Shown piece after piece: positions 1 through 64,000 of a stretch of 64,000 bases of DNA (position 1 is its first letter; every line of letters starts with the position of its first letter). Both the position numbers and the translations under genes were made by a program. The notes under the pieces were generated by a model. The model made no database searches, was not told the DNA's origin, and saw nothing but the letters and a program-made list of their open reading frames with translations. The DNA comes from Ulota crispa (lineage: Eukaryota; Streptophyta; Bryopsida; Orthotrichales; Orthotrichaceae), in contig OY987248.1 of NCBI GenBank assembly GCA_963920765.1, forward strand, positions 19,316,539 to 19,380,538. Reading direction: 5' to 3'.

Positions 1-230
1 CTATTTGAGTATTACACGGTGCAGTTTGCTTGCATGGATTTGAAGGGGTTTAGATGTCTCAGGTTTGCGTCTGCCACGATATGAGAAAGTCATGATTGAT
101 ATTTCTTGAGGTAGTAGATATATCTTTTCCTTAACATTTAAAAGATGCCATTCATGTGCTAATTTATTGGGGATTATCTTGCACCAGAACCGATAAACTC
201 AACTTACTCCTGCCGTTTTCAATTTCGCAG

Positions 231-3200
231 GCTTCTTGGGTGTCAGGACAATATGCAGATATCACCTTTACGGATCAACGTCACTTCACGACTGCCTTAC
301 ATTGTGTTGTATCAGCCCTTACTGATCCGGAGCTCCCGGTTCGGGTTGATTCAGTGGTTGCACTTCGGACTTTTGTAGAAGCGTGTAAAGGTGTGTTCTC
401 ACTTTCGTGGTTTTCTGTTCTACAATGAGATGCACAGTTACATTTTCTCTAGTCTGCTCTTTTTTGGAATACTTCTAATTTTTTAAGGGATCACCATCAT
501 TCCAGTTTTGCAAGCAAGACTGATACATGTGCAGCGCGTTGAAGTGAATGACGAAATACTGCAATGTTAACCAGAATTTTGCATTTAGCCTTGAAATGTC
601 GTGGTATGTACTGTTGGCCTTTGCACATAAATTTCTCATGTTTCATTGCTTTTGCCCTGAATTTTGCAGATCTCAATGAACTTCGACCAATATTACCTCG
701 ACTTCTCGATGGTGAGTTCGCCATAAAAGGGAGATGTATTGTGACTGCTTAATTTTTCATGTTTTACTCGGGGGATGTTGCAGTATGTCACTCATGTATG
801 TTGTGAAGAGTGCATTTAAGCAGTGTCATACTTTGCTGTTTCTGTTTTCATGTTCTGAATTTGGAGCTACTTTGGGGCCATATTTCAGAGTTTTTCAAGT
901 TGATGAACGAAGTAGAGAATGAAGACCTTGTATTCACACTGGAGACGATTGTGGATAAGTTTGGGGAAGAAATGGCACCTTATGCTCTCGGTCTCTGCCA
1001 ACGTCTGGTATGTCTTCTGTGATTTATGACTTTTGCCCCTGTCTCATTGATTCAGACTGCCACATTTTTCAATTGTTTAGGTGTAATACTTTGCGTTATG
1101 TGGGAATTGTTCTTATTTCGTGGGTATGATGGGCAGGCTGCTGCATTTTGGAAGTGTCTAGAGTCTTCAGAGACCGATGAAGATGAAGATGACTCTGGCG
1201 CTCTGGCTGCAGTGGGTTGCTTGCGAGCTATTGGCACAATTTTAGAGTCCGTGAGTCGTTTACCTGATTTGTTCCCCTTAATGGAACCGACACTCCTCCC
1301 AATCATGCAGCGGATGCTGACAACTGATGGTCAAGGTGAGTTCTTTACCCCAGTAGTAGTTTCCTCTTAAATGTATAAAAGAAGATGGTCCGTTTCCATT
1401 TCAGAATCTGTATGTTTAACATTCAGGAAGTTCTGCGGAACCGGAAAAGTGAAGCCCATTTAAGCGCACCGATACTTGTTTAAGATATGTTCTAATGATA
1501 GGACCTTAACTGTAGCTTCTAGGATGGCGTTCAAACGTTCTGCGATGAATCTTTAAGTATGAGCTCACCAATCCTTGCAGCCTAGGTTTTAAATCCGATG
1601 TACACTGTGTTTTCCTGAAGGTGTGCATGGTGTTGCAAATAATAATAAAAAATCCATCTGAAAAGCTCTTTTCTTAGGGAAACCACTATTGATAAGCTCT
1701 TTGGTTTTCATAGGAGACATCTCCATTCATTGTATTTGAGGTAGTTTTCTATAAATAGTTTTTAAAATTCGAATTGAAACAGATCCGCACTTGTCTTAAA
1801 ACATACACGTACTTTCTCTCATTTTAGCCCAAGATGGGCTTACCAGAAACAGATGCTCATTCAAACTGATTTGAAAGTTACTATCTAAACACGATTTCGA
1901 GATTATCCTCCAAGTTCGCAGACAATCAAATAACAACCGGTTTCATATCTTTAGGATTTGAAGTAATGCATTTAGGAAGTATCAAGGAAGCTAATGAAGT
2001 GTACCATAAGATAGAAGATATCATGACCTACATTGTTGACGATACAAACATGTGTTTGAAGCTATTATTATCAACTACCTGCTCTTAAACTGGAAATTCT
2101 ATGTTTGTTTGGGCTTCTAATGACTCTTTTGAACTGCAGCTTCATATCAAACTGACTGACTTGTGCTCTATGGTGTTGCAGATGTGTTTGAGGAGGTGTT
2201 AGAGATAGTTTCATATATGACATACTTCTCTCCTGTAATTTCTTTGAACATGTGGAGCTTGTGGCCACTCATGGTTGATGCTGTCCAGGACTGGGCTATT
2301 GATTACTTTGAGAGTGAGTATCTGAAACCATTCTGAATGAACATCTGCTTTTCTTATGATTTTAAGTATACACGAATTTGCACGTAATTGGAAGCCTTTG
2401 TTTCCGATCATGAAATGAATGATCGATTCCCATTTTTTTAGTAAAATGATATCTTAGGACATTAATGAATTGGATTTGTTCTTGTGTTCTTGGTTCTTGT
2501 ATTTACAGAGACCTGGTGTTATCCTTGGGCAGATATCTTGGTGCCGTTGGATAATTATGTTTCAAGGAGTACAGAGCATTATCTTACGTGTACACAACCG
2601 GATTATCAATCAAGCCTCTTCAAAGTGATATCAACAGTGAGACTCATCTCAAAGACCCCATTGGTTGTTCAGATTTACTGCTCTCTCACCTAGCTATCAT
2701 GAAGTTTTATCTTCGCTGAGTGCTTATTATTGTTTTTCTGACAGTTATTGTCAGATGAAAAACTTGAAGATAGTGATATAGAATCAGCTCCAAAGTTGAT
2801 CGAGGCAGTGTTGCAAAACTGTCGAGGAAGGGTGGATCAGTGGTTGGAACCATATTTGCGTATTAGCGTTGAAAGGCTTCGCAGGACCAAGAAAAATTAC
2901 TTGAAGGACTTACTTGTCAATGTGGTATGGACCAGTTCTTTTTATTTCTCTCTCTCTCCCTCTCCTTCCGCTCTTCTGTGCCTCTCGCTGTAGCATTATT
3001 TCTCTTTTTACTGTATTTTGATGTGATTTACTTTATTTAACATTCTTGAAACTTATTCTAAATATTGGTGATTTTCCTAGCCTGTAAATTGATATCAACG
3101 TGCTTTTAACTTGGAACCTTATGCCATTATTTGATTTGTTTCAGGTTGCAAATGGACTCTATTATAACGCCCCTATGTGCCTTACCATCTTACAACATTT

Positions 3201-4465
3201 GGGGGTGGTTAGTGAAATCTTTCGAGTATGGTTTCAGATGTTGTATGAGGTCAAGAAAACAGGCAAATGTGTGCACTTTGTCAGGTGCTATCTCTATCTT
3301 ACTATCTCGTTTTTAGATTGCTGCTTCCATCCGTTTGTACCTTATTTTACCTCAGTATGGTTTTAATTTGGTCTATTTGCTACGATTGCAAGCGTATGAA
3401 TGTAACTTAGACTTATTATTTTTCAGGGAGCATGACAAGAAAGTCTGCATTCTAGGGTTGGCTTCATTGCTGGCAGTTCCAACTACAGCAATGCTACCTG
3501 AACTACAAGCTGGCTTAGATCAGGTTTACAAAGCTCTGTTGAAGTTGCTTGTTGCTTACAAAGAGCAGTGTGCAGGTGAGTTTTGAGAAGCCCTTTAAGT
3601 GTTTGAAATATACAATTTTGTTGGACATCAATTGGTAGTTATTTTCTGTTTAAGATATGAAATTCACAGTAACTTGTATCTGTTGAGGCTTGCAGAGGCA
3701 GCAAAGGTTGAGGAAGCAGAAGACGATGACGATGAGGAATTGGAACCTTGGCAAATTGACGATGGGGAATGGGACAAAGAGATTGACGATGATGATGAGG
3801 GCGATGACGAAGCAGATACACAGAAATTGGCAAAACTGGCGGCTCAGGTGTCTGTTTAAATGAATAACTAATTTGGCACTTTTCAAGTCTAAGTTTCTGT
3901 GAATTAGACGGTATTTGAAGTCCCAAATTCCTAGTTCACACTTCTCTCACTTGTTTTAAGGTACTACTTTTGCATTAGATCTCAAAGCTTGCATGGTTTG
4001 CTTTGCTTTTGCAGGCTAAAGTTTTTTCTTATAACGAGGATTCGGATTCCGACTACGAAGACTTCACGGATGACGAGGAGTTCCAGGCTCCTATTGACGA
4101 CATTGATGCATTCATCTTCTTCTCTGATACCATGAAAGGTTGGTCATATTGTTTCTGTACTTCTCTGCATTTAAACCCAGGGGATATTGTTACAGCAAGC
4201 TAGTTTTATATCAGGTCTTCTTTATTAAAAGCTTCTCTTTCTTGTAATCCTTATCCGACCGTGTTTTTCCCCTCGATATACAGCAATTTCAACATCCGAT
4301 CCTGCAAGATTTCAAGCCTTATCGGGCTCTTTGGACTTCCAACACCAGGCTTGGGTTCACGGCCTAGCTCAGCACGCTGAAGAGAGGCGAAAAGAGATTG
4401 AAAAAGAGGCAGCCGAGAAGGCTGCTGGTGGCGCAGCTGCTAGTGGAGTGGTAGCTCATCAATAG
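231..4465 (+). CDS. SAD2: Importin-beta family nuclear transport receptor (SAD2/importin-7/8-like), 5' end outside window
   Basis: C-terminal 560 residues of a HEAT-repeat karyopherin that carries cargo through nuclear pores with Ran. I assemble twelve exons with consistent phases: 231-390, 670-711, 889-1007, 1137-1335, 2182-2313, 2533-2636, 2745-2924, 3145-3284, 3427-3575, 3696-3847, 4015-4138 and 4284-4465 (stop TAG). Family landmarks include [77 protein letters not shown] and [11 protein letters not shown]. Near the C-terminus are two acidic stretches (exons 10-11, rich in Asp/Glu), as usual in this family, then a charged alanine-rich tail ending HQ. Plant SAD2 proteins are roughly 1,030-1,050 residues from memory, so about half is missing upstream. 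Arabidopsis SAD2 acts in ABA response, trichome development and miRNA loading; those roles are inferred by homology only. Bases 1-230 read as intron. Confidence 0.9.
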
Positions 4466-7190
4466 TGATACAACTCTACTCATTTTATATAGAGTATTTT
4501 TGGGGGGCGTTGCACTGCGGTCATTTAGCTAGTTTATCACGTGAGGAAGTTCTCCCTTATGATATTGAATTGTTTGAAATACGTTGGCTAGTTTTAGGAG
4601 CAATTGTTTGATTGAATGAATAGGTTCATGTTCACAAAGAGGGTTGCCGCTAGAGAGGTCCACAGCCCGTGGTTCCACCTCACAGTTCTGTAGTCCACAA
4701 AAGTGGTAATGGGTGCATTCCCATCAAATTAATGAGTCATTTTTCTTCTCGTCGTACACGGTTTGTACTTCGCAGCCATTGTAGTTGCATCCGAGTGTAT
4801 TTATTACGGGTTTGATCGTCGTCTCTATGCTTAATCCGTTGGAACTAGTAGTCCTTTTCTTCCTTCCGTTTCAAATTATAATAGTATTTCCATATAATGG
4901 TCTTTGCGGGAAGTCTTTGAAATATACTAAAACTCTACTTGACTCAATTTCCGAAAAAACAGATATGCAGATTTCGATGGTGGAGAACGAATGTTTCTCT
5001 CCAAACAGTAGCGAGGCGCATTGATATCCAAAGGAGAGATTCAATAAATCGACAAGAGCTATCAAAAGGGGCGGCTGAGGTAAAATAAATTGCATTCTCA
5101 CTCCTTTCATCCTGGCTTTCATATTTACGTTGGTGACGCACATTTCTTCTCCGATTTCTGTCAAAGAGCCCATCACTATGAGCTTTCTGGATAAAGTCAC
5201 AACGTCGACTTAAGTCATGCAGAAGTCAGATTCTGGCTCTTGGAAAAACCTACTGTAAACCTGAAGTCTGGTCTCCTCGAGCCCTCCTCAGTTTCCCAAG
5301 TTCAACGGTGTCAGTTTTTCTGCGTAGAAATCTTTTAGTTGTAACCTATCTATCAGGGCTGTTGGAAATCATTAGTAGCTTGACATGGTGGCTACAGGAT
5401 CTCCAAGCAGACCGTCTCTTGTAAACCTGGACAAGGATTTGAGTTCGTCTCTGCCTAGTCTGATGGAGCCCCTAATGCCATTCCTGTCTTCACGCTACGT
5501 GTTTTACTGTTTAAAATCACTACACTGTATTAAGTGTCAGACCTTGTGTTTGAGTCTTCTGTGGTTCATACTCTGGTGCTTCTGGTTTTGCTCCCCGCTT
5601 TGTCACGTTCGGCATTAATATTGTCGTTGTCGTTCTGACCTACGTGTGCAGAGGGTATGTTATTGAGTAACTTGTTCAGTAGTACAGGATATGTTTACAT
5701 AGACTTCGTACCGGTGGAAAGAATGTGAGAATCAAGCATGATAACTAGGACAAAAAAATTGAGGATTTTTTTATTGAATGAGTTGCGGTCCACTCAAGCT
5801 CTTTTCTTACACTTTTCAACCCCTGAAAACGATCATTGTGTCTTTGGTTCATACAGAACCAAAATTTGTATCGCTTTTACTGTCTGACCACTCAGAACTG
5901 CTAAAAGAAACATGGGGCTCAATTTGTAAACAAAAGGTGAAGTAGCGAATGCATTCGTACCAAGCAAATTTTTTGAGTTCTTGAAGTGGCATGAGTGAAC
6001 TAGATTAGGATCAACTTTGTTGTGCTTCTGATGGCCTAAAGAATGTCATGAGTTGCACTTTATGTTGTATTGGTTGTTGCTCTTAAGATCAACACGCAAG
6101 CCCTCTGACATTGGTGGTGTTTACTTATTTTTCTCATAGTAGTACTTTTCTTTAATAGTGACCATCATGTTTATTTAAGAATCTTGTATCCTAGAGTATC
6201 CTATGTCTTTAGGCAATACACTATAGTGTATAGAGCTGAGCGTGTAGAGTTGCAAAAAATAATAATTGGGTATTGTACAATTGAGTCGGTTATTTTGATT
6301 ACAGCAACACCGATTGAAGTTGACACTTCATCAAGATTGCCCCTTTTGGATTGTATAATCAAGGTTTTTAGTTTATTTATTCTATAATATATTATTTTTG
6401 GGTTTGTGATATACAGATGAACAATGTAATAATATACCTATCAACAAACACCAACTATTAGCTTTGAATCACTTATCTCTTTTTATCTAATGGTTATTAA
6501 TTACTCAAGTGACTATTCAAACAAAAACCTCTTGTTGATGGCTTGGTTTCCAATATGTAGCAAAAGTAATTCATTTGCTTTTTTTGGCATGTTGCTATTG
6601 TGCTTTGTACATAACACATAAATTACCCTAAGTATAACAAAGGTTGTTCCTACTAAGTAAGTTATTTCAATTACTAATTTTTGTACTAACAATGGCAATG
6701 TGCACTATTTTAAGAAATAAATGAATTTGCAAATGGCATCAACAAGATAGTTCACATCATGTTAATTTAGTATACTACGGGGCACAACATTTAAATTCTA
6801 TCTTGTATCTTGTGGCTAAAGTGATTTAAATCTTGAAAATATTTTGCAATCACACTTTCCAACTAGAGAGTGCATGAAAGATGTTGCATCAAGTAAGAAA
6901 CACACCAAGTTACTTTTTAAAAATCACCAAAAAATTGTGCCCGAAATCTGACTAAGAAAGTGAGAGTAGGAAGCATGTCACTCCTTCACATTGATTAAAT
7001 AAAAATCTTCTAAAATATTGTAAAAATGTCTTTCACTAATTGAAATAATTTGTGTACATGATTTGCAACTAAACATTAAATCTTACATTTTTGACTTGCC
7101 ATAAGGTAGAAGAAATCCATCTCCAGATTTAATACAATTTTATAAAAAAATGCACTTAAACCATCTTGTAACGGTTTCAAGCATCTACAT
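4466..7190. other. Intergenic region with 3' UTR and one weak coding-like stretch
   Basis: The first 150-200 bases are probably the 3' UTR of the importin gene. Bases 4785-5640 are less AT-rich than the repeats that follow. They include a short open stretch from an ATG at 5385 whose first ~37 residues (MVATGSPSRPSLVNLDKDL, then serine-, proline- and methionine-rich) look more protein-like than random sequence. I do not recognise it, and no second exon joins it convincingly. It could be a first exon of a lost gene or an alternative transcript. From about 5700 to 7190 I see only AT-rich sequence without clear elements. Confidence 0.3.
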
Positions 7191-7708
7191 TAGGGGGTTT
7201 CAAATATGTCGTTCATCATCAATTTTGTTCACGTGAATGAAATTGGTGAACAACTTAGTGAAACCACCGTTCATGTCCTCTTGTTCACCCATTCAAATAT
7301 CCATATTTTAGTGAACTACAAACCACCCCTTCAACTTTGCCCAAAATCACCAATCTCGTAAGCTAATCCGGATCCCTTGAGCTCCACCATTGTCGCTTCT
7401 AATCCAATTCCCCTCCACTTGAACCTTTGGAGTGCTTGTAGCCTGGCAGCGTGGAGCGAGAGCAAGAGGTTGGGAGCGAGAGCTAGAGACCGGGAGCGAC
7501 AAGGATAGGTGCGGGAGCGGCGACAAGAACAGGAGCAAGAGGGAGAGGAAGAGGCTTCACTCCTTCATGTTGTTCTCGCGTGAACCATCCATGAGGACCT
7601 CCTGGAGGTCCTCATGGGTGGTTCCCTCTAGTGACTTCATGTTCACATGTGAACGAAAACTCGTTCATGATCCGTTCACTGTTTTTTTGAGATATCTGAA
7701 ACCCCCTA
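7191..7708. mobile_element. TIR element, GGGGGTTTC family, with GC-rich interior
   Basis: The left end TA-GGGGGTTTCAAATATGTC is mirrored by the right end GATATCTGAAACCCCC-TA, so the element has inverted termini and a probable TA target duplication. Both subterminal regions carry many copies of GTTCAC/GTGAAC. The middle (about 7430-7560) is unusually GC-rich, with GGGAGCG-type repetitions, unlike its AT-rich surroundings. A second member of the family ends at 63328. No transposase is present, so this is a non-autonomous element. Confidence 0.65.
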
Positions 7709-7884
7709 TTGTTGGTGCTTCTTGGTTAGATCTTATTTTCACCGGTGAAACAAAAAACATTTGGCTATATGTATTAAGAGTGAAGGACATGAAACATGGG
7801 CTAGCACAAACCACAAAATACATTGTCATCAAAAACAGGATCCAACACAAGAAGTTTGATGTTTAGTGTGTCAAGACTTAGTGC

Positions 7885-8118
7885 TTAACCCCTAAAGGAC
7901 TGAGCATGCAACTGCTACCAGTACAATATGGGGTATTTTTTTTGTATTTGGAATGGATCCACACCTCTACTATATTTGAAATCAACAAAGAAGTTAGAGA
8001 ATAGATCAAAGCGGTTCTAGTGAGCTACTTGAGATCCCAAATTAAAACTTCTTACTGGTGGCAAATACCAATTATACGGCAGTGTATATACTATGCCCTA
8101 TGGTCCTTTAAGGGTTAA
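7885..8118. mobile_element. piggyBac-like TTAA-flanked MITE, 234-bp class (copy A)
   Basis: TTAA at 7885-7888 is followed by CCCCTAAAGGACTGAGC. The right end reads GGTCCTTTAAGGG followed by TTAA at 8115-8118. The interior is 234 bp including both TTAA and has no coding capacity. The same interior occurs reversed at 25863-26096 and, interrupted, at 45760-46650. It lies just downstream of the alpha-amylase stop codon. Confidence 0.75.
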
Positions 8119-8348
8119 CCCTTAAAAGATGTTGCCTACCAAAAATGTTGGATGTATTCATACAAGGACCATTTAGTACTTGAAGAAATGGTTTCATGAC
8201 AAATGTCAAAAATTCCCCAAAAAATCCTAATTGACCAGTAGTATATCTATGACTTGGCTTAATTTAGAGATCCAATGGGATTCGTGTGCTACCCAAATAC
8301 TCCACCCGTATACAACACATGAGAGCGTATAGAATACGTCAACATCCT

Positions 8349-9857
8349 TTAGTGCTTAATTGCTTTATCAATGATATTTCTTTCTTGCACTCTCGAATTG
8401 AAAAGCTCTGGATATTCCTCAAGAATCCGTTTCTGTGTTGCCATGCTCATTGTATTGACTAGTTGGATTTTGATAGGTACATCATGTCTAAGACCAGCAT
8501 AATGAGTTTTTTCATCGTAATCTAGTGATTTATGAAGGATTTTCTTTCCCACTGCTGGTTTTATGTTTTCCCAGATAGCATACTTCTCCCCTGAGCATGC
8601 AAGCCTCCAAAGTTGTTCATCAGGTAAAAACGCCCCCATGTCCATCCTGTATCAGGCAGTAATGAAAATGACACAATTTCTTGGTTTAGTTATGGGACCT
8701 AAGAACAATCATTCATGGGAAAATTTTATGGATACCCTTGAAGTTCGCCATATTTGTATAGATACCTCCAGTTTTTCAGAAATTGCATAAATATCTTTGG
8801 ACCATAATTTTCAAGTGTTTGTTTTGTTATGTACGCTATTTTCTTCATGACCAATGTTAAAGCAAGGAGTACAATAGAATGAAAAAGAAATAACATACAC
8901 ATAAAGGAAAAAGAAATAACATGTACAATAAACTAAACGCTTGAAAATTATGGTCCAAAGATATATGTGCAATTTCTGAAAAACTAAGAATATCTAAAAG
9001 AAACAATATGACAAACTTTAGGGGTATCCATAAAAATTTCCCTACATTTATCCATATCAAGTTGCACAACATTCATTCTTATAAAGATTGCATTTATTAA
9101 GTTACCTTGGTCCTAGTTTTACGATAAGGCGATCAGATATGATGGCTATGTAGATGTCAGCTTCAGCTAACTTGATTTTGATCTTGCTCTCAGCATCAAT
9201 ATGATTACGCAAGCGTACTTGAACAAGCTCTTTGATTTGAAGTTTCAAATTCTTATCAAAATAATGGTCATGAAACTGCAGATATATATGATATAGATAT
9301 ATTAGATATGAGTATTGAAAGATGTATCTTAGAGAGAAATGATATAATATGTATCCTCATTGTAACCAGCTTTTAGTGCCAATTTTAACCCCTTAAGGAC
9401 CAAGCCCCTTTTTGGAAACAAATGGGATTTTGGGCATGTACTTATGGCTAAACTACTTTGTATGATTTTTTGAAACTTTTATGGAAGATGGAGGATTCAA
9501 AGCTCTACGCGAGCATCTAATTTTTTCTTCATTCTAACATTTATTAAAGAAATTAAAAATGAATTTCTAGAAAAAGGTCTAGATCAAGCAGGAGGCAACC
9601 CAAAAAAATTTAAATTTTGCATTAAAAATAATAATATATATGAAATAGTTTCTTTAGACTTATACATAGGTGGGCAACTTTGAATTATTCAATTTTTATT
9701 AATGAGATGAAAGCCATGAGAAGTTTTTGTTTGCGGGTAGGTGTGATTTTGAGAGAAACCATACCAATCCACAAACAAAAACTTGTCATAACTTTTATCT
9801 CATCAATGAAAATTGAATGATTCAAAACTGTCCACCTATATATAAGTCTAAAGAACC

Positions 9858-9946
<89 letters not shown>

Positions 9947-12228
9947 AGATTTTTTTGGGCTACTTGATTTGGACCTTTTTCCAATAATTCTTTTTTTAAC
10001 TTCTCCAATAAATGTTAGAATGAAGTAAAAATTAGATGCCCAAGTAGATTTTTGAATTTCCCATCTTCCATAAAAATTTCAAAAATCACGCAAAGTAAAT
10101 TAGCCATAGGTACATGCTCAAAATCCCATTTGTCCCCCAAAGGGACAATTGGTCCTTTAGGGGTTAAACAATGTAAACTCAATAGCCCTTCACATTTAAA
10201 ATTAAAAATCCGTTTTCAATTTATACATCTTTAAGTTCTTTTGTTCAAAGTGCATAATATTGATCTTTTTAAGAAAACCTTTACAAATGAAATGTCATTT
10301 TTAGCTAGTATTAAATCAATCCTGCAACTTTGTATCAAGTCATTAAATTATTTCTCAATGATAAAGGACATAATTTTTCCAATGTTTTGCATGCTTCTTT
10401 CCATGCTTTGAATTGAATATGCACATCATTAAAAGATTTTCCAATCCCTTGCTTGTATTTTTAAATCTTATTTTTCTGAAATTATCATTTTTGGGCAATC
10501 TAGAATGACTTGAATACATTGTGAATTTGTAAAGTGCAAATAGATTTACTTGTGAAACTTAGAATGCATGGTCTGACATTGAGATTTGTGTTATATATTA
10601 GATTATAGAGGATATCAATTTAGAGGAGTTCTACTGTACATATCTTGTCTTTATGGTTTTATGGCTATCTTTAACTCCTTAAAAAAATGGGTCTTGATAC
10701 TGCCACCCCCCTTTTTGATACTGCCACCCCCCTTTTTGATACTGCCACCCCCCTTTTTGATACTGCCACCCCCCTTTTTGATACTGCCACCCCCCTTTTT
10801 GATACTGCCACCCCCCTTTTTGATACTGCCACCCCCCTTTTTGATACTGCCACCCCCCTTTTTGATACTGCCACCCCCCTTTTTGATACTGCCACCCCCC
10901 TTTTTGATACTGCCACCCCCCTTTTTGATACTGCCACCCCCCTTTTTGATACTACCACCCCCCTTTTTGATACTGCCACCCCCCTTTTTGATACTGCCAC
11001 CCCCCTTTTTGATACTGCCACCCCCCTTTTTGATACTACCACCCCCCTTTTTCATACTGCCACCCCCCTTTTTCATACTGCCACCCCCCCTTTTTCATAC
11101 TGCCACCCCCCTTTTTCATACTGCCACCCCCCTTTTTGATACTGCCACCCCCCTTTTTGATACTGCCACCCCCCTTTTTGATACTACCACCCCCCTTTTT
11201 CATACTGCCACCCCCCTTTTTCATACTGCCACCCCCCCTTTTTCATACTGCCACCCCCCTTTTTCATACTGCCACCCCCCTTTTTCATACTGCCACCCCC
11301 CTTTTTCATACTGCCACCCCCCTTTTTCATACTGCCACCCCCCTTTTTGATACTGCCACCCCCCTTTTTCATACTCCCACCCCCCTTTTTCATACTCCCA
11401 CCCCCTTTTTTGATACTCCCACCTCTTCTTTTACAGTATTGTTCAATTTTTAATTATTTTTGGAATAATTGTTTTTAAAAAATCTAGAATTAAATATGTA
11501 ACAATCGAAGTGATTTTTTGTTGATGTTTTTCAAAATGAAAAATTGCAATCAAAATTTTTGATAAGAGAAGACAACATTCTATTAATTTTTCTTATTAAA
11601 AATTTTGATTACAATAAATCATTTTGAAAAACACCAACAAGAAATCACTTGGTTTTATACATATTTAATATTTCTTCTTTTTTGAGTTGTCCTCAAAAAC
11701 CACCAAAAACTGAACAATGATGTAAAAGAAGGGGGTTACATTATCAAAAAAGAGGCTGGTAGTATCAAGACCCTAAAAAATAGTGTAACTTCTCAAACGC
11801 TTAAGTCTACCAAAGCAAAGCAATTATAAAATTCCCATGTCTCTCAATGCTAAACATTATTCATTACTGTTTCAAGATAATCATCTTTGAATGTATATGT
11901 ATGTTGACATATATATAAATAAAGGGGAATTGATATGTATACCTGGATTTTATCTCAAGCCATAAAAAAATGTTGTAACTGAACAACTCCTAATGAAAAA
12001 GTTTAGCTCGGGGGAAAAGTATAACTTTTTCTTTTGTTTATAAAAAAAATAAGTTTTTTCATTGGAAGTTGTTCAATTAGAATTTTCTTTTGATTCTAGA
12101 TAAAATCACTGTCTTTGAGTTCAAATCTGAATTCCAAATTCTCAAATTCAAATTTTTGATGATAGAAATCTAAAATTTACCCCGGGGTGTGGTGAGATAG
12201 TCAAGAAGGTGTGGTACTCATATCAATT

Positions 12229-12290
<62 letters not shown>

Positions 12291-12291
12291 A

Positions 12292-12322
<31 letters not shown>

Positions 12323-15300
12323 ATAGGGAATTACTATAGCGATACCCTAAATTGCTAATGGGACACCCCCTTTGAGCATGAAATTTGATAATTTAATGCT
12401 ATTTTTGATTTATTAAGTGGTCCATCATTCATTCAACCACAACATTGTCACCTCCTTGAAAGAAATCATGATAAGTACAAAAAAAATTCAAATATTATTG
12501 CACCAATACTATTTTTTGATATGTTTTTGCTTTATGTAACTCAAATATCTTATGTCTTTAGTTTGAAATTTAAGCACACCTATTTTTTTTCAATATAGCA
12601 TTAGAATGATAAAGGTGAAAAAAATCTTCTGATTCAAATTAAAAAATCAACAAAATTAGTATTAAAAATCAGATTTTCATTTTCATGCTTAGAGAGGGTG
12701 TCCTAAGGGTGTCCTATTAGCAATCTAGGGTGTCACTATAGTAATCTACATATATTGAAAATCAGATTTAACGATAACATAATGATATGTGGCATACAAT
12801 GCAAGGTATTCCAGGATGTGTTAAAATATAAGCATAACCCATGGCTATTTTATCATCAGGAAAATTCCAATGCCGTTGACTTGATCCAGTGTCATGGTTG
12901 TCTAAGAAAGTTACTGCTTTTTGGGGCCACCAACCTGTTCATAGAACAAGAGTGCTTAGAATAATTTTCAAAACTCAGCGTTAATACTTTCACAAAATAT
13001 GCAACTTTTAATAACCGTTTCATAACATTAACATATCATAATAATTTTAAGATTCTATACAATTTAATACACTTTTATTCAACATTTATATCTATTTTAA
13101 ACCAGCAACAAAACTGTTATGATTTGTAAAGCACATGTATTTTGAAAAGTTCAAGAATTAAAGAAGGAAATTGATATGTGCACAATGGGGGATTGATATT
13201 TGCACATCCCCGTAGGGGTAAATTTTAGATTTCTACCCATCAAAAAGCTGAATTTGAGAATTTGAATCCAGATTTGGACTAAGAGGCCATGTTTTAGTCT
13301 AGAACCATAAAAAATGTTGCAATTGAATAACACCCGGTGAAAAAACTTAACTGGGGGAAACTATTATTTTTTTTCTATTTGTAAAAAAAGGCAAGCTTTT
13401 TCATTGGGTGTTGTTCAATTGTAACATTTTTACGATTTTAGACTAAAATCATGGTCTCTATGTCCAAATCTGAATTCAAAATTCTCAGATTCAGCTTTTT
13501 GATGGTAGAAATCTAAAATCTACCCCCGGGGTGTGCTAATATCAACCCCGGTGTGCACATATCAGTTCCCTTTAAGAGTAAAACATTTTAAAGTTTCCAT
13601 ATAGGGTGTATGTAGTTAAGGTATAGTGGTGTTACATGTGTCTTCTTTGAAGCAATTCAATATCATACAAATCTAACATGTTTTATCAGCGAGCAAAAAA
13701 AAAAGTTTTCAATGTAGTTTAGCAAATTTTCCAATTTGTCAATCTAAGAATTGAAATCCTTGTATTGGTATGCTTACATTTCATACAAATTTAGCACATC
13801 AAATATCTTGCTAGCTCTCTCAATTAGGTTTGTTCTTTTGGTGTGACTCGTACAATTTGGTTTGTTTAACAATACATGCATATTGCAAAAACATAGAAAA
13901 AAAATCTTTAAAAATAAAAACAAAGTCCTAATCAAGTTGTTTTAACTAACACAACATGTATTGATCAACACAACTATTTTAGAAATGTCCATATCAAGAC
14001 ATTTAATTTAGCAGTACTGTATTGATTTGAGTCTCCTTTTTTTTTTATTGTTAGTAACTTAGTACTAAAAGTAGGAATATGTTGTTCTAAATTCTTATTT
14101 TATATGTGCAACTCAATGTATAAAGAGCTATAATTATGTCTTTTTAAGAGTACAAGGGTAAAAAACATCAGAAGCTTAAGGATTTGAAGATTTTCAGTAG
14201 ATTGTTTTTCTTTATTTGAAGAACACGATGCTTCAATGGCTTATAAAGTTCATCATATGATTATTTAACCCCTAAATGCCCAAGGCCTTTTTTGAGCTTC
14301 TTTCAAATTTACTCTAAACTGAACAAAAAGTCAACATTTTGATAAGTTATGTCGATTTTTTTAAACTTGTAACCGTACAAATTCAAACTAGATATGTTAA
14401 ATATCACATAGAAAAAGAAAACACAACAATATCACTTATGGATTAAAAGATTATAATGTTTAATCAAAAGGGTGTTAAAACTGCAAAAATGACTTCAAGT
14501 CTTTCCATCCTCTTTTCACGTATTAAATCTAAAATGTTGGTCACCACAAAATATTATGTTAAAGGACATAACATACGTAACTCCAATCCATTTATGGCTT
14601 TTCAAAATCTCTTTTGCTATTTTTTAAAATGAATTTCTAGTGTGAATTTTTCTCCCAGATCTAATTTGAGGCTCATTTCCAAGAGCTCTCAACACTAAAA
14701 AGTCAAGATTGCAATGGACACACTTGCACAAAATCTTGAATAGAGCATTCACAATCAATAATTTTCAAAATCAAGTTTTTGATGCTAAAACTAAAATTCA
14801 AAAAGAATAATTCTAAAATATAAAATACTAAAAATAAGAGCTTAGTTAGGTTTTATTGGACTCCAAAATATTGCCGGCACCAAAATGTGGTGCCTTGAGC
14901 ATTTAAGGGTTAAGGGAAAAAAACTACAACTATAATAGTCAAAATGTAAAATAACATACATTAGGGGTTTTTTAACTCAAATAGATGAATGAGTTGAAAT
15001 TTCATGGACGTAAAATTCATTTCTATGTGAAGGTGCTTTAAGTTTTGAGAACATGATAACAACTAAGATAAACATTAGTTGAAGCGGGCTACTTTTGTGA
15101 TAGAGTCTTTTCTGAGTTCAAAGTTTATATAAATATCTCAATGTAAATGCTTATCAAATTAAATTAATGTTATTTTTTTAATGAAATTGATCAAAAATTA
15201 AATAAAGTAAAATTGTTCTAATTTGGATGCTTGAAGTTTGAACAATTTGAAAGTAATATTCCTTGTCATATTGAATTTTGGGATCTTAACTCTAAATTAC

Positions 15301-18300
15301 ATTCAATTGTAACTATTAATTACATTATCAAAATTGGAACATAATTGCAAAGACGGCTATACACTTCTTTATTTTAAATAGTTGAATGTTATAATCCTTC
15401 TTAAACTATATTGTAGAATCAATTCATTCACATTTTTTTCATTTTTTTTAATGATAATATGTGAAAATCTTGTAGATTAAAAAGACGTTCAATTTCATAG
15501 TAAAGAACACCATATTCATTAATTTGGGAAAAACGGGTCATTTTGGGACTTTGAGATTTTGATATGAAGGTTTTAGATGGCCTCCTAAAACCTATACAAG
15601 TCCTCACTTGAGAGGAGGAATTTGTGAGGGAAAAAATCTTACTGGCTCAAATTGAATCTGATACCTTTGAATCTAGTTTAAAAGTGACTTGTTGGGTTTA
15701 AGGTGAAGTACAAAGTGAGACACCTATTTTTCCCAAATTAACAAATATGATGTTAAAGGCTTTTGATAATATTGTTTACATCACTTCATTTGTACTAAAA
15801 TTACATATAATTAAGAATTTTTGAAAAATCACACTATTCAAATTGGTTGGTTGTCAACTGCATCAATTCTAAACCAAAAAATATCACATTCAATTAAATG
15901 GGATGTATAGTTCAGTCGTGCTATAATATACAAAAACTTAAATTTAGATAACATTGTTCATCAATATATGTATAAACAAATAATGTAGAAGTATAACACT
16001 TCTAAATTATGTTATTTTTACATACGTTGTAATTATTGATTGTATATCTTACTTTGTCAGATTGACCTCCTAAATATACTAATGCAAAGGAATAGTATTG
16101 TTCTGGACATTATTAGATAATATCTAATACATAGTGTTATAGCATATTTTTTTGGATAATGTGTTATATTAAACATTCACACATGGAATAATATATCATG
16201 TATTGTAAGCAATATGATAACATTAAACTTTTGTCACAGGATTTGATATAATTAATTTTTGTAAATAATATAATATGATAGTATGTATTGTGCATAATGC
16301 ACAATACTATGATGAATTATACAGCTACGTAACTTGCATGGTATGGTAATGTAATATAATAAATAAAGTTATAATATTTATTAGTGTAATATACATATAG
16401 TCATTTTGTATAGTGCAAGTCCCTTTTATACTAAATTGGGTGAATAATGTCTAATCAGTGTGAAGAAATGGCGTGCATCATGCTTTTGTTTACCAAAAAG
16501 GGTTGTGAGTTATGATTGCACCCTTGTGCCATTCTCCAATTAGAAACTTGTTGACATAGCCTTTGTAATGCACTATCTTTCACACATATATGTACTCTAA
16601 TTGACGTATGTGCTAGCAAGATCTCTTCTTATTTTGGGCATTCAAGTCACTCTTAGAGATAGTATTTAAATACTCTAACCCATAATACATTGAATCAACT
16701 TAAATTAGTGTTATTTACCATATTGATGCACCTTGCAAATACACCACTTTCTTCAATTGGTGTGGGTAGCAAATTTCAAAAGAGCTTGTGTAGTAATATC
16801 TATACTACTAAGTGGGAGCCTAACCCTCATTGACTCCGCGCCCTTTTCCAGAACCTTCTAGAACTTTTTGGAGTAAGTTGAAGTAGTACAGAAGCCCTAG
16901 ATATAGAACACCAAGCACCTTCCAACTATGTCTTCCAAAACCTTCTAGAACTTCTTGGTAGAAGTTGAAACAATAAAGGATGTCCCAAATATAAAACACC
17001 AAACGCTCTCCAACCATGTGCCAAAAATTCAACAAAAGACCAACCGCCTCCTAATAAAGTATTTAATAATAGCATTGTGATGAAGGCAATCACTATTTTT
17101 GGTTTCAAAAAAGGACCAAAATGACAATGCATCAAGGTTAGATTTTGAACCAATTATGAGATATTGATTTTCTATGAAGTACATGATAACTAGATTCTAG
17201 ACCAATTGATTTGTAAGATATTAATTTTTTGTAAAATTAAATGTTGCATTATCCATACATGTCCAACTCACGCAAAACGTGTGCATGTATACTAGTGGTG
17301 TATAATTACAAAACAAACTAAATTGCAACATACATTATCCTGGTTTAGTTAATAGTGATAGAACAAATTTAACAATAGCACTGTATTCTACGTGGCTTAT
17401 AGTGCTATTGTGTAGTATCAAATGTTTAGAGCTTGACATGGTTTAATTCTAATCATATTAATAACCATCAAATTTTGTCACTATTTTTGATAAGTATGTG
17501 CAACTCAGATTTTACCTAATATAAATGATTAATTTAAGCCCACTTATAAATAGCCAAGACATAAAAAAATTGCATTTCTAATGCAAAATAATAAAAAATC
17601 AACAATGGTGACAAAATTGACTAATATTGAAAAATAATGTAATTATGAAAACAACACCGTGTATTTGGAATTCACGTAGAGTTAAAATAAAAGTTAATGA
17701 AAAGGATAGTGTACAAGCATATATCACCAATAAGTCCGGGAGCTTTGCCACTTGCATCTTGTAACCGCCAAAGTTGGCCTTGTACAGCTGCTTGCAAAAT
17801 ACCTTTGGTAGTGAAGTCAAATGCACATGCTCGACCACCCGTTCCATCAATCCAATCACACAGCCTTTGCCGATGCAAGTCTATCACAAAACATCCCCTT
17901 TTACAAATCTATTTGTTGTACTTTTATTGTTATTCTAATTTTGGTAAACTTTGGTTTTGATTATAATTGCTAACATAAATTTTAAAACTCATATCACTTA
18001 TAAAAGTAGTATTTAACAAATCACGTAAAACCTAATCATACTACTAAAATCATAGCAATCCCATATTACCACATCTTCACCCCTATAACATCACATTTTC
18101 AATCTCTGTGATATTATCACATAGATACATTCAAAAACTTATTCCAATTTTTATTTTGCATTTTATATAACATATGAAAATTAATGATAGATACATAGTA
18201 TAGCAAGCACCAATTGCTAATCACATCACTAAAATCACAAGAAATTATGTAATATCACATCTTGTCCCTTGTAATATCACATATCTAAGACTTATTGAGA

Positions 18301-21300
18301 TATTTACTTTGCAATCTATCTAACATGTGAAAATCTTAATGAAATTTTAATGATGAATGAGTGGCATAGAAAGCCTAAATTGCTAATATAATAGCTAATT
18401 TCTCTGAAGTTTTGTTAGTCTACTGCCAGTGACAGGGTAGTGTAATATAAGTTGGTATTTATTGCAAAGGCTAGGTTAGTAAGCAACAAGATAATTCCAA
18501 AGAAGAGTGTTTACAAAATTTGGTGCCAATTTTTCTTTTTTTATATCACTAACACCATTTGTAGGAGTTGAGAACTTTTTCTTTTCTTTTTTTCTTTTTT
18601 TTGTATAATCGTTTGAAAAAAAATATTACCTATCCACAAGGCCTTAACATTTGCAAAATAATTTTACTTGACTAAATCATAGCAACCTCACCAAAAAAAT
18701 CTACTCATTGTTAGACAACTGATTTTTCACCAATATTAAGACCAGGCACGTATTCTAAAAGTAGAAAAATGCAAACAACATGTATTAAAATTTGGGGTGT
18801 AGATTTTTTCTTGACCCTAATTATAGTTTTTTGTCATGAGCAAATTTGCAGTTATGAGTATGTCACAATATTTAATGCACATCAAAAACTTTTTGGAAAA
18901 CTGGTTTTCTAATTTGAAAGTGCTTCCTTCTAAGCTTCATGATGTACATTCAATAATCTCAAAATATTGTAATCTTAAAATTTTACAATAGTACAATATC
19001 AAAGTGTCTTGTATAATGGAGATAGATTGGTGATATACTAGTGACAAATTGATGGTAGATTGGTAATAGATTGAGATAGATTGATAATAAGTTGGAAGTA
19101 GATTGGTGGTAGAGTGGTGGTGAACTCATAATGGCTTCACAAGTCTTTTAGACTTAGAAAAATCTTCAAATTATTTTTACTACAACTTTTTTTTGCTTGA
19201 TAAACCTAAAATAACATCACCTTATATCTTCTATTCTCATTATCTAGAATTGAATTTTTTGAAGAATTGATTAGATGGAAAACATTTGAGGTCAAGTTCT
19301 AGTTGTATGTCCCAAACTTTATATGTTGCTTTGAAATATTCAATTTTTTCTTTAAAGTCAAACGTATTCTTTTTGATACAAGTGTTTGGTAACTTGTCTC
19401 TTATTACTATAATATTTAGTGTATATTATCAATTTATCATCCAACAAATCCAGTGACCAATTGAAATGCTAGCTTGGCTAGAAGCATTGAAGATAGGATA
19501 CTTGTGTGGTGTAATAGCCTAACTTGCATGATATATTTGTTTTATTTAATCTATAATTTAATGATATAATTACATGATGATAAAGTGTGTGACAATTTGA
19601 CAAGTCAATCAGATATATTTGTTGTGGTGAGAGCATTTGCATTGTTACACACTTAAGGTTTGACACACTCAATATTTGGATGATAAGTGCTCCTTTCAAA
19701 ATGTTTTCTTGACACTTGAACTAAAATGGACCTTGAAGTCAATACTCATCATAAGTTTAGTGAGCTTTATCCTATACTCCACTTGATAATTGGTCAATTT
19801 ACTATTTGCAAAACACATTTGAAGAGCAAGGTGGGGGACAAATAATATAAAGAACTCTCTAAAAATAAATGCAAATATTTGGCTCATCAGTGATTACATG
19901 TAAGGGTGCAGATGCTCTTAGTGTCTCATAAGAGCCATTGAACGTTGATACTCTCATTCTTCTATTACCACTAAGATGTTGTCTTTCATACTGTTGTAAA
20001 ATCTCCCTTGAGTCAAATACTTGTACCCTTTGTGTCTTTCACCCCTTTTTTTCTTGGGTTTGGGCAGAAAGCCAGATTGACTATGTTATATTTTGAACTA
20101 TTGCCCACATGGGCAGTACTTCATATCCATCAATGAATTGTTGTGGCGATAGTGGATTGTAGATATGGTGAATCTGGCATAGTGTGCTAAAAATTGGTGA
20201 CAATTTTTAGCACTACATGAATTCTTTTTGTGCTGAAGTGGCTATATTGCTCAAATTTGTTGAGTTCTCCAAGCACTAGAGATAATTCTATTCAAGCAAA
20301 AAGGGCAAAATTGCTAAAAAGAATGGTGTCATCTAGCACTTGGTAGATTTTTTGTAAGAAAATGAACAATGTAGTTCCATATTTGCACATGTTAGAATAT
20401 CTAAGAATATAAAATTTCATTCATGGAGGCGAGGTTGTCCTATAACTTGTAGCAGTTTGGCGCTTGAAGTAAAACAAGAGATGCTGCATGATCTCTAAAG
20501 GTGGCAATGACTATAGCCAATGTTGAAGCTTTCTGGCCAAGCCCTTAAAACCCTAAGTTGTTGTCTGGCTACTTTTATTTTACTTTCTTTATTTTTCCCT
20601 TATGTTTTTTTGCCTGCTTTTTTCAAATCGTGCTTTCTGGCCCCATGGTGCCAAAAAAAAAAGATGGTGTCTTTGTTTCGTTACTTTCATGCTGGTGAAA
20701 TCAGTGTTCATGGAGAAGTTTTAGCTTCGTCACCTAAAATCGAGCTAAAATTGAGCATTCCCTAGTTTCAGCCAGGTTTACAATAGCATGGACCGGTTAT
20801 TTTCTATGAAGCTTCTATAAATGTGCTACAATTTACTATAATTATATTTTTTGAAAAATCAACCGCTTTTTTATCAGGTAGTTTCAAGTTTCAACAGCTT
20901 TTTTTTGCAGTTTCAAGCAACTGACACTACACTAACTAGTGATTCTCCCCAAACATTGGGTGGAACAATTCATCACAAATAGTGAAACTAAATTTATAAA
21001 TGAACGATTTCAAACTCAACAACCTAAACATTTTTGTTCAGCTTTTACAAAAGAGTCAAAACCATAGAACAAATAGAAACAAAATAAAAAAATTGCTTCG
21101 GCCTCCTATGGTGGAACTGATTTTTTCACGTACCGATCATTTTATGTATGTATTCTAGTTTTTGCAGTATTCAAGTTTTTCATCAAATTTACAGTGAAAC
21201 CAACGAAACAATTCTATAAGGTCAAATTTCATAATAAATCCAATAAGTGTTTTAAAAAAATTATGTTTTTCTTGAAACATAGTAATATCACTTGACTTGA

Positions 21301-24300
21301 TGCATGCCTCTTGAATTTCAATATCTTTTGCGGTCGGGGAATGCTATTTCATGAGTGGGGATCTATGAGCCATGAGCCATGCGCAAGGATTTTATGTCAA
21401 AAAAAAAAAATCACCTATAATTGTGTACATAGGGCCCTATAATTGTGCATTTTAAGTTATCATTCCTTGAAAAACTAGTTATTTTTTTAGTTATTCCATT
21501 AATTTGAGTTGAAAATCTATTATTGCTCATAGAATCTTCAATCCTAACTCATGGCTCACCATTTTATGCTCACCAAATAGCATTGTCTTGTACAAGTTTA
21601 CCCCATAGATCATTTGTACTACTAAGTGGGAACATAACCCTCACTGACTCCATGCCCTTTTCTAGAACCTTCTAGAACTTTTTGGTGAAAATGAAGCAAG
21701 AAAACATGGTTTAGATATAGAACACCTAGCACCCTTCATCCATGTCATTTTCCAATATTTTCTAGAATTCTTCTTTGGAAGTTGAAACAATAAAGGATGT
21801 CCCAAATATAAAACACCAAATGTCCTCCAACCATGATTTAGAAAACCAACAAAATGCCAATTACCCCTAGAAAAATATTAAAAGTAGCATTGTGATGAAG
21901 GCAATTGTTATTTTTGGTTTTCGATAAGGAATAAAATGATAGTCAATCAAGGTTAGATTTTGAACTAGTTGTGAGATATTGATTTCCTATGAAGTACATG
22001 ATCAAGCTTAGATTCTAAACCAATTAATTAGTGAGACATTGATTTTTTGTAAAGTTGAATGTTGCATTATCCATACATATCCAACTCATGCAAAGCGTGT
22101 GCCTATATACTAGTGTATCTATCTACCTCTCAATTTATTGCATGGATATCTTTTTACCATGATCCTATTATTGATTGGATAAATAAACCTACGTGGGTAA
22201 AAACTTGCGCAGGTAAAATCTTGCATGGGTATGTCTATATATAAAAATGAATAATGTTGGCAATCCTTTTACTGCAATACTTTTACTAAGTGGGTAAAAT
22301 TTTGAGTGGGTATATAAAAATATATGATGGACAATTCTTTTACCGCACGGGTAAAAACATGAGTGCATAAAAACATCCAATTGTAAAAACTTATGTGGGT
22401 GAAAATTTGCATGGATAAAAATCTCCGTGGGTAAAAACAAAAAAACAAAAACATAAAAAAGTTGTGTGGATAATTATTGTGTGGGTAAAAAAATGTGTGG
22501 CCAAAATATATATAATATTTTTTTGTGTGAGAAAACAGAGACGTTCCTTTTACTATGTGGGTAAAATACTTTGTAGGTATAAAACAAAATTGTTCCACTG
22601 TAAGGAAATGTTTTGTAAACAAAAACAAATGTTTTACTTGCATGAGTCAAGTTTGAAATTGGAGTGCGGAGATAATATTGAAAAAAAATTCCTGCTAGGA
22701 AAATATTTTGTATAATTGGACTGAAATTAATTTAGGTCCCGTCACACAAACAGGTGCCTATACTAGTTGGTCTATAATACCATAAAATGGTCGTATTCAC
22801 GTACGCTTCTTTATTCTTTTTATTAAACAAGAAACAAAAAATCATGTGTGCTGGTTTTCTTCATCTTTAAAATAGGTTTCTAATAGTTTTGACCATTCTC
22901 ACCACAATCTATGCATTGCGGTTGTCAACAGATGTTCTAAAAACAGGCAAATCATATTCACCTTGAAATTCTTGTGGAAAATGAAATTAACATTCATGAT
23001 ATAACTGAATACAGCTTATAGCTTTAAACCATTCTATGAAAATTATAAAACCATAATAGAGATTGAAAAATCTTAAAACGTATAATATGATACATATGTT
23101 ATTCAAATATAATTTCAGATAAAAACTGTTACAATACAAACATACAGAAGATGCACCTTGATTTTCAATAAGAAAAGCGCCCAAGTATGTCATTGTAGTC
23201 CAAATCTCTCCAATTGCAAATGTTGGGCTAGTGCGCTCACAATACCTTCATGTAGAGTTCGTTTAGTCAAATCAAATTTATAATGTGTTGTTGATTAAAA
23301 AATGATTAGCTAAATAGATTTATCAGCAGTATAGTCTCAGAGAGCAAGAGCTTGTTTTAATTTAATCTCATTGGGTAAGCTTCTAGTTCGACGACTATTG
23401 ACATCTATGTATTACACTGAATAGTGCATGTAGGTTGCCCCACAGTAATTTCTCAAACATTTACACTATATAATACTTACCAATATTATAATAATTTTCA
23501 TCAATACTTATTGCAATAAACTAATTTTAACAACAATAAGGACTTGAAAATAGCAATGACGTTGCAAAAAAAACAAACTAGTAACATCAAGGTCATAAAT
23601 CATATGAAATCCTAGTATTTAAAATCTCATGCGTCTCCAAGTGATCAAACAATAAGTCATGAGGTGACTTTCAAGGTAAGGCAACCTATTTATTAAGGCA
23701 ATCTAAATACAATATTTAATGTAGATAATTATAAATTTCACCTATGTTGGAAAAGCTGCTATCAATTCAGCAAAGTCTATTGATATTTCCAATCTAATTA
23801 GATCAAAAGTATTAACAATGAAGATTGAAACCCAAACCTAGTTTTTCTTACGATTGTAAATACGCTTGTGGAATTGAAGCATGAAATTCAGTTGGGAACA
23901 AAAAGATGTTCCCTCAAATCCTTTTGTATAGTCAAATTTTTATCAAATTAAAAACCAATTCCATTCTTTGTAATCTAAGAAAGAGGGACAAAAGGGTTAC
24001 AATTTGAGGCCATGCAATGTTCACTAACACCTTTTTGATTTTGGATTGATATTTAAAATTTGAAAGCGTTCAACCCAGAGGACTAAGAGTGTCCTCATAT
24101 AATTTCACAAGCCTCTTTGAGGTATTGGATCTCATTTTTTAAACTTTGTATTAAACTACAATTATCAAGACATCTAAGTGGTTTATGCAATTGGAGTAGT
24201 GGTAGGGCAAGCTAAACATTGTCCATGTGTCTTAGGAGCTTGAATTGGGTGAAACACCATACAAGGCAAGATGGCAAGCAGCCTCTTACATGTTGCAAGT

Positions 24301-27300
24301 AGTCAATACTTGTTGCAAGCTTTCTTGAGTATTTTGTGGTGGTTGGAGATTGGTCGATAAGGGTTCAAGCATGTTTTAAACCTTTGTTGTGGCAACCTTC
24401 ATCAATTGAGCCAGTTATTGTTTTTTGTGCAATAACAATTGAAAGCCTTAAAATTTAATTTCCAGAGAAGCACAATTACCAATCATTTATACATGTGTAT
24501 ATTCACATCTAATCTTGCTATTCACAAAATTTAAGGTGAAATAGGGGCTTTTAGAATTTTGAAAGAGTCAACAAAAATAAAATACTTGCCAAAAAATGAG
24601 GTTTTACCATCACATTTTGTTTTATCAAATGCTATAATCTCCCATCCCCCAGGGTTGATTGTTCCCAAATTTTGTAAGCCATTTCCTAAGTAGGTTTTCC
24701 ATTTTTTTTAATGGTTACATTTTGTGAATCATCCAAATGATTGAAATATGATGCATCAAAGTTGTAAGTCTCCCTTAACCCTAATTTTGGTGAAAACGAC
24801 TTGCGCGCGTGGAGATTAAGGAGGAACTTCAAAAATTTGAAACTGTAATTTCAAAAAAATACAGAAGCAAAAATACTGAATGTGAATGCACAAAACTAAT
24901 GAATATCAATGTGCTTTTACAAGCTAATAAAATGATACGTAGAAAGTAAGAGGTCATAGAAAAGCTTGATTAATTAACGAATATCCCATAGGTGTGTAAT
25001 TTGGTAATCACATTTATGGTTAAAGTTTATTACATGAGCAATTTATGACACGAAACTTACAAACCACAGTATTGTGAGCCATAGCCTTTTGCATAATCAA
25101 ATCTCCATCCATCAAAGCCAACTTCTGCTCTCATCCAGTTCATCCAATCTGTAAGTTCATCTTGAACTTGCTTGTTTGTATGGTCTAAATCTGGTGCAGC
25201 AGCATAGCATTCTCCTGTATCATGTTTTCCTTGTCCACCACTTTCGTAAGTGTCATTATCAACTACCTGTTTTTCCATGAATATATTTCCTGTTTTAGCT
25301 TTTAATAATAAAATTTTGTGAGCGGAAATCAATGCAATCGTATGTAATGTAGATAAATAATCATACACAAATGGTTGATAAAATTCAACCTGAGAAATTT
25401 GAAAGAAAAAATTTCTCTGAATTTTACTTTGGTTTGTTTAAAGCAATCCGAGTACTTCATAAAGTTGCGAAAAAAAGAAACGAATGCCTTTAGTTTCAAA
25501 TGACCACTCTAGAAGTTTCTTTAGATGCTAAGGTTTCATTAGTTGCAAATTAGTGCAATATGAAATTGGTAGACATACAGTCATAGGATTGTCAAATGTA
25601 TTGTCTAAGCAATCATATATTTTCTAACATCGAAATATCAGCATCTACAATTGGCTATTTCAAAATTGGGTTAGCTTCATATTTCTACATCAGTTAAGTT
25701 ATATCAATTTGATAGAATTTTCTTTTTTTTTTCTCCAAGTTTGTGAAGTATATATTACAAACTTCTAATCATCATTTCATTAACCAACAGATATAGAACA
25801 ATTTGAATGACTCGTGAGTGCTTCTAAAAATACCAAGTATCGTCAAGGTTTTGTTGTCTCTTTTAATCCTTAAATGCCCATAGGGCATAGCATATATGTT
25901 GATGAATAATTGTCATTTGCTGCCAATAAAAAAGTTTAATTTGGGATCTCAAGTAGCCCACTAGAACCGCATTGATCTATTCTCCAGCTTTTTTGTTGGT
26001 CTCAAATGTAATAGAGGTGTGGATCCATTCCAAATACAAGGAAAATATCCCGTATTGTACTAGTCGGAGCAGCACGCTCAGATGTTTGGGGGTTAAGATC
26101 AAGTCCCACATGCCAAATGCATTGAACAAGGTTTACCATTCAAAATTTCAAACCCACCATAAGAGTGACGTTGTAAGACCTATATACTTGCTAGATTGAG
26201 GATGCTCTAAGAGCACCAAAATGTGTCGTCATGGGCAATCAGAAATTAAAAACGATTCACCAAGCTTAAAAACTTAAGTTATATAATTGATAAAAAGTAC
26301 GCAAGAACTTGAGAATTCCCTAGGGAACCAAGGAACTCACACAAGGTCCGGGAAGAACCGACCGCTAGTTCATTGCTAGCCAATCAAAATGAGAAAAAAT
26401 CATTTGCAATTTATAAACTTCGATTAAAAATTGGTCAAAATGAAAAAAAAAAAAAAAAACTTATAGTATGAAATAGAGAAAATAACCAATAGAGCTACTT
26501 GATAAACTGGTTCAGTACATGAATTGAAGGAAATCTACCAAAAAAAATCTCAAATATTTCCCGGGCCCTGAACTCACACCGAACTCACAAGAGGGTGTGT
26601 GTACAGCTTAGCCTTACCGCCCATGCCCCCCATGCTAGCCTGTTGTCAGGGACTCCACCTTCGAAGATGTTCCAATGACCCTGAATGTCTTGTTTGCCAG
26701 CTGTACGGTGGTTGATGACAATATCAGCAATTCCAGAGATTCCATGTTTGTGTAAAACATCCAGGAGATTTCTTAGATCTATCCCTTTTCCATAAGTTGA
26801 TGCGTCCAGATTATAGAGTTGACCTGGCAGATAACCTTTTGGAAATCAAGCAAGCAAAGTCTATTAATAATTCCGGATTGTTTAATTGACATGCGAACCA
26901 CATACAGAGAGACATTAGAGGAAAAATGAGCTCAAGAGAAGGCCTCTGTAGGAAGTGGTTGGAGGGGTCAAAAGTATTTAAATGTAATGTCCTTTTTCAA
27001 ATAAAAAGAGACTAATATCCTATATCCACTTACAAGTACTTCGTGAGAGTAATTTTTTTTACAATATCATATGCTCTTTGTTTGATGAGTGTCCTTGCTT
27101 GATTGGAAATTCTAATCCTAGTTTATTCTTGTATCCCACTAAAGGTCCTTGCATTTGTCATTGTCATGTTATAATATTGTTTTCCATCATCAATCCTTTT
27201 GTTATGTACCATGGTACATTTGAGTACTTCACTCAAGGTAAAGACACTTGTGTAGGTACCTTACCTATGCTTCTCCTACCTCAATAAATAGAGTGGTTTG

Positions 27301-29345
27301 TCAAGGTATAGGGGCCTTCTCTTGAGCTCATTTTTTATGCACTAAGTGCATCATTCTTCAATTACTAAAACTACACTGCATATTGCATTTAGGTTGCCCC
27401 CCTAAAGGACCGAGCCTTTTTTTTCCTTTTTTCCTTTTTTTCTGCAAATGTCACTAAAAACTGCCACTTCTAGGGCAATGGATAGATAGATTCAAATCAT
27501 TACTTTTTTGAAAATCCAATCGTAGAATCTTGCTGTAGACTATGGGATGTACTTGTGGAAAATAAATTAGCTTGTTCTAAATGTAGAGGAGTGAGTTATT
27601 AACATTTGAAGTGACAAAAAAAGTTTTTTCTTTGCTGCCCAAAATTTTAGTAGCATTTGACCACTCTTATAGCAAAAAAAATTCTCAAGGCAAAGTTGAG
27701 GTTTAATTATTCCATGTAGAAGACCAAGTTAGGTATATGTTGGAGAATATTGAGATCAATTGGAGGTGTACAACATACTTCAAAAAGAATTGAATGCCAA
27801 AAAGTAGTGAAATTTGCAAATATACTAGCCAAAATTGGAGGCTTTATGTAAAATTCAAAATTTAAATCAAATCAATCAAAACGGTGAAAACCAAGGATTC
27901 TTAGCCTACTACAACTTGGGAAAAAAATTAATAAAAAAAAAAATACTCAAACCTCTCAAAAAATCAAATCACCAAATTTTACAAGGGGCAAAAGGAATGG
28001 AGGTTTCAGAGTCCCCCAAAGTCAGCACCTTCCGTTCCACTCCCCTTTGCCCAAGTGTTCACACCTTGTGCCACAAGGGTTGACCCTCTTTGGAGTCAAC
28101 ACCCACTTACAAAGGAGAGGCCTTACCCAAACTTCCCCTCCTCCCCTAGTTTTGATAAATTCTTGCAAATCTTCTTTGTTGAATGTTGGTATGAAGAAAA
28201 AATTAGATGCCCACATAAATCTTGGAATTCCCCATCTTCAATAAACGTTTAAAAAAATCACACAAGGTAGTTTAGCCATAGGTACATGCCCAAAATCCCA
28301 TTTATCCCCCGAAAGGACAATATTCCATTTAAAATTCACAATTAGGTTGTCTTACCTTAGAAAATTATCTCATGACTCATCACTAAATCACTTGGAGGCA
28401 TATGCAACTCTCTAAATACTTGGATTTTACATGATTTACAATATGGACACCCTAATTTGTTATTCTGCACCATCATTGTTGTTGCAACTTGCGAGACCCT
28501 TAAAAAAATTGTGCAGCAGCAATAAATGTGTATATAATGTAAAATGTCCAGAAACTAGTACATTATGGGGCAACCTATACGCATTATTTAAAACTGTTTA
28601 TTTATTGATATTAAAACTTCCCATCGTGATGGATAGTTAGTTACAAGTAAATCTGTACGTGTTTTGAATGGTAAGGCAAGGCAATGATGTTGTATTGAAT
28701 TGATTGACCTTGCTTATCAACAGATTGAGAAGCTGGAGGAAGCCAAACATCTGTAACTCCTAGTTCAAATAAATCTTCTACTTTGGACTGAAAGTGGATC
28801 CACCACGACGGATTGTGATTACACGATTCCCAATCAAAACCCTGAAAATCAACAGGATCATAATAACAATCACAAATCATGTTGACTAACTTACAAAAAC
28901 AATAACTTAATGCCTGAATGGCGTTTGTGGTCTCGGTTAGCTACAATTAATTTTTGAGCTGAATATGGGCAGATTCTCACTAATTTTGGGTCTAACTACA
29001 AGCTTATAAGAAATTTCAAGAAAAAAAACTTGCAAGTATTTAACCGAATTTAGAAAATGACTTGTAAAGAATTTCCAAATGTTATATTTCAACTACCAAA
29101 TTTTAAAAAAAAAAGAAAAACCCAAAATTTATCAAAATCAATGGCCTCAACGAGATTCTTGAAGCCACGAAACTGAAACGAACAAATGAAACAAATAAAA
29201 AGAGACTGGCTGGTCTCCGTAGAGTATTGCATCAACAAATAAAAGTTCTGCCTTGGTATAGGTTGTAGTTTTGTTGAGGAATGCTAAATTGTGAGCATGG
29301 ATCCATGAGGAGTGAGCCCAACCCTTTTTGTCAAAATATTAAATT

Positions 29346-29435
<90 letters not shown>

Positions 29436-30109
29436 GCCTTACAATTGTGCATTATGAATATTTATCTTGTGAAAAATTTGCTTGATTTTTTGGTTTTTTC
29501 ATTGATTTTGGGCTCAAATTGGTTCTCACTCACAAAATCTTGACTCACAGCTCATGGGCTCACCAATTTATGCACACAAAATACAATTGTCCTAGTTTTG
29601 TTTTGTGGGTGCTAAAATTCTTAAACATCATAATCTTATGAATCTTGATACACGAAGGTCTGTATGTAATTAACCTTAAAAGCGTTAAAACGTCACAATA
29701 ACACTACAAGGGATGAATTTGATTAACTTAAATTTAAATTTGTTATAGTATGGTAATTTTTGCAAAATTCAGCAAATATGACAAGTTCTTATGGACTGGT
29801 TAATAATACCTGGAACATGATCACTTCCAAAGTATCCAAAGGGCTAGGCCGTGCAGGTCGCATTCTCCCACCTCGATGGTACTCAAACTGACATTTATGC
29901 AGTTCCTTGTTATAGAATCTCTCTTGCCCATCAACTGTAAATAATGTTGCTATAGCATTCAAATTCTTGGACTTTTTTATTTTTATGTTTGAATTGAGCT
30001 TCATATTGAATGGCAGAACACTAAATACCGAACCTTCAAACTTCGACACATTACTTTTCAGATTGGATGCATTAATTGCTTTAGGCTTCAACGGACTCAT
30101 CAAATCCAT
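8349..30109 (-). CDS. Alpha-amylase (GH13), nine exons over 22 kb
   Basis: Endo-hydrolase of alpha-1,4-glucan bonds in starch. Exons, 5' to 3': 30109-29810, 28841-28709, 26835-26618, 25266-25061, 23245-23157, 17880-17728, 12934-12798, 9275-9106 and 8646-8349. All phases agree and give 567 residues. All four GH13 regions are present: DIVINH (about 182-187), [10 protein letters not shown] with nucleophile Asp274, AIGEIW with acid Glu299, and FLDNHDT with Asp381. Residues 1-100, before the first barrel strand ([11 protein letters not shown]), are Ser/Asn/Lys-rich and do not look like a secretory signal; a plastid transit peptide is possible. The start is the ATG at 30109, with an in-frame stop just upstream. 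The normal amylase end (YAIWEN, residue 496) is followed by about 71 extra charged residues. Introns of 0.5-5.3 kb are full of repeats, yet no exon is broken, so I call it functional. Confidence 0.9.
8706..9047. mobile_element. Long-hairpin MITE in amylase intron 8
   Basis: The two halves are near-perfect reverse complements around 8877. The left arm begins GGGAAAATTTTATGGATACCC and contains TTGGACCATAATTTTCAAG; the right arm contains CTTGAAAATTATGGTCCAA and ends GGGTATCCATAAAAATTTCCC. It fills most of the 459-bp intron. A related, partly amplified copy lies at 35065-35468. Confidence 0.7.
9385..10167. mobile_element. piggyBac-like TTAA-flanked foldback element (copy B), amylase intron 7
   Basis: TTAA at 9385-9388 plus CCCCTTAAGGACCAAGCCCC is mirrored by GGTCCTTTAGGGG plus TTAA at 10164-10167. 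Nearly the whole 783 bp folds back on itself: for example AAGTTTTTGTTTG near 9722 pairs with CAAACAAAAACTT near 9773. A pure TA run (about 9866-9942) has expanded in the right arm. Flanks beyond TTAA do not match each other, which supports TTAA itself as the target duplication. Confidence 0.75.
9866..9942. repeat. (TA)n microsatellite
   Basis: An uninterrupted TA dinucleotide run of about 75 bases inside element copy B and inside amylase intron 7. Confidence 0.95.
10687..11777. repeat. 21-bp minisatellite within a hairpin element
   Basis: About 35 tandem copies of a 21-base unit (GATACTGCCACCCCCCTTTTT and its CATAC variant) run from about 10692 to 11425. The array lies in one arm of a larger inverted structure. 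The entry sequence GGGTCTTGATACTGCC at 10690 is mirrored by GGTAGTATCAAGACCC at 11759-11774. Between them, AGTGATTTTTTGTTGATG near 11510 pairs with CACCAACAAGAAATCACT near 11632. The array reads as open frames in several phases on both strands because 21 is a multiple of 3, and none is a gene. It lies in amylase intron 7. Confidence 0.9.
11930..12232. mobile_element. Hairpin MITE, GGAATTGATAT family (copy 1)
   Basis: It starts GGGGAATTGATATG and ends CATATCAATTCCC. Internal arms pair around the loop near 12030: AATGAAAAAGTTTAGCT against AAGTTTTTTCATTGG. Sibling copies lie at 13170-13572, 44773-45180, 51757-52132 and 52583-52964. It has no coding capacity and lies in amylase intron 7. Confidence 0.7.
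12232..12312. repeat. (TA)n microsatellite
   Basis: A TA run with a few TG interruptions abuts the right end of the hairpin MITE. It may have grown from a TA at the insertion boundary. Confidence 0.9.
12328..12750. mobile_element. TIR element beginning ATTACTATAGCGATACCC
   Basis: The left end ATTACTATAGCGATACCCTA continues AATTGCTAATGGGACACCC. The right end GGGTGTCCTATTAGCAATCT continues AGGGTGTCACTATAGTAAT. The inverted termini are roughly 38 bases and the interior has no coding capacity. The right end lies about 50 bases from amylase exon 7. Confidence 0.75.
13170..13572. mobile_element. Hairpin MITE, GGAATTGATAT family (copy 2)
   Basis: It starts GGAAATTGATATGTGCACA and ends TGTGCACATATCAGTTCCC. 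Long arms meet in a loop near 13380, with the shared core AAAAGCTGAATTTGAGAATT mirrored by AATTCTCAGATTCAGCTTTT. It lies in amylase intron 6. Confidence 0.75.
14265..14913. mobile_element. piggyBac-like TTAA-flanked element, 649-bp class (copy F)
   Basis: TTAA at 14265-14268 plus CCCCTAAATGCCCAAGGCC is mirrored by TGCCTTGAGCATTTAAGGG plus TTAA at 14910-14913. The interior differs from the other classes and encodes nothing recognisable. It lies in amylase intron 6. Confidence 0.7.
15505..15770. mobile_element. Small TIR element with TTTGGGAAAAA ends
   Basis: The left ATATTCATTAATTTGGGAAA is mirrored by the right TTTCCCAAATTAACAAATAT. Internally it has subterminal inverted tracts such as CCTCCTAAAAC. 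A related single end is seen near 31490. It is non-coding and lies in amylase intron 6. Confidence 0.55.
16799..17295 (+). mobile_element. Non-autonomous Helitron-like element (1)
   Basis: It begins A|TCTATACTACTAAG, like many plant Helitrons, and ends with a short palindrome (CACG-loop-CGTG at about 17271-17283) followed by CTAG|T. It has no inverted termini or target duplication. It is 497 bp with no Rep/helicase coding region. A close relative lies at 21612-22113. It is in amylase intron 6. Confidence 0.65.
19010..19125. repeat. Degenerate AGATTGGTGGT-type repeat
   Basis: Several imperfect repetitions of a GATAGATTGGTGATA-like unit of about 14-20 bases. Divergence between units is high. 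It lies in amylase intron 5. Confidence 0.5.
21338..21592. mobile_element. Imperfect TIR element (AATGCTATTT ends)
   Basis: The left GGGGAATGCTATTTCATGAG is mirrored by CTCACCAAATAGCATTGTC. The interior ATGAGCCATG and ATTGTGCATTTTAAG are shared with a second copy at 29278-29603, so this is a dispersed family. It is non-coding. Confidence 0.6.
21612..22113 (+). mobile_element. Non-autonomous Helitron-like element (2)
   Basis: It is homologous along its length to 16799-17295, sharing TACTACTAAGTGGGA, CCTTCTAGAACTTTTTGG and GATGTCCCAAATATAAAACA. It ends with the palindrome CATGCAAAGCGTG and CTAG|T. The 5' end has decayed to CATTTGTACTAC. It lies in amylase intron 5, four bases from the next element. 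Confidence 0.65.
22118..22766 (+). mobile_element. Third Helitron-like element, with GGGTAAAA repeats
   Basis: It begins A|TCTATCTACCTCTCAATTT and ends CCTATACTAG|T. From about 22190 to 22580 the interior carries more than ten degenerate repetitions of TGGGTAAAA with TTGCATGG or TTGTGTGG spacers. It has no coding capacity. Confidence 0.5.
25863..26096. mobile_element. piggyBac-like TTAA-flanked MITE, 234-bp class (copy G)
   Basis: This is the same 234-bp element as 7885-8118, in the opposite orientation. TTAA at 25863-25866 plus TCCTTAAATGCCCATAGGGC is mirrored by GATGTTTGGGGG plus TTAA at 26093-26096. It lies in amylase intron 3. Confidence 0.75.
27395..28326. mobile_element. Degenerate piggyBac-like foldback element (copy D)
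   Basis: The left end CCCCCCTAAAGGACCGAGCC lacks its TTAA (reads TTGC). The right end CCCCCGAAAGGACAATATTCC is eroded. The interior is homologous to 33113-34049 and 46761-48012 (for example AAAACTGCCACTT, AATCCAATCGTAGAATCTTG, TTTGACCACTCTTA). It lies in amylase intron 2. The GC-rich patch around 28000-28160 is not seen in the sibling copies. Confidence 0.6.
29278..29603. mobile_element. Imperfect TIR element (AATGCTATTT ends), second copy
   Basis: It is related to 21338-21592: it starts GAGGAATGCTAAATTGTGAG and ends near CACACAAAATACAATTGTCC. A pure TA run (about 29350-29430) has expanded within it. It lies in amylase intron 1. Confidence 0.55.
29350..29431. repeat. (TA)n microsatellite
   Basis: An uninterrupted TA run of about 80 bases inside the preceding element, within amylase intron 1. 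Confidence 0.95.
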
Positions 30110-33100
30110 AATATCCAAATTATCTTAAACAATTTCAAATATATTGTAGCTTTTATTACTATGCTTTTTTTTTATATGAAACTCCTGTAGAAGGTTTAGA
30201 GTTTAATGTATGTAGAGTCTGTTTATTAAAATAGAATTTTGCTCATGGGCTTTTGTTCAAACAAGAACATTTCTCTTAAGTGAAGTGGTTGCAAGTTTGT
30301 TGAGAATAAAAAATCAGTTCTTATTCTTGGTTTTATTTTCATTATGATTCAAAACTTCACCATTTGTTTCTGGAAGAATAATTAATAGTAACAACTGTTT
30401 ATGACATCAAAAATGAAACAAATTAAAAAAAATCCACCCTCTACTCCCAACTCCCACCTTGTGTGTGCGCTTAAAAAGATGAATATCACAAGAACCTAAG
30501 AACTACTAAACTAATAAACATTAAGTAAAATACAAAATTAACTCCAAAGTGCACGTAAGAGCATAAGTAGAAAGCTCCAAAAGTAATAACAATAATATTT
30601 ATTGTCACAATTCATTTTTGAAGTGCACATGTCTTGAAGTGACCAAGTCTTGTATGCTCACAAGGATTAATAGCTAGTGTTATTACACTTAATATCATAT
30701 GACATTAGTACAACCAAGTCTTGTATGCTCACAAGGATTAATAGCTAGTGTTATTACACTTAATATCATATGACATTAGTACATAGGATTAAAGGGGATG
30801 GGATAGAATACGGTTGTGCTGGAAAAACTAGCTACTAGTTCAAAGTTAGTCGGTGGATTTGGAAAAAAATTGGTTGTATTTTGAAATTGCAAATAAATTG
30901 GTTAGATTTACTAAAAAATCTAGATATATTCTATTACAATGTGAATTTAGATACATATTTGACATAGTCCATCCAAAAATTGTTTGACTATAGAAAATGT
31001 TGGATTTTAGCTTGTGAAGTCCAAAAAAATTCACAATTGATTGACATTAATACATAAGTGGATGGGATGGAAGACGGTAAAAGGCTAGAATGGAGGTGGA
31101 TAAAGGGATGGAATGGGTTAGGGTTTCATATCATTTTCAACTAAGTACTTGTGGTGATGAAGGGGTCACTCAAGTTACACTCAAGCCTTGTATGAGACTT
31201 GATGGGAAGGTATTGAGAAGTCATGAGTTAATAAGCGCTAGAACATCTTGCTCATGAAAATGGGGGTGGTATGAAAATTTAAAAACATGAGGATGTGAGT
31301 TCAAAATTTTGGTTTTGAAATAAAGAATGTCTCAATCATTGATTGTGATAAAGGAGTTGAAAGAGCATTTCTTTATGAAAGTATGATATGTGAGATAAAG
31401 ATGAAAACTCATGATTGTTGTGGCTCACAAGCAACAACTTTATGAACGTTAAGTTATTTTAAGTATAGATAAAGATTTATGCAACACGTTATTCATTAAA
31501 TTGGGAAAAACTTACATAGTGGGACTTTTTCATTTTTCATTTTTGAGAGTTTTCAGGTGATTTTGCATGAATATTATGATTATTCTTCAAGACCTTACAT
31601 CAATGATGAAATATCTTATAGGAATTGTCAAAAAAACTCTCTTCAAATCATCACTGAATATCCTCACCAATGCAAAATTTGCCAAAATATGTTTTGGGAA
31701 AGTGTTTGTCCCAATCTCATAAATAACGAGTTATGGACAACTTTAGTTTCTAAGTCATTCAATCTTTGAAGAATAATAACTTGTGTGATATTTGTATATA
31801 TTAAACAAATAAGTAGTATATTGTGATATATTCAACAAACAGATCATATGAATGAAGGTGATTTTATCCATGGGTGATTGCAAGAAACACTTGTACTATT
31901 TTTGTCCCCTTCACCTCTTGTGGGTGGTTTATCTTTTGTGTACCAAGTCATTTTGACTTGGGATTTCAGATTAAGGTTCACTTCAAAGTTATAAATGTTC
32001 CATGTTTTTTTTTGTTTTTTTAATTACTTTACTATTTTTAAACAGCCCCAAATAGGTGTCTACCTTGGCCATTTTGGGGGTTTTTAGTACTATTTTGGGT
32101 CCAAAAAAGCAAATCTCATGCCACAAATCAAGGAAGTTGTTCATCATAGAGCATTACATGGATATATAGAAGGGTTTTAGGAAATTGTGATTTCTTTGCC
32201 TTCCACATGCTCTTAAAGTGGGCATCCATTCTCCGTGCATTGGTGAAATAAAAAAATTCCTCCAAAAACCACTTGCATCAGGTGAATCCACTCAAAGAGA
32301 TAAAAATGGCCATTTCTTGATTTTTTTTTTGAATTTTTCACTATTTTCTAAAAAGCAAAAAGGAAATTGTCTTTTTGTTGGTAAATTTTGTCCCTCTATT
32401 TTTGTGCATAACTTTTAGAATAAATTTTTTCTAAGTCTGAATTTTCATGAGTATGCTATTTTAAGAGCTTTACAAAATTTCCATATTTTGTTTTATTTTT
32501 AGAAAAATTATTTCAAAAGCTCATAGTACTACCTAGTACTACAAGTTTTAAGGGTGTTTGAGACAAAATCATGAAGTGTTTCTTGCAACTACCCCCATTT
32601 GAATATCTACTATAGCGGGGAGTAGATTTGGCTGCTCCTTGCTGAATTAATTACTTTTCCAAAAAACCTCAATTCGGCATCAGATTGTATAATTAAACAA
32701 GATTAAGCACTTTTAAAAAAAGTTGTTATTATTTGGCATTCAATAAAAAAAAAATAGCAGAAATTAAGCCTTTTTCTAAACATCTTCTACTTTCTAAAAT
32801 TAGCCCTTGGTAAGAAATTTGAAGTAGATTGAGCCCTCTTGGAATCAACCTTGACCTTCCATTGTTAGTTAAGCTTAATGACTTTTATGATATTCGGCAT
32901 TTTAGTTTTTGATTTGTTTAACATTGGGCATTTTTGGAGAATAATTTATAGAATAATTAGGCAAAATTTTGGAGAATTATTTTATGCCAAATCTGCTAAC
33001 AACCTACAATATACTAAAGTTACTCAAAGACAAAGTTTAGAGACAACTTTTGTATTGCCTAGTCTAGGACAACAAGAAAGTAATAGGAGTTGTTATATAT

Positions 33101-33112
33101 TATCTAAACCCC
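30110..33112. other. Repeat-poor-looking intergenic DNA upstream of the amylase gene
   Basis: AT-rich DNA with no recognisable gene. It must contain the amylase promoter (transcription leftward from about 30.1-30.3 kb), but I see no TATA box I would commit to. The only clear structure is the 71-bp tandem duplication at 30642-30783. The stretch 31490-32620 resembles decayed repeat sequence. Confidence 0.4.
30642..30783. repeat. 71-bp perfect tandem duplication
   Basis: Two adjacent copies of a 71-base unit (CCAAGTCTTGTATGCTCACA through GACATTAGTACA), identical as far as I can align them by eye. Identity in otherwise decayed DNA implies a recent duplication. It lies about 530 bases upstream of the amylase start codon. 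Confidence 0.9.
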
Positions 33113-34049
33113 TTAACCCCTAAAGGACTAAGCCATTTTTTCAGTGAAAATCACTCAAAACTACCACTTTTGGGGGGATTAGTAAGAAGGGAATTTTTTT
33201 TGAAAATTTGGGAAATCCAACCATAGGATCTTGCCCTAGACTAGATTAGGTACTTGTGGAAAAAAAAATCAGGTCATTCCAGATGGACATGAGTGAGATA
33301 TTTATATCTAAAGTGAAAAGAAAAGTTTTTTTTCATGCTGCCGCAAAATTTCAGAAGCCTTTGACCACTCTTACATGAAAATAATTGCTCTAAGCAACTT
33401 TGCAATTTATTTTTCCCATGTAGGAGATCAAGTTAGCTATGTGTGGGAGAATTTTCAAATCAATTGGAAGTACACAACACATAGGAAAAATTAGTAAGTA
33501 AAAAGAAGAGAATGAGTCAAATTACTAAATTGTTAAGAATTTAATTATTAAAATGAAAAATGCAAATCCCAATAGTCATAACGTTGTGATAAACAATCTA
33601 CATCCTTGGGTTTTGTTTTTTTTCCAAAATATTAAAAATTGAGTAAAATAAAGGACTTCAAAGTTTATTTTAGAGTAGTGATTCCATAACTACCTGCAAA
33701 CAAAAACTCCTCATAACTTTCAAGTCACTAAATGAAATTGAATGATTCATAGCTTCTCACCTATAAAAAAAATCTAAAGAACCAATTTCAAATTTTAATT
33801 TTAAAAAAAAAAAATTTTAAAGAAGTTTTTGGGCTGCCCAGGCGGGCAGTCCTCCCTTGCTTTTCAAGTTTTCATGCATAACTTCTTCAATAATTGTCCA
33901 AATGAGGAAAAAATTAGATGCTCGTGCAGATCTTTGAATTCCCCACCTTCAATAAAAGTTTCAGAAAATCACACAAAGTAGCTTATCCAAAGGTACATGC
34001 CCAAACTCCCACATGTCCCCCAAAGGGACAACAGTCCTTTGGGGGTTAA
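33113..34049. mobile_element. piggyBac-like TTAA-flanked foldback element (copy C)
   Basis: TTAA at 33113-33116 plus CCCCTAAAGGACTAAGCC is mirrored by AGTCCTTTGGGGG plus TTAA at 34046-34049. It is 937 bp, with the interior shared with copies D and E. The right TTAA also serves as the left edge of a truncated 234-bp-class element. It lies in the amylase-NUDT3 intergenic region. Confidence 0.75.
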
Positions 34050-34215
34050 TGTCTAAGCGTGCCATTGCAACCATTACAATACGAGGTGTTTTTCTTGTAT
34101 TTGGAATAGATTCACACCTTTATTATATCTAAGATCAACAAAGAAGTTGGAGAATAGATCAAAGCTTTTCTAGTTAGCTACTTGAGATCACAAATTATAA
34201 CTTCTTATTGGTAAC
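34046..34215. mobile_element. Truncated 234-bp-class element (copy H)
   Basis: It aligns to the first ~165 bases of 7885-8118 (ACAATACGAGGTGTTTTTCT, AGAATAGATCAAAGC, GCTACTTGAGATC), with an eroded left terminus and no right terminus. Confidence 0.6.
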
Positions 34216-35064
34216 ACATGTGGTATCCAAAAATCAAGAATGGACTACAGTACCACGACCTCATTCTTTGAAAATTGAGAATGGGGTGAAGAAGGTTTGA
34301 CTACCCCTAATAAATAAATGAGGCTAAACGCAAGACAAAACAAAGGACGGGCCTACAACCACAGATTTTTTATGAAATTACAATCATCTTCTAGAAGTTA
34401 ATTTGGCAATGTAATTAACACCAAAATTCAATATTACAAATTTGATAGAAGAAGGTATGTTCATACTACATGTATAGAAATCATTCATAAATTTTGTTGA
34501 AAGATTGAAATTATTGTAATTTTTTGAAACAAATGTTAAAGAAATTCACATCAATTACAAAATGTATTCAATTATGTCAATTTTTTTACCGTGGATGCAA
34601 TTCATAATGAAGATCATCATGGTGGAATTTTTCTTCTCATGTTAGTAAAATTTAAAAAAGTAGCCATCCCATGGTGATATTCAACTTGTGATATTAATAT
34701 TTTTTTCAAAACTTAAAAATTTTCAATATTTCAAAATACAAGAAGGAACTAGATTTGGTAAACTCTCTAGTGCTAGTTAAGCTCAAACACATCATCTTAA
34801 GAGCTCACACTAAGTTTTGGTAAAAAACCCTTAAATTTTAAAATACACTACACCATGGTGCATCTTTACTACTCAATTGGAAAGTGGGAACCTTATGTGA
34901 ACATTGTGCATGCAAACGCTATCCATGTACATGTGCTATAGTAGATTACATCCTCTATATCCCAACAAAATCTAGGATAAGAAATCATGTTATTCCATTT
35001 CTACAGTAACATTTAGTCATCCAAAAGCCATAAATTGGTCTCAACAACGTTTAAGGGTTAATTT
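34216..35064. other. AT-rich intergenic DNA, nothing recognised
   Basis: No open frame, RNA gene or paired termini that I can support. One isolated element-like end (GTTTAAGGGTTAA) occurs near 35050. Confidence 0.4.
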
Positions 35065-35468
35065 TAGGAAAAATTTCATGGATACCCCTGAAACTTGCAA
35101 TAATTTTATAGCTACCCTTGAAACTTGCAATAATTTTATAGCTACCCCTGAAGTTTGCAATAATTTCATTGGTACCCTTGAAGTTTGCAACAATATCATA
35201 GGTACCCTTGCTTTTTCAGAACTTTCATAGATACCCTTGGACCAAAATTTGCAAGTGTGTTTTTGTTGTGCATGCCACTTCCCTTTTCCCCTTGTGCACA
35301 CACTACTTCTGTTTTGTTATATGTGCACACAAAGGAAGAAGGAAAGTGACATGCACAATAAAAAAACATCTAATTTTTTTGGTCCAAGGATATCTATGAT
35401 ATTTCTGAAAAAGCAGAGGTATCTATGAAATTATTGCAAACTTCAGGGTATCCATGAAATTTTCCCTT
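35065..35468. mobile_element. Hairpin MITE with internal tandem units, upstream of NUDT3
   Basis: It is related to 8706-9047: it begins GGAAAAATTTCATGGATACCC and ends GGGTATCCATGAAATTTTCCC. The left arm holds several tandem units of about 38 bases (TAGCTACCC-TGAAACTTGCAATAATTTTA) that are absent from the right arm. So one arm of the hairpin has been amplified. It ends about 200 bases before the NUDT3 start codon. Confidence 0.7.
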
Positions 35469-35669
35469 AATTTTATGCTAGTTAACATTCGTCAAGTAAG
35501 TTTACGTGCAAAACTCTTCCATTGTGATCGAATATCGTGTTCGAAGCTCTCGACGACTGCGTTGCTTGCTGCTGCACCCAATTTCGTTTCGTCGTCCCGT
35601 TGATCTCGTCCAGCTTCGGCGGTGGTGGTGGTGTCAATCATTTTGCGAAGGACGGGGTGGCAACAAACG

Positions 35670-38600
35670 ATGGAGGGCTTCCAGGAAGAGTTCACCATCG
35701 GAGAGTGCTTGGACGTTCTCACTCCCACTGGCCATCGCACTGGCCAAGTCAAGAAGCGGTAACTTATTTCTCTCTTCTTCATCTACAATTCCTTCCATCT
35801 CCATTCCTATTCTCTTCCAATGATTTTCTCCGACTCACCGTTCCATTTCCGCCACTACTTTCATGATATGGTGTCAATAATTTCATTGCTTGAATTCTTA
35901 TTCTTCGAAGGTGCATTGGGGGTGTGGGATTTAGGCATTTGGTGCATGCGCATGGCGATTATCACCGGGCAGGTTTGTGAATTGCAGTCGCGCGTTTGTG
36001 ATTTGATTGAATTCCTCAAATTATTAAGATTAAATAGATGATATTCTCCTAAACATGTAGTGAGAAATGGATGGATCCTGACTGCGTTTCCAATTAGGGT
36101 TTCGCCTAATTTCTATGCTCCGATTCGGTGAATTGCCGAGTTGAAATTGTTGTGCGCTCGTAATCTGAGGCCAAAGCGATTTCCGAATTAGCTTGGAATG
36201 GGAAAATGAGGTCTTTGCAATCGTATCAGAATTGGATGGATCCTGACTAGGTTTCCAATTAGGGTTTTGCCTAATTTCTGTGCTCTGATTCGGTGAATTG
36301 CTAAGTTGAAATGTTCTGCGTTTGTTCGTAATCTGAGGTCAAAGCGATTTCTGAATTAACTTGGAATGAGAAAAAGAGGTCTTTGCAATCAGGATGGATC
36401 ATTTTAAGGTCCTGAAACTCCAGTTGGGGTTTCTCTTTTTCTAAAGTATTAAGGGAAGGCTTTATGTTATGCCTATCGTCTTAATTTTTGTGGTCATGAT
36501 GATGTTGGTAGACACAAGTAATCTAGGGCAAGATTTTCAGTGTCGTTGCGAAATGGGGATTTTTTTTACTAACAGGGCTGTTTATCGAGCAGTGCACACG
36601 TGGCTCTTTGTGGAGAGCACGCAGGAGCTGCTGGTGCAGAAGCGGGCTGATTGCAAGGATTCGTGGCCAGGGTTGTGGGACATCTCTAGTGCTGGCCACA
36701 TCTCGGCTGGAGACACTTCTCTCCTCACTGCCAGGTCATCATCAGCCGCTTGCAACATAATCTCGGTGTCACTGCGTGATCTCGAATCTTTCATGAACTG
36801 AAATTTAGTGTACTGAAGCAGTTTTGTGGTGGATTCGTCCTTTTATTCTCAATATTGGTTTTTGGAACTGATAATAGGAGGGAGCTTCAGGAGGAGCTAG
36901 GTATCACCCTACCGGCAGATGCTTTCGAGTTCCTGTTCGTTTTTCTGCAAGAGTGGTGAGTGACAATATTCCTCTCTTCAATCTCGAGGCTGTGAATTTT
37001 TTTCTAGGTATTTTCTTGAGAGTGTGTTTTCAGATTTTAATTAAGTCTCTGGTGTTTTTGGGAACAGTGTGATCAACGGTGGCAAGTACATAAACAACGA
37101 GTACAACGATGTGTACCTTGTGACGCTGGTGGAACCTATTCCTTTAGATGCTTTTACCCTTCAGGTTCGCATACTTCGTCCTGGTAAATCATAGTCTGTT
37201 CTCATTTCAAGCTTCTTTGTTGATTAAAGGTTTCCTCTGCCAAATGAAAGCAACGAAAATAATACTGAAACTCATCTCAAATTTTCAGCTTAATAAGGGT
37301 TTGTGGCACCTAATCCTCAAATTTACTTGTGAACAGAGAGTGGCTGTGAGAAGCTGAGGGCAACATGCTGCTAACATGTTACGACTGGGAGCATCTTTGA
37401 CAAGTTTGAATTGGAGGTAACATGCAGGAATCGGAGGTATCAGCTGTGAAGTACATCAAGTGGCAAGACTATGAACAGGATTTGAAGAAAAAGGATCCTG
37501 CATATGTACCGGCTGACGTCGATGGAGGTTACAAAGCACTTTTTTCGGCATTGCGAAGTAGGTGAGAATCTTGGAAGATCTTCTAATCATTTCCTTTTTT
37601 TCTTCTTCTTCTCTCGAGACAGAAGCGGCGAAAACGCTTTGCTTTATAGGGAAAGAAAATAGAGCAAACCCAGGTTCTGAGAACCAATGCCTATCAGATA
37701 CACAATGAAGAAAAGGAATAGAATCTTGCAGTAAGTTTCATTTGTTGATTCGGTTGTCTGGACAATTATTGTGAATTGTAGATATACAGCTGATACAAGC
37801 GCTAGAGTTGGCGAGTTGAAGAACCAGCTTTACCGATATGTTCCCGTCGATATCCATGGAGAGGTTTGTCTTGAATTCTCTTCTCTACGTTCTTTTGATT
37901 CCCGATCTGAGACACTATGTTGAAATTTTTGTTGATCTGCGTAACTTTTATTCTGAGATAATAAGATCTCTATGGCACATCAGTGTAGCATTCCGAGCAG
38001 GGTTTATCATAAGTCTTTTGCATTCGTTGTTTTTGAACGAGATTATTATGTGGACCATCACATACTAAAATGGAATGCTGCTAGCCCAGTATCAAGGGTT
38101 TCTTTGATGTATGATACATTCCTCTGTCATTTCGGGTTTTCTAGACTAAAATTGTTTAAACGTGGGCATTCGACAAACTCCATGCGAACTTAAACCCTCT
38201 TGGTATTGACTTTATCATGCATCAGATTGCAGGTCTTAGTAAGGGAGATGTGCTTGCCTTATCAGACACCATACGTGCTGCAAAACTGCTTGATCGCATC
38301 TTTCTCGAGCAGGTACTCTTGACGCTTTGAAGTTCAAGAAAACATAATTTCTCAAACGTTCTCGTTAAATTTTGCGGATCTTCTAACCGTGACCTTACTG
38401 GTGCAGGAGTGGGCCACTAATCCTGCTTTAAAAGAATCGCTCCACAGTGCAGCCGGAAAATCAGAGCTGGATAGGATGAAATTTGCCTATTATTTGATCA
38501 ATAAAAGTCCGTGGTATGTGATCTGAATATTTCAGGCAGTTAGGCTTAAGATCTTCATTTTCTTAGTTATTTAGGAAGTTGTTCCAAGACTTTCTGTTTC

Positions 38601-41600
38601 GACATTGAACATATAGAACATGTGCCAAGCTTAAACGGGAACTGCTACTCCCTTGTGAATTAAACCATGTTTGTTAATTTTGGTTATTGATATTGTTATT
38701 AGCTAGGGTACTGTGTGCTTTGTTGGTGACTTGTCAGCAAAGATGACCAGATGCGTTCGATTACTAATCCAGCTTTAGCACCCAATCAGAGTGATGGTAC
38801 AAGTAGTTAAATTCAGTGGTACTTGTGAGTGCCTCTATTGCAGTCCCTGTTAATGAAGAAAATTAAGAATGCAAGCACTTGTGCAGGTCGATTCTGGATG
38901 AGAACGACGCATTCCTTACTACTGCAGATTCAGCAGTTCAAGTAGCAGAGCATGCAGTTGAAAAGACCGTTACTTGGGGTGGAAAAGTTCTGTATAGGGC
39001 AGCCTTTCCTGTTGATAAGCCGGCTGGTGCCAACTTCTATCCAGTAGATATGGACAAAAAGGTAGGCAGGGCCGGGGCTTTCGTAATTTTATCTCAACGC
39101 TTTCCTTGCTTTCTTGCAAACATTAAAATCTTGCGATTCTAAGCTAAAGGATGCAAAGTTTAGGTTTCTACGGGATCATATGGAGCGCTATACATTCCTG
39201 GCCTCCGGATGTTGAGTCGAGAGAGCACAACGGATGTTCAGCATCATCTGTTAACATCTGCAGATTTGCTTTCCAGGAATTCGAAACTTGGAAGGGAGCT
39301 CTTAGTAAGGAACAAAAGGCTGATGCGACTTCATTCTTCACAGTCATTCGCAGATCGGATGATATCCATGATGAAGACAGTGGCCAGCTACATGAGCTCA
39401 ATGTTTCACCTTATTCTAAGGAATACGCATCAATTCTAAAAGAGGCCTCAAACCTCTTGCATAAAGCAGGAGACTCTGCGGAGACCCCAAGGCAAATCAG
39501 TTTTCAACTTACCTTTCTTGTTGCGGATATCTCAGTTGGTCGTATTTATTAACACGTAGCATACAGTTATCGACGACCGGCTGAAGGTTGAATTGTACTA
39601 ATGCATAAATAATGTGTAAATAATGAGTTGGGTTGAATATTTAATCTAGCTACTAAGTGAAGTGTTGTCATTGGGTGGTCTACATTTCTGACTTCTGTTT
39701 CTTGGTGTTTGATTTGAATATTGCAGTTTAAAGCGACTACTAAAAGCCAAAGCAGATGCATTCCTATCAAATGACTACTACGACTCTGACATTGCCTGGA
39801 TGGAACTTGTACGTGTGCTAATACCTTTGTGTCGGCATCAGCATTCAGGAGGATAGTTCGTTGATGTCTCTGCTTATTGTTCATGTGGTGATATCGATGA
39901 GTAGGCGTATGTTCCAGAAAATGCGGGCAGTCTGATTCCAAGTCCAGTTGGTGTCTCTAATTTATTCACGACTTGGTCTGATTTATTGGAATTGTTTAAA
40001 CCTATACAATGTCTTCTGTGTTTATTTCAGAATTCTCCAATAGATGTGACTATTGGCCCATATGAGACGTATGAAGACGGACTATTTGGCTATAAGGTAC
40101 TCCCAAACGGATTTTTTTCAGTTACGTTTCTCGAATTTTTTGTACTGTTGTGGCACTAAATTCTCCATCTTTTGCATTAGATGTGATGCTTGTTTGTGTT
40201 TGGTAGTACCCGTTATCTCATGGAAAATTTAAGAAGCACTGCCTTTTCTTGTTTTTACAGGCGACATTTGAGGCCTTCATTGGTATCCGAGATGATGAAG
40301 CCACTCAACAGTTGAAGCTGTTTTCTGATAATCTCCAGGTGCGAGAAACACTTCCTCTTTAAATTAGAGAACAGTACATTCTGTAGTTGAAGTCAAAGTC
40401 CTCCTTGACAATGTTTGAAAGGGTGTAAAGAAATAACCTGAAACTTGATTTTTTGAATAGAAATAAATAACATGATCCAAGAAGTCGAACAAAGGAATGT
40501 TGAAGGAGTAGTTGCTGAGGAAATCGTGGTATGGCAGAAAATGGAAGATAATTTGCCAATGGATGACAAATACAAGTCTAAGGGTGTCACAGCGTCTCCC
40601 ATCCGCGTCATTCAATTGGTTTACAACAGCGGGGTATGGCTTTTGGCATCTCCTTCCCAGTTATGTTATTGGTTTCTATGGCAGTGAATTCAAGACGTGG
40701 TTCTTGTACTAAGACGTGCACCCGTACTTTGTTAATGTTGGTGGTAACCTGTTTGGCACTGACAATAAATATTTGATGTGGTTTCAGGACGTGAAAGGAC
40801 CACAAACAGTGGCCTTCAACCTGCCTAACGATGATAGGATTGTGAAGGAGCGGGGAACCGCTATGGTCATGCTCAAAAACATCTCCCAAGCCAAGTGCAA
40901 GACCTAACCTGTTCGATCCCTCAATATGTTGCATAATATTTTGATGGAAAGGGGCCAAAGTGGGTACCAGATTGTAAGTGAGTTTTGAATTTGGCATTCA
41001 TGTTTCTAAAGTTTGTATCAAATGGGGTCATTACAGGTTTGACTACATATTACTTCCAATTGCAACTGTTTGTGTGGAGGCATCTCAAAGGGGAGCTGTT
41101 GACTTTAATTCTTTTTTCACACACACAATTTGCCATGAGTGTTGTCATGGGATTGGTCCGCATAACATCGTGACTCCCGACGGTCGAGAATCGACAGTTC
41201 GCCTGGTGAGCCTTCCTTTGCATGTCCTGTACCATCTTTAGAGACCCAATGAAATTATTGAGTGCTCGCAATGATCCGCTGGAGTGCCTGCAGCCTAAGT
41301 ATACTTGTGGAGCTGTGTTAACAGGAGTTGCAGGAGGTTTACTCCGCGATTGAAGAAGCTAAGGCGGACATTGTTGGACTCTGGGCTTTGCACTTCCTAG
41401 TTGACAAGGTATAGTTTGGCCCTTTACTTTCATAGAAATAGTTGACATGGCTGAATAATACTCCCTCTGTCCCCCCAAAAACGTCCAAATGCTTCCTTGC
41501 AAAGGATTAACTGTGTTCTTAGTTTTTGTGCTAGTGACACATGCATTCTAGAATCAATATACCATCTACCAAATGTATGCAAAATCTCCAGCTTTGATGT

Positions 41601-42587
41601 CGCTGTTTGAGCACCCAAATTCCATGCAAAAAGTGCCATATTTGTGCATGCTGCCAGCTCCTTATTATTGATGATTTAAAGATTAGTAGCAACAATGGTA
41701 CCTCATATGGGCGAAGCCAAGCTTGCTAGGAGAGGAATGCTCTCTAATTGCTTAACTTGCCCCCATGAGATCATTGAACATGGCAAACGCTTTACCAGCA
41801 TTTGAAATCAACAAAAGAGAGCTTGTTAGTGGTACAAGAAATGTATCTGATTTGGAGCTTTTTAGAGGGACAGAGGGAGTAGTTATCAACTCAGCATGTA
41901 CAGTCTGAATCTTGACATGTATATTTTAACTGTGAAAAATACATACCTGGAAAAGTGGTGAGGAGACCATATCTTAACATTATCATGCACTTTGGATTTG
42001 CAGGGTTTGCTATCAAAAAGCTTGGAGGACACGATGTACGTCTCGTTTCTTGCTGGTTGCTTCCGATCCATTCGTTTTGGACTGGAAGAGGCTCACGGGT
42101 ATGATCAAACCTCACCTACATCTGCTAAGAGTTGTGACTATTGTTGCAAGAGTTTTTACACTAATGCTAGGATTGTGACCAATGTCGTTATTAACAGGAA
42201 AGGACAAGCGCTGCAGTTCAACTTCATTCTGGAGAAGGGCGGGTTTTCTTATCATCCAGATGGCACTTTCTCCGTTGATTATACAAAGGTGCACAATCTG
42301 ACGCATACGCTTTTGATTGAGCATGAAGAGGTTTGATGGAATTCCAGGTGGCAAAGAGAGAGAATTGAGTTGGAGCATTTGTGCAGGTGAGGCAAAGCGT
42401 GGCAGAGTTGAGTAGGGTGATATTGACTATAGAAGCCAAAGGAGACAAAGCAGGGGCGGAAGCTTTGCTGGAGAAATATGCGGCGATAACGCCACAATTG
42501 CAACAGGCATTCGATGCCTTGGAGGATGTGCAGGTGCCTGTCGACATTGCCCCCACTTTCAAAGTGCTGGACACTCTCAAACTGTGA
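35670..42587 (+). CDS. NUDT3: Nudix hydrolase / dipeptidyl-peptidase III fusion (NUDT3-type)
   Basis: Twenty phase-consistent exons encode 763 residues: 35670-35758, 36576-36734, 36878-36955, 37068-37164, 37428-37561, 37782-37863, 38226-38312, 38407-38513, 38887-39061, 39277-39491, 39727-39808, 40031-40096, 40261-40338, 40538-40633, 40788-40894, 41037-41205, 41325-41408, 42004-42098, 42198-42288 and 42387-42587. Residues ~1-180 are a Nudix domain with box GHISAGD...RRELQEELGI (about 70-92; Asp replaces the first Glu). The rest is a zinc peptidase of the DPP III family (M49): HECCH at 584-588 supplies zinc ligands and the catalytic Glu, and EEAKAD (617-622) the third ligand. Arabidopsis NUDT3 has the same fusion and about 772 residues (from memory). 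The protein lacks a signal peptide, so is probably cytosolic. The donor at 39491 is GC, not GT. About eight residues usual between exons 1 and 2 are not found; a microexon may be missed. Confidence 0.92.
36066..36392. repeat. ~163-bp diverged tandem duplication in NUDT3 intron 1
   Basis: Two adjacent copies both run TGGATGGATCCTGACT, GTTTCCAATTAGGGTTT, GATTCGGTGAATTG, AATCTGAGG and GAGGTCTTTGCAATC. They differ at roughly one base in ten. They lie in the 5'-most intron, a position where enhancing elements are often found in plants. Confidence 0.85.
41459..41881. mobile_element. Stowaway-like MITE in NUDT3 intron 17
   Basis: The left TA-CTCCCTCTGTCCCC is mirrored by GGGACAGAGGGAG-TA. The CTCCCTC terminus and TA target duplication match the Stowaway (Tc1/mariner) consensus. 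It is 419 bp between the TAs, with no transposase. It makes up most of the 595-bp intron. Confidence 0.85.
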
Positions 42588-43285
42588 CAACAGCAATTGC
42601 AGTAGTGTTTTCCAGTAGGGGGCTAGTTTTGTGGAGTGTTAGAATGTTTGTCCAATTCACTTGAAGGCCTTTCTCAATCACCTTGACAAAAGCTGAATGG
42701 AAATGGCTAGGTCATTGTGCTTGATTGTGGCTTAACTTCTGTATAGAAGTTCCTTTCTCACTGATGTTTGTAAGAACGCCAATCATGGGCATAACGTAGA
42801 CCTTTGGTCACATAAAATTATTGTGCCTCAACTTGACCTGTCCAGGTCACTTCATGCTCCTCAGTCAAACTAGTTGCGGCTTTCAAACTATCAATATTTT
42901 TTTTATGTTTGTTTTAAATTGAGAAAATGGAGCTTGCTTCAAATTCAGTTTTGAAAATTGAACATGAGGTCAATGAGTTGTTGCTTTTGTGTGCTTGAGG
43001 TGTTAAAATTTAAATTCCGCAATACTGTGTGTTTACACTTCTGTTTTCTGTTCTAAATTTTCTTAGGGCTGAAATTACAATTTTTTTTTTTTTCACTTCA
43101 AATTTTATTTTCTGTGAAAGTTTCAAAAGCATTGTATTGTAAGTAATAGTTTATATAATTTCCGTCACATTTCATAATTTGATGCATCTCAAAGTAAAGA
43201 TTTTGATTCCCTTAGAACATGCATTACTTGTATGTGGATGTACAATAGAAAGCTTAGCTACATTTAAAGTTTCATTTGGTTTGCA
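42588..43285. other. NUDT3 3' UTR and intergenic DNA
   Basis: The first 200-250 bases are probably 3' UTR and downstream flank. The remainder is AT-rich with no structure I can support. Confidence 0.4.
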
Positions 43286-43635
43286 TAAGGTAGGAGGCTC
43301 ATGAATGGACCATGTAAGGGCTGAAACTGAATTTTGGGGAGGTGAAACTTCTTGAACTATTATTTTTCACAGTAAATTTTCCTCGAAAGACTTTTCCTCG
43401 AAAGACAAGAAGAATTGACATCTAACCCAAGTTGTTTCATGTTTTTTGGAGGTTTGTGGAATTAGTTATAAAATTTTGAAGTGGAAAAGTCATAGGGCTC
43501 TATAACGGTTCACCTTCTCAAATGTACACTGCTTGTACATTTTTGAAACCTATGAAAAACAGCATGTACACATGAGATACATTTGAGAAGGTGGACCAAT
43601 TTTGAGCCTGAGCAGAATATGAGCCGCCTACCTTA
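43286..43635. mobile_element. TA-flanked TIR element, AAGGTAG family (copy 1)
   Basis: The left TA-AGGTAGGAGGCTCAT is mirrored by ATGAGCCGCCTACCT-TA. The interior shares ACTGAATTTTGGGGAGGTGAAACTT with copy 4 at 63327-63655. It is non-coding. Confidence 0.75.
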
Positions 43636-44382
43636 GAATACATTCTACCAATATTGTGAAAGTTTACCAAATGTTGTCATGTTTGTTATATGATATACTA
43701 AGTATTCCTTGGGTTGATTTGCTTGAAGAAGTCAATTTTATAGATTTAAAAAGATATTTGATTGTCTCAAGTTTTCACATTTCACAAGAATTTTAGGGAT
43801 CACTTTAGACATATCATAAATGTTTCTAAAATTTTAAGAACATTTGCCTTACTAAAATTTGCCATATGCATTTACGTATCAAGTATAAGTTGGCAATGTT
43901 TAAGCAAAACTATTTGAAGTCGCAAACAATAATGAAAATGAAACTATTGCATATACATAATTTTTAAAATAGTTCTAATAACTCCACATGAAATATAATT
44001 GACAAATATAAGTTCAAAGAGACACTTTGATCTTGTTGTGAAAAAAAAAATAGCAAATATAAGGTATTTATCCTCTTGTACCTCCATGTATGATGTCAGT
44101 ATGTTTCGAATTTCATTCAAGAAAATGTATGACTTGCCAAGAGACACTTAAGTATAAAAAAATGTATACTTTTTTTAAAAGAGGCATTTATCATGTAATT
44201 CTATTGACATTGAATCAAGTATTCACTCAAATTTGTTGGGATGGGCTAATTTTAACACTTTTACACATACAAAATAATTTGAACCATATAGAATGAACCC
44301 TTCTTAACACTTTCTTTACTCTCTGATTATACAAATTTGCCCAAATCTCAATGAAGAAATTGGAAAATTTTCAAACTTAAAG

Positions 44383-44699
44383 TAAGGAAGGAACACCCAT
44401 AAGCGTTAGTGTCTCCATAACTATCACCTCTAAATTTTGGAAAATTTGTGGAAGTGAGTAGATGTAACTACAAGAATGTATAACATGTGAACATGAAACC
44501 TTAGTGTTGGTTATGGGTACAATGGCAGTTTTCTCTTTAAAAACTCACAACTTACTCTCACAGTATCCAAATAATGCATTTGAAAGTGCAAACCCATTAT
44601 TTTTTTGTTGCTAACAAGTTCCTATAATTTGCTAGATGTTTATTAATAGTCATCATGTTCAAAACCCTTAAACTAACGCTTATGAGTGTTCCTATCTTA
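44383..44699. mobile_element. TA-flanked TIR element, AAGGTAG family (copy 2)
   Basis: TA-AGGAAGGAACACCCATAAGCG is mirrored by CGCTTATGAGTGTTCCTATCT-TA. The interior is homologous to 47640-47953 (for example CTACAAGAATGTATAACATG, CATCATGTTCAAAACCCTTA). Confidence 0.75.
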
Positions 44700-44772
44700 A
44701 GGTGCAAGTTCATGGTGTTATCTAAGAGAATACGGTGCTCTTGTACTTCCCATTACTAGCTTTGGATTAGAG

Positions 44773-45180
44773 AAAGGAATTAATATGGGCACACCCTAGG
44801 TTTGATATATGCACACCTCCCTCTGGGATAAATCTCAGATTTTTACCATCAAGAAGCTAAATTTGAAAATTTTGAATTCAGATTTGGACTTAGAGACCTT
44901 GATTTTGTCTAGAACCATGGAAGAGGTTACAATTAAACAACACCCAATGAAAAAGCTTAGCTAGGGTGCAAATCTTTACTTTTGTTTGTAAAAAAAACTA
45001 AGCTTCTTCATTGAGCATTGGTCAATTGTAACCTCCTCCATGGTTCTAGACAAAATCAAGGTCTCTAAGTCCAAATCTGAATTCAAAATTTTCAAATTTA
45101 GCTTCTTGATGGTAAATATCTCAAATTTACTCCATGGGGTACATATATCAAATCCAAGGTGTGCCCATATCAATTCCCTA
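44773..45180. mobile_element. Hairpin MITE, GGAATTGATAT family (copy 3)
   Basis: It starts AAGGAATTAATATGGGCACA and ends TGTGCCCATATCAATTCCCT. Long arms pair around a loop near 44985 (CACCCAATGAAAAAGCTTAG against CTAAGCTTCTTCATTGAGC). It is the only intergenic copy; the other four are intronic. Confidence 0.8.
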
Positions 45181-45759
45181 AAAAGGTGAAATCAATTGGT
45201 ACAAAGGCCTCCCTAAATTAAAGCTGCCCAAAATTTGAATGACCCAAAAAAAACTTTTTCTAATTTCAAAACGTAAAATTATATTGTAATTGTCTTTCAA
45301 ATTTTCACAATGAAGTAATTGAATACAGTACCAGATCCTACGATTGATTGCACTGAGATTTGGTTTTCCATTTATTTTTTGACTTTGCTATCAAAACAAC
45401 CCATTTTGAGTGTTTTTTAGGTGAAACGTCGTCAAGGGCGTTTAGGGTTAATGTCGAAAGATTTGCCTATTAAAGTAATTTCAAATAACCAAAGGTAGAA
45501 AGAGTAAAGAGAGAACGATGGAACAACATAATGTTTGGGATGGAATAAAATGCAATCAGTAGGAAAAACAAAAACCATTTTTAATTACAAAAGTAAAATA
45601 AAAAATGTAAATTGGTTATTTAAGAAGAAAGGGAAAGTAGAGCTCAATAAGGTTGTGAGCTTAGGAAATGGACTTACAAAACTCAATATTCAATATGGGC
45701 TCACAAGTACCTACTTCAATATGGAACAGGAATTGCATGCAAAAGTGTTACATAAGAAT

Positions 45760-46650
45760 TTAACCTTAAAGGACAGAGCTACTATAATATGAAGTATGTT
45801 TGCTGCTGTATAACTGGCATTTGCTACTAATATACAATTTTTAATTTGGGATTTTGACTACCTCACTAGAACAGCATTGATCTATATTCTAACTTTTTTG
45901 TTGATCTCAAATGTAATCTTGGGGAGATCACTAGCCTATGTTTTAGGAACCATGTGAGTTAAGATAGGCTCCATTTTATTCAAAGGACAAAAAAAAAATA
46001 TAATATGTAGACTTACTATAGGGTTCATGAAATACTATACACTTTAATATATATAAATTAGGGTATGTAAAAACATTAGGTAGTAGAATTTTTTTATTAA
46101 TAAATTAGCCTTGACAAATAGGGATTGTGAAAAAATTTAGTGTTGTTTGCTACTCTCCATGTTAAATTGTTTTAAACACATGCCATAGAATTGAGAAATA
46201 CTAAGAACTTGTTACTAAATTTTTCACTTAGACTATAGCCCTCTAATTCATATGCTTGTTATTGGTTTCATGGTGAATACCATGTGTGTATATGTAATAG
46301 AAAGTAAGAATTTTTTTTTGATGAATAATGGAGATAGGATAAAATTGGACAAACAAAATTTATACATAAAATAGCACCGTTCAAAAACCAAATGAATGAG
46401 TTTATAAAAAAAATAGGGTATTAGAAATATGATCCACGTAGCTTTTTATATAAAAATACGGTCATTTTAATTACCATATTTTAGATAAGTAACCCTACAT
46501 CAAATACCCTCTTAACTCACGTGTATACCACAAAATCACAAGGAGTGATCTCCCTGAGAATGTAATAAAGGTGTGGATGCACTCCAAATACAAGAAAGAT
46601 ACCTTGTATTGTACTGGTCGCAACGGGCTGCTTTGTCCTTTAGGGGTTAA
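45760..46650. mobile_element. piggyBac-like 234-bp-class element (copy I), interrupted
   Basis: TTAA at 45760-45763 plus CCTTAAAGGACAGAGC is mirrored by TTTGTCCTTTAGGGG plus TTAA at 46647-46650. Without the inner insertion and its duplicated target it is about 242 bp, the same element as copies A and G. Confidence 0.75.
45918..46558. mobile_element. hAT-like insertion with 8-bp target duplication
   Basis: The 641-bp insert is flanked by AATGTAAT on both sides (45910-45917 and 46559-46566). Its termini, CTTGGGGAGATCACT and AGTGATCTCCCTGAG, are inverted. The uninterrupted site is visible in copy G, which reads CAAATGTAATAGAGG. Eight-base duplications are typical of hAT elements. No transposase is encoded. 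Confidence 0.8.
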
Positions 46651-46760
46651 GTGCAATAATGTTTGAGTGTAGCCCTAAGGTTGGTTCAACATTGGTTAGC
46701 TTAAAATAGTTTTTTCTCAAAAGATAATGTTGGCACGCTCAAGTGTATCTTGAATATCAT

Positions 46761-48012
46761 TTAACCCCTAAAGGCCCAAGCCCATTTTTTTGTGAAATTC
46801 ACTAAAAACTGCTACTTTGGAGGGAATGAGTAGAAAAGTAGAAAATAAAGTTTGTTTTGAAAATCCAACTGTAGGATCTTGCCTTAGGCTAGAAGAGGTA
46901 CTTGTGGGAAAAAAATCAAGTCACTCTAGATGGAGAGGAGGGAGATATTTACACCTGAAGTGCAAAAAAAAGATTTTCATCCATGCTGTCCAAAAAATTC
47001 AAAAGCCTTTGACCACTCTTACATGAAAAAAATTGCTCTACATAAAGTTGAGGTTTATTTTTTCCACGTAAAAGACCAAATTAGGTATGTGTGGGAGAAT
47101 TTTCAAATCAATTGGAACTATACAACACATTGGACAAAAAATTGTAAGTAAAAAGAAGTAGAGAAGGAGTCAAATCACTAAATTGTTAAGAATTTAATTA
47201 TTGAAATGAAAAATGTAAACACCAATGGTTATAATGTTGTAATAGACAATCTACTTCCTTAAGTTTAGTTTTTTTTCCGAAATGTTGAAAATTGTGGAAA
47301 ATAAAGGATTTAAAGTTTATTTTAGAGTAGAGGATCAGTAATTGCGCACAAACTAAAACATCTCACAACTTTGATTTCACTTATTGAAACCAAATGATTC
47401 AAAGCTTCCCACATATTAAAAATCTAAAGAACCAATTTCAAATTTTGATTTTTTTAAAGTACAAATTTTAAAGAAATTTTTGGGTTGCCCGGATTGCCCT
47501 CCCTCCCCCGGGTTGCAGAAATTCTTGCATAACTTCTTTGTCAAATGTCAAAATGAAGAAAAAACTAAATGCCCACGTAGGTCTTGGAATTCCCACCTTA
47601 AATACAAGTTTCAAAAAATCACAAAAAATAATTTAGCTATAAGGTAGGAGCTCCCATAAGCGTCAGTGTCCCCATAACCATCACTTTTAAAATCTTGAAA
47701 AATTTGTGGAAGTGAATGGATGTAATGACAAGAATGTACAACATGTGAACATGAATTCTTGAAAGTGGTTATGGGTGCAATGGCAGTTTGCTCTTTAAAA
47801 ATTCATAACTTATTCTCACAGTATTCAAACAATACATTTGAAAGTGCAAACTCATTTTTTTTCTGTTCCTAGATCCTATAATTTACTAGTTGTTTATTTA
47901 TAGCCATCATGTTCAAAACCCTTAGTTTGACCTTTATGGGTGCTCCTACCTTAGGTACATGCTTGAAATTCATTTGTCCTCCTGGGGACAGTTGGGCCTT
48001 TAACGGGGTTAA
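46761..48012. mobile_element. piggyBac-like foldback element (copy E), interrupted
   Basis: TTAA at 46761-46764 plus CCCCTAAAGGCCCAAGCCC is mirrored by GGGCCTTTAACGGGG plus TTAA at 48009-48012. The interior matches copies C and D. An AAGGTAG-family element is nested at 47640-47953; without it the element is about 940 bp, like copy C. Confidence 0.75.
47640..47953. mobile_element. Nested TA-flanked TIR element, AAGGTAG family (copy 3)
   Basis: TA-AGGTAGGAGCTCCCATAAGCG is mirrored by ATGGGTGCTCCTACCT-TA. Copies B and D of the host element show the empty site AGCCATAGGTACATG, where a single TA replaces TA-insert-TA. This proves the insertion and its TA duplication. Confidence 0.85.
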
Positions 48013-49776
48013 TAGTGAAACCTACACACTCTCCAAAATCTTAGGTTATGAACGTAAACAGTTTTTAAGTCATCGTTTTTATTTAGGCAATTTCATAAAT
48101 TATTTATATAACAATATCATTATCCTAGTAATTCTAATATAAATATTAGAAAAATTAGTGTACACCGTTGTGATTGTTTCTTTACATGGTCATACTTTTC
48201 TTGAACTTTTGCTAATATCTTTCATATTAATAGTTTACTCACTACAAACTTACTAAGCCCAATCAAATGACAAATGTATTGGAATAAACCAATATGTATT
48301 CATAGCAAAGTTCATCAATTGCATTCATATTGGAAACGATCAATTAGCACTCAAGCCAGGGTCAATCAATTTGCATCTCCGTGACAATAATCGATTTTGT
48401 GCTCAGTTGAAATAATTATAAATTGTTTTAACTATGTAATATATCTCTTTTTCGTTCAATGTATTGTATGAAATGATCGAAGGAGTTTCTTTGTGTGATC
48501 AAATTATGGTGCAATTGTAATGGTGGTGAAACTTACAGGACTTTGCTGAAGCTCAACATCAACATTTATTTGATAATGATAGTGTAAGAAGAACTTTTTT
48601 TAATTTTTCTTGTGAATTTAAAATATTAATAATGCAAGCCGCAATTTGCACAACTAAGAGGGTTTTGCAAGATAGGTGCTACAATTGTGTTTTTGTAAAT
48701 TTGTTGTGTTTTGATAGAACAATTTTCATTTAACTACATAATCTTTCTCCAAAACATATATTCAAAATATCTAAGAAAATAATCTTGAAATACCACATAA
48801 TTCTCAAGTTCAAAAAATATACTTAAAACCCTAATGTTTTTGTAAATGCAACAAAGATCATTGAATATCCTTGTAGTCTTGCTAGCTTGAAGATAGATTT
48901 TTTGAACATTTTATATTGTATACAAAGCAATATTGATACTTACATCCAATACAACTACATCAAACAAAAATGGAAATACAATCACTATTCAGTTTGATTG
49001 AATTTATGAGGTTTTAGTTTTCAAATTATGTTAAAATTTTGTGTTCAGTAGTAATGTCTAGTATTGAATGCCAGTCAGTGCATTTTTTTTAGGGTAAAAA
49101 CACCCTTTGTATAAAAAAATAAACGTATGCACTGTATTGAGCCTTGTTAATTCTCAAATAATTTTGAATAGGTCCTATAGAATAAGTTTTTTTCTCCAAA
49201 TAAATTTGAACTTTGACAAAACAATGAACCAATTATGTATCTTTCTCTGTATCTTTAAAAAAAAATCTTTATGAATCATTATTTTCACAATATGCTCAAT
49301 AAACATGTATTTATACATTTCAAAAGATATTTTAAATGCTTTCTCTACAAAGAAAAGTAAGTTAATAACTCTCAAAACTTATTTTTTATTACTAATTTTT
49401 TTAGTATATGTAATATATTAGAAGAAACTTATATAACCAAATAACACCAAAACTATTATAATTATAAATGTTTCAAAGTGGCAAAAAAAGAAGTAGATGA
49501 GAATCACACAACTCTCTTTTAATTAATAACTTGTGCCATAAAATCTTTAAATCAAGAATTACTTATTGAAAATCCATGAGTTATACTTATAAAATATCAT
49601 TTAGTTTTGTTGCAAAACAAAAGTTTGATTACAATTATATAACGCATAGCTTGTTTATTTTGCACTCAAATTGATTTCGAGAGAGTCATAAACATTGTTT
49701 GTGTAAAGGAAAATTACACTATTGAATAAAGAAGTTTGATACTCTCTTGTAGGTAATTATAATTTTACAACCAAAA
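48013..49776. other. Intergenic DNA upstream of the EDM2-like gene
   Basis: AT-rich. It should hold the promoter and any 5' UTR of the gene starting at 49777. I searched for exons of the usual EDM2 N-terminal domain and found none that I could join. Confidence 0.4.
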
Positions 49777-52700
49777 ATGGATCTTGTTGAACCTCTAAGA
49801 GACAAGTAAGTCTCACCACATATTATTTTATAGTAGGATTGAAGTATTGAATTACCTTATGCTTTTAATTGATCCCAATTAAAAATATTATTAAGTTTGT
49901 TCTACAACCCAAATGAATTAACTAATGTCTGTTTTGGATTTATTGTATCATGTTATGTTTGCATTAACTGCTATTCTTGTTGTTATATTGAGGCTCAAAT
50001 AATTTTGGATTCCAACAAACATGTGCTATCATTTTGAAACAAAATTCTTTTGGATTCAGATGTGATGAAATTGAAAAGCAAGAAAGTCCACATAGCCAAC
50101 TTAACAAACAATGCTTAGGCTCAAATGTTGTTGAAAACACAAAAGAATGTATTGGAGAAGAAGAAGCTTTACAGAAGGTTGAAAGTGAAAGTAATCCAAT
50201 TCAAAGCAATTTGGATGTGAATGTAGATCATTCAAAATGTGATATTGAAACCAATGACAACGATTTTGACATAAAAATCAAAGAAGAAAACCAGGTTTTG
50301 GAATTTGAAGATGAAAAATTTCATGAGATTGATGAACATGATGATTATGATGATTTGGAAGAAGAAGACTTACATGCAGGAGAGAATTTTTGGTGCTCTC
50401 TTTGTGATGACGGAGGGGATTTGCTATTGTAAGTATAGATGCCATTTTAATTGAATTATTCATGTGATAACAATCTATGCATATAAACATGAATTATGTA
50501 AAATGTAAAATATCATCCCAATGTTTAGGTAAAACATTAAGAGATCTCTTAATGTTTTGCATATATCTCCAAAATTAAAATGAATATTTATTATTTATGA
50601 ACTTTGCAAAGTCTATATTTAGTTGAGTGTTGGAAAGAATCTCAATTTTATATTTTTATACATGCGTGCATATATATATACATAAATATTATGTGTATAT
50701 ATTATGTGTATGTCTACATGCACGCGTGCATGCATATATAAACAGATATACATATGTGCATGTGCGCTTAAATAACCAAATGACCTTAAAAATGGTTTTA
50801 ACGCTCAAAATAAATGAAAAATGAAAAACCAAACTAGATTATGAGCTAAAACTAAATTCACATATACAACCTAATTGTTTCAAACATCAACCAATATATT
50901 GATTCATATTGATTCATATCTATCTATATATATAGATTTTGTATGATGTATGTTTTGAATTTGTTTTGTCCATTTTTTTTTCTAACGATGATAGATTTAG
51001 AATGATTGTATTTATAAATCAATTTGAGTATATCTTTACTATTCTAGACAAATGGATTGCGTAAAGTAGTCTATTTTGTTTTACTTGTTTTGTAAGAATG
51101 GTTTTATTTTACAATGCAGCTGTGATGGTCCATGTTTACGAACATTCCATGCATGTATTTCTGCTAAAAAAGACCATGATTGTAAAACACTTGGGTTTAC
51201 AAAAGAACAATATCAGGTTTGTCATTTTAGGTGGTAAACTATCGTTTTGAGCTCTCTTTTTGCACCTCATAATTGGTACAATCGTGGAACTAAAAAGCAA
51301 ATACCAGATGGTAATGAAATTTATAACAACAATAAAAATAATAGCTGTACTTTAACAAAATTTTGTCTTTACAGATCATTGTCAATGCGCAAACATGGAT
51401 ATGTCCAAATTGCAAGACCAATCAACAATTGTGCTTTTTATGCCATCAACTAGGAAACTCTATAGGTCCTAACCAAGAGGTTTTGTTTTTCATCTTTACA
51501 CATTTCTTACTTTTTTGAAAATCTATGGATTTGTTTATGATTGTCAAATTTGAGACAATGTAATTTCAGTTTTTTTGAATTGTGACATGATAAATTGCAA
51601 TATGTATTTATATCTTGCAAAAAGTTAACAGTTTTGTTTATTAATATTTATCTCCATTTGTAATTTCAAAATATGCTTTTCAAATTTGAAATATTCAAAT
51701 TTTAATTCAGTGTCCCTGAAAATCAAATATTAAATTGAATCAACATGATTTTATTGGGAATTGATATATGCACACTCGAGGGGCGCGGCGGGGGGTGAAG
51801 TTTAGATATTTACCATCAACAAGTTGTATTTGGAAACTTTGAATTTTGAATTTGATTTACAAACCTTGATTTAGTACACAACCATAAAGGAGGTTACAAT
51901 TGAACAACACCTAGTGGAAAAGCTTAATTAGGGGATAAATTGTTACTTTTATACTTGTTTGTAAAAAAAACTAAGCTTTTCCATTGGGTGTTGTTCAATT
52001 ATAACCTCCTTTGTGGTTTTAAACAAAATCAAGGTATTTAAATCCAGATCTGATTTCAAAATTTCCAAATTTAGCTTGTAGGTGGTAAATGTCTAATATC
52101 CCTCCCCTCCGGGTGTGCATGTATAAATTCCCTTTTTATTTTGATCTTTTAGTATTTTCCATATTGATTGCTTTTGGCGAAATTATTTAAACTATTCCTA
52201 TTAACTTTGTATTTTGTTTAGGTATTCAATTGTCATTCAGCACATTGTGGGCAATTCTATCACCCAACGTGTATAGCAAAATGGGTTACTAGTGACAAAG
52301 AAAAACAAAAAGCATTTGCAGAATCAATACAACAAAATGTAGAAACTTTTCTTTGTCCCTTGCATACATGCAAGAGTTGCAAAAAGTTAGAAGATGCAAC
52401 TAACACAGAAAAGAAGTTTGCAAAATGTAGGCGTTGCCCAGTAGGTTGGCACGTTGATTGTCTTCCAAAGTAAGTTTAAAGATTTTTTCTTAAAATAATT
52501 ATTTACAACAAAAGCTTTAAAAAGTTGATTCTTGAAAAGATATCAAGCCTAATAAGTTTTCAGTGTTGTTGAAATAAAGAAAGGGAATTCATATAAGCAC
52601 ACTACAGGTAAATTTTAGATATTTACCATCAACAAATTGAATTTGGAAAATATGAATTCATATTTGGATTTAGAGACCTTGATTTAGTCTAAGACCACAA

Positions 52701-55700
52701 AGGAGGTTACAATTGAACAACACCCATTGGAAAAGCTTAGTTAGGGACAAATTATTACTTTTATCCTTGTTTGTAAAACAATCTAAATTTTCCATTGGGC
52801 ATTGTTAAATCATAACCTCTTTTGAAGTTCTAAACTGAATCAAGGTTTCTAAATCCAAATATGAATACAAATTTTCCAAATTTGACTTGTTGATGATAAA
52901 TTTCTAAAATTCACCCCCTAGCGGCCATACAACAAACTCTAGGTATGCCTATATCAATTCCCTAAACAAACCTCATTATTTATGTTCAAGAGTTGGTTTT
53001 TTTACAAATCTCCTTATGTGCCTCTTCTTCTTCTTTTTCTTTTTTTTTTTTATTTTTATTTTTTGGCAAGTGTCAAATTGTCAATGTACTCTATATATCT
53101 TGGAATCGCATCTCATCCAGCATTCTAAACTAAATTCGACATTGGTCCTTTATTTTACCATGTTTGTTATATTTTTCTGTAATTATATAATTTCAACTTG
53201 CCTACAACTTTATTGTAGTTGGGTGGGAGGGGGGGAGGTCGATGTACTTAGTGCTTTCAAAATTCAAAATTCAAAATTCAAAGCTTGCTGCTTTTGAATT
53301 AAAGACAAAATCTCAAGTTGAAAGATTCAAATTCAAACACAGTAACTTCCTACATTTGTCTTTTGTCCCTGAATAGAGCAAAAATAAATTTTATTTTTTA
53401 TTGGAATGTATTGATCTCTAATAAAATTTCATATACATTTTTTCTTCAAGAAATTCAAATGAAAATTGATAATCAAGTGAAGATTTAGATATTAAACGAA
53501 CTTCAACTCAATTAAAATATTGGTTAATACAACACATTGAACTTGCTAACCAAACACACTTAAATTAGATGGATCCTTGGTTGGCTCAATCTTAAATATC
53601 AATAATTTCAAAGGCTTAAAGGAAATTTTTGTATAGCCAATATACAGCCAGTAAGCAAGACAAAGTGAACTAATGTTAAAACTACATTTTTTATATAATT
53701 AATACCAATTTTAAAGGAACACTAAAAAACAAGTTATATTTGATAATTTTGGGGGCTGTTTTTATTTCTGCAACATTTCTATGTATTCAATCATTAAAAT
53801 ATCTACTTCTAATGATTTCTTTTTTCAAACAAAAACGAAGGTTTAATCTAAATGCACCAATATTGTCTGCAATAGATTACTGATGCTTTGATTACATATT
53901 TTTTGAAATATTGTTGTAGTTTATGCTAAACAACGTGAAAAAAAGACTTAAAAAAAAATGGTTTTAATCTAAGACTAATAGAGAACTCATTTTTTTCTAT
54001 TGTTTTGATCGTGTGGATCAAGATATTTTTTTGTTGATATTCAATAGAAATTTATTGATTTTTGGTAAATATTAACAGAAAAACATCTTTGATCAATGCG
54101 ACCAAAAAAACAAAAAAACATAGTTTTCTATTAGTGTAGTAGAAGTTCTTATTAAACTTCTCATTTTTTATACAAGTGAGTGAATTTTGTACATATTCAC
54201 AATTTTAACATTTATTTGAATGGTGTGTTTGAATTTTAGAAATATTTTGTTTGAAGAAGAAGCTGAAACAAAAGGAATACCACAAAGGGCTTGGAAGGTA
54301 GAATTAGGAGATGAAAAACACCATTATTGTGTTGGAATTTATTGCCCGTGAGTATTTTTTCAATTCATAGTACCTTGATTCAATGGTTTAAACATGTACA
54401 AATTCATTTTGTTTCTATTTTTTAATTTCAGTTCACTTGTATTTGTATTGTTACATGGTTTAATATTATCATATGTTATACAGTATAACCGTTATTGTCA
54501 CTATACTATTTTCCATATTTTAGTAACAATTTTGCAACATCTCAAATTCAAACTAATTTGATAGGAAGCATGATCTTCCAATTTGTCCGTATGATATGGT
54601 TAAGTTTCCATATCGCCCTGATTCTGAGTTCAAATGTATGGAAGTTTCTCATATATATCATGAAACCACCACAAAAGATTTGTTACAATCCAAAAATAGT
54701 ACTAAGAAAAAACAACAATTTGAAAACTATAAGCATTCTTCTCCAAGAACAAAAAGAAACAAATTTTTAGAACAAAGAAAATATGTTGAGAATGATGCAG
54801 AAGTTCATTACCTGTTTGATGAACATAAGTCTAAGCAATCTTTAGAATCAAAGAATAGGTCATCGAAGGAAATTCAGTTGGTGAAAAATAAAATATATGA
54901 TGCCATTGAGGAACCACACGTATCATTAATTGACATCAAAAAAAGGTCATTTAAACTTGAAACCAGTAACCAACTTATTGAATTCCAATGATTTACTATA
55001 AAATCAAAAGTTTTGTGTATACCATTTACATAAAACAAGGTTGTTTAAAAAAATCATGATTAATTAATGTTTGTAATCAATAATTAAAGTTACACCTACC
55101 TTTAGATTTGTTTTGGGAAGTTGTTTCAAAATATCGTTATTTTGAAATTTATGCTTTGTTTATTTTATTTTGTTTTAACTCAAAATGATAATTTTAGTTT
55201 CAACATTGGGTCTATATGCAGTGTGGACAATATAATTTCCAAATCAAGAAATCAAAAAACAATAGAAGAAGTTAAAAAAACCCTTTGGACTCCTAGTTAT
55301 TATAATGATAAGAATGGAGAGAAGGAAGGGAAATTCATACATGAAGGAGAATTGATATCAATTCTAGTTGTAAGTTTATGTTGTCATTTTAGTACAACAT
55401 ATTACATTCAAATTGTTTTCTAACTTTTCTTAGGAAATCTTGAAATTTTTGAACATAAATCTCTTTAATCACATAATAATTATTTCTTTCATCATGAATT
55501 AATCATGTTCATTGTAGAGTATACCAAAAGCATTGAATTGGATCAAGAGTGGAAAACGCATAGATGAAGCTAAGGCTTTGTGTCCTCTTAGATCTATCAT
55601 TCAATTAGAACGAGTTGAGGTATCACACACAACCTATGGTCAATTATTGTTTGCCTAATTCAATTGAATGTCATTCTAAACACTATAAATTAGTTCATTA

Positions 55701-58700
55701 ATAAACACTATTTAACCAAATCTTTAAATTATAAAACATAAATACCTCCATTGCTAAATTCTCAATCAAAAACATTTATATCACTAATAAAATGAGAAAA
55801 TACACTTTTAAAGAGATGTCACGTAACTTAAAAAATAACTAGATTTGTATTTTTGTTTTTTGAAATTTAATTCTTTAATGTATTACAATGGTCTGCAGAA
55901 AGCGTTGGAAGCATTTTTAAATCCATGCTTGTATGGCCAACGGTATACATCTTTTGGAAGACATTTTACAAAGAAGGAAATTCTAATTGAGGCATTCACA
56001 ACCACCAAAATTGCATTCAAATTTTTCTTTAATTTGCAATTGCCTTACAAATTACATTTACATATGTTGGTTTAATCCTATTTAACTTACCTTGAAAATC
56101 AATTATTTTTATTAAAAAATGTGTACAATGATATTGCTAATCAACTGAAGGTATTTGAAATCTGAAATTCAATAACGTTCTGATATTATTAAAATTGACT
56201 ATTTTGTAGATTGTGGACAGGCTACAATGGTATGTTAGGGACAAAGACATGGTAAAAGGCTCATTTCTTAATAATGTTATTTTGAATTACTCTAAAAACA
56301 ATTAATTATTATTTATTCACTGATTTGTTGATTTTCAATCTCCAGATTGTTGACTTTTGTTGTGGAGCAAATGAATTCTCTACAGAAATTCATTGCAAGT
56401 TGAATGAAGTAGGGAAGAAAAACTGTACTTTCAAGAATTTTGATATTTTAGCTCCAAAAGTAAGTTACGAGTGTATCATGGTATTCTTGCAGAAATTCAA
56501 AGGATTACCTCTATAAATGATTTTTTAATGTTTGTTTTTTACAAAAATCAATCAAATTTCTATTATTTTAGTTATGTTCTAAATCATATTTACAATACAC
56601 CATTTACGTTTAAATTTTGAATGTCATTTGAAAATACACACAATTTTATGGTGTTATTATTTGAAATTTACTAAGCATACAAATTAAGAAGTTTTTGCAA
56701 ATTGTTTGGTATGAAGAATGAATTCAATTTTGAACAACGAGATTGGTTTACCATTCAACGTCATGAACTTCCATCAAGTGATAAGCTAGTAAGGCTTAAA
56801 CAATTTTTTGGGTTTGTTTTTCTTCTTACACTCAATATAAATACATGTTTCAAATTTCAATAAATCAAGTATAAAATCTTTAATATTTTTTTCGTCTTTA
56901 CTGATTTGGTATATATTTTTTGTAAAATTCATGATCATGGAGTTAGTGTAGAAATCTTAGATACTTTCATGTATTGAACACCTTTCAATAATGATTTACA
57001 AAAATTACATGTTGCAATGGAAAAAATACTTCATTTGCATAATTTTGATAATACATGTATGTGTGTATATAACTATATTTTACTTGTTCCGGTAGATTTT
57101 GGGATTGAATCCTCCTTTTGGAAAACGGTCCGTTTTGGCAAATGCTTTTATTGACCGTGCAATTGTTTTTAGACCCAAAATCATAATCTTAATAGTTCCA
57201 CCAAGTACAAAGAGGTAAATTCAATAAACCAAAAGTCAAAGATTGTCATTCAATTTTCCAAAATAAATCACTACAAAACAATTGAATTCAACTTATAGAA
57301 CACGCTTTTTACTTGTTTTCCACATAAAATTGTTGCAATAGAAGAAAATCTTAAGATCCACACACTTGTAAAATAAGTTTTCACAAAAAAGCAACTTTTG
57401 TGATGTAGGCTTGAAAAACATGGTTATGAGTTAGTTTGGGAAGATCCTAGATTACTTGGAGGACAGGTTGAGAAATCAATGACATATTATCTTTCTTATT
57501 CAGTTTTTGTTTTTAGTTTATATTTCAAAAACCTAGCAAGTTGTTTCTAAATGATGAAAATAGAAAACTTAACTAACAATTTAACTCTTCATATCAAATG
57601 AATTTTAAAAAATTATTTATCTTGATTTTTATATAAGCACATAGATGCAATAAAAAAGAATGAGATATGGATTTGGTACTAATTGTATGAATTAAATGTA
57701 TACTGTGTAGGCCTTTTATCTACCTGGTTCAATATCTAAGGATGTAAAAGATGCTAATGGGAACACACGTTTTACAACCGGAGAAGATTGGAACAAAAAT
57801 ACACCACCCTTGTATCTTTGGAGTAGGAAAGATTGGGTTGTTGACCATTTGAAAATTGCCCAACAACATGGTCATATAAATGATTCAACTACAAATGGGG
57901 ACTCACAAAAGTTCAATGTACTCTACAAAAGTAAAGTTGATTGGGATAAAATTAATAGCTTGGTAAGCATCTCATTTGTTATAAAGACATCATGTATCAT
58001 TAATAACTATATCAAAAAAATTCATAAAAAATAAAAGTTCATATTAAAAAATTTTGAAACAATGATTGTACAAAATTTTATAATAAAAAAAATTTAAATA
58101 TGATCAATTTTTTATTTTTATCAATATCAAAATGAATATTCATCACTAGAGCATTAAAAAATCATGAATTTTGATGTATTAATAAGCATATTTATAAATA
58201 ATGAAAAACTCTACACACTTGATGATTGCAAAACATCAGTGAAACCATGTTTTAAGCCAATGTGAATGAATATTTTAAACCGAGTTTTTTCAAAATATTA
58301 CATACACCGGTTTTAAGTATTTTGCTTCATTGTATGTTGAACAATAAAACACAACAACATATGTACTCATAAAAAATATTTTAAACTTCCTTTTGAATTG
58401 GAGTAACATTAACATTGTTGATTTGATTGGTTTAAAATAATAAAAGAAACTACTTCAAAAACAATCAATTATTGAAAGACCAACCAAAGCAAGTCTTGAA
58501 ATTCATGAAGATAAAGAAAATGGTGAAAATGTTACAACAACACAAAGCAATTGTTCTATTGAAAAAACTCTACGGATACCAATGGAAACAACTCCTCCTA
58601 TCCTATTAGAAGATTCAATGAAGATGCCTCTAAAAACTCTTGACATTTCAGTTGATAATGAGATGACATTAAAACCTAATTCAAAGCATCAAAAATTGTT

Positions 58701-60909
58701 AAAGAAGTCATATTTAAGGTAATGTGATATTCAATTGAAGTTTATTTTCAAGTATTTTTTTTGAGAATAACGTTGTTTTTATTTACAATAAAGATGTACT
58801 TACAATATGAAAATATTTCAAAACAGTGTACAAGAAATCAATACAAAGGATGATGTAAAAGATGTTAATGTTGAAAAAATAAGTAAAGATATGGAACAAA
58901 ATGTTAAAAGAAACAAAAACCAAAGTGATTCTAAAGACAATTCAATTCTAAATGAATGCTTTGAAAAACCTTATAGAGATGTAACGATGGAGGGTGCAAA
59001 ACAAACCATTGATGATAACAAAATAAAAGAAAATAGGTCAATGCAACATGAAATGATTAGGGAAAAAAGAAAGAATACTCCTAATTTGAGTGAGGAAACA
59101 AAGCATGTTGATGAAAGATTAAAACCTACTAATGATATGAAGTTTGAGAACAATGTTCACAAGAAATATCCAACAAACAGGTTAAAAAGAGCAAGATCTC
59201 CTAGCATGATGTTTGATTATGGCAATGCTCTAGATTCTAAGGTAAATTTTTTTAATGAAAACACTATTTGGAAGAACAAAGTATTAAAAAGACCATTTGT
59301 AAGAAATGAGAAACAAACAAGTAATAATGTTTTTGATCCAACTAAAAATACTATACACCAAGAAAGATTAACAAGGCATGATGTAGATACATCTCATTGT
59401 AATAAATCTAATATGGCTCAAGAAGACATTGAGAGGGATTGCACTAGTAGAATTCATCATAGAAGGCAAAATATTGAACATGATCAAGTAAACAAAATAC
59501 ATAATGGAAGGAGGGGAGATATTGAACAAGGTTGTGCAAATAGAGCACGTCATGGAAGGGGAGATATTGAACAAGGGTGGGCAAATAGAATACACCATGG
59601 AAGAGAAAATATTGAACAAGGGCGGATAAATAGAATACATCATGGAAGGGAAAATATTGAACAAGGGCAAACAAATAGAATACACCATAGAAGGCAAGAA
59701 ATTGAATTAGAGCATGCAAACAATATACATCAAGGAAGACATCATGATGAAAGAAAAGAGAGGTCTCACAAACAAAATTTAGAGATGACAAAAGACTATT
59801 ATGTGAGAAATAATTTAAGATACAAAGATCCCAAAAGAATGTACAATGACCAAGACCTAAGTGTAGAGTCAAGACAACTAATGGGCTCAAGAGGTTTAAG
59901 TCCTAAATCAAGGCAAATAAGAAATCTACAAGATATAGAAACTGAAATTAGACGCTTTAGACCGCCACAAGAAATAAGTCCAAAATCACAACATAGGTCA
60001 ATTTCATTTGATATGCATAATGAACAAAGGTTGGAGGTTTTTAATAAACATGGTTTTAAAAACTATGATCACGATACTAAAAAATCACCAGACCAATCTA
60101 AAGAAGTTGGGATTTTGAGGAGTCAATGTATAGAAGATGAATCTAAAACAATTGCATATCCTAAGTGGTTTACTACTCAAGCTCAAACAAGTATAGGAGG
60201 TTTTGGAAGGGTTGAAGGTTCATCAAATTTACCAACTAATTTGGGAAGTGAATTTTTTGAAAAAGAGCATTTGAAATTTCCAACTTTGCATGGAAATTAT
60301 GGAAGTCATGATTTTTCAATGCACTCCCAAGCACATGGCAATAGTTATTTAGATTTGAGTAGAAACAATTATATGGAAGTTCACTCACCCAAACTTACAA
60401 GGGACTATTCAAATCCTCAAGAAACAAGTTTGCAAAGGGGTAACTATGATAATTTTGGCATCTATAATTCATCTAAAGAATTCAACAACTTTGATGTAGA
60501 AAGTGATTACACAAATCAAAGATATGATGGCAGAAATACTTTACATTCTTTTGATCATTTAGATAGAAATATACAAAGGGATTATGGGATCAATAACTTT
60601 TCTAAAAACTCATTAATGGGTGCTGAGATACCTACCTTATCCAAAAATAATGATGAAGATTCATGGAGGCATTTATCACAAAAGAATGGTGTTTTAAACT
60701 CATATAGAGATCATGACATAAATCCTACATCCACAAATTACTCAACAAGCTGGAACAATAATATACCTTCTTCTTTATCAAGTTTTAGACGTTCACCATT
60801 TGAAAATTTGCATATTTCATCTTTAGAGAGTTCTTGGAATCAACCAAATTTATATCTAATACCTTCTACAAGTTTGATGCCATTCTCACAACGTGAATTA
60901 TGGCCTTAG
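49777..60909 (+). CDS. EDM2: EDM2-like PHD-finger / methyltransferase-like chromatin protein
   Basis: Eighteen phase-consistent exons give about 1,563 residues: 49777-49805, 50060-50428, 51120-51216, 51375-51479, 52222-52469, 54240-54347, 54565-54945, 55222-55369, 55518-55619, 55899-55991, 56210-56251, 56346-56459, 56717-56788, 57096-57214, 57409-57466, 57711-57962, 58447-58718 and 58827-60909. After an acidic leader come PHD-type zinc fingers (CSLCDDGGDLLL, CDGPCLRTFH, CFLCHQLGNS, FNCHSAHCGQFYHPTC, CRRCPVGWHVDCLP; about 116-320). A methyltransferase-like domain follows, with IVDFCCGANEFS (575-586) and LNPPFG (640-645). The last 694 codons are Asn/Ser/Arg-rich with a tandem repeat. In Arabidopsis, EDM2 binds modified H3 and controls polyadenylation and H3K9me2 in heterochromatin-containing introns, including RPP7. 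The usual EDM2 N-terminal domain is absent here; the start (AAAAATGG) is inferred because exon 2 lacks any Met. Exon 10 probably uses a GC donor. Confidence 0.85.
50655..50772. repeat. Alternating purine-pyrimidine tract in EDM2 intron 2
   Basis: A run of CATGCG, TATATA, TGTGTA and GCACGCGTGCATGCAT steps with only short interruptions. Such alternation can adopt Z-DNA or cruciform structure. There are no gene or element ends here. Confidence 0.6.
51757..52132. mobile_element. Hairpin MITE, GGAATTGATAT family (copy 4), EDM2 intron 4
   Basis: It begins GGGAATTGATATATGCACAC and ends GTGTGCATGTATAAATTCCC. The arms share GGAGGTTACAATTGAACAAC with their mirror image around a loop near 51965. An unusual GC-rich patch (GGGGCGCGGCGGGGGG) lies just inside the left end. 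Confidence 0.75.
52583..52964. mobile_element. Hairpin MITE, GGAATTGATAT family (copy 5), EDM2 intron 5
   Basis: It begins GGGAATTCATATAAGCACAC and ends TGCCTATATCAATTCCC. The core GGAGGTTACAATTGAACAAC is nearly the same as in copy 4, 700 bases upstream. Mirror arms are present but more diverged. Confidence 0.75.
59448..59742 (+). repeat. 45-bp coding tandem repeat in the EDM2-like gene
   Basis: About six in-frame units of 15-16 residues, of the form NRIHHGRENIEQGRI, lie at about residues 1078-1175. The units alternate basic (His/Arg) and acidic (Glu, Ile-Glu-Gln) halves. The two central units (from about 59583 to 59673) are nearly identical in DNA, so the array is young. Confidence 0.85.
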
Positions 60910-62348
60910 TTTATTTTTGGTGTATTGTAATGTTGAAATCAATAAATAATTGTTCATTGTAAAATAAATTACAATGAATGAAAATTTTCATTTGACGAAG
61001 ATAAATCAAGTTACAAAAAAATAATACCTTGCCTTTGGTTGTAATGATATGAAATACAAATCCAAAGTTTGGTCTAACATTTTCCTAGCCCAATAACCTG
61101 AAATTGTTTTTTTGTAGATTTGATCATGATACTCTTTGACTTTCCCATGCTAAAATCAAATGATTTCAAACCAAAAACAAAAGCTAAAATTACATTTGAA
61201 ATTTGATAAAGGAAAATTTTAATCATACTATAGAATGCCAATCTCAAAATATGGATCTCTTTTATGCATCATAGCCAATTTTTAATTTTACTAATAAGAG
61301 CCATAGTAAAATACACAAGAACTCAAAAATAAATAATATTAAAAAAAATCACATGTTTTTAAAATTTTACTTTATTTTGCTTCTAAGCAATTGACTAATC
61401 TTAAATTAGTAATTATTTAGAGTAATTATCAGAAATTGGTTTAAAAGAAATAATATTAATTCAAACAAAAAAAATATGAAAGCATACCATACAGGCATAT
61501 TCTAATTTTCTTATTCAAGTATACTTTAAATTTATAAATCTTTATGTTAACAAGTAATGATTTTTCTATATGTTTTATTAGCCCTACCCCTACCTTTTCC
61601 TCACCCTTCCCCTTCTCTCCTAATGCTATAGAGAGTTTCAATCTTATAATGTTTTAAAATACAAAATTTGAACAATCCAATGACTTGTCACAATTCCAAC
61701 AACTCCACCCTCTAATTGGGTGCCTTTTTGTCTCCCTTTGTAGCTCACCCTCCCTTTTTGCCTTTTTCTCTCCTTTCCCTTTTATTAGAAATTGTGGTGT
61801 TGAACTATTAATAAAGAATTATGGCATGACACGTAATTTCATCATGGGACATGATATCACCAGCCACATCACGCTTTGTGATATAGATAGATAACAATAA
61901 TTTGTTGTCAACTTTTCAATAGATTAATGATCTTTGGACTAAAGTGTACTAATATGATATGTTAGTGGAGCACGTTCAATATGAAATGCAGTTATTTGAA
62001 GATGAGATCACCTTAAAATGATATTATCATTTTTTAAAAATCCTTAATCAAATAGTCCATGACAAAGTTTAAATTTTAAGACAACCTGGTAAAGGAGAAT
62101 TTTATGTAAACTTGATTTTTTAATATTTTGTTGCATATATTGGGTTCTTAGATTATAACGTTTAACTAATAAGCATCAAAATTTACAAAATTTTAATTTT
62201 AATAAATATAACATCTTTTGTTTTAAGGACTAATCTTGGATACTTTTAAAACTACTTTCTAAAAAGGTGTATTAAAAATTCTAGTTTCTAAGATCTTTTT
62301 TATTTTTACTCAGTTGTATAATTAGTGAATTTCTTTAATTCTTCACAA
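60910..62348. other. EDM2 3' flank and AT-rich intergenic DNA
   Basis: The first ~60 bases contain AATAAATAATTG, a plausible polyadenylation signal near 60940. Beyond that I see no gene and no paired termini. A pyrimidine-rich patch occurs at 61575-61780. Confidence 0.4.
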
Positions 62349-63328
62349 TAGGGGGTTTCAAACATCAAATTTTTTAGGTGACTCATGTTATCGTTCACTT
62401 AGGTGGATTTGCTAATGAACAAGGAGGTGACTCACCTCTAAAATTCACTCCTAAGTCCTGACATGATTCACCTTAGGAGTGAATTTTAGAAATCCACCTT
62501 TGTGACTCCAGTGAGCATCATTTTGGAAACAAGCGTGAATGCGGACGAAGGTTGTCACCCACCCATCCTGCTCTCACTCCTGCCCTGCTCTTGGTACTCG
62601 CGCTGCTTGTGCTTGTGCTAGTCAAGCTCTTGCAGCGTCGTTGTTGCGAAAGCAAGATCCTAAACACAAACTCACGCAAACTCACGGTGTCTGAGATTTC
62701 GGGCAAGTGATTGAACAAAATTTTTCACTAGTGACCAGAATTCCTCTGAGGTGAGAAACTCATAGGCTAGATTTCATGTTTGAAACCTCCTAATAGGAAG
62801 CTTCAAACATCAAGTTTTGGTAAATAACCCAGCAAAGTCACTCCGTGAATGAGCCATGATGACCTCCTAAGGTCGTGACATCATATTCACAAGTGAATGA
62901 AAACTTGTTCACTAAGGCAAAAATACCATAAATGGTTAAAATGAGGCACTTTAGCCTGTAAGACATGGAGAATTTCTTGAGAAATTAAGCTCAATTTGTG
63001 GAGAAACAAGGATAAGGAAGAGTACAAAAAAACAAAAAAACAAAAAAAACTCAAGAATAAATATTTTATGCAATATAAATGTGGGTTTAGGGTTTAGACC
63101 AATTCTGATTTCATAGGTGCACCTTAAACGGCTACCTCTAGAACCTTGTTTTGAAACAAGTTTGAACCAATCAAATGCAAGGCAAGAGCATCTTTCTGAA
63201 ATATTTTTCAAAGCTACCTTTTATTAGTTTAAGAACAGTCTACTCTGCCATTATCGGGTAGTAACCGTTTATGATATTTCTACCTTACCATTTGTTCACC
63301 ATTTTTTTGAGATATATGAAACCCCGTA
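62349..63328. mobile_element. TIR element, GGGGGTTTC family (second copy)
   Basis: The left TA-GGGGGTTTCAAACATC is mirrored by GATATATGAAACCCCG-TA. Like 7191-7708 it has subterminal TTCAC/GTGAA motifs and a GC-richer middle (62520-62650). It is 980 bp and has no transposase. A partial internal repeat of its own end (GGAAGCTTCAAACATCAAG) at 62799 suggests a nested or duplicated end. Confidence 0.6.
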
Positions 63329-63655
63329 AGGTAGTGCGCTCAAAAACCATTCATCTAAGGGTTGAAACTAAATTTTGGGGAGGTGAAACTTTTTGAAATA
63401 ATTTTTAGTAAATTTTCCTTAAAAGACAAGAGGAATTGGCATCTATCCCAAGTGTTTTCATATTTTATGAAGCTTTGTGGAATTAGTTATGAAATTTTGA
63501 AGTGGAAAAGTCATAGGTGCTCTAAAACCACCCACCTCTCAAATGTTCATCGCATGTACATTGTTGAAAGGCTATGAATAAACATGTACCAGTAGGGTAC
63601 ATTTGGGGAGGTGAGCGGATTTAGAGCATGAGCAAAATATGAGCAGACTACCTTA
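63327..63655. mobile_element. TA-flanked TIR element, AAGGTAG family (copy 4)
   Basis: TA-AGGTAGTGCGCTCA is mirrored by TGAGCAGACTACCT-TA. The interior is homologous to 43286-43635. It uses the terminal TA of the preceding GGGGGTTTC element, so it inserted at that element's edge. The sequence to its right (TTCATTCACGTGAACGAAATTGG) resembles the GGGGGTTTC family interior. Confidence 0.7.
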
Positions 63656-63835
63656 TTTCATTCACGTGAACGAAATTGGTGGTGAACTCCCTAATTTTAG
63701 TGAGAGTTTTAGTAAAACGGGACGTCAAGCCCTCAAGAATGATGTTACAACATAACATTCATTATCCTAAAGAGAGGCTGCCTTTCCCTCTCTTTAGGTA
63801 TCATTCACAAACTTCATCTTGACAAAATTTTGTTT

Positions 63836-63865
63836 TGTTTTGTTTTGTTTTTTTGTTTTGTTTTT
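63836..63865. repeat. TTTTG pentanucleotide repeat
   Basis: Several consecutive TTTTG units with one long T run. Confidence 0.8.
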
Positions 63866-63908
63866 AATTTTCTAGCACGTCTCGCCCCCTCGACGTGTGT
63901 GCATTGAA

Positions 63909-64000
63909 CTAAGCCTCCCTTTCATAGACTCTGACAAATTCAGTCAAGTATCCCATAGCTAAAGAAGAGTGTAGAATATTCCACACCAATCTCTTGGAGG
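63909..64000 (-). CDS. Possible 3' end of an unrecognised minus-strand gene
   Basis: On the minus strand, the last 92 bases read open to a TAG at 63911-63909, ending LAMGYLTEFVRVYEREA. Base composition is less AT-rich than the surroundings, and the residues look protein-like. It could equally be chance. I do not recognise it; the rest would lie beyond the window. Confidence 0.25.
   Translation of the reverse strand, partial: SKRLVWNILHSSLAMGYLTEFVRVYEREA

Follow-up and report, generated by a model that had tools for sequence, protein, structure and literature searches.

Are the TTAA-flanked repeats in a 64,000-nucleotide stretch of the moss Ulota crispa (the window) members of the piggyBac superfamily, which is best known from animals? 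The sequence-only reading had listed seven such elements and taken them for piggyBac-like MITEs in a plant genome. Their ends, their TTAA target and a transposase partner support this interpretation, and we consider it very probable that they are non-autonomous piggyBac-superfamily MITEs of a plant nuclear genome, with the mechanism and decay proposed below.

We observed all seven elements at the coordinates given for them (7/7). In five, flanked by TTAA, the two ends pair with no more than 3 mismatches each, and 45760-46650 and 46761-48012 fall outside this cut-off because each has an indel at one end. The 45760 end begins TTAACC-TTAAAGG, and the right end of 46761-48012, read inwards, is TTAACCCCGTTAAAGG. 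Allowing 3 mismatches, TTAACCCCTAAAGG matched the window 22 times, compared with a mean of 6.8 and a highest count of 20 in 100 shuffles. A scan for TTAA-to-TTAA inverted pairs (ends 150-1500 bp apart, ≤3 mismatches per end) returned 7 pairings, compared with a mean of 0.03 and a maximum of 2 in 60 first-order Markov sequences. These comprise five of the listed elements and two further pairings, 7885-8359 and 8115-8359, both with position 8359 as one end. The proposed division into three interior classes (234, 649 and 780-940 bp) was retained, but the class placing of three elements was corrected. In 45760-46650, a copy of the 234-bp class, a 641-bp insert separates the two parts; 46761-48012 is a 780-940-bp-class copy with a foreign insert of ~314 bp. 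Element 9385-10167 is a fold-back in which one end is present twice. Two degenerate copies were added, 27433-28329 (780-940-bp class) and 34046-34220 (234-bp class). Lengths without inserts are 234, 649 and 783-937 bp, and the elements are short, non-coding and of high copy number, as is the case for MITEs. The features of the window are as follows.

7885..8118, plus strand: MITE of the 234-bp class, a TTAA-bounded pair with ends CCCCTAAAGGAC / CCCTTAAAGGAC
9385..10167, no strand assigned: fold-back MITE; both ~172-bp ends copy the transposase-upstream (5') end of L026
14265..14913, no strand assigned: MITE of the 649-bp class, with the CCCCTAAATG end as in lineage-B element L012
25863..26096, minus strand: 234-bp-class MITE located within an alpha-amylase gene intron
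27433..28329, minus strand: degenerate copy of the 780-940-bp class, matching M_L001 and both L026 ends
33105..33112, plus strand: left tip of an interrupted 234-bp-class copy, TAAACCCC, from the joined-flank alignment
33113..34049, minus strand: MITE of 937 bp, lineage-A internal-deletion derivative, 3' end on the left
34046..34220, plus strand: rest of the 234-bp-class copy hit by 33113-34049, from the joined-flank alignment
45760..46650, minus strand: MITE of the 234-bp class with a 641-bp insert at 45918-46558; its two parts align to 7885-8118
46761..48012, minus strand: MITE of the 780-940-bp class (lineage A) with a ~314-bp element at 47640-47953

The genome-wide search for these ends that had been suggested with the original reading returned thousands. 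Exact TTAACCCCTAAAGG ends numbered 7,719 + 7,692 = 15,411, and the reversed control pattern 1 + 0. For the 234-bp class, a first look gave 4,002 candidates, and the 40 that were scored showed 91-94% identity to 7885-8118 (self excluded). Among the first 100 sites listed, 14 pairs measure 637-656 bp, which confirms the 649-bp family. With CCCCT as their consensus, the ends have one C more than the CC[C/T]T-type motif that is usual for piggyBac (PMC2872659). Variants with CCCTT occur at 8118 and at 14913; other copies of piggyBac in the genome begin CCCT, CCCC or CCCA.

Insertions of this MITE family duplicate TTAA, as had been supposed from unmatched flanking sequence and as first-T conservation, paralogous empty sites and a nested insertion now indicate. 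The outer T of TTAA is conserved in 15,411 of 16,065 ends (96%). Nine joined junctions were searched for insert-free paralogs, and eight yielded none. The remaining insertion, that of a MITE outside the window, had 23 listed paralogs. In all 20 that were fetched, the flanks are contiguous on a single 4-mer, whereas in the filled copy a TTAA borders the element at each end; these empty sites are paralogous rather than orthologous alleles. The 4-mer is CCAA in 17 and otherwise TCAA, GCAA or TGAA, never TTAA; the copy that was hit must therefore have mutated to TTAA before insertion. Within the window, 33113-34049 sits in a TTAA of another MITE whose sequence continues gap-free beyond it. When 33105-33112 and 34046-34220 were joined on one TTAA, alignments to 7885-8118 and 25863-26096 were gap-free at the junction, which we read as natural empty-site evidence.

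We then searched for a piggyBac transposase bounded by the same termini, the partner that the sequence-only reading had predicted. PF13843 (DDE_Tnp_1_7) gave 120 matches in the genome (best E 1e-73) and none in 14 control genomes. None of the matches listed lies in the window, and the transposase elements are located elsewhere in the genome. The terminal repeats of the MITEs are those of elements of 5.7-8.5 kb in the same genome that encode DDE_Tnp_1_7 transposases; the five elements for which both ends were found span 5.0-8.5 kb. L026 (8,530 bp) has exact CCCCTAAAGG ends, with TTAACCCCTAAAGG at each of them, both are matched by MITEs of the window, and it encodes a PF13843 transposase (E = 7e-63). 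L011, a piggyBac element of 8,033 bp, has nearly these ends, and L012 (lineage B) carries CCCCTAAATGCCTAA at both ends. Two piggyBac lineages thus carry CCCCTAAAGG-like and CCCCTAAATG ends. As is characteristic of piggyBac, the transposases combine the DDE_Tnp_1_7 domain with conserved Asp residues: three Asp residues of L032 fall opposite Asp residues taken here to be the catalytic triad of T. ni piggyBac. L011 contains DE, DN and GVDVADQ motifs and L026 DE, DN and GVDVASQ. The C-terminal tail of L011, where piggyBac transposases have a Cys-rich domain, appeared Cys/His-rich when judged by eye, and a domain scan of four ORFs other than L011 matched PF13843 alone.

A tree of 21 of the 23 fetched copies (L019 and L031 excluded) resolved ~10 lineages, with identity down to about 30%. 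L011, L025 and L026 form one clade, and the 3' flanks of all three match the same MITE end. Among 16 copies with extended 3' flanks, 5 have CCCCTAAA ends and the others have CCCCTAAG, other CCCT-type ends or no recognised end. No intact transposase was present among the five lineage-A and lineage-B copies examined. Across 19 copies, stops within the domain were 38 TAG, 25 TGA and 11 TAA, compared with 90 CAG, 59 CGA and 181 CAA codons. Several copies were rejected as partners of the MITEs. L009 and L018, the best PF13843 matches, are not direct partners (L009 ends are CCCCTCATCGCC / CCCTTCATTGCC). The ends of L032, which has a 472-aa open frame, are close to the MITE ends yet distinct from them (CCCATTAAGG / CCCTTTAAGG). 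L031 has no matching end pair, L033 has 3'-type ends only, and L019 showed no convincing end in the added flanks. The 3' end of L025 matches the MITEs, and no 5' end could be located in the 4.1 kb searched.

For the 780-940-bp class, the match to a transposase-encoding element extends well into the interior. Positions 1-367 of 33113-34049 align to the L026 3' end (74%, E 1e-57) and positions 761-937 to its 5' end (81%, E 5e-43); positions 1-359 align to the 3' end of L025 (78%, E 5e-80). After removal of the terminal 14 bp, the element still matches the L025 3' end and both the 3' and 5' ends of L011 and L026 (0/200 shuffles). A C1 copy shows 84% identity to 33113-34049 (948 bp), and 46761-48012 is 79% identical to it over 895 bp. 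The fold-back 9385-10167 aligns to L026full 512-681 with both its positions 1-171 (78%) and 613-783 (82%), and 27433-28329 is 75% identical to M_L001 over 585 bp. Separately, the insert at 47640-47953 has a paralog at 44383-44699 (83%). These alignments show that the 780-940-bp class arose by internal deletion, which left ~370 bp of one end and 177 bp of the other end of a lineage-A element. Judged by sequence comparison, decayed piggyBac elements are the source of this one MITE class, and it is for this class only that parentage beyond the terminal repeat is firm.

The other two classes share less with the elements found. Within the 234-bp class, 7885-8118 and 25863-26096 are 82% identical over 234 bp, the latter flanked by alpha-amylase exons on the minus strand (26588-26845 and within 25060-25437). 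The two parts of 45760-46650 match 7885-8118 at 81%, and an 8-bp duplication, AATGTAAT, flanks its 641-bp insert (45910-45917 and 46559-46566). No parent transposon of the 234-bp class was found among the piggyBac elements compared in the genome. The 649-bp class matches the L012 ends over 29 bp (86%) and 36 bp (81%), and its best match in the L012 region (90 bp, 78%) falls outside the element. The left 29 bp of 14265-14913 also match L011 at 90%, slightly better than L012. Without the terminal 14 bp, the right end still matched the L012 5' end best, but weakly, at a level reached by 3 of 200 shuffles (15 in 1000), and the left end matched L032 best, at an offset. L012 was not borne out as a firm parent once the terminal 14 bp were omitted, and a claim of two proven parent lineages was dropped for this reason. 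What the 649-bp class has in common with a second piggyBac lineage is its terminal repeat and little else.

The duplication of TTAA is not confined to piggyBac and occurs in other superfamilies as well, and a Kolobok- or Sola3-type transposon might be the source of certain MITE classes, or even of all three, which would then resemble piggyBac in target site only. The lack of a transposase-encoding parent for the 234-bp class and the weak link of the 649-bp class leave such an origin a small chance. However, both classes share the terminal repeat of a PF13843-encoding element, and the MITE ends start with CCC, while Kolobok ends start with purines. The 780-940-bp class shares both ends, past the terminal repeat, with a PF13843-encoding element; since the transposase between these shared ends is of the piggyBac type, we rejected a Kolobok or Sola3 origin for this class.

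The association with transposase genes could also be fortuitous, with MITE ends merely flanking unrelated piggyBac genes. MITEs are dense (7 in the 64-kb window), and further copies lie inside the L011 element and beside L032, L026 and L012. We nevertheless regard coincidence as very improbable: L026 has a 5'-type end upstream and a 3'-type end downstream of its gene, matched by 177 bp and 367 bp of 33113-34049, L011 has both end types in the same order, and in the clade of L011, L025 and L026 the three 3' flanks match one and the same MITE end. Finally, the duplication might be of TA only, as in Tc1/mariner-like elements, with the outer T and A a sequence preference. An ACCCC...GGGGT element inserted within TA would look identical at a TTAA site. 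We rejected this explanation, which we consider extremely unlikely, on the basis of first-T conservation (96% of ends) and the empty sites, at which most paralogs lack both Ts of the filled copy, a difference to be expected were the whole TTAA needed; the encoded transposase is, moreover, that of piggyBac.

In the piggyBac interpretation, we infer that the MITEs were mobilized in trans. A piggyBac transposase encoded elsewhere would have bound the MITE ends, cut at CCC and inserted the excised MITE at a TTAA site. In the 649-bp and 234-bp classes, the terminal 10-15 bp alone would have served for mobilization, in the former perhaps by the lineage-B transposase whose element has the same CCCCTAAATG end; one transposase or several may have served the three classes. 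Several waves could have produced an estimated 20,000 copies, and the sampled transposase copies would later have decayed, with TAG and TGA favored among their stops. Such a bias is what C-to-T change at methylated CHG and CG sites would be expected to produce in a plant.

Like the piggyBac superfamily, as represented by T. ni piggyBac and piggyBat, the elements combine TTAA duplication, short CCC-starting inverted ends and a DDE_Tnp_1_7 transposase. They differ from these two in their plant host, in ends that are mostly CCCCT and in the presence of ~10 lineages in one genome. In keeping with a moss host, the best matches of ordinary chain length to an LHCII protein of the genome were the Physcomitrium entries 8htu and 7xqp; a longer chain, 9vfj, ranked first. 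They resemble the plant MITEs of Tc1/Mariner, PIF/Harbinger, hAT, Mutator and CACTA in being short, non-coding and of high copy number, with at least one in a gene. Unlike those five superfamilies, whose target duplications are not TTAA, they duplicate TTAA and have a piggyBac parent.

Our literature statements refer to open-licence papers. In the available part of a coral study (PMC2872659), TTAA-flanked MITEs (CMITEs) likewise share ends with a local piggyBac-like element (AmiPB), and ends such as CCCTTTAACGCCC resemble those of L032. The coral elements measure 2.2-3.7 kb, smaller than the 5.0-8.5 kb found here, and in one MITE family of the corals the similarity comprised the terminal repeat and, weakly, the sequence next to it (PMC2872659), whereas one class here shares 177 and 367 bp with the two ends of an element. 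The view that piggyBac is little documented in plants holds, in that it goes unmentioned in the available text of a plant review and a plant survey, though named in two other papers. In the text available, a land-plant transposable-element review covers six TIR superfamilies without the string 'piggy' (PMC9033089), and a MITE survey of 207 plant genomes, 4 of them bryophytes, gives five main superfamilies and Micron, with no piggyBac in the available main text (PMC12550479). A fern genome table, in the part available, enters 1,230 PiggyBac repeats (122 kb; PMC6890710), and one plant review includes PiggyBac among plant superfamilies in the portion at hand (PMC10794571). The word does not occur in PMC11704416, and the available text of PMC10619864 has two occurrences, one of them 'piggybacking'.

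In conclusion, these are transposons of a known kind, piggyBac MITEs, very abundant here and little documented in plants. With its >15,000 ends of piggyBac type and its 120 transposase matches, this plant genome suggests that a dominant DNA transposon can be overlooked by classification schemes of this kind, and it offers a native piggyBac system for the study of plant silencing. It is a real possibility, if somewhat short of a probable one, that mosses hold an old and highly diversified piggyBac radiation of ~10 lineages and 5-8.5 kb elements, whose MITEs make up several per cent of the genome. If so, piggyBac would join the major TIR superfamilies known from land plants, having been left unclassified or filed under other headings in plant repeat surveys.

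In the sequence-only reading, seven elements flanked by TTAA and bounded by CCCCTAAAGG termini were taken for piggyBac-like MITEs in a plant. We found the ends at all seven (7885-8118, 9385-10167, 14265-14913, 25863-26096, 33113-34049, 45760-46650 and 46761-48012), and the piggyBac reading is supported by the shared termini, the TTAA target and PF13843 elements in the same genome. Seven inverted TTAA-to-TTAA pairs occur in the window (at most three mismatches per end), compared to a mean of 0.03 and a maximum of 2 in 60 Markov sequences. These pairings recovered five of the seven elements; 45760-46650 and 46761-48012 each carry an indel in one end. Element 25863-26096, of the 234-bp class, sits inside an intron of an alpha-amylase gene with these exons:

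26588-26845, minus strand: alpha-amylase exon, read by eye
within 25060-25437, minus strand: alpha-amylase exon, PF00128 match just above the cut-off

Other repeats accompany these elements. A 21-bp minisatellite with a TTTTTGATACTGCCACCCCCC-type unit (>30 copies, 10700-11430) lies downstream of 9385-10167, and a palindromic family of up to ~410 bp is present at 11961-12244, 13165-13574, 44776-45182, 51793-52135 and 52607-52916. At 45918-46558, a putative hAT-like insert of 641 bp interrupts a 234-class MITE; its inverted ends are 15 bp long (CTTGGGGAGATCACT / CTCAGGGAGATCACT), and an 8-bp duplication (AATGTAAT) flanks it. A second MITE-like family, apparently TA-flanked, has two 83% identical copies with AGGTAGGAGC ends, 44383-44699 and 47640-47953, the latter nested within 46761-48012. 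A 705-aa open frame (58792-60909) contains a 45-bp tandem repeat (59424-59751) and gave no match in a Pfam search.

The window is C7:19316539-19380538 of a 274.8-Mb assembly (157 contigs), across which we assessed abundance using reversed motifs as control. Contig C157 (112,500 bp) bears the plastid genes rps12, rps7, psbD, psbC, rps4, ndhJ, ndhK, ndhC, atpB and rbcL, named by eye in the stretches read. Among chains of ordinary length, an LHCII protein of this genome has its top scores with the Physcomitrium structures 8htu and 7xqp (458 and 457 bits; the following chain of that kind reaches 437), and the host is likely a moss. The genome-wide search proposed for the end motif returned TTAACCCCTAAAGG 7,719 + 7,692 times (control 1 + 0), and TTAACCCCTAAATG occurs 3,188 + 3,179 times (control 1 + 0). 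Among the first 100 TTAACCCCTAAATG sites listed we counted by eye 4 plus/minus pairs of 908-933 bp and 14 of 637-656 bp; the latter confirm the 649-bp class as a genuine family. Two cases among these 100 sites (C1:241512-241590 and 531562-531640) have facing TTAACCCCTAAATG ends just 79 bp apart, and are very short elements or palindromes. For the 234-bp class, the core motif occurs 753 + 767 times (control 0), and the full sequence gave 4,002 first-look candidates; the 40 that were scored are 91-94% identical to it, the element itself aside. The hairpin of the 5' end adjoining CCCCTAAAGGACC has 127 + 134 exact occurrences (control 0). The seven elements have 14 ends, 5 of them exact; at that rate the 15,411 exact ends scale to ~43,000 ends, which suggests ~20,000 elements and ~4-5% of the genome, a crude extrapolation from a single window chosen non-randomly. 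The MITE end CCCCTAAAGG contains CCCTAAA, the plant telomere repeat unit; this likeness is probably coincidence, since the ends of other piggyBac lineages in the genome (L009, L032) are without it.

The first T of TTAA is retained at 15,411 of 16,065 ends genome-wide (96%), and V replaces it at 307 + 347. Nine MITE insertions were joined on a single TTAA and searched against the genome. One, a 955-bp MITE at C1:52018-52972, is inserted in a multi-copy repeat, and its junction is spanned at 23 listed places. All 20 paralogs aligned (20 of the 23 listed) have contiguous flanks, with a block of exactly four bases at the point where TTAA stands on either side of the insert in the filled copy. Empty sites were expected to hold a single TTAA; all 20 carry one 4-mer, but this is never TTAA: 17 paralogs have CCAA, and the other three have TCAA, GCAA and TGAA. 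Most simply, a copy of the repeat first became TTAA by mutation and then received an insertion with an exact 4-bp duplication. For the other eight junctions, their own flanks were the sole genome matches. The flanks of 33113-34049, joined on one TTAA, align with two 234-bp MITEs, 7885-8118 and 25863-26096, and no gap falls at the junction; these copies read TAAA and CAAA there, so this target had also gained TTAA.

PF13843 (DDE_Tnp_1_7, piggyBac) has at least 120 matches in the genome (best E 1e-73), a lower bound given that 116 of 528 candidates were scored, with a few copies yielding two matches; the same profile found no match in 14 control genomes. The 472-aa open frame of L032 matches piggyBat (9c0f, E 4e-18); it also matches T. 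ni piggyBac (6x67, E 7e-16), and three of its Asp align with the catalytic Asp of that transposase. Two pairs of equal-score, opposite-strand matches (C7:18203169/18223004, ~20 kb apart; C2:36765124/36779670, ~14.5 kb) are large inverted duplications or assembly artefacts. We extended the 3' flanks of 16 copies: five (L011, L012, L022, L025, L026) have CCCCTAAA-type 3' ends, and the remaining copies show CCCCTAAG, a different CCCT-type end or no recognised end. Both ends were located for five elements, and the search for a piggyBac transposase bounded by the MITE termini was answered by L026.

Transposase-bearing piggyBac elements with both ends located
L026, 8,530 bp: both ends exactly TTAACCCCTAAAGG
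L011, 8,033 bp: includes a nested ~926-bp MITE
L012, 5,746 bp: CCCCTAAATGCCTAA at both ends
L032, 5,656 bp: ends CCCATTAAGG / CCCTTTAAGG; TCAA on one side
L009, 5,027 bp: ends CCCCTCATCGCC / CCCTTCATTGCC

A further copy of the ~410-bp palindromic family is nested within L012.

We compared the MITEs with these elements. Element 33113-34049 matches the L026 3' end over positions 1-367 (74%, E 1e-57), the L026 5' end over 761-937 (81%, E 5e-43) and L025 over 1-359 (78%, E 5e-80). Minus the terminal 14 bp, its ends match L025 3'/L011 3' and L026 5'/L011 5' above 200/200 shuffles. Positions 1-356 of 46761-48012 match the same L025 3' end (76%). Element 9385-10167 matches the L026 5' end twice, one copy per orientation, and is therefore a fold-back.

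The 649-bp element 14265-14913 matches the two ends of L012 at 86% over 29 bp and 81% over 36 bp, and the best match in that comparison (90 bp, 78%) falls upstream of L012. The leftmost 29 bp of the element are 90% identical to L011. Minus the terminal 14 bp, its right end is best, weakly, to L012 5' (reached by 3/200 shuffles) and its left end to L032 (0/200), at an offset. Given these matches, L012 is not firmly established as the parent, and our sole claim for this element is the CCCCTAAATG terminal repeat it has in common with L012 and L022. A stretch, AAGGCCTTTTTTGAGCTT, is common to 14265-14300 and the L032 3' subterminal part, at different distances from the end.

The 234-bp class shares its terminal repeat with piggyBac elements. 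Beyond it, one end modestly resembles the 3' ends of L012 and L022 (1 and 0 of 200 shuffles reach the score for the left end of 7885, 0 and 7 for the right end of 25863); the other has no outstanding similarity among the piggyBac ends compared. The piggyBac MITE reading is firmly supported for the 780-940-bp class, and for the other two it is supported via terminal repeat and target site.

In a tree of 21 of 23 fetched transposase copies (L019 and L031 left out), L011, L025 and L026 form one clade (support 1.00) and L012 groups with L022 (1.00), the two joining with support 0.84. L013, L027, L032 and L033 form a separate clade (1.00), and L009/L018, L010/L020, L014/L021, L015/L028, L017, L016 and L023/L024 stand apart. 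Between-clade identity is as low as about 30%. The domains of 19 copies (L009-L028) contain 38 TAG, 25 TGA and 11 TAA stops, a skew to TAG and TGA over TAA, and 90 CAG, 59 CGA and 181 CAA codons. Such a skew would follow from C-to-T change at CHG and CG sites, a trace that plant methylation of silenced transposons may leave.

The hallmarks tested here are those given in PMC2872659, which describes coral piggyBac MITEs. Text searches of three plant sources show no occurrence of piggyBac: PMC9033089 counts six TIR superfamilies (no 'piggy'), PMC12550479 lists Micron beside five main MITE superfamilies across 207 plant genomes, and the third is PMC12595863. PMC6890710 reports a fern with 1,230 PiggyBac repeats, and PMC10794571 includes PiggyBac among plant superfamilies. 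The kind of element is already known; the surprise for a specialist is its abundance and diversity within a plant.
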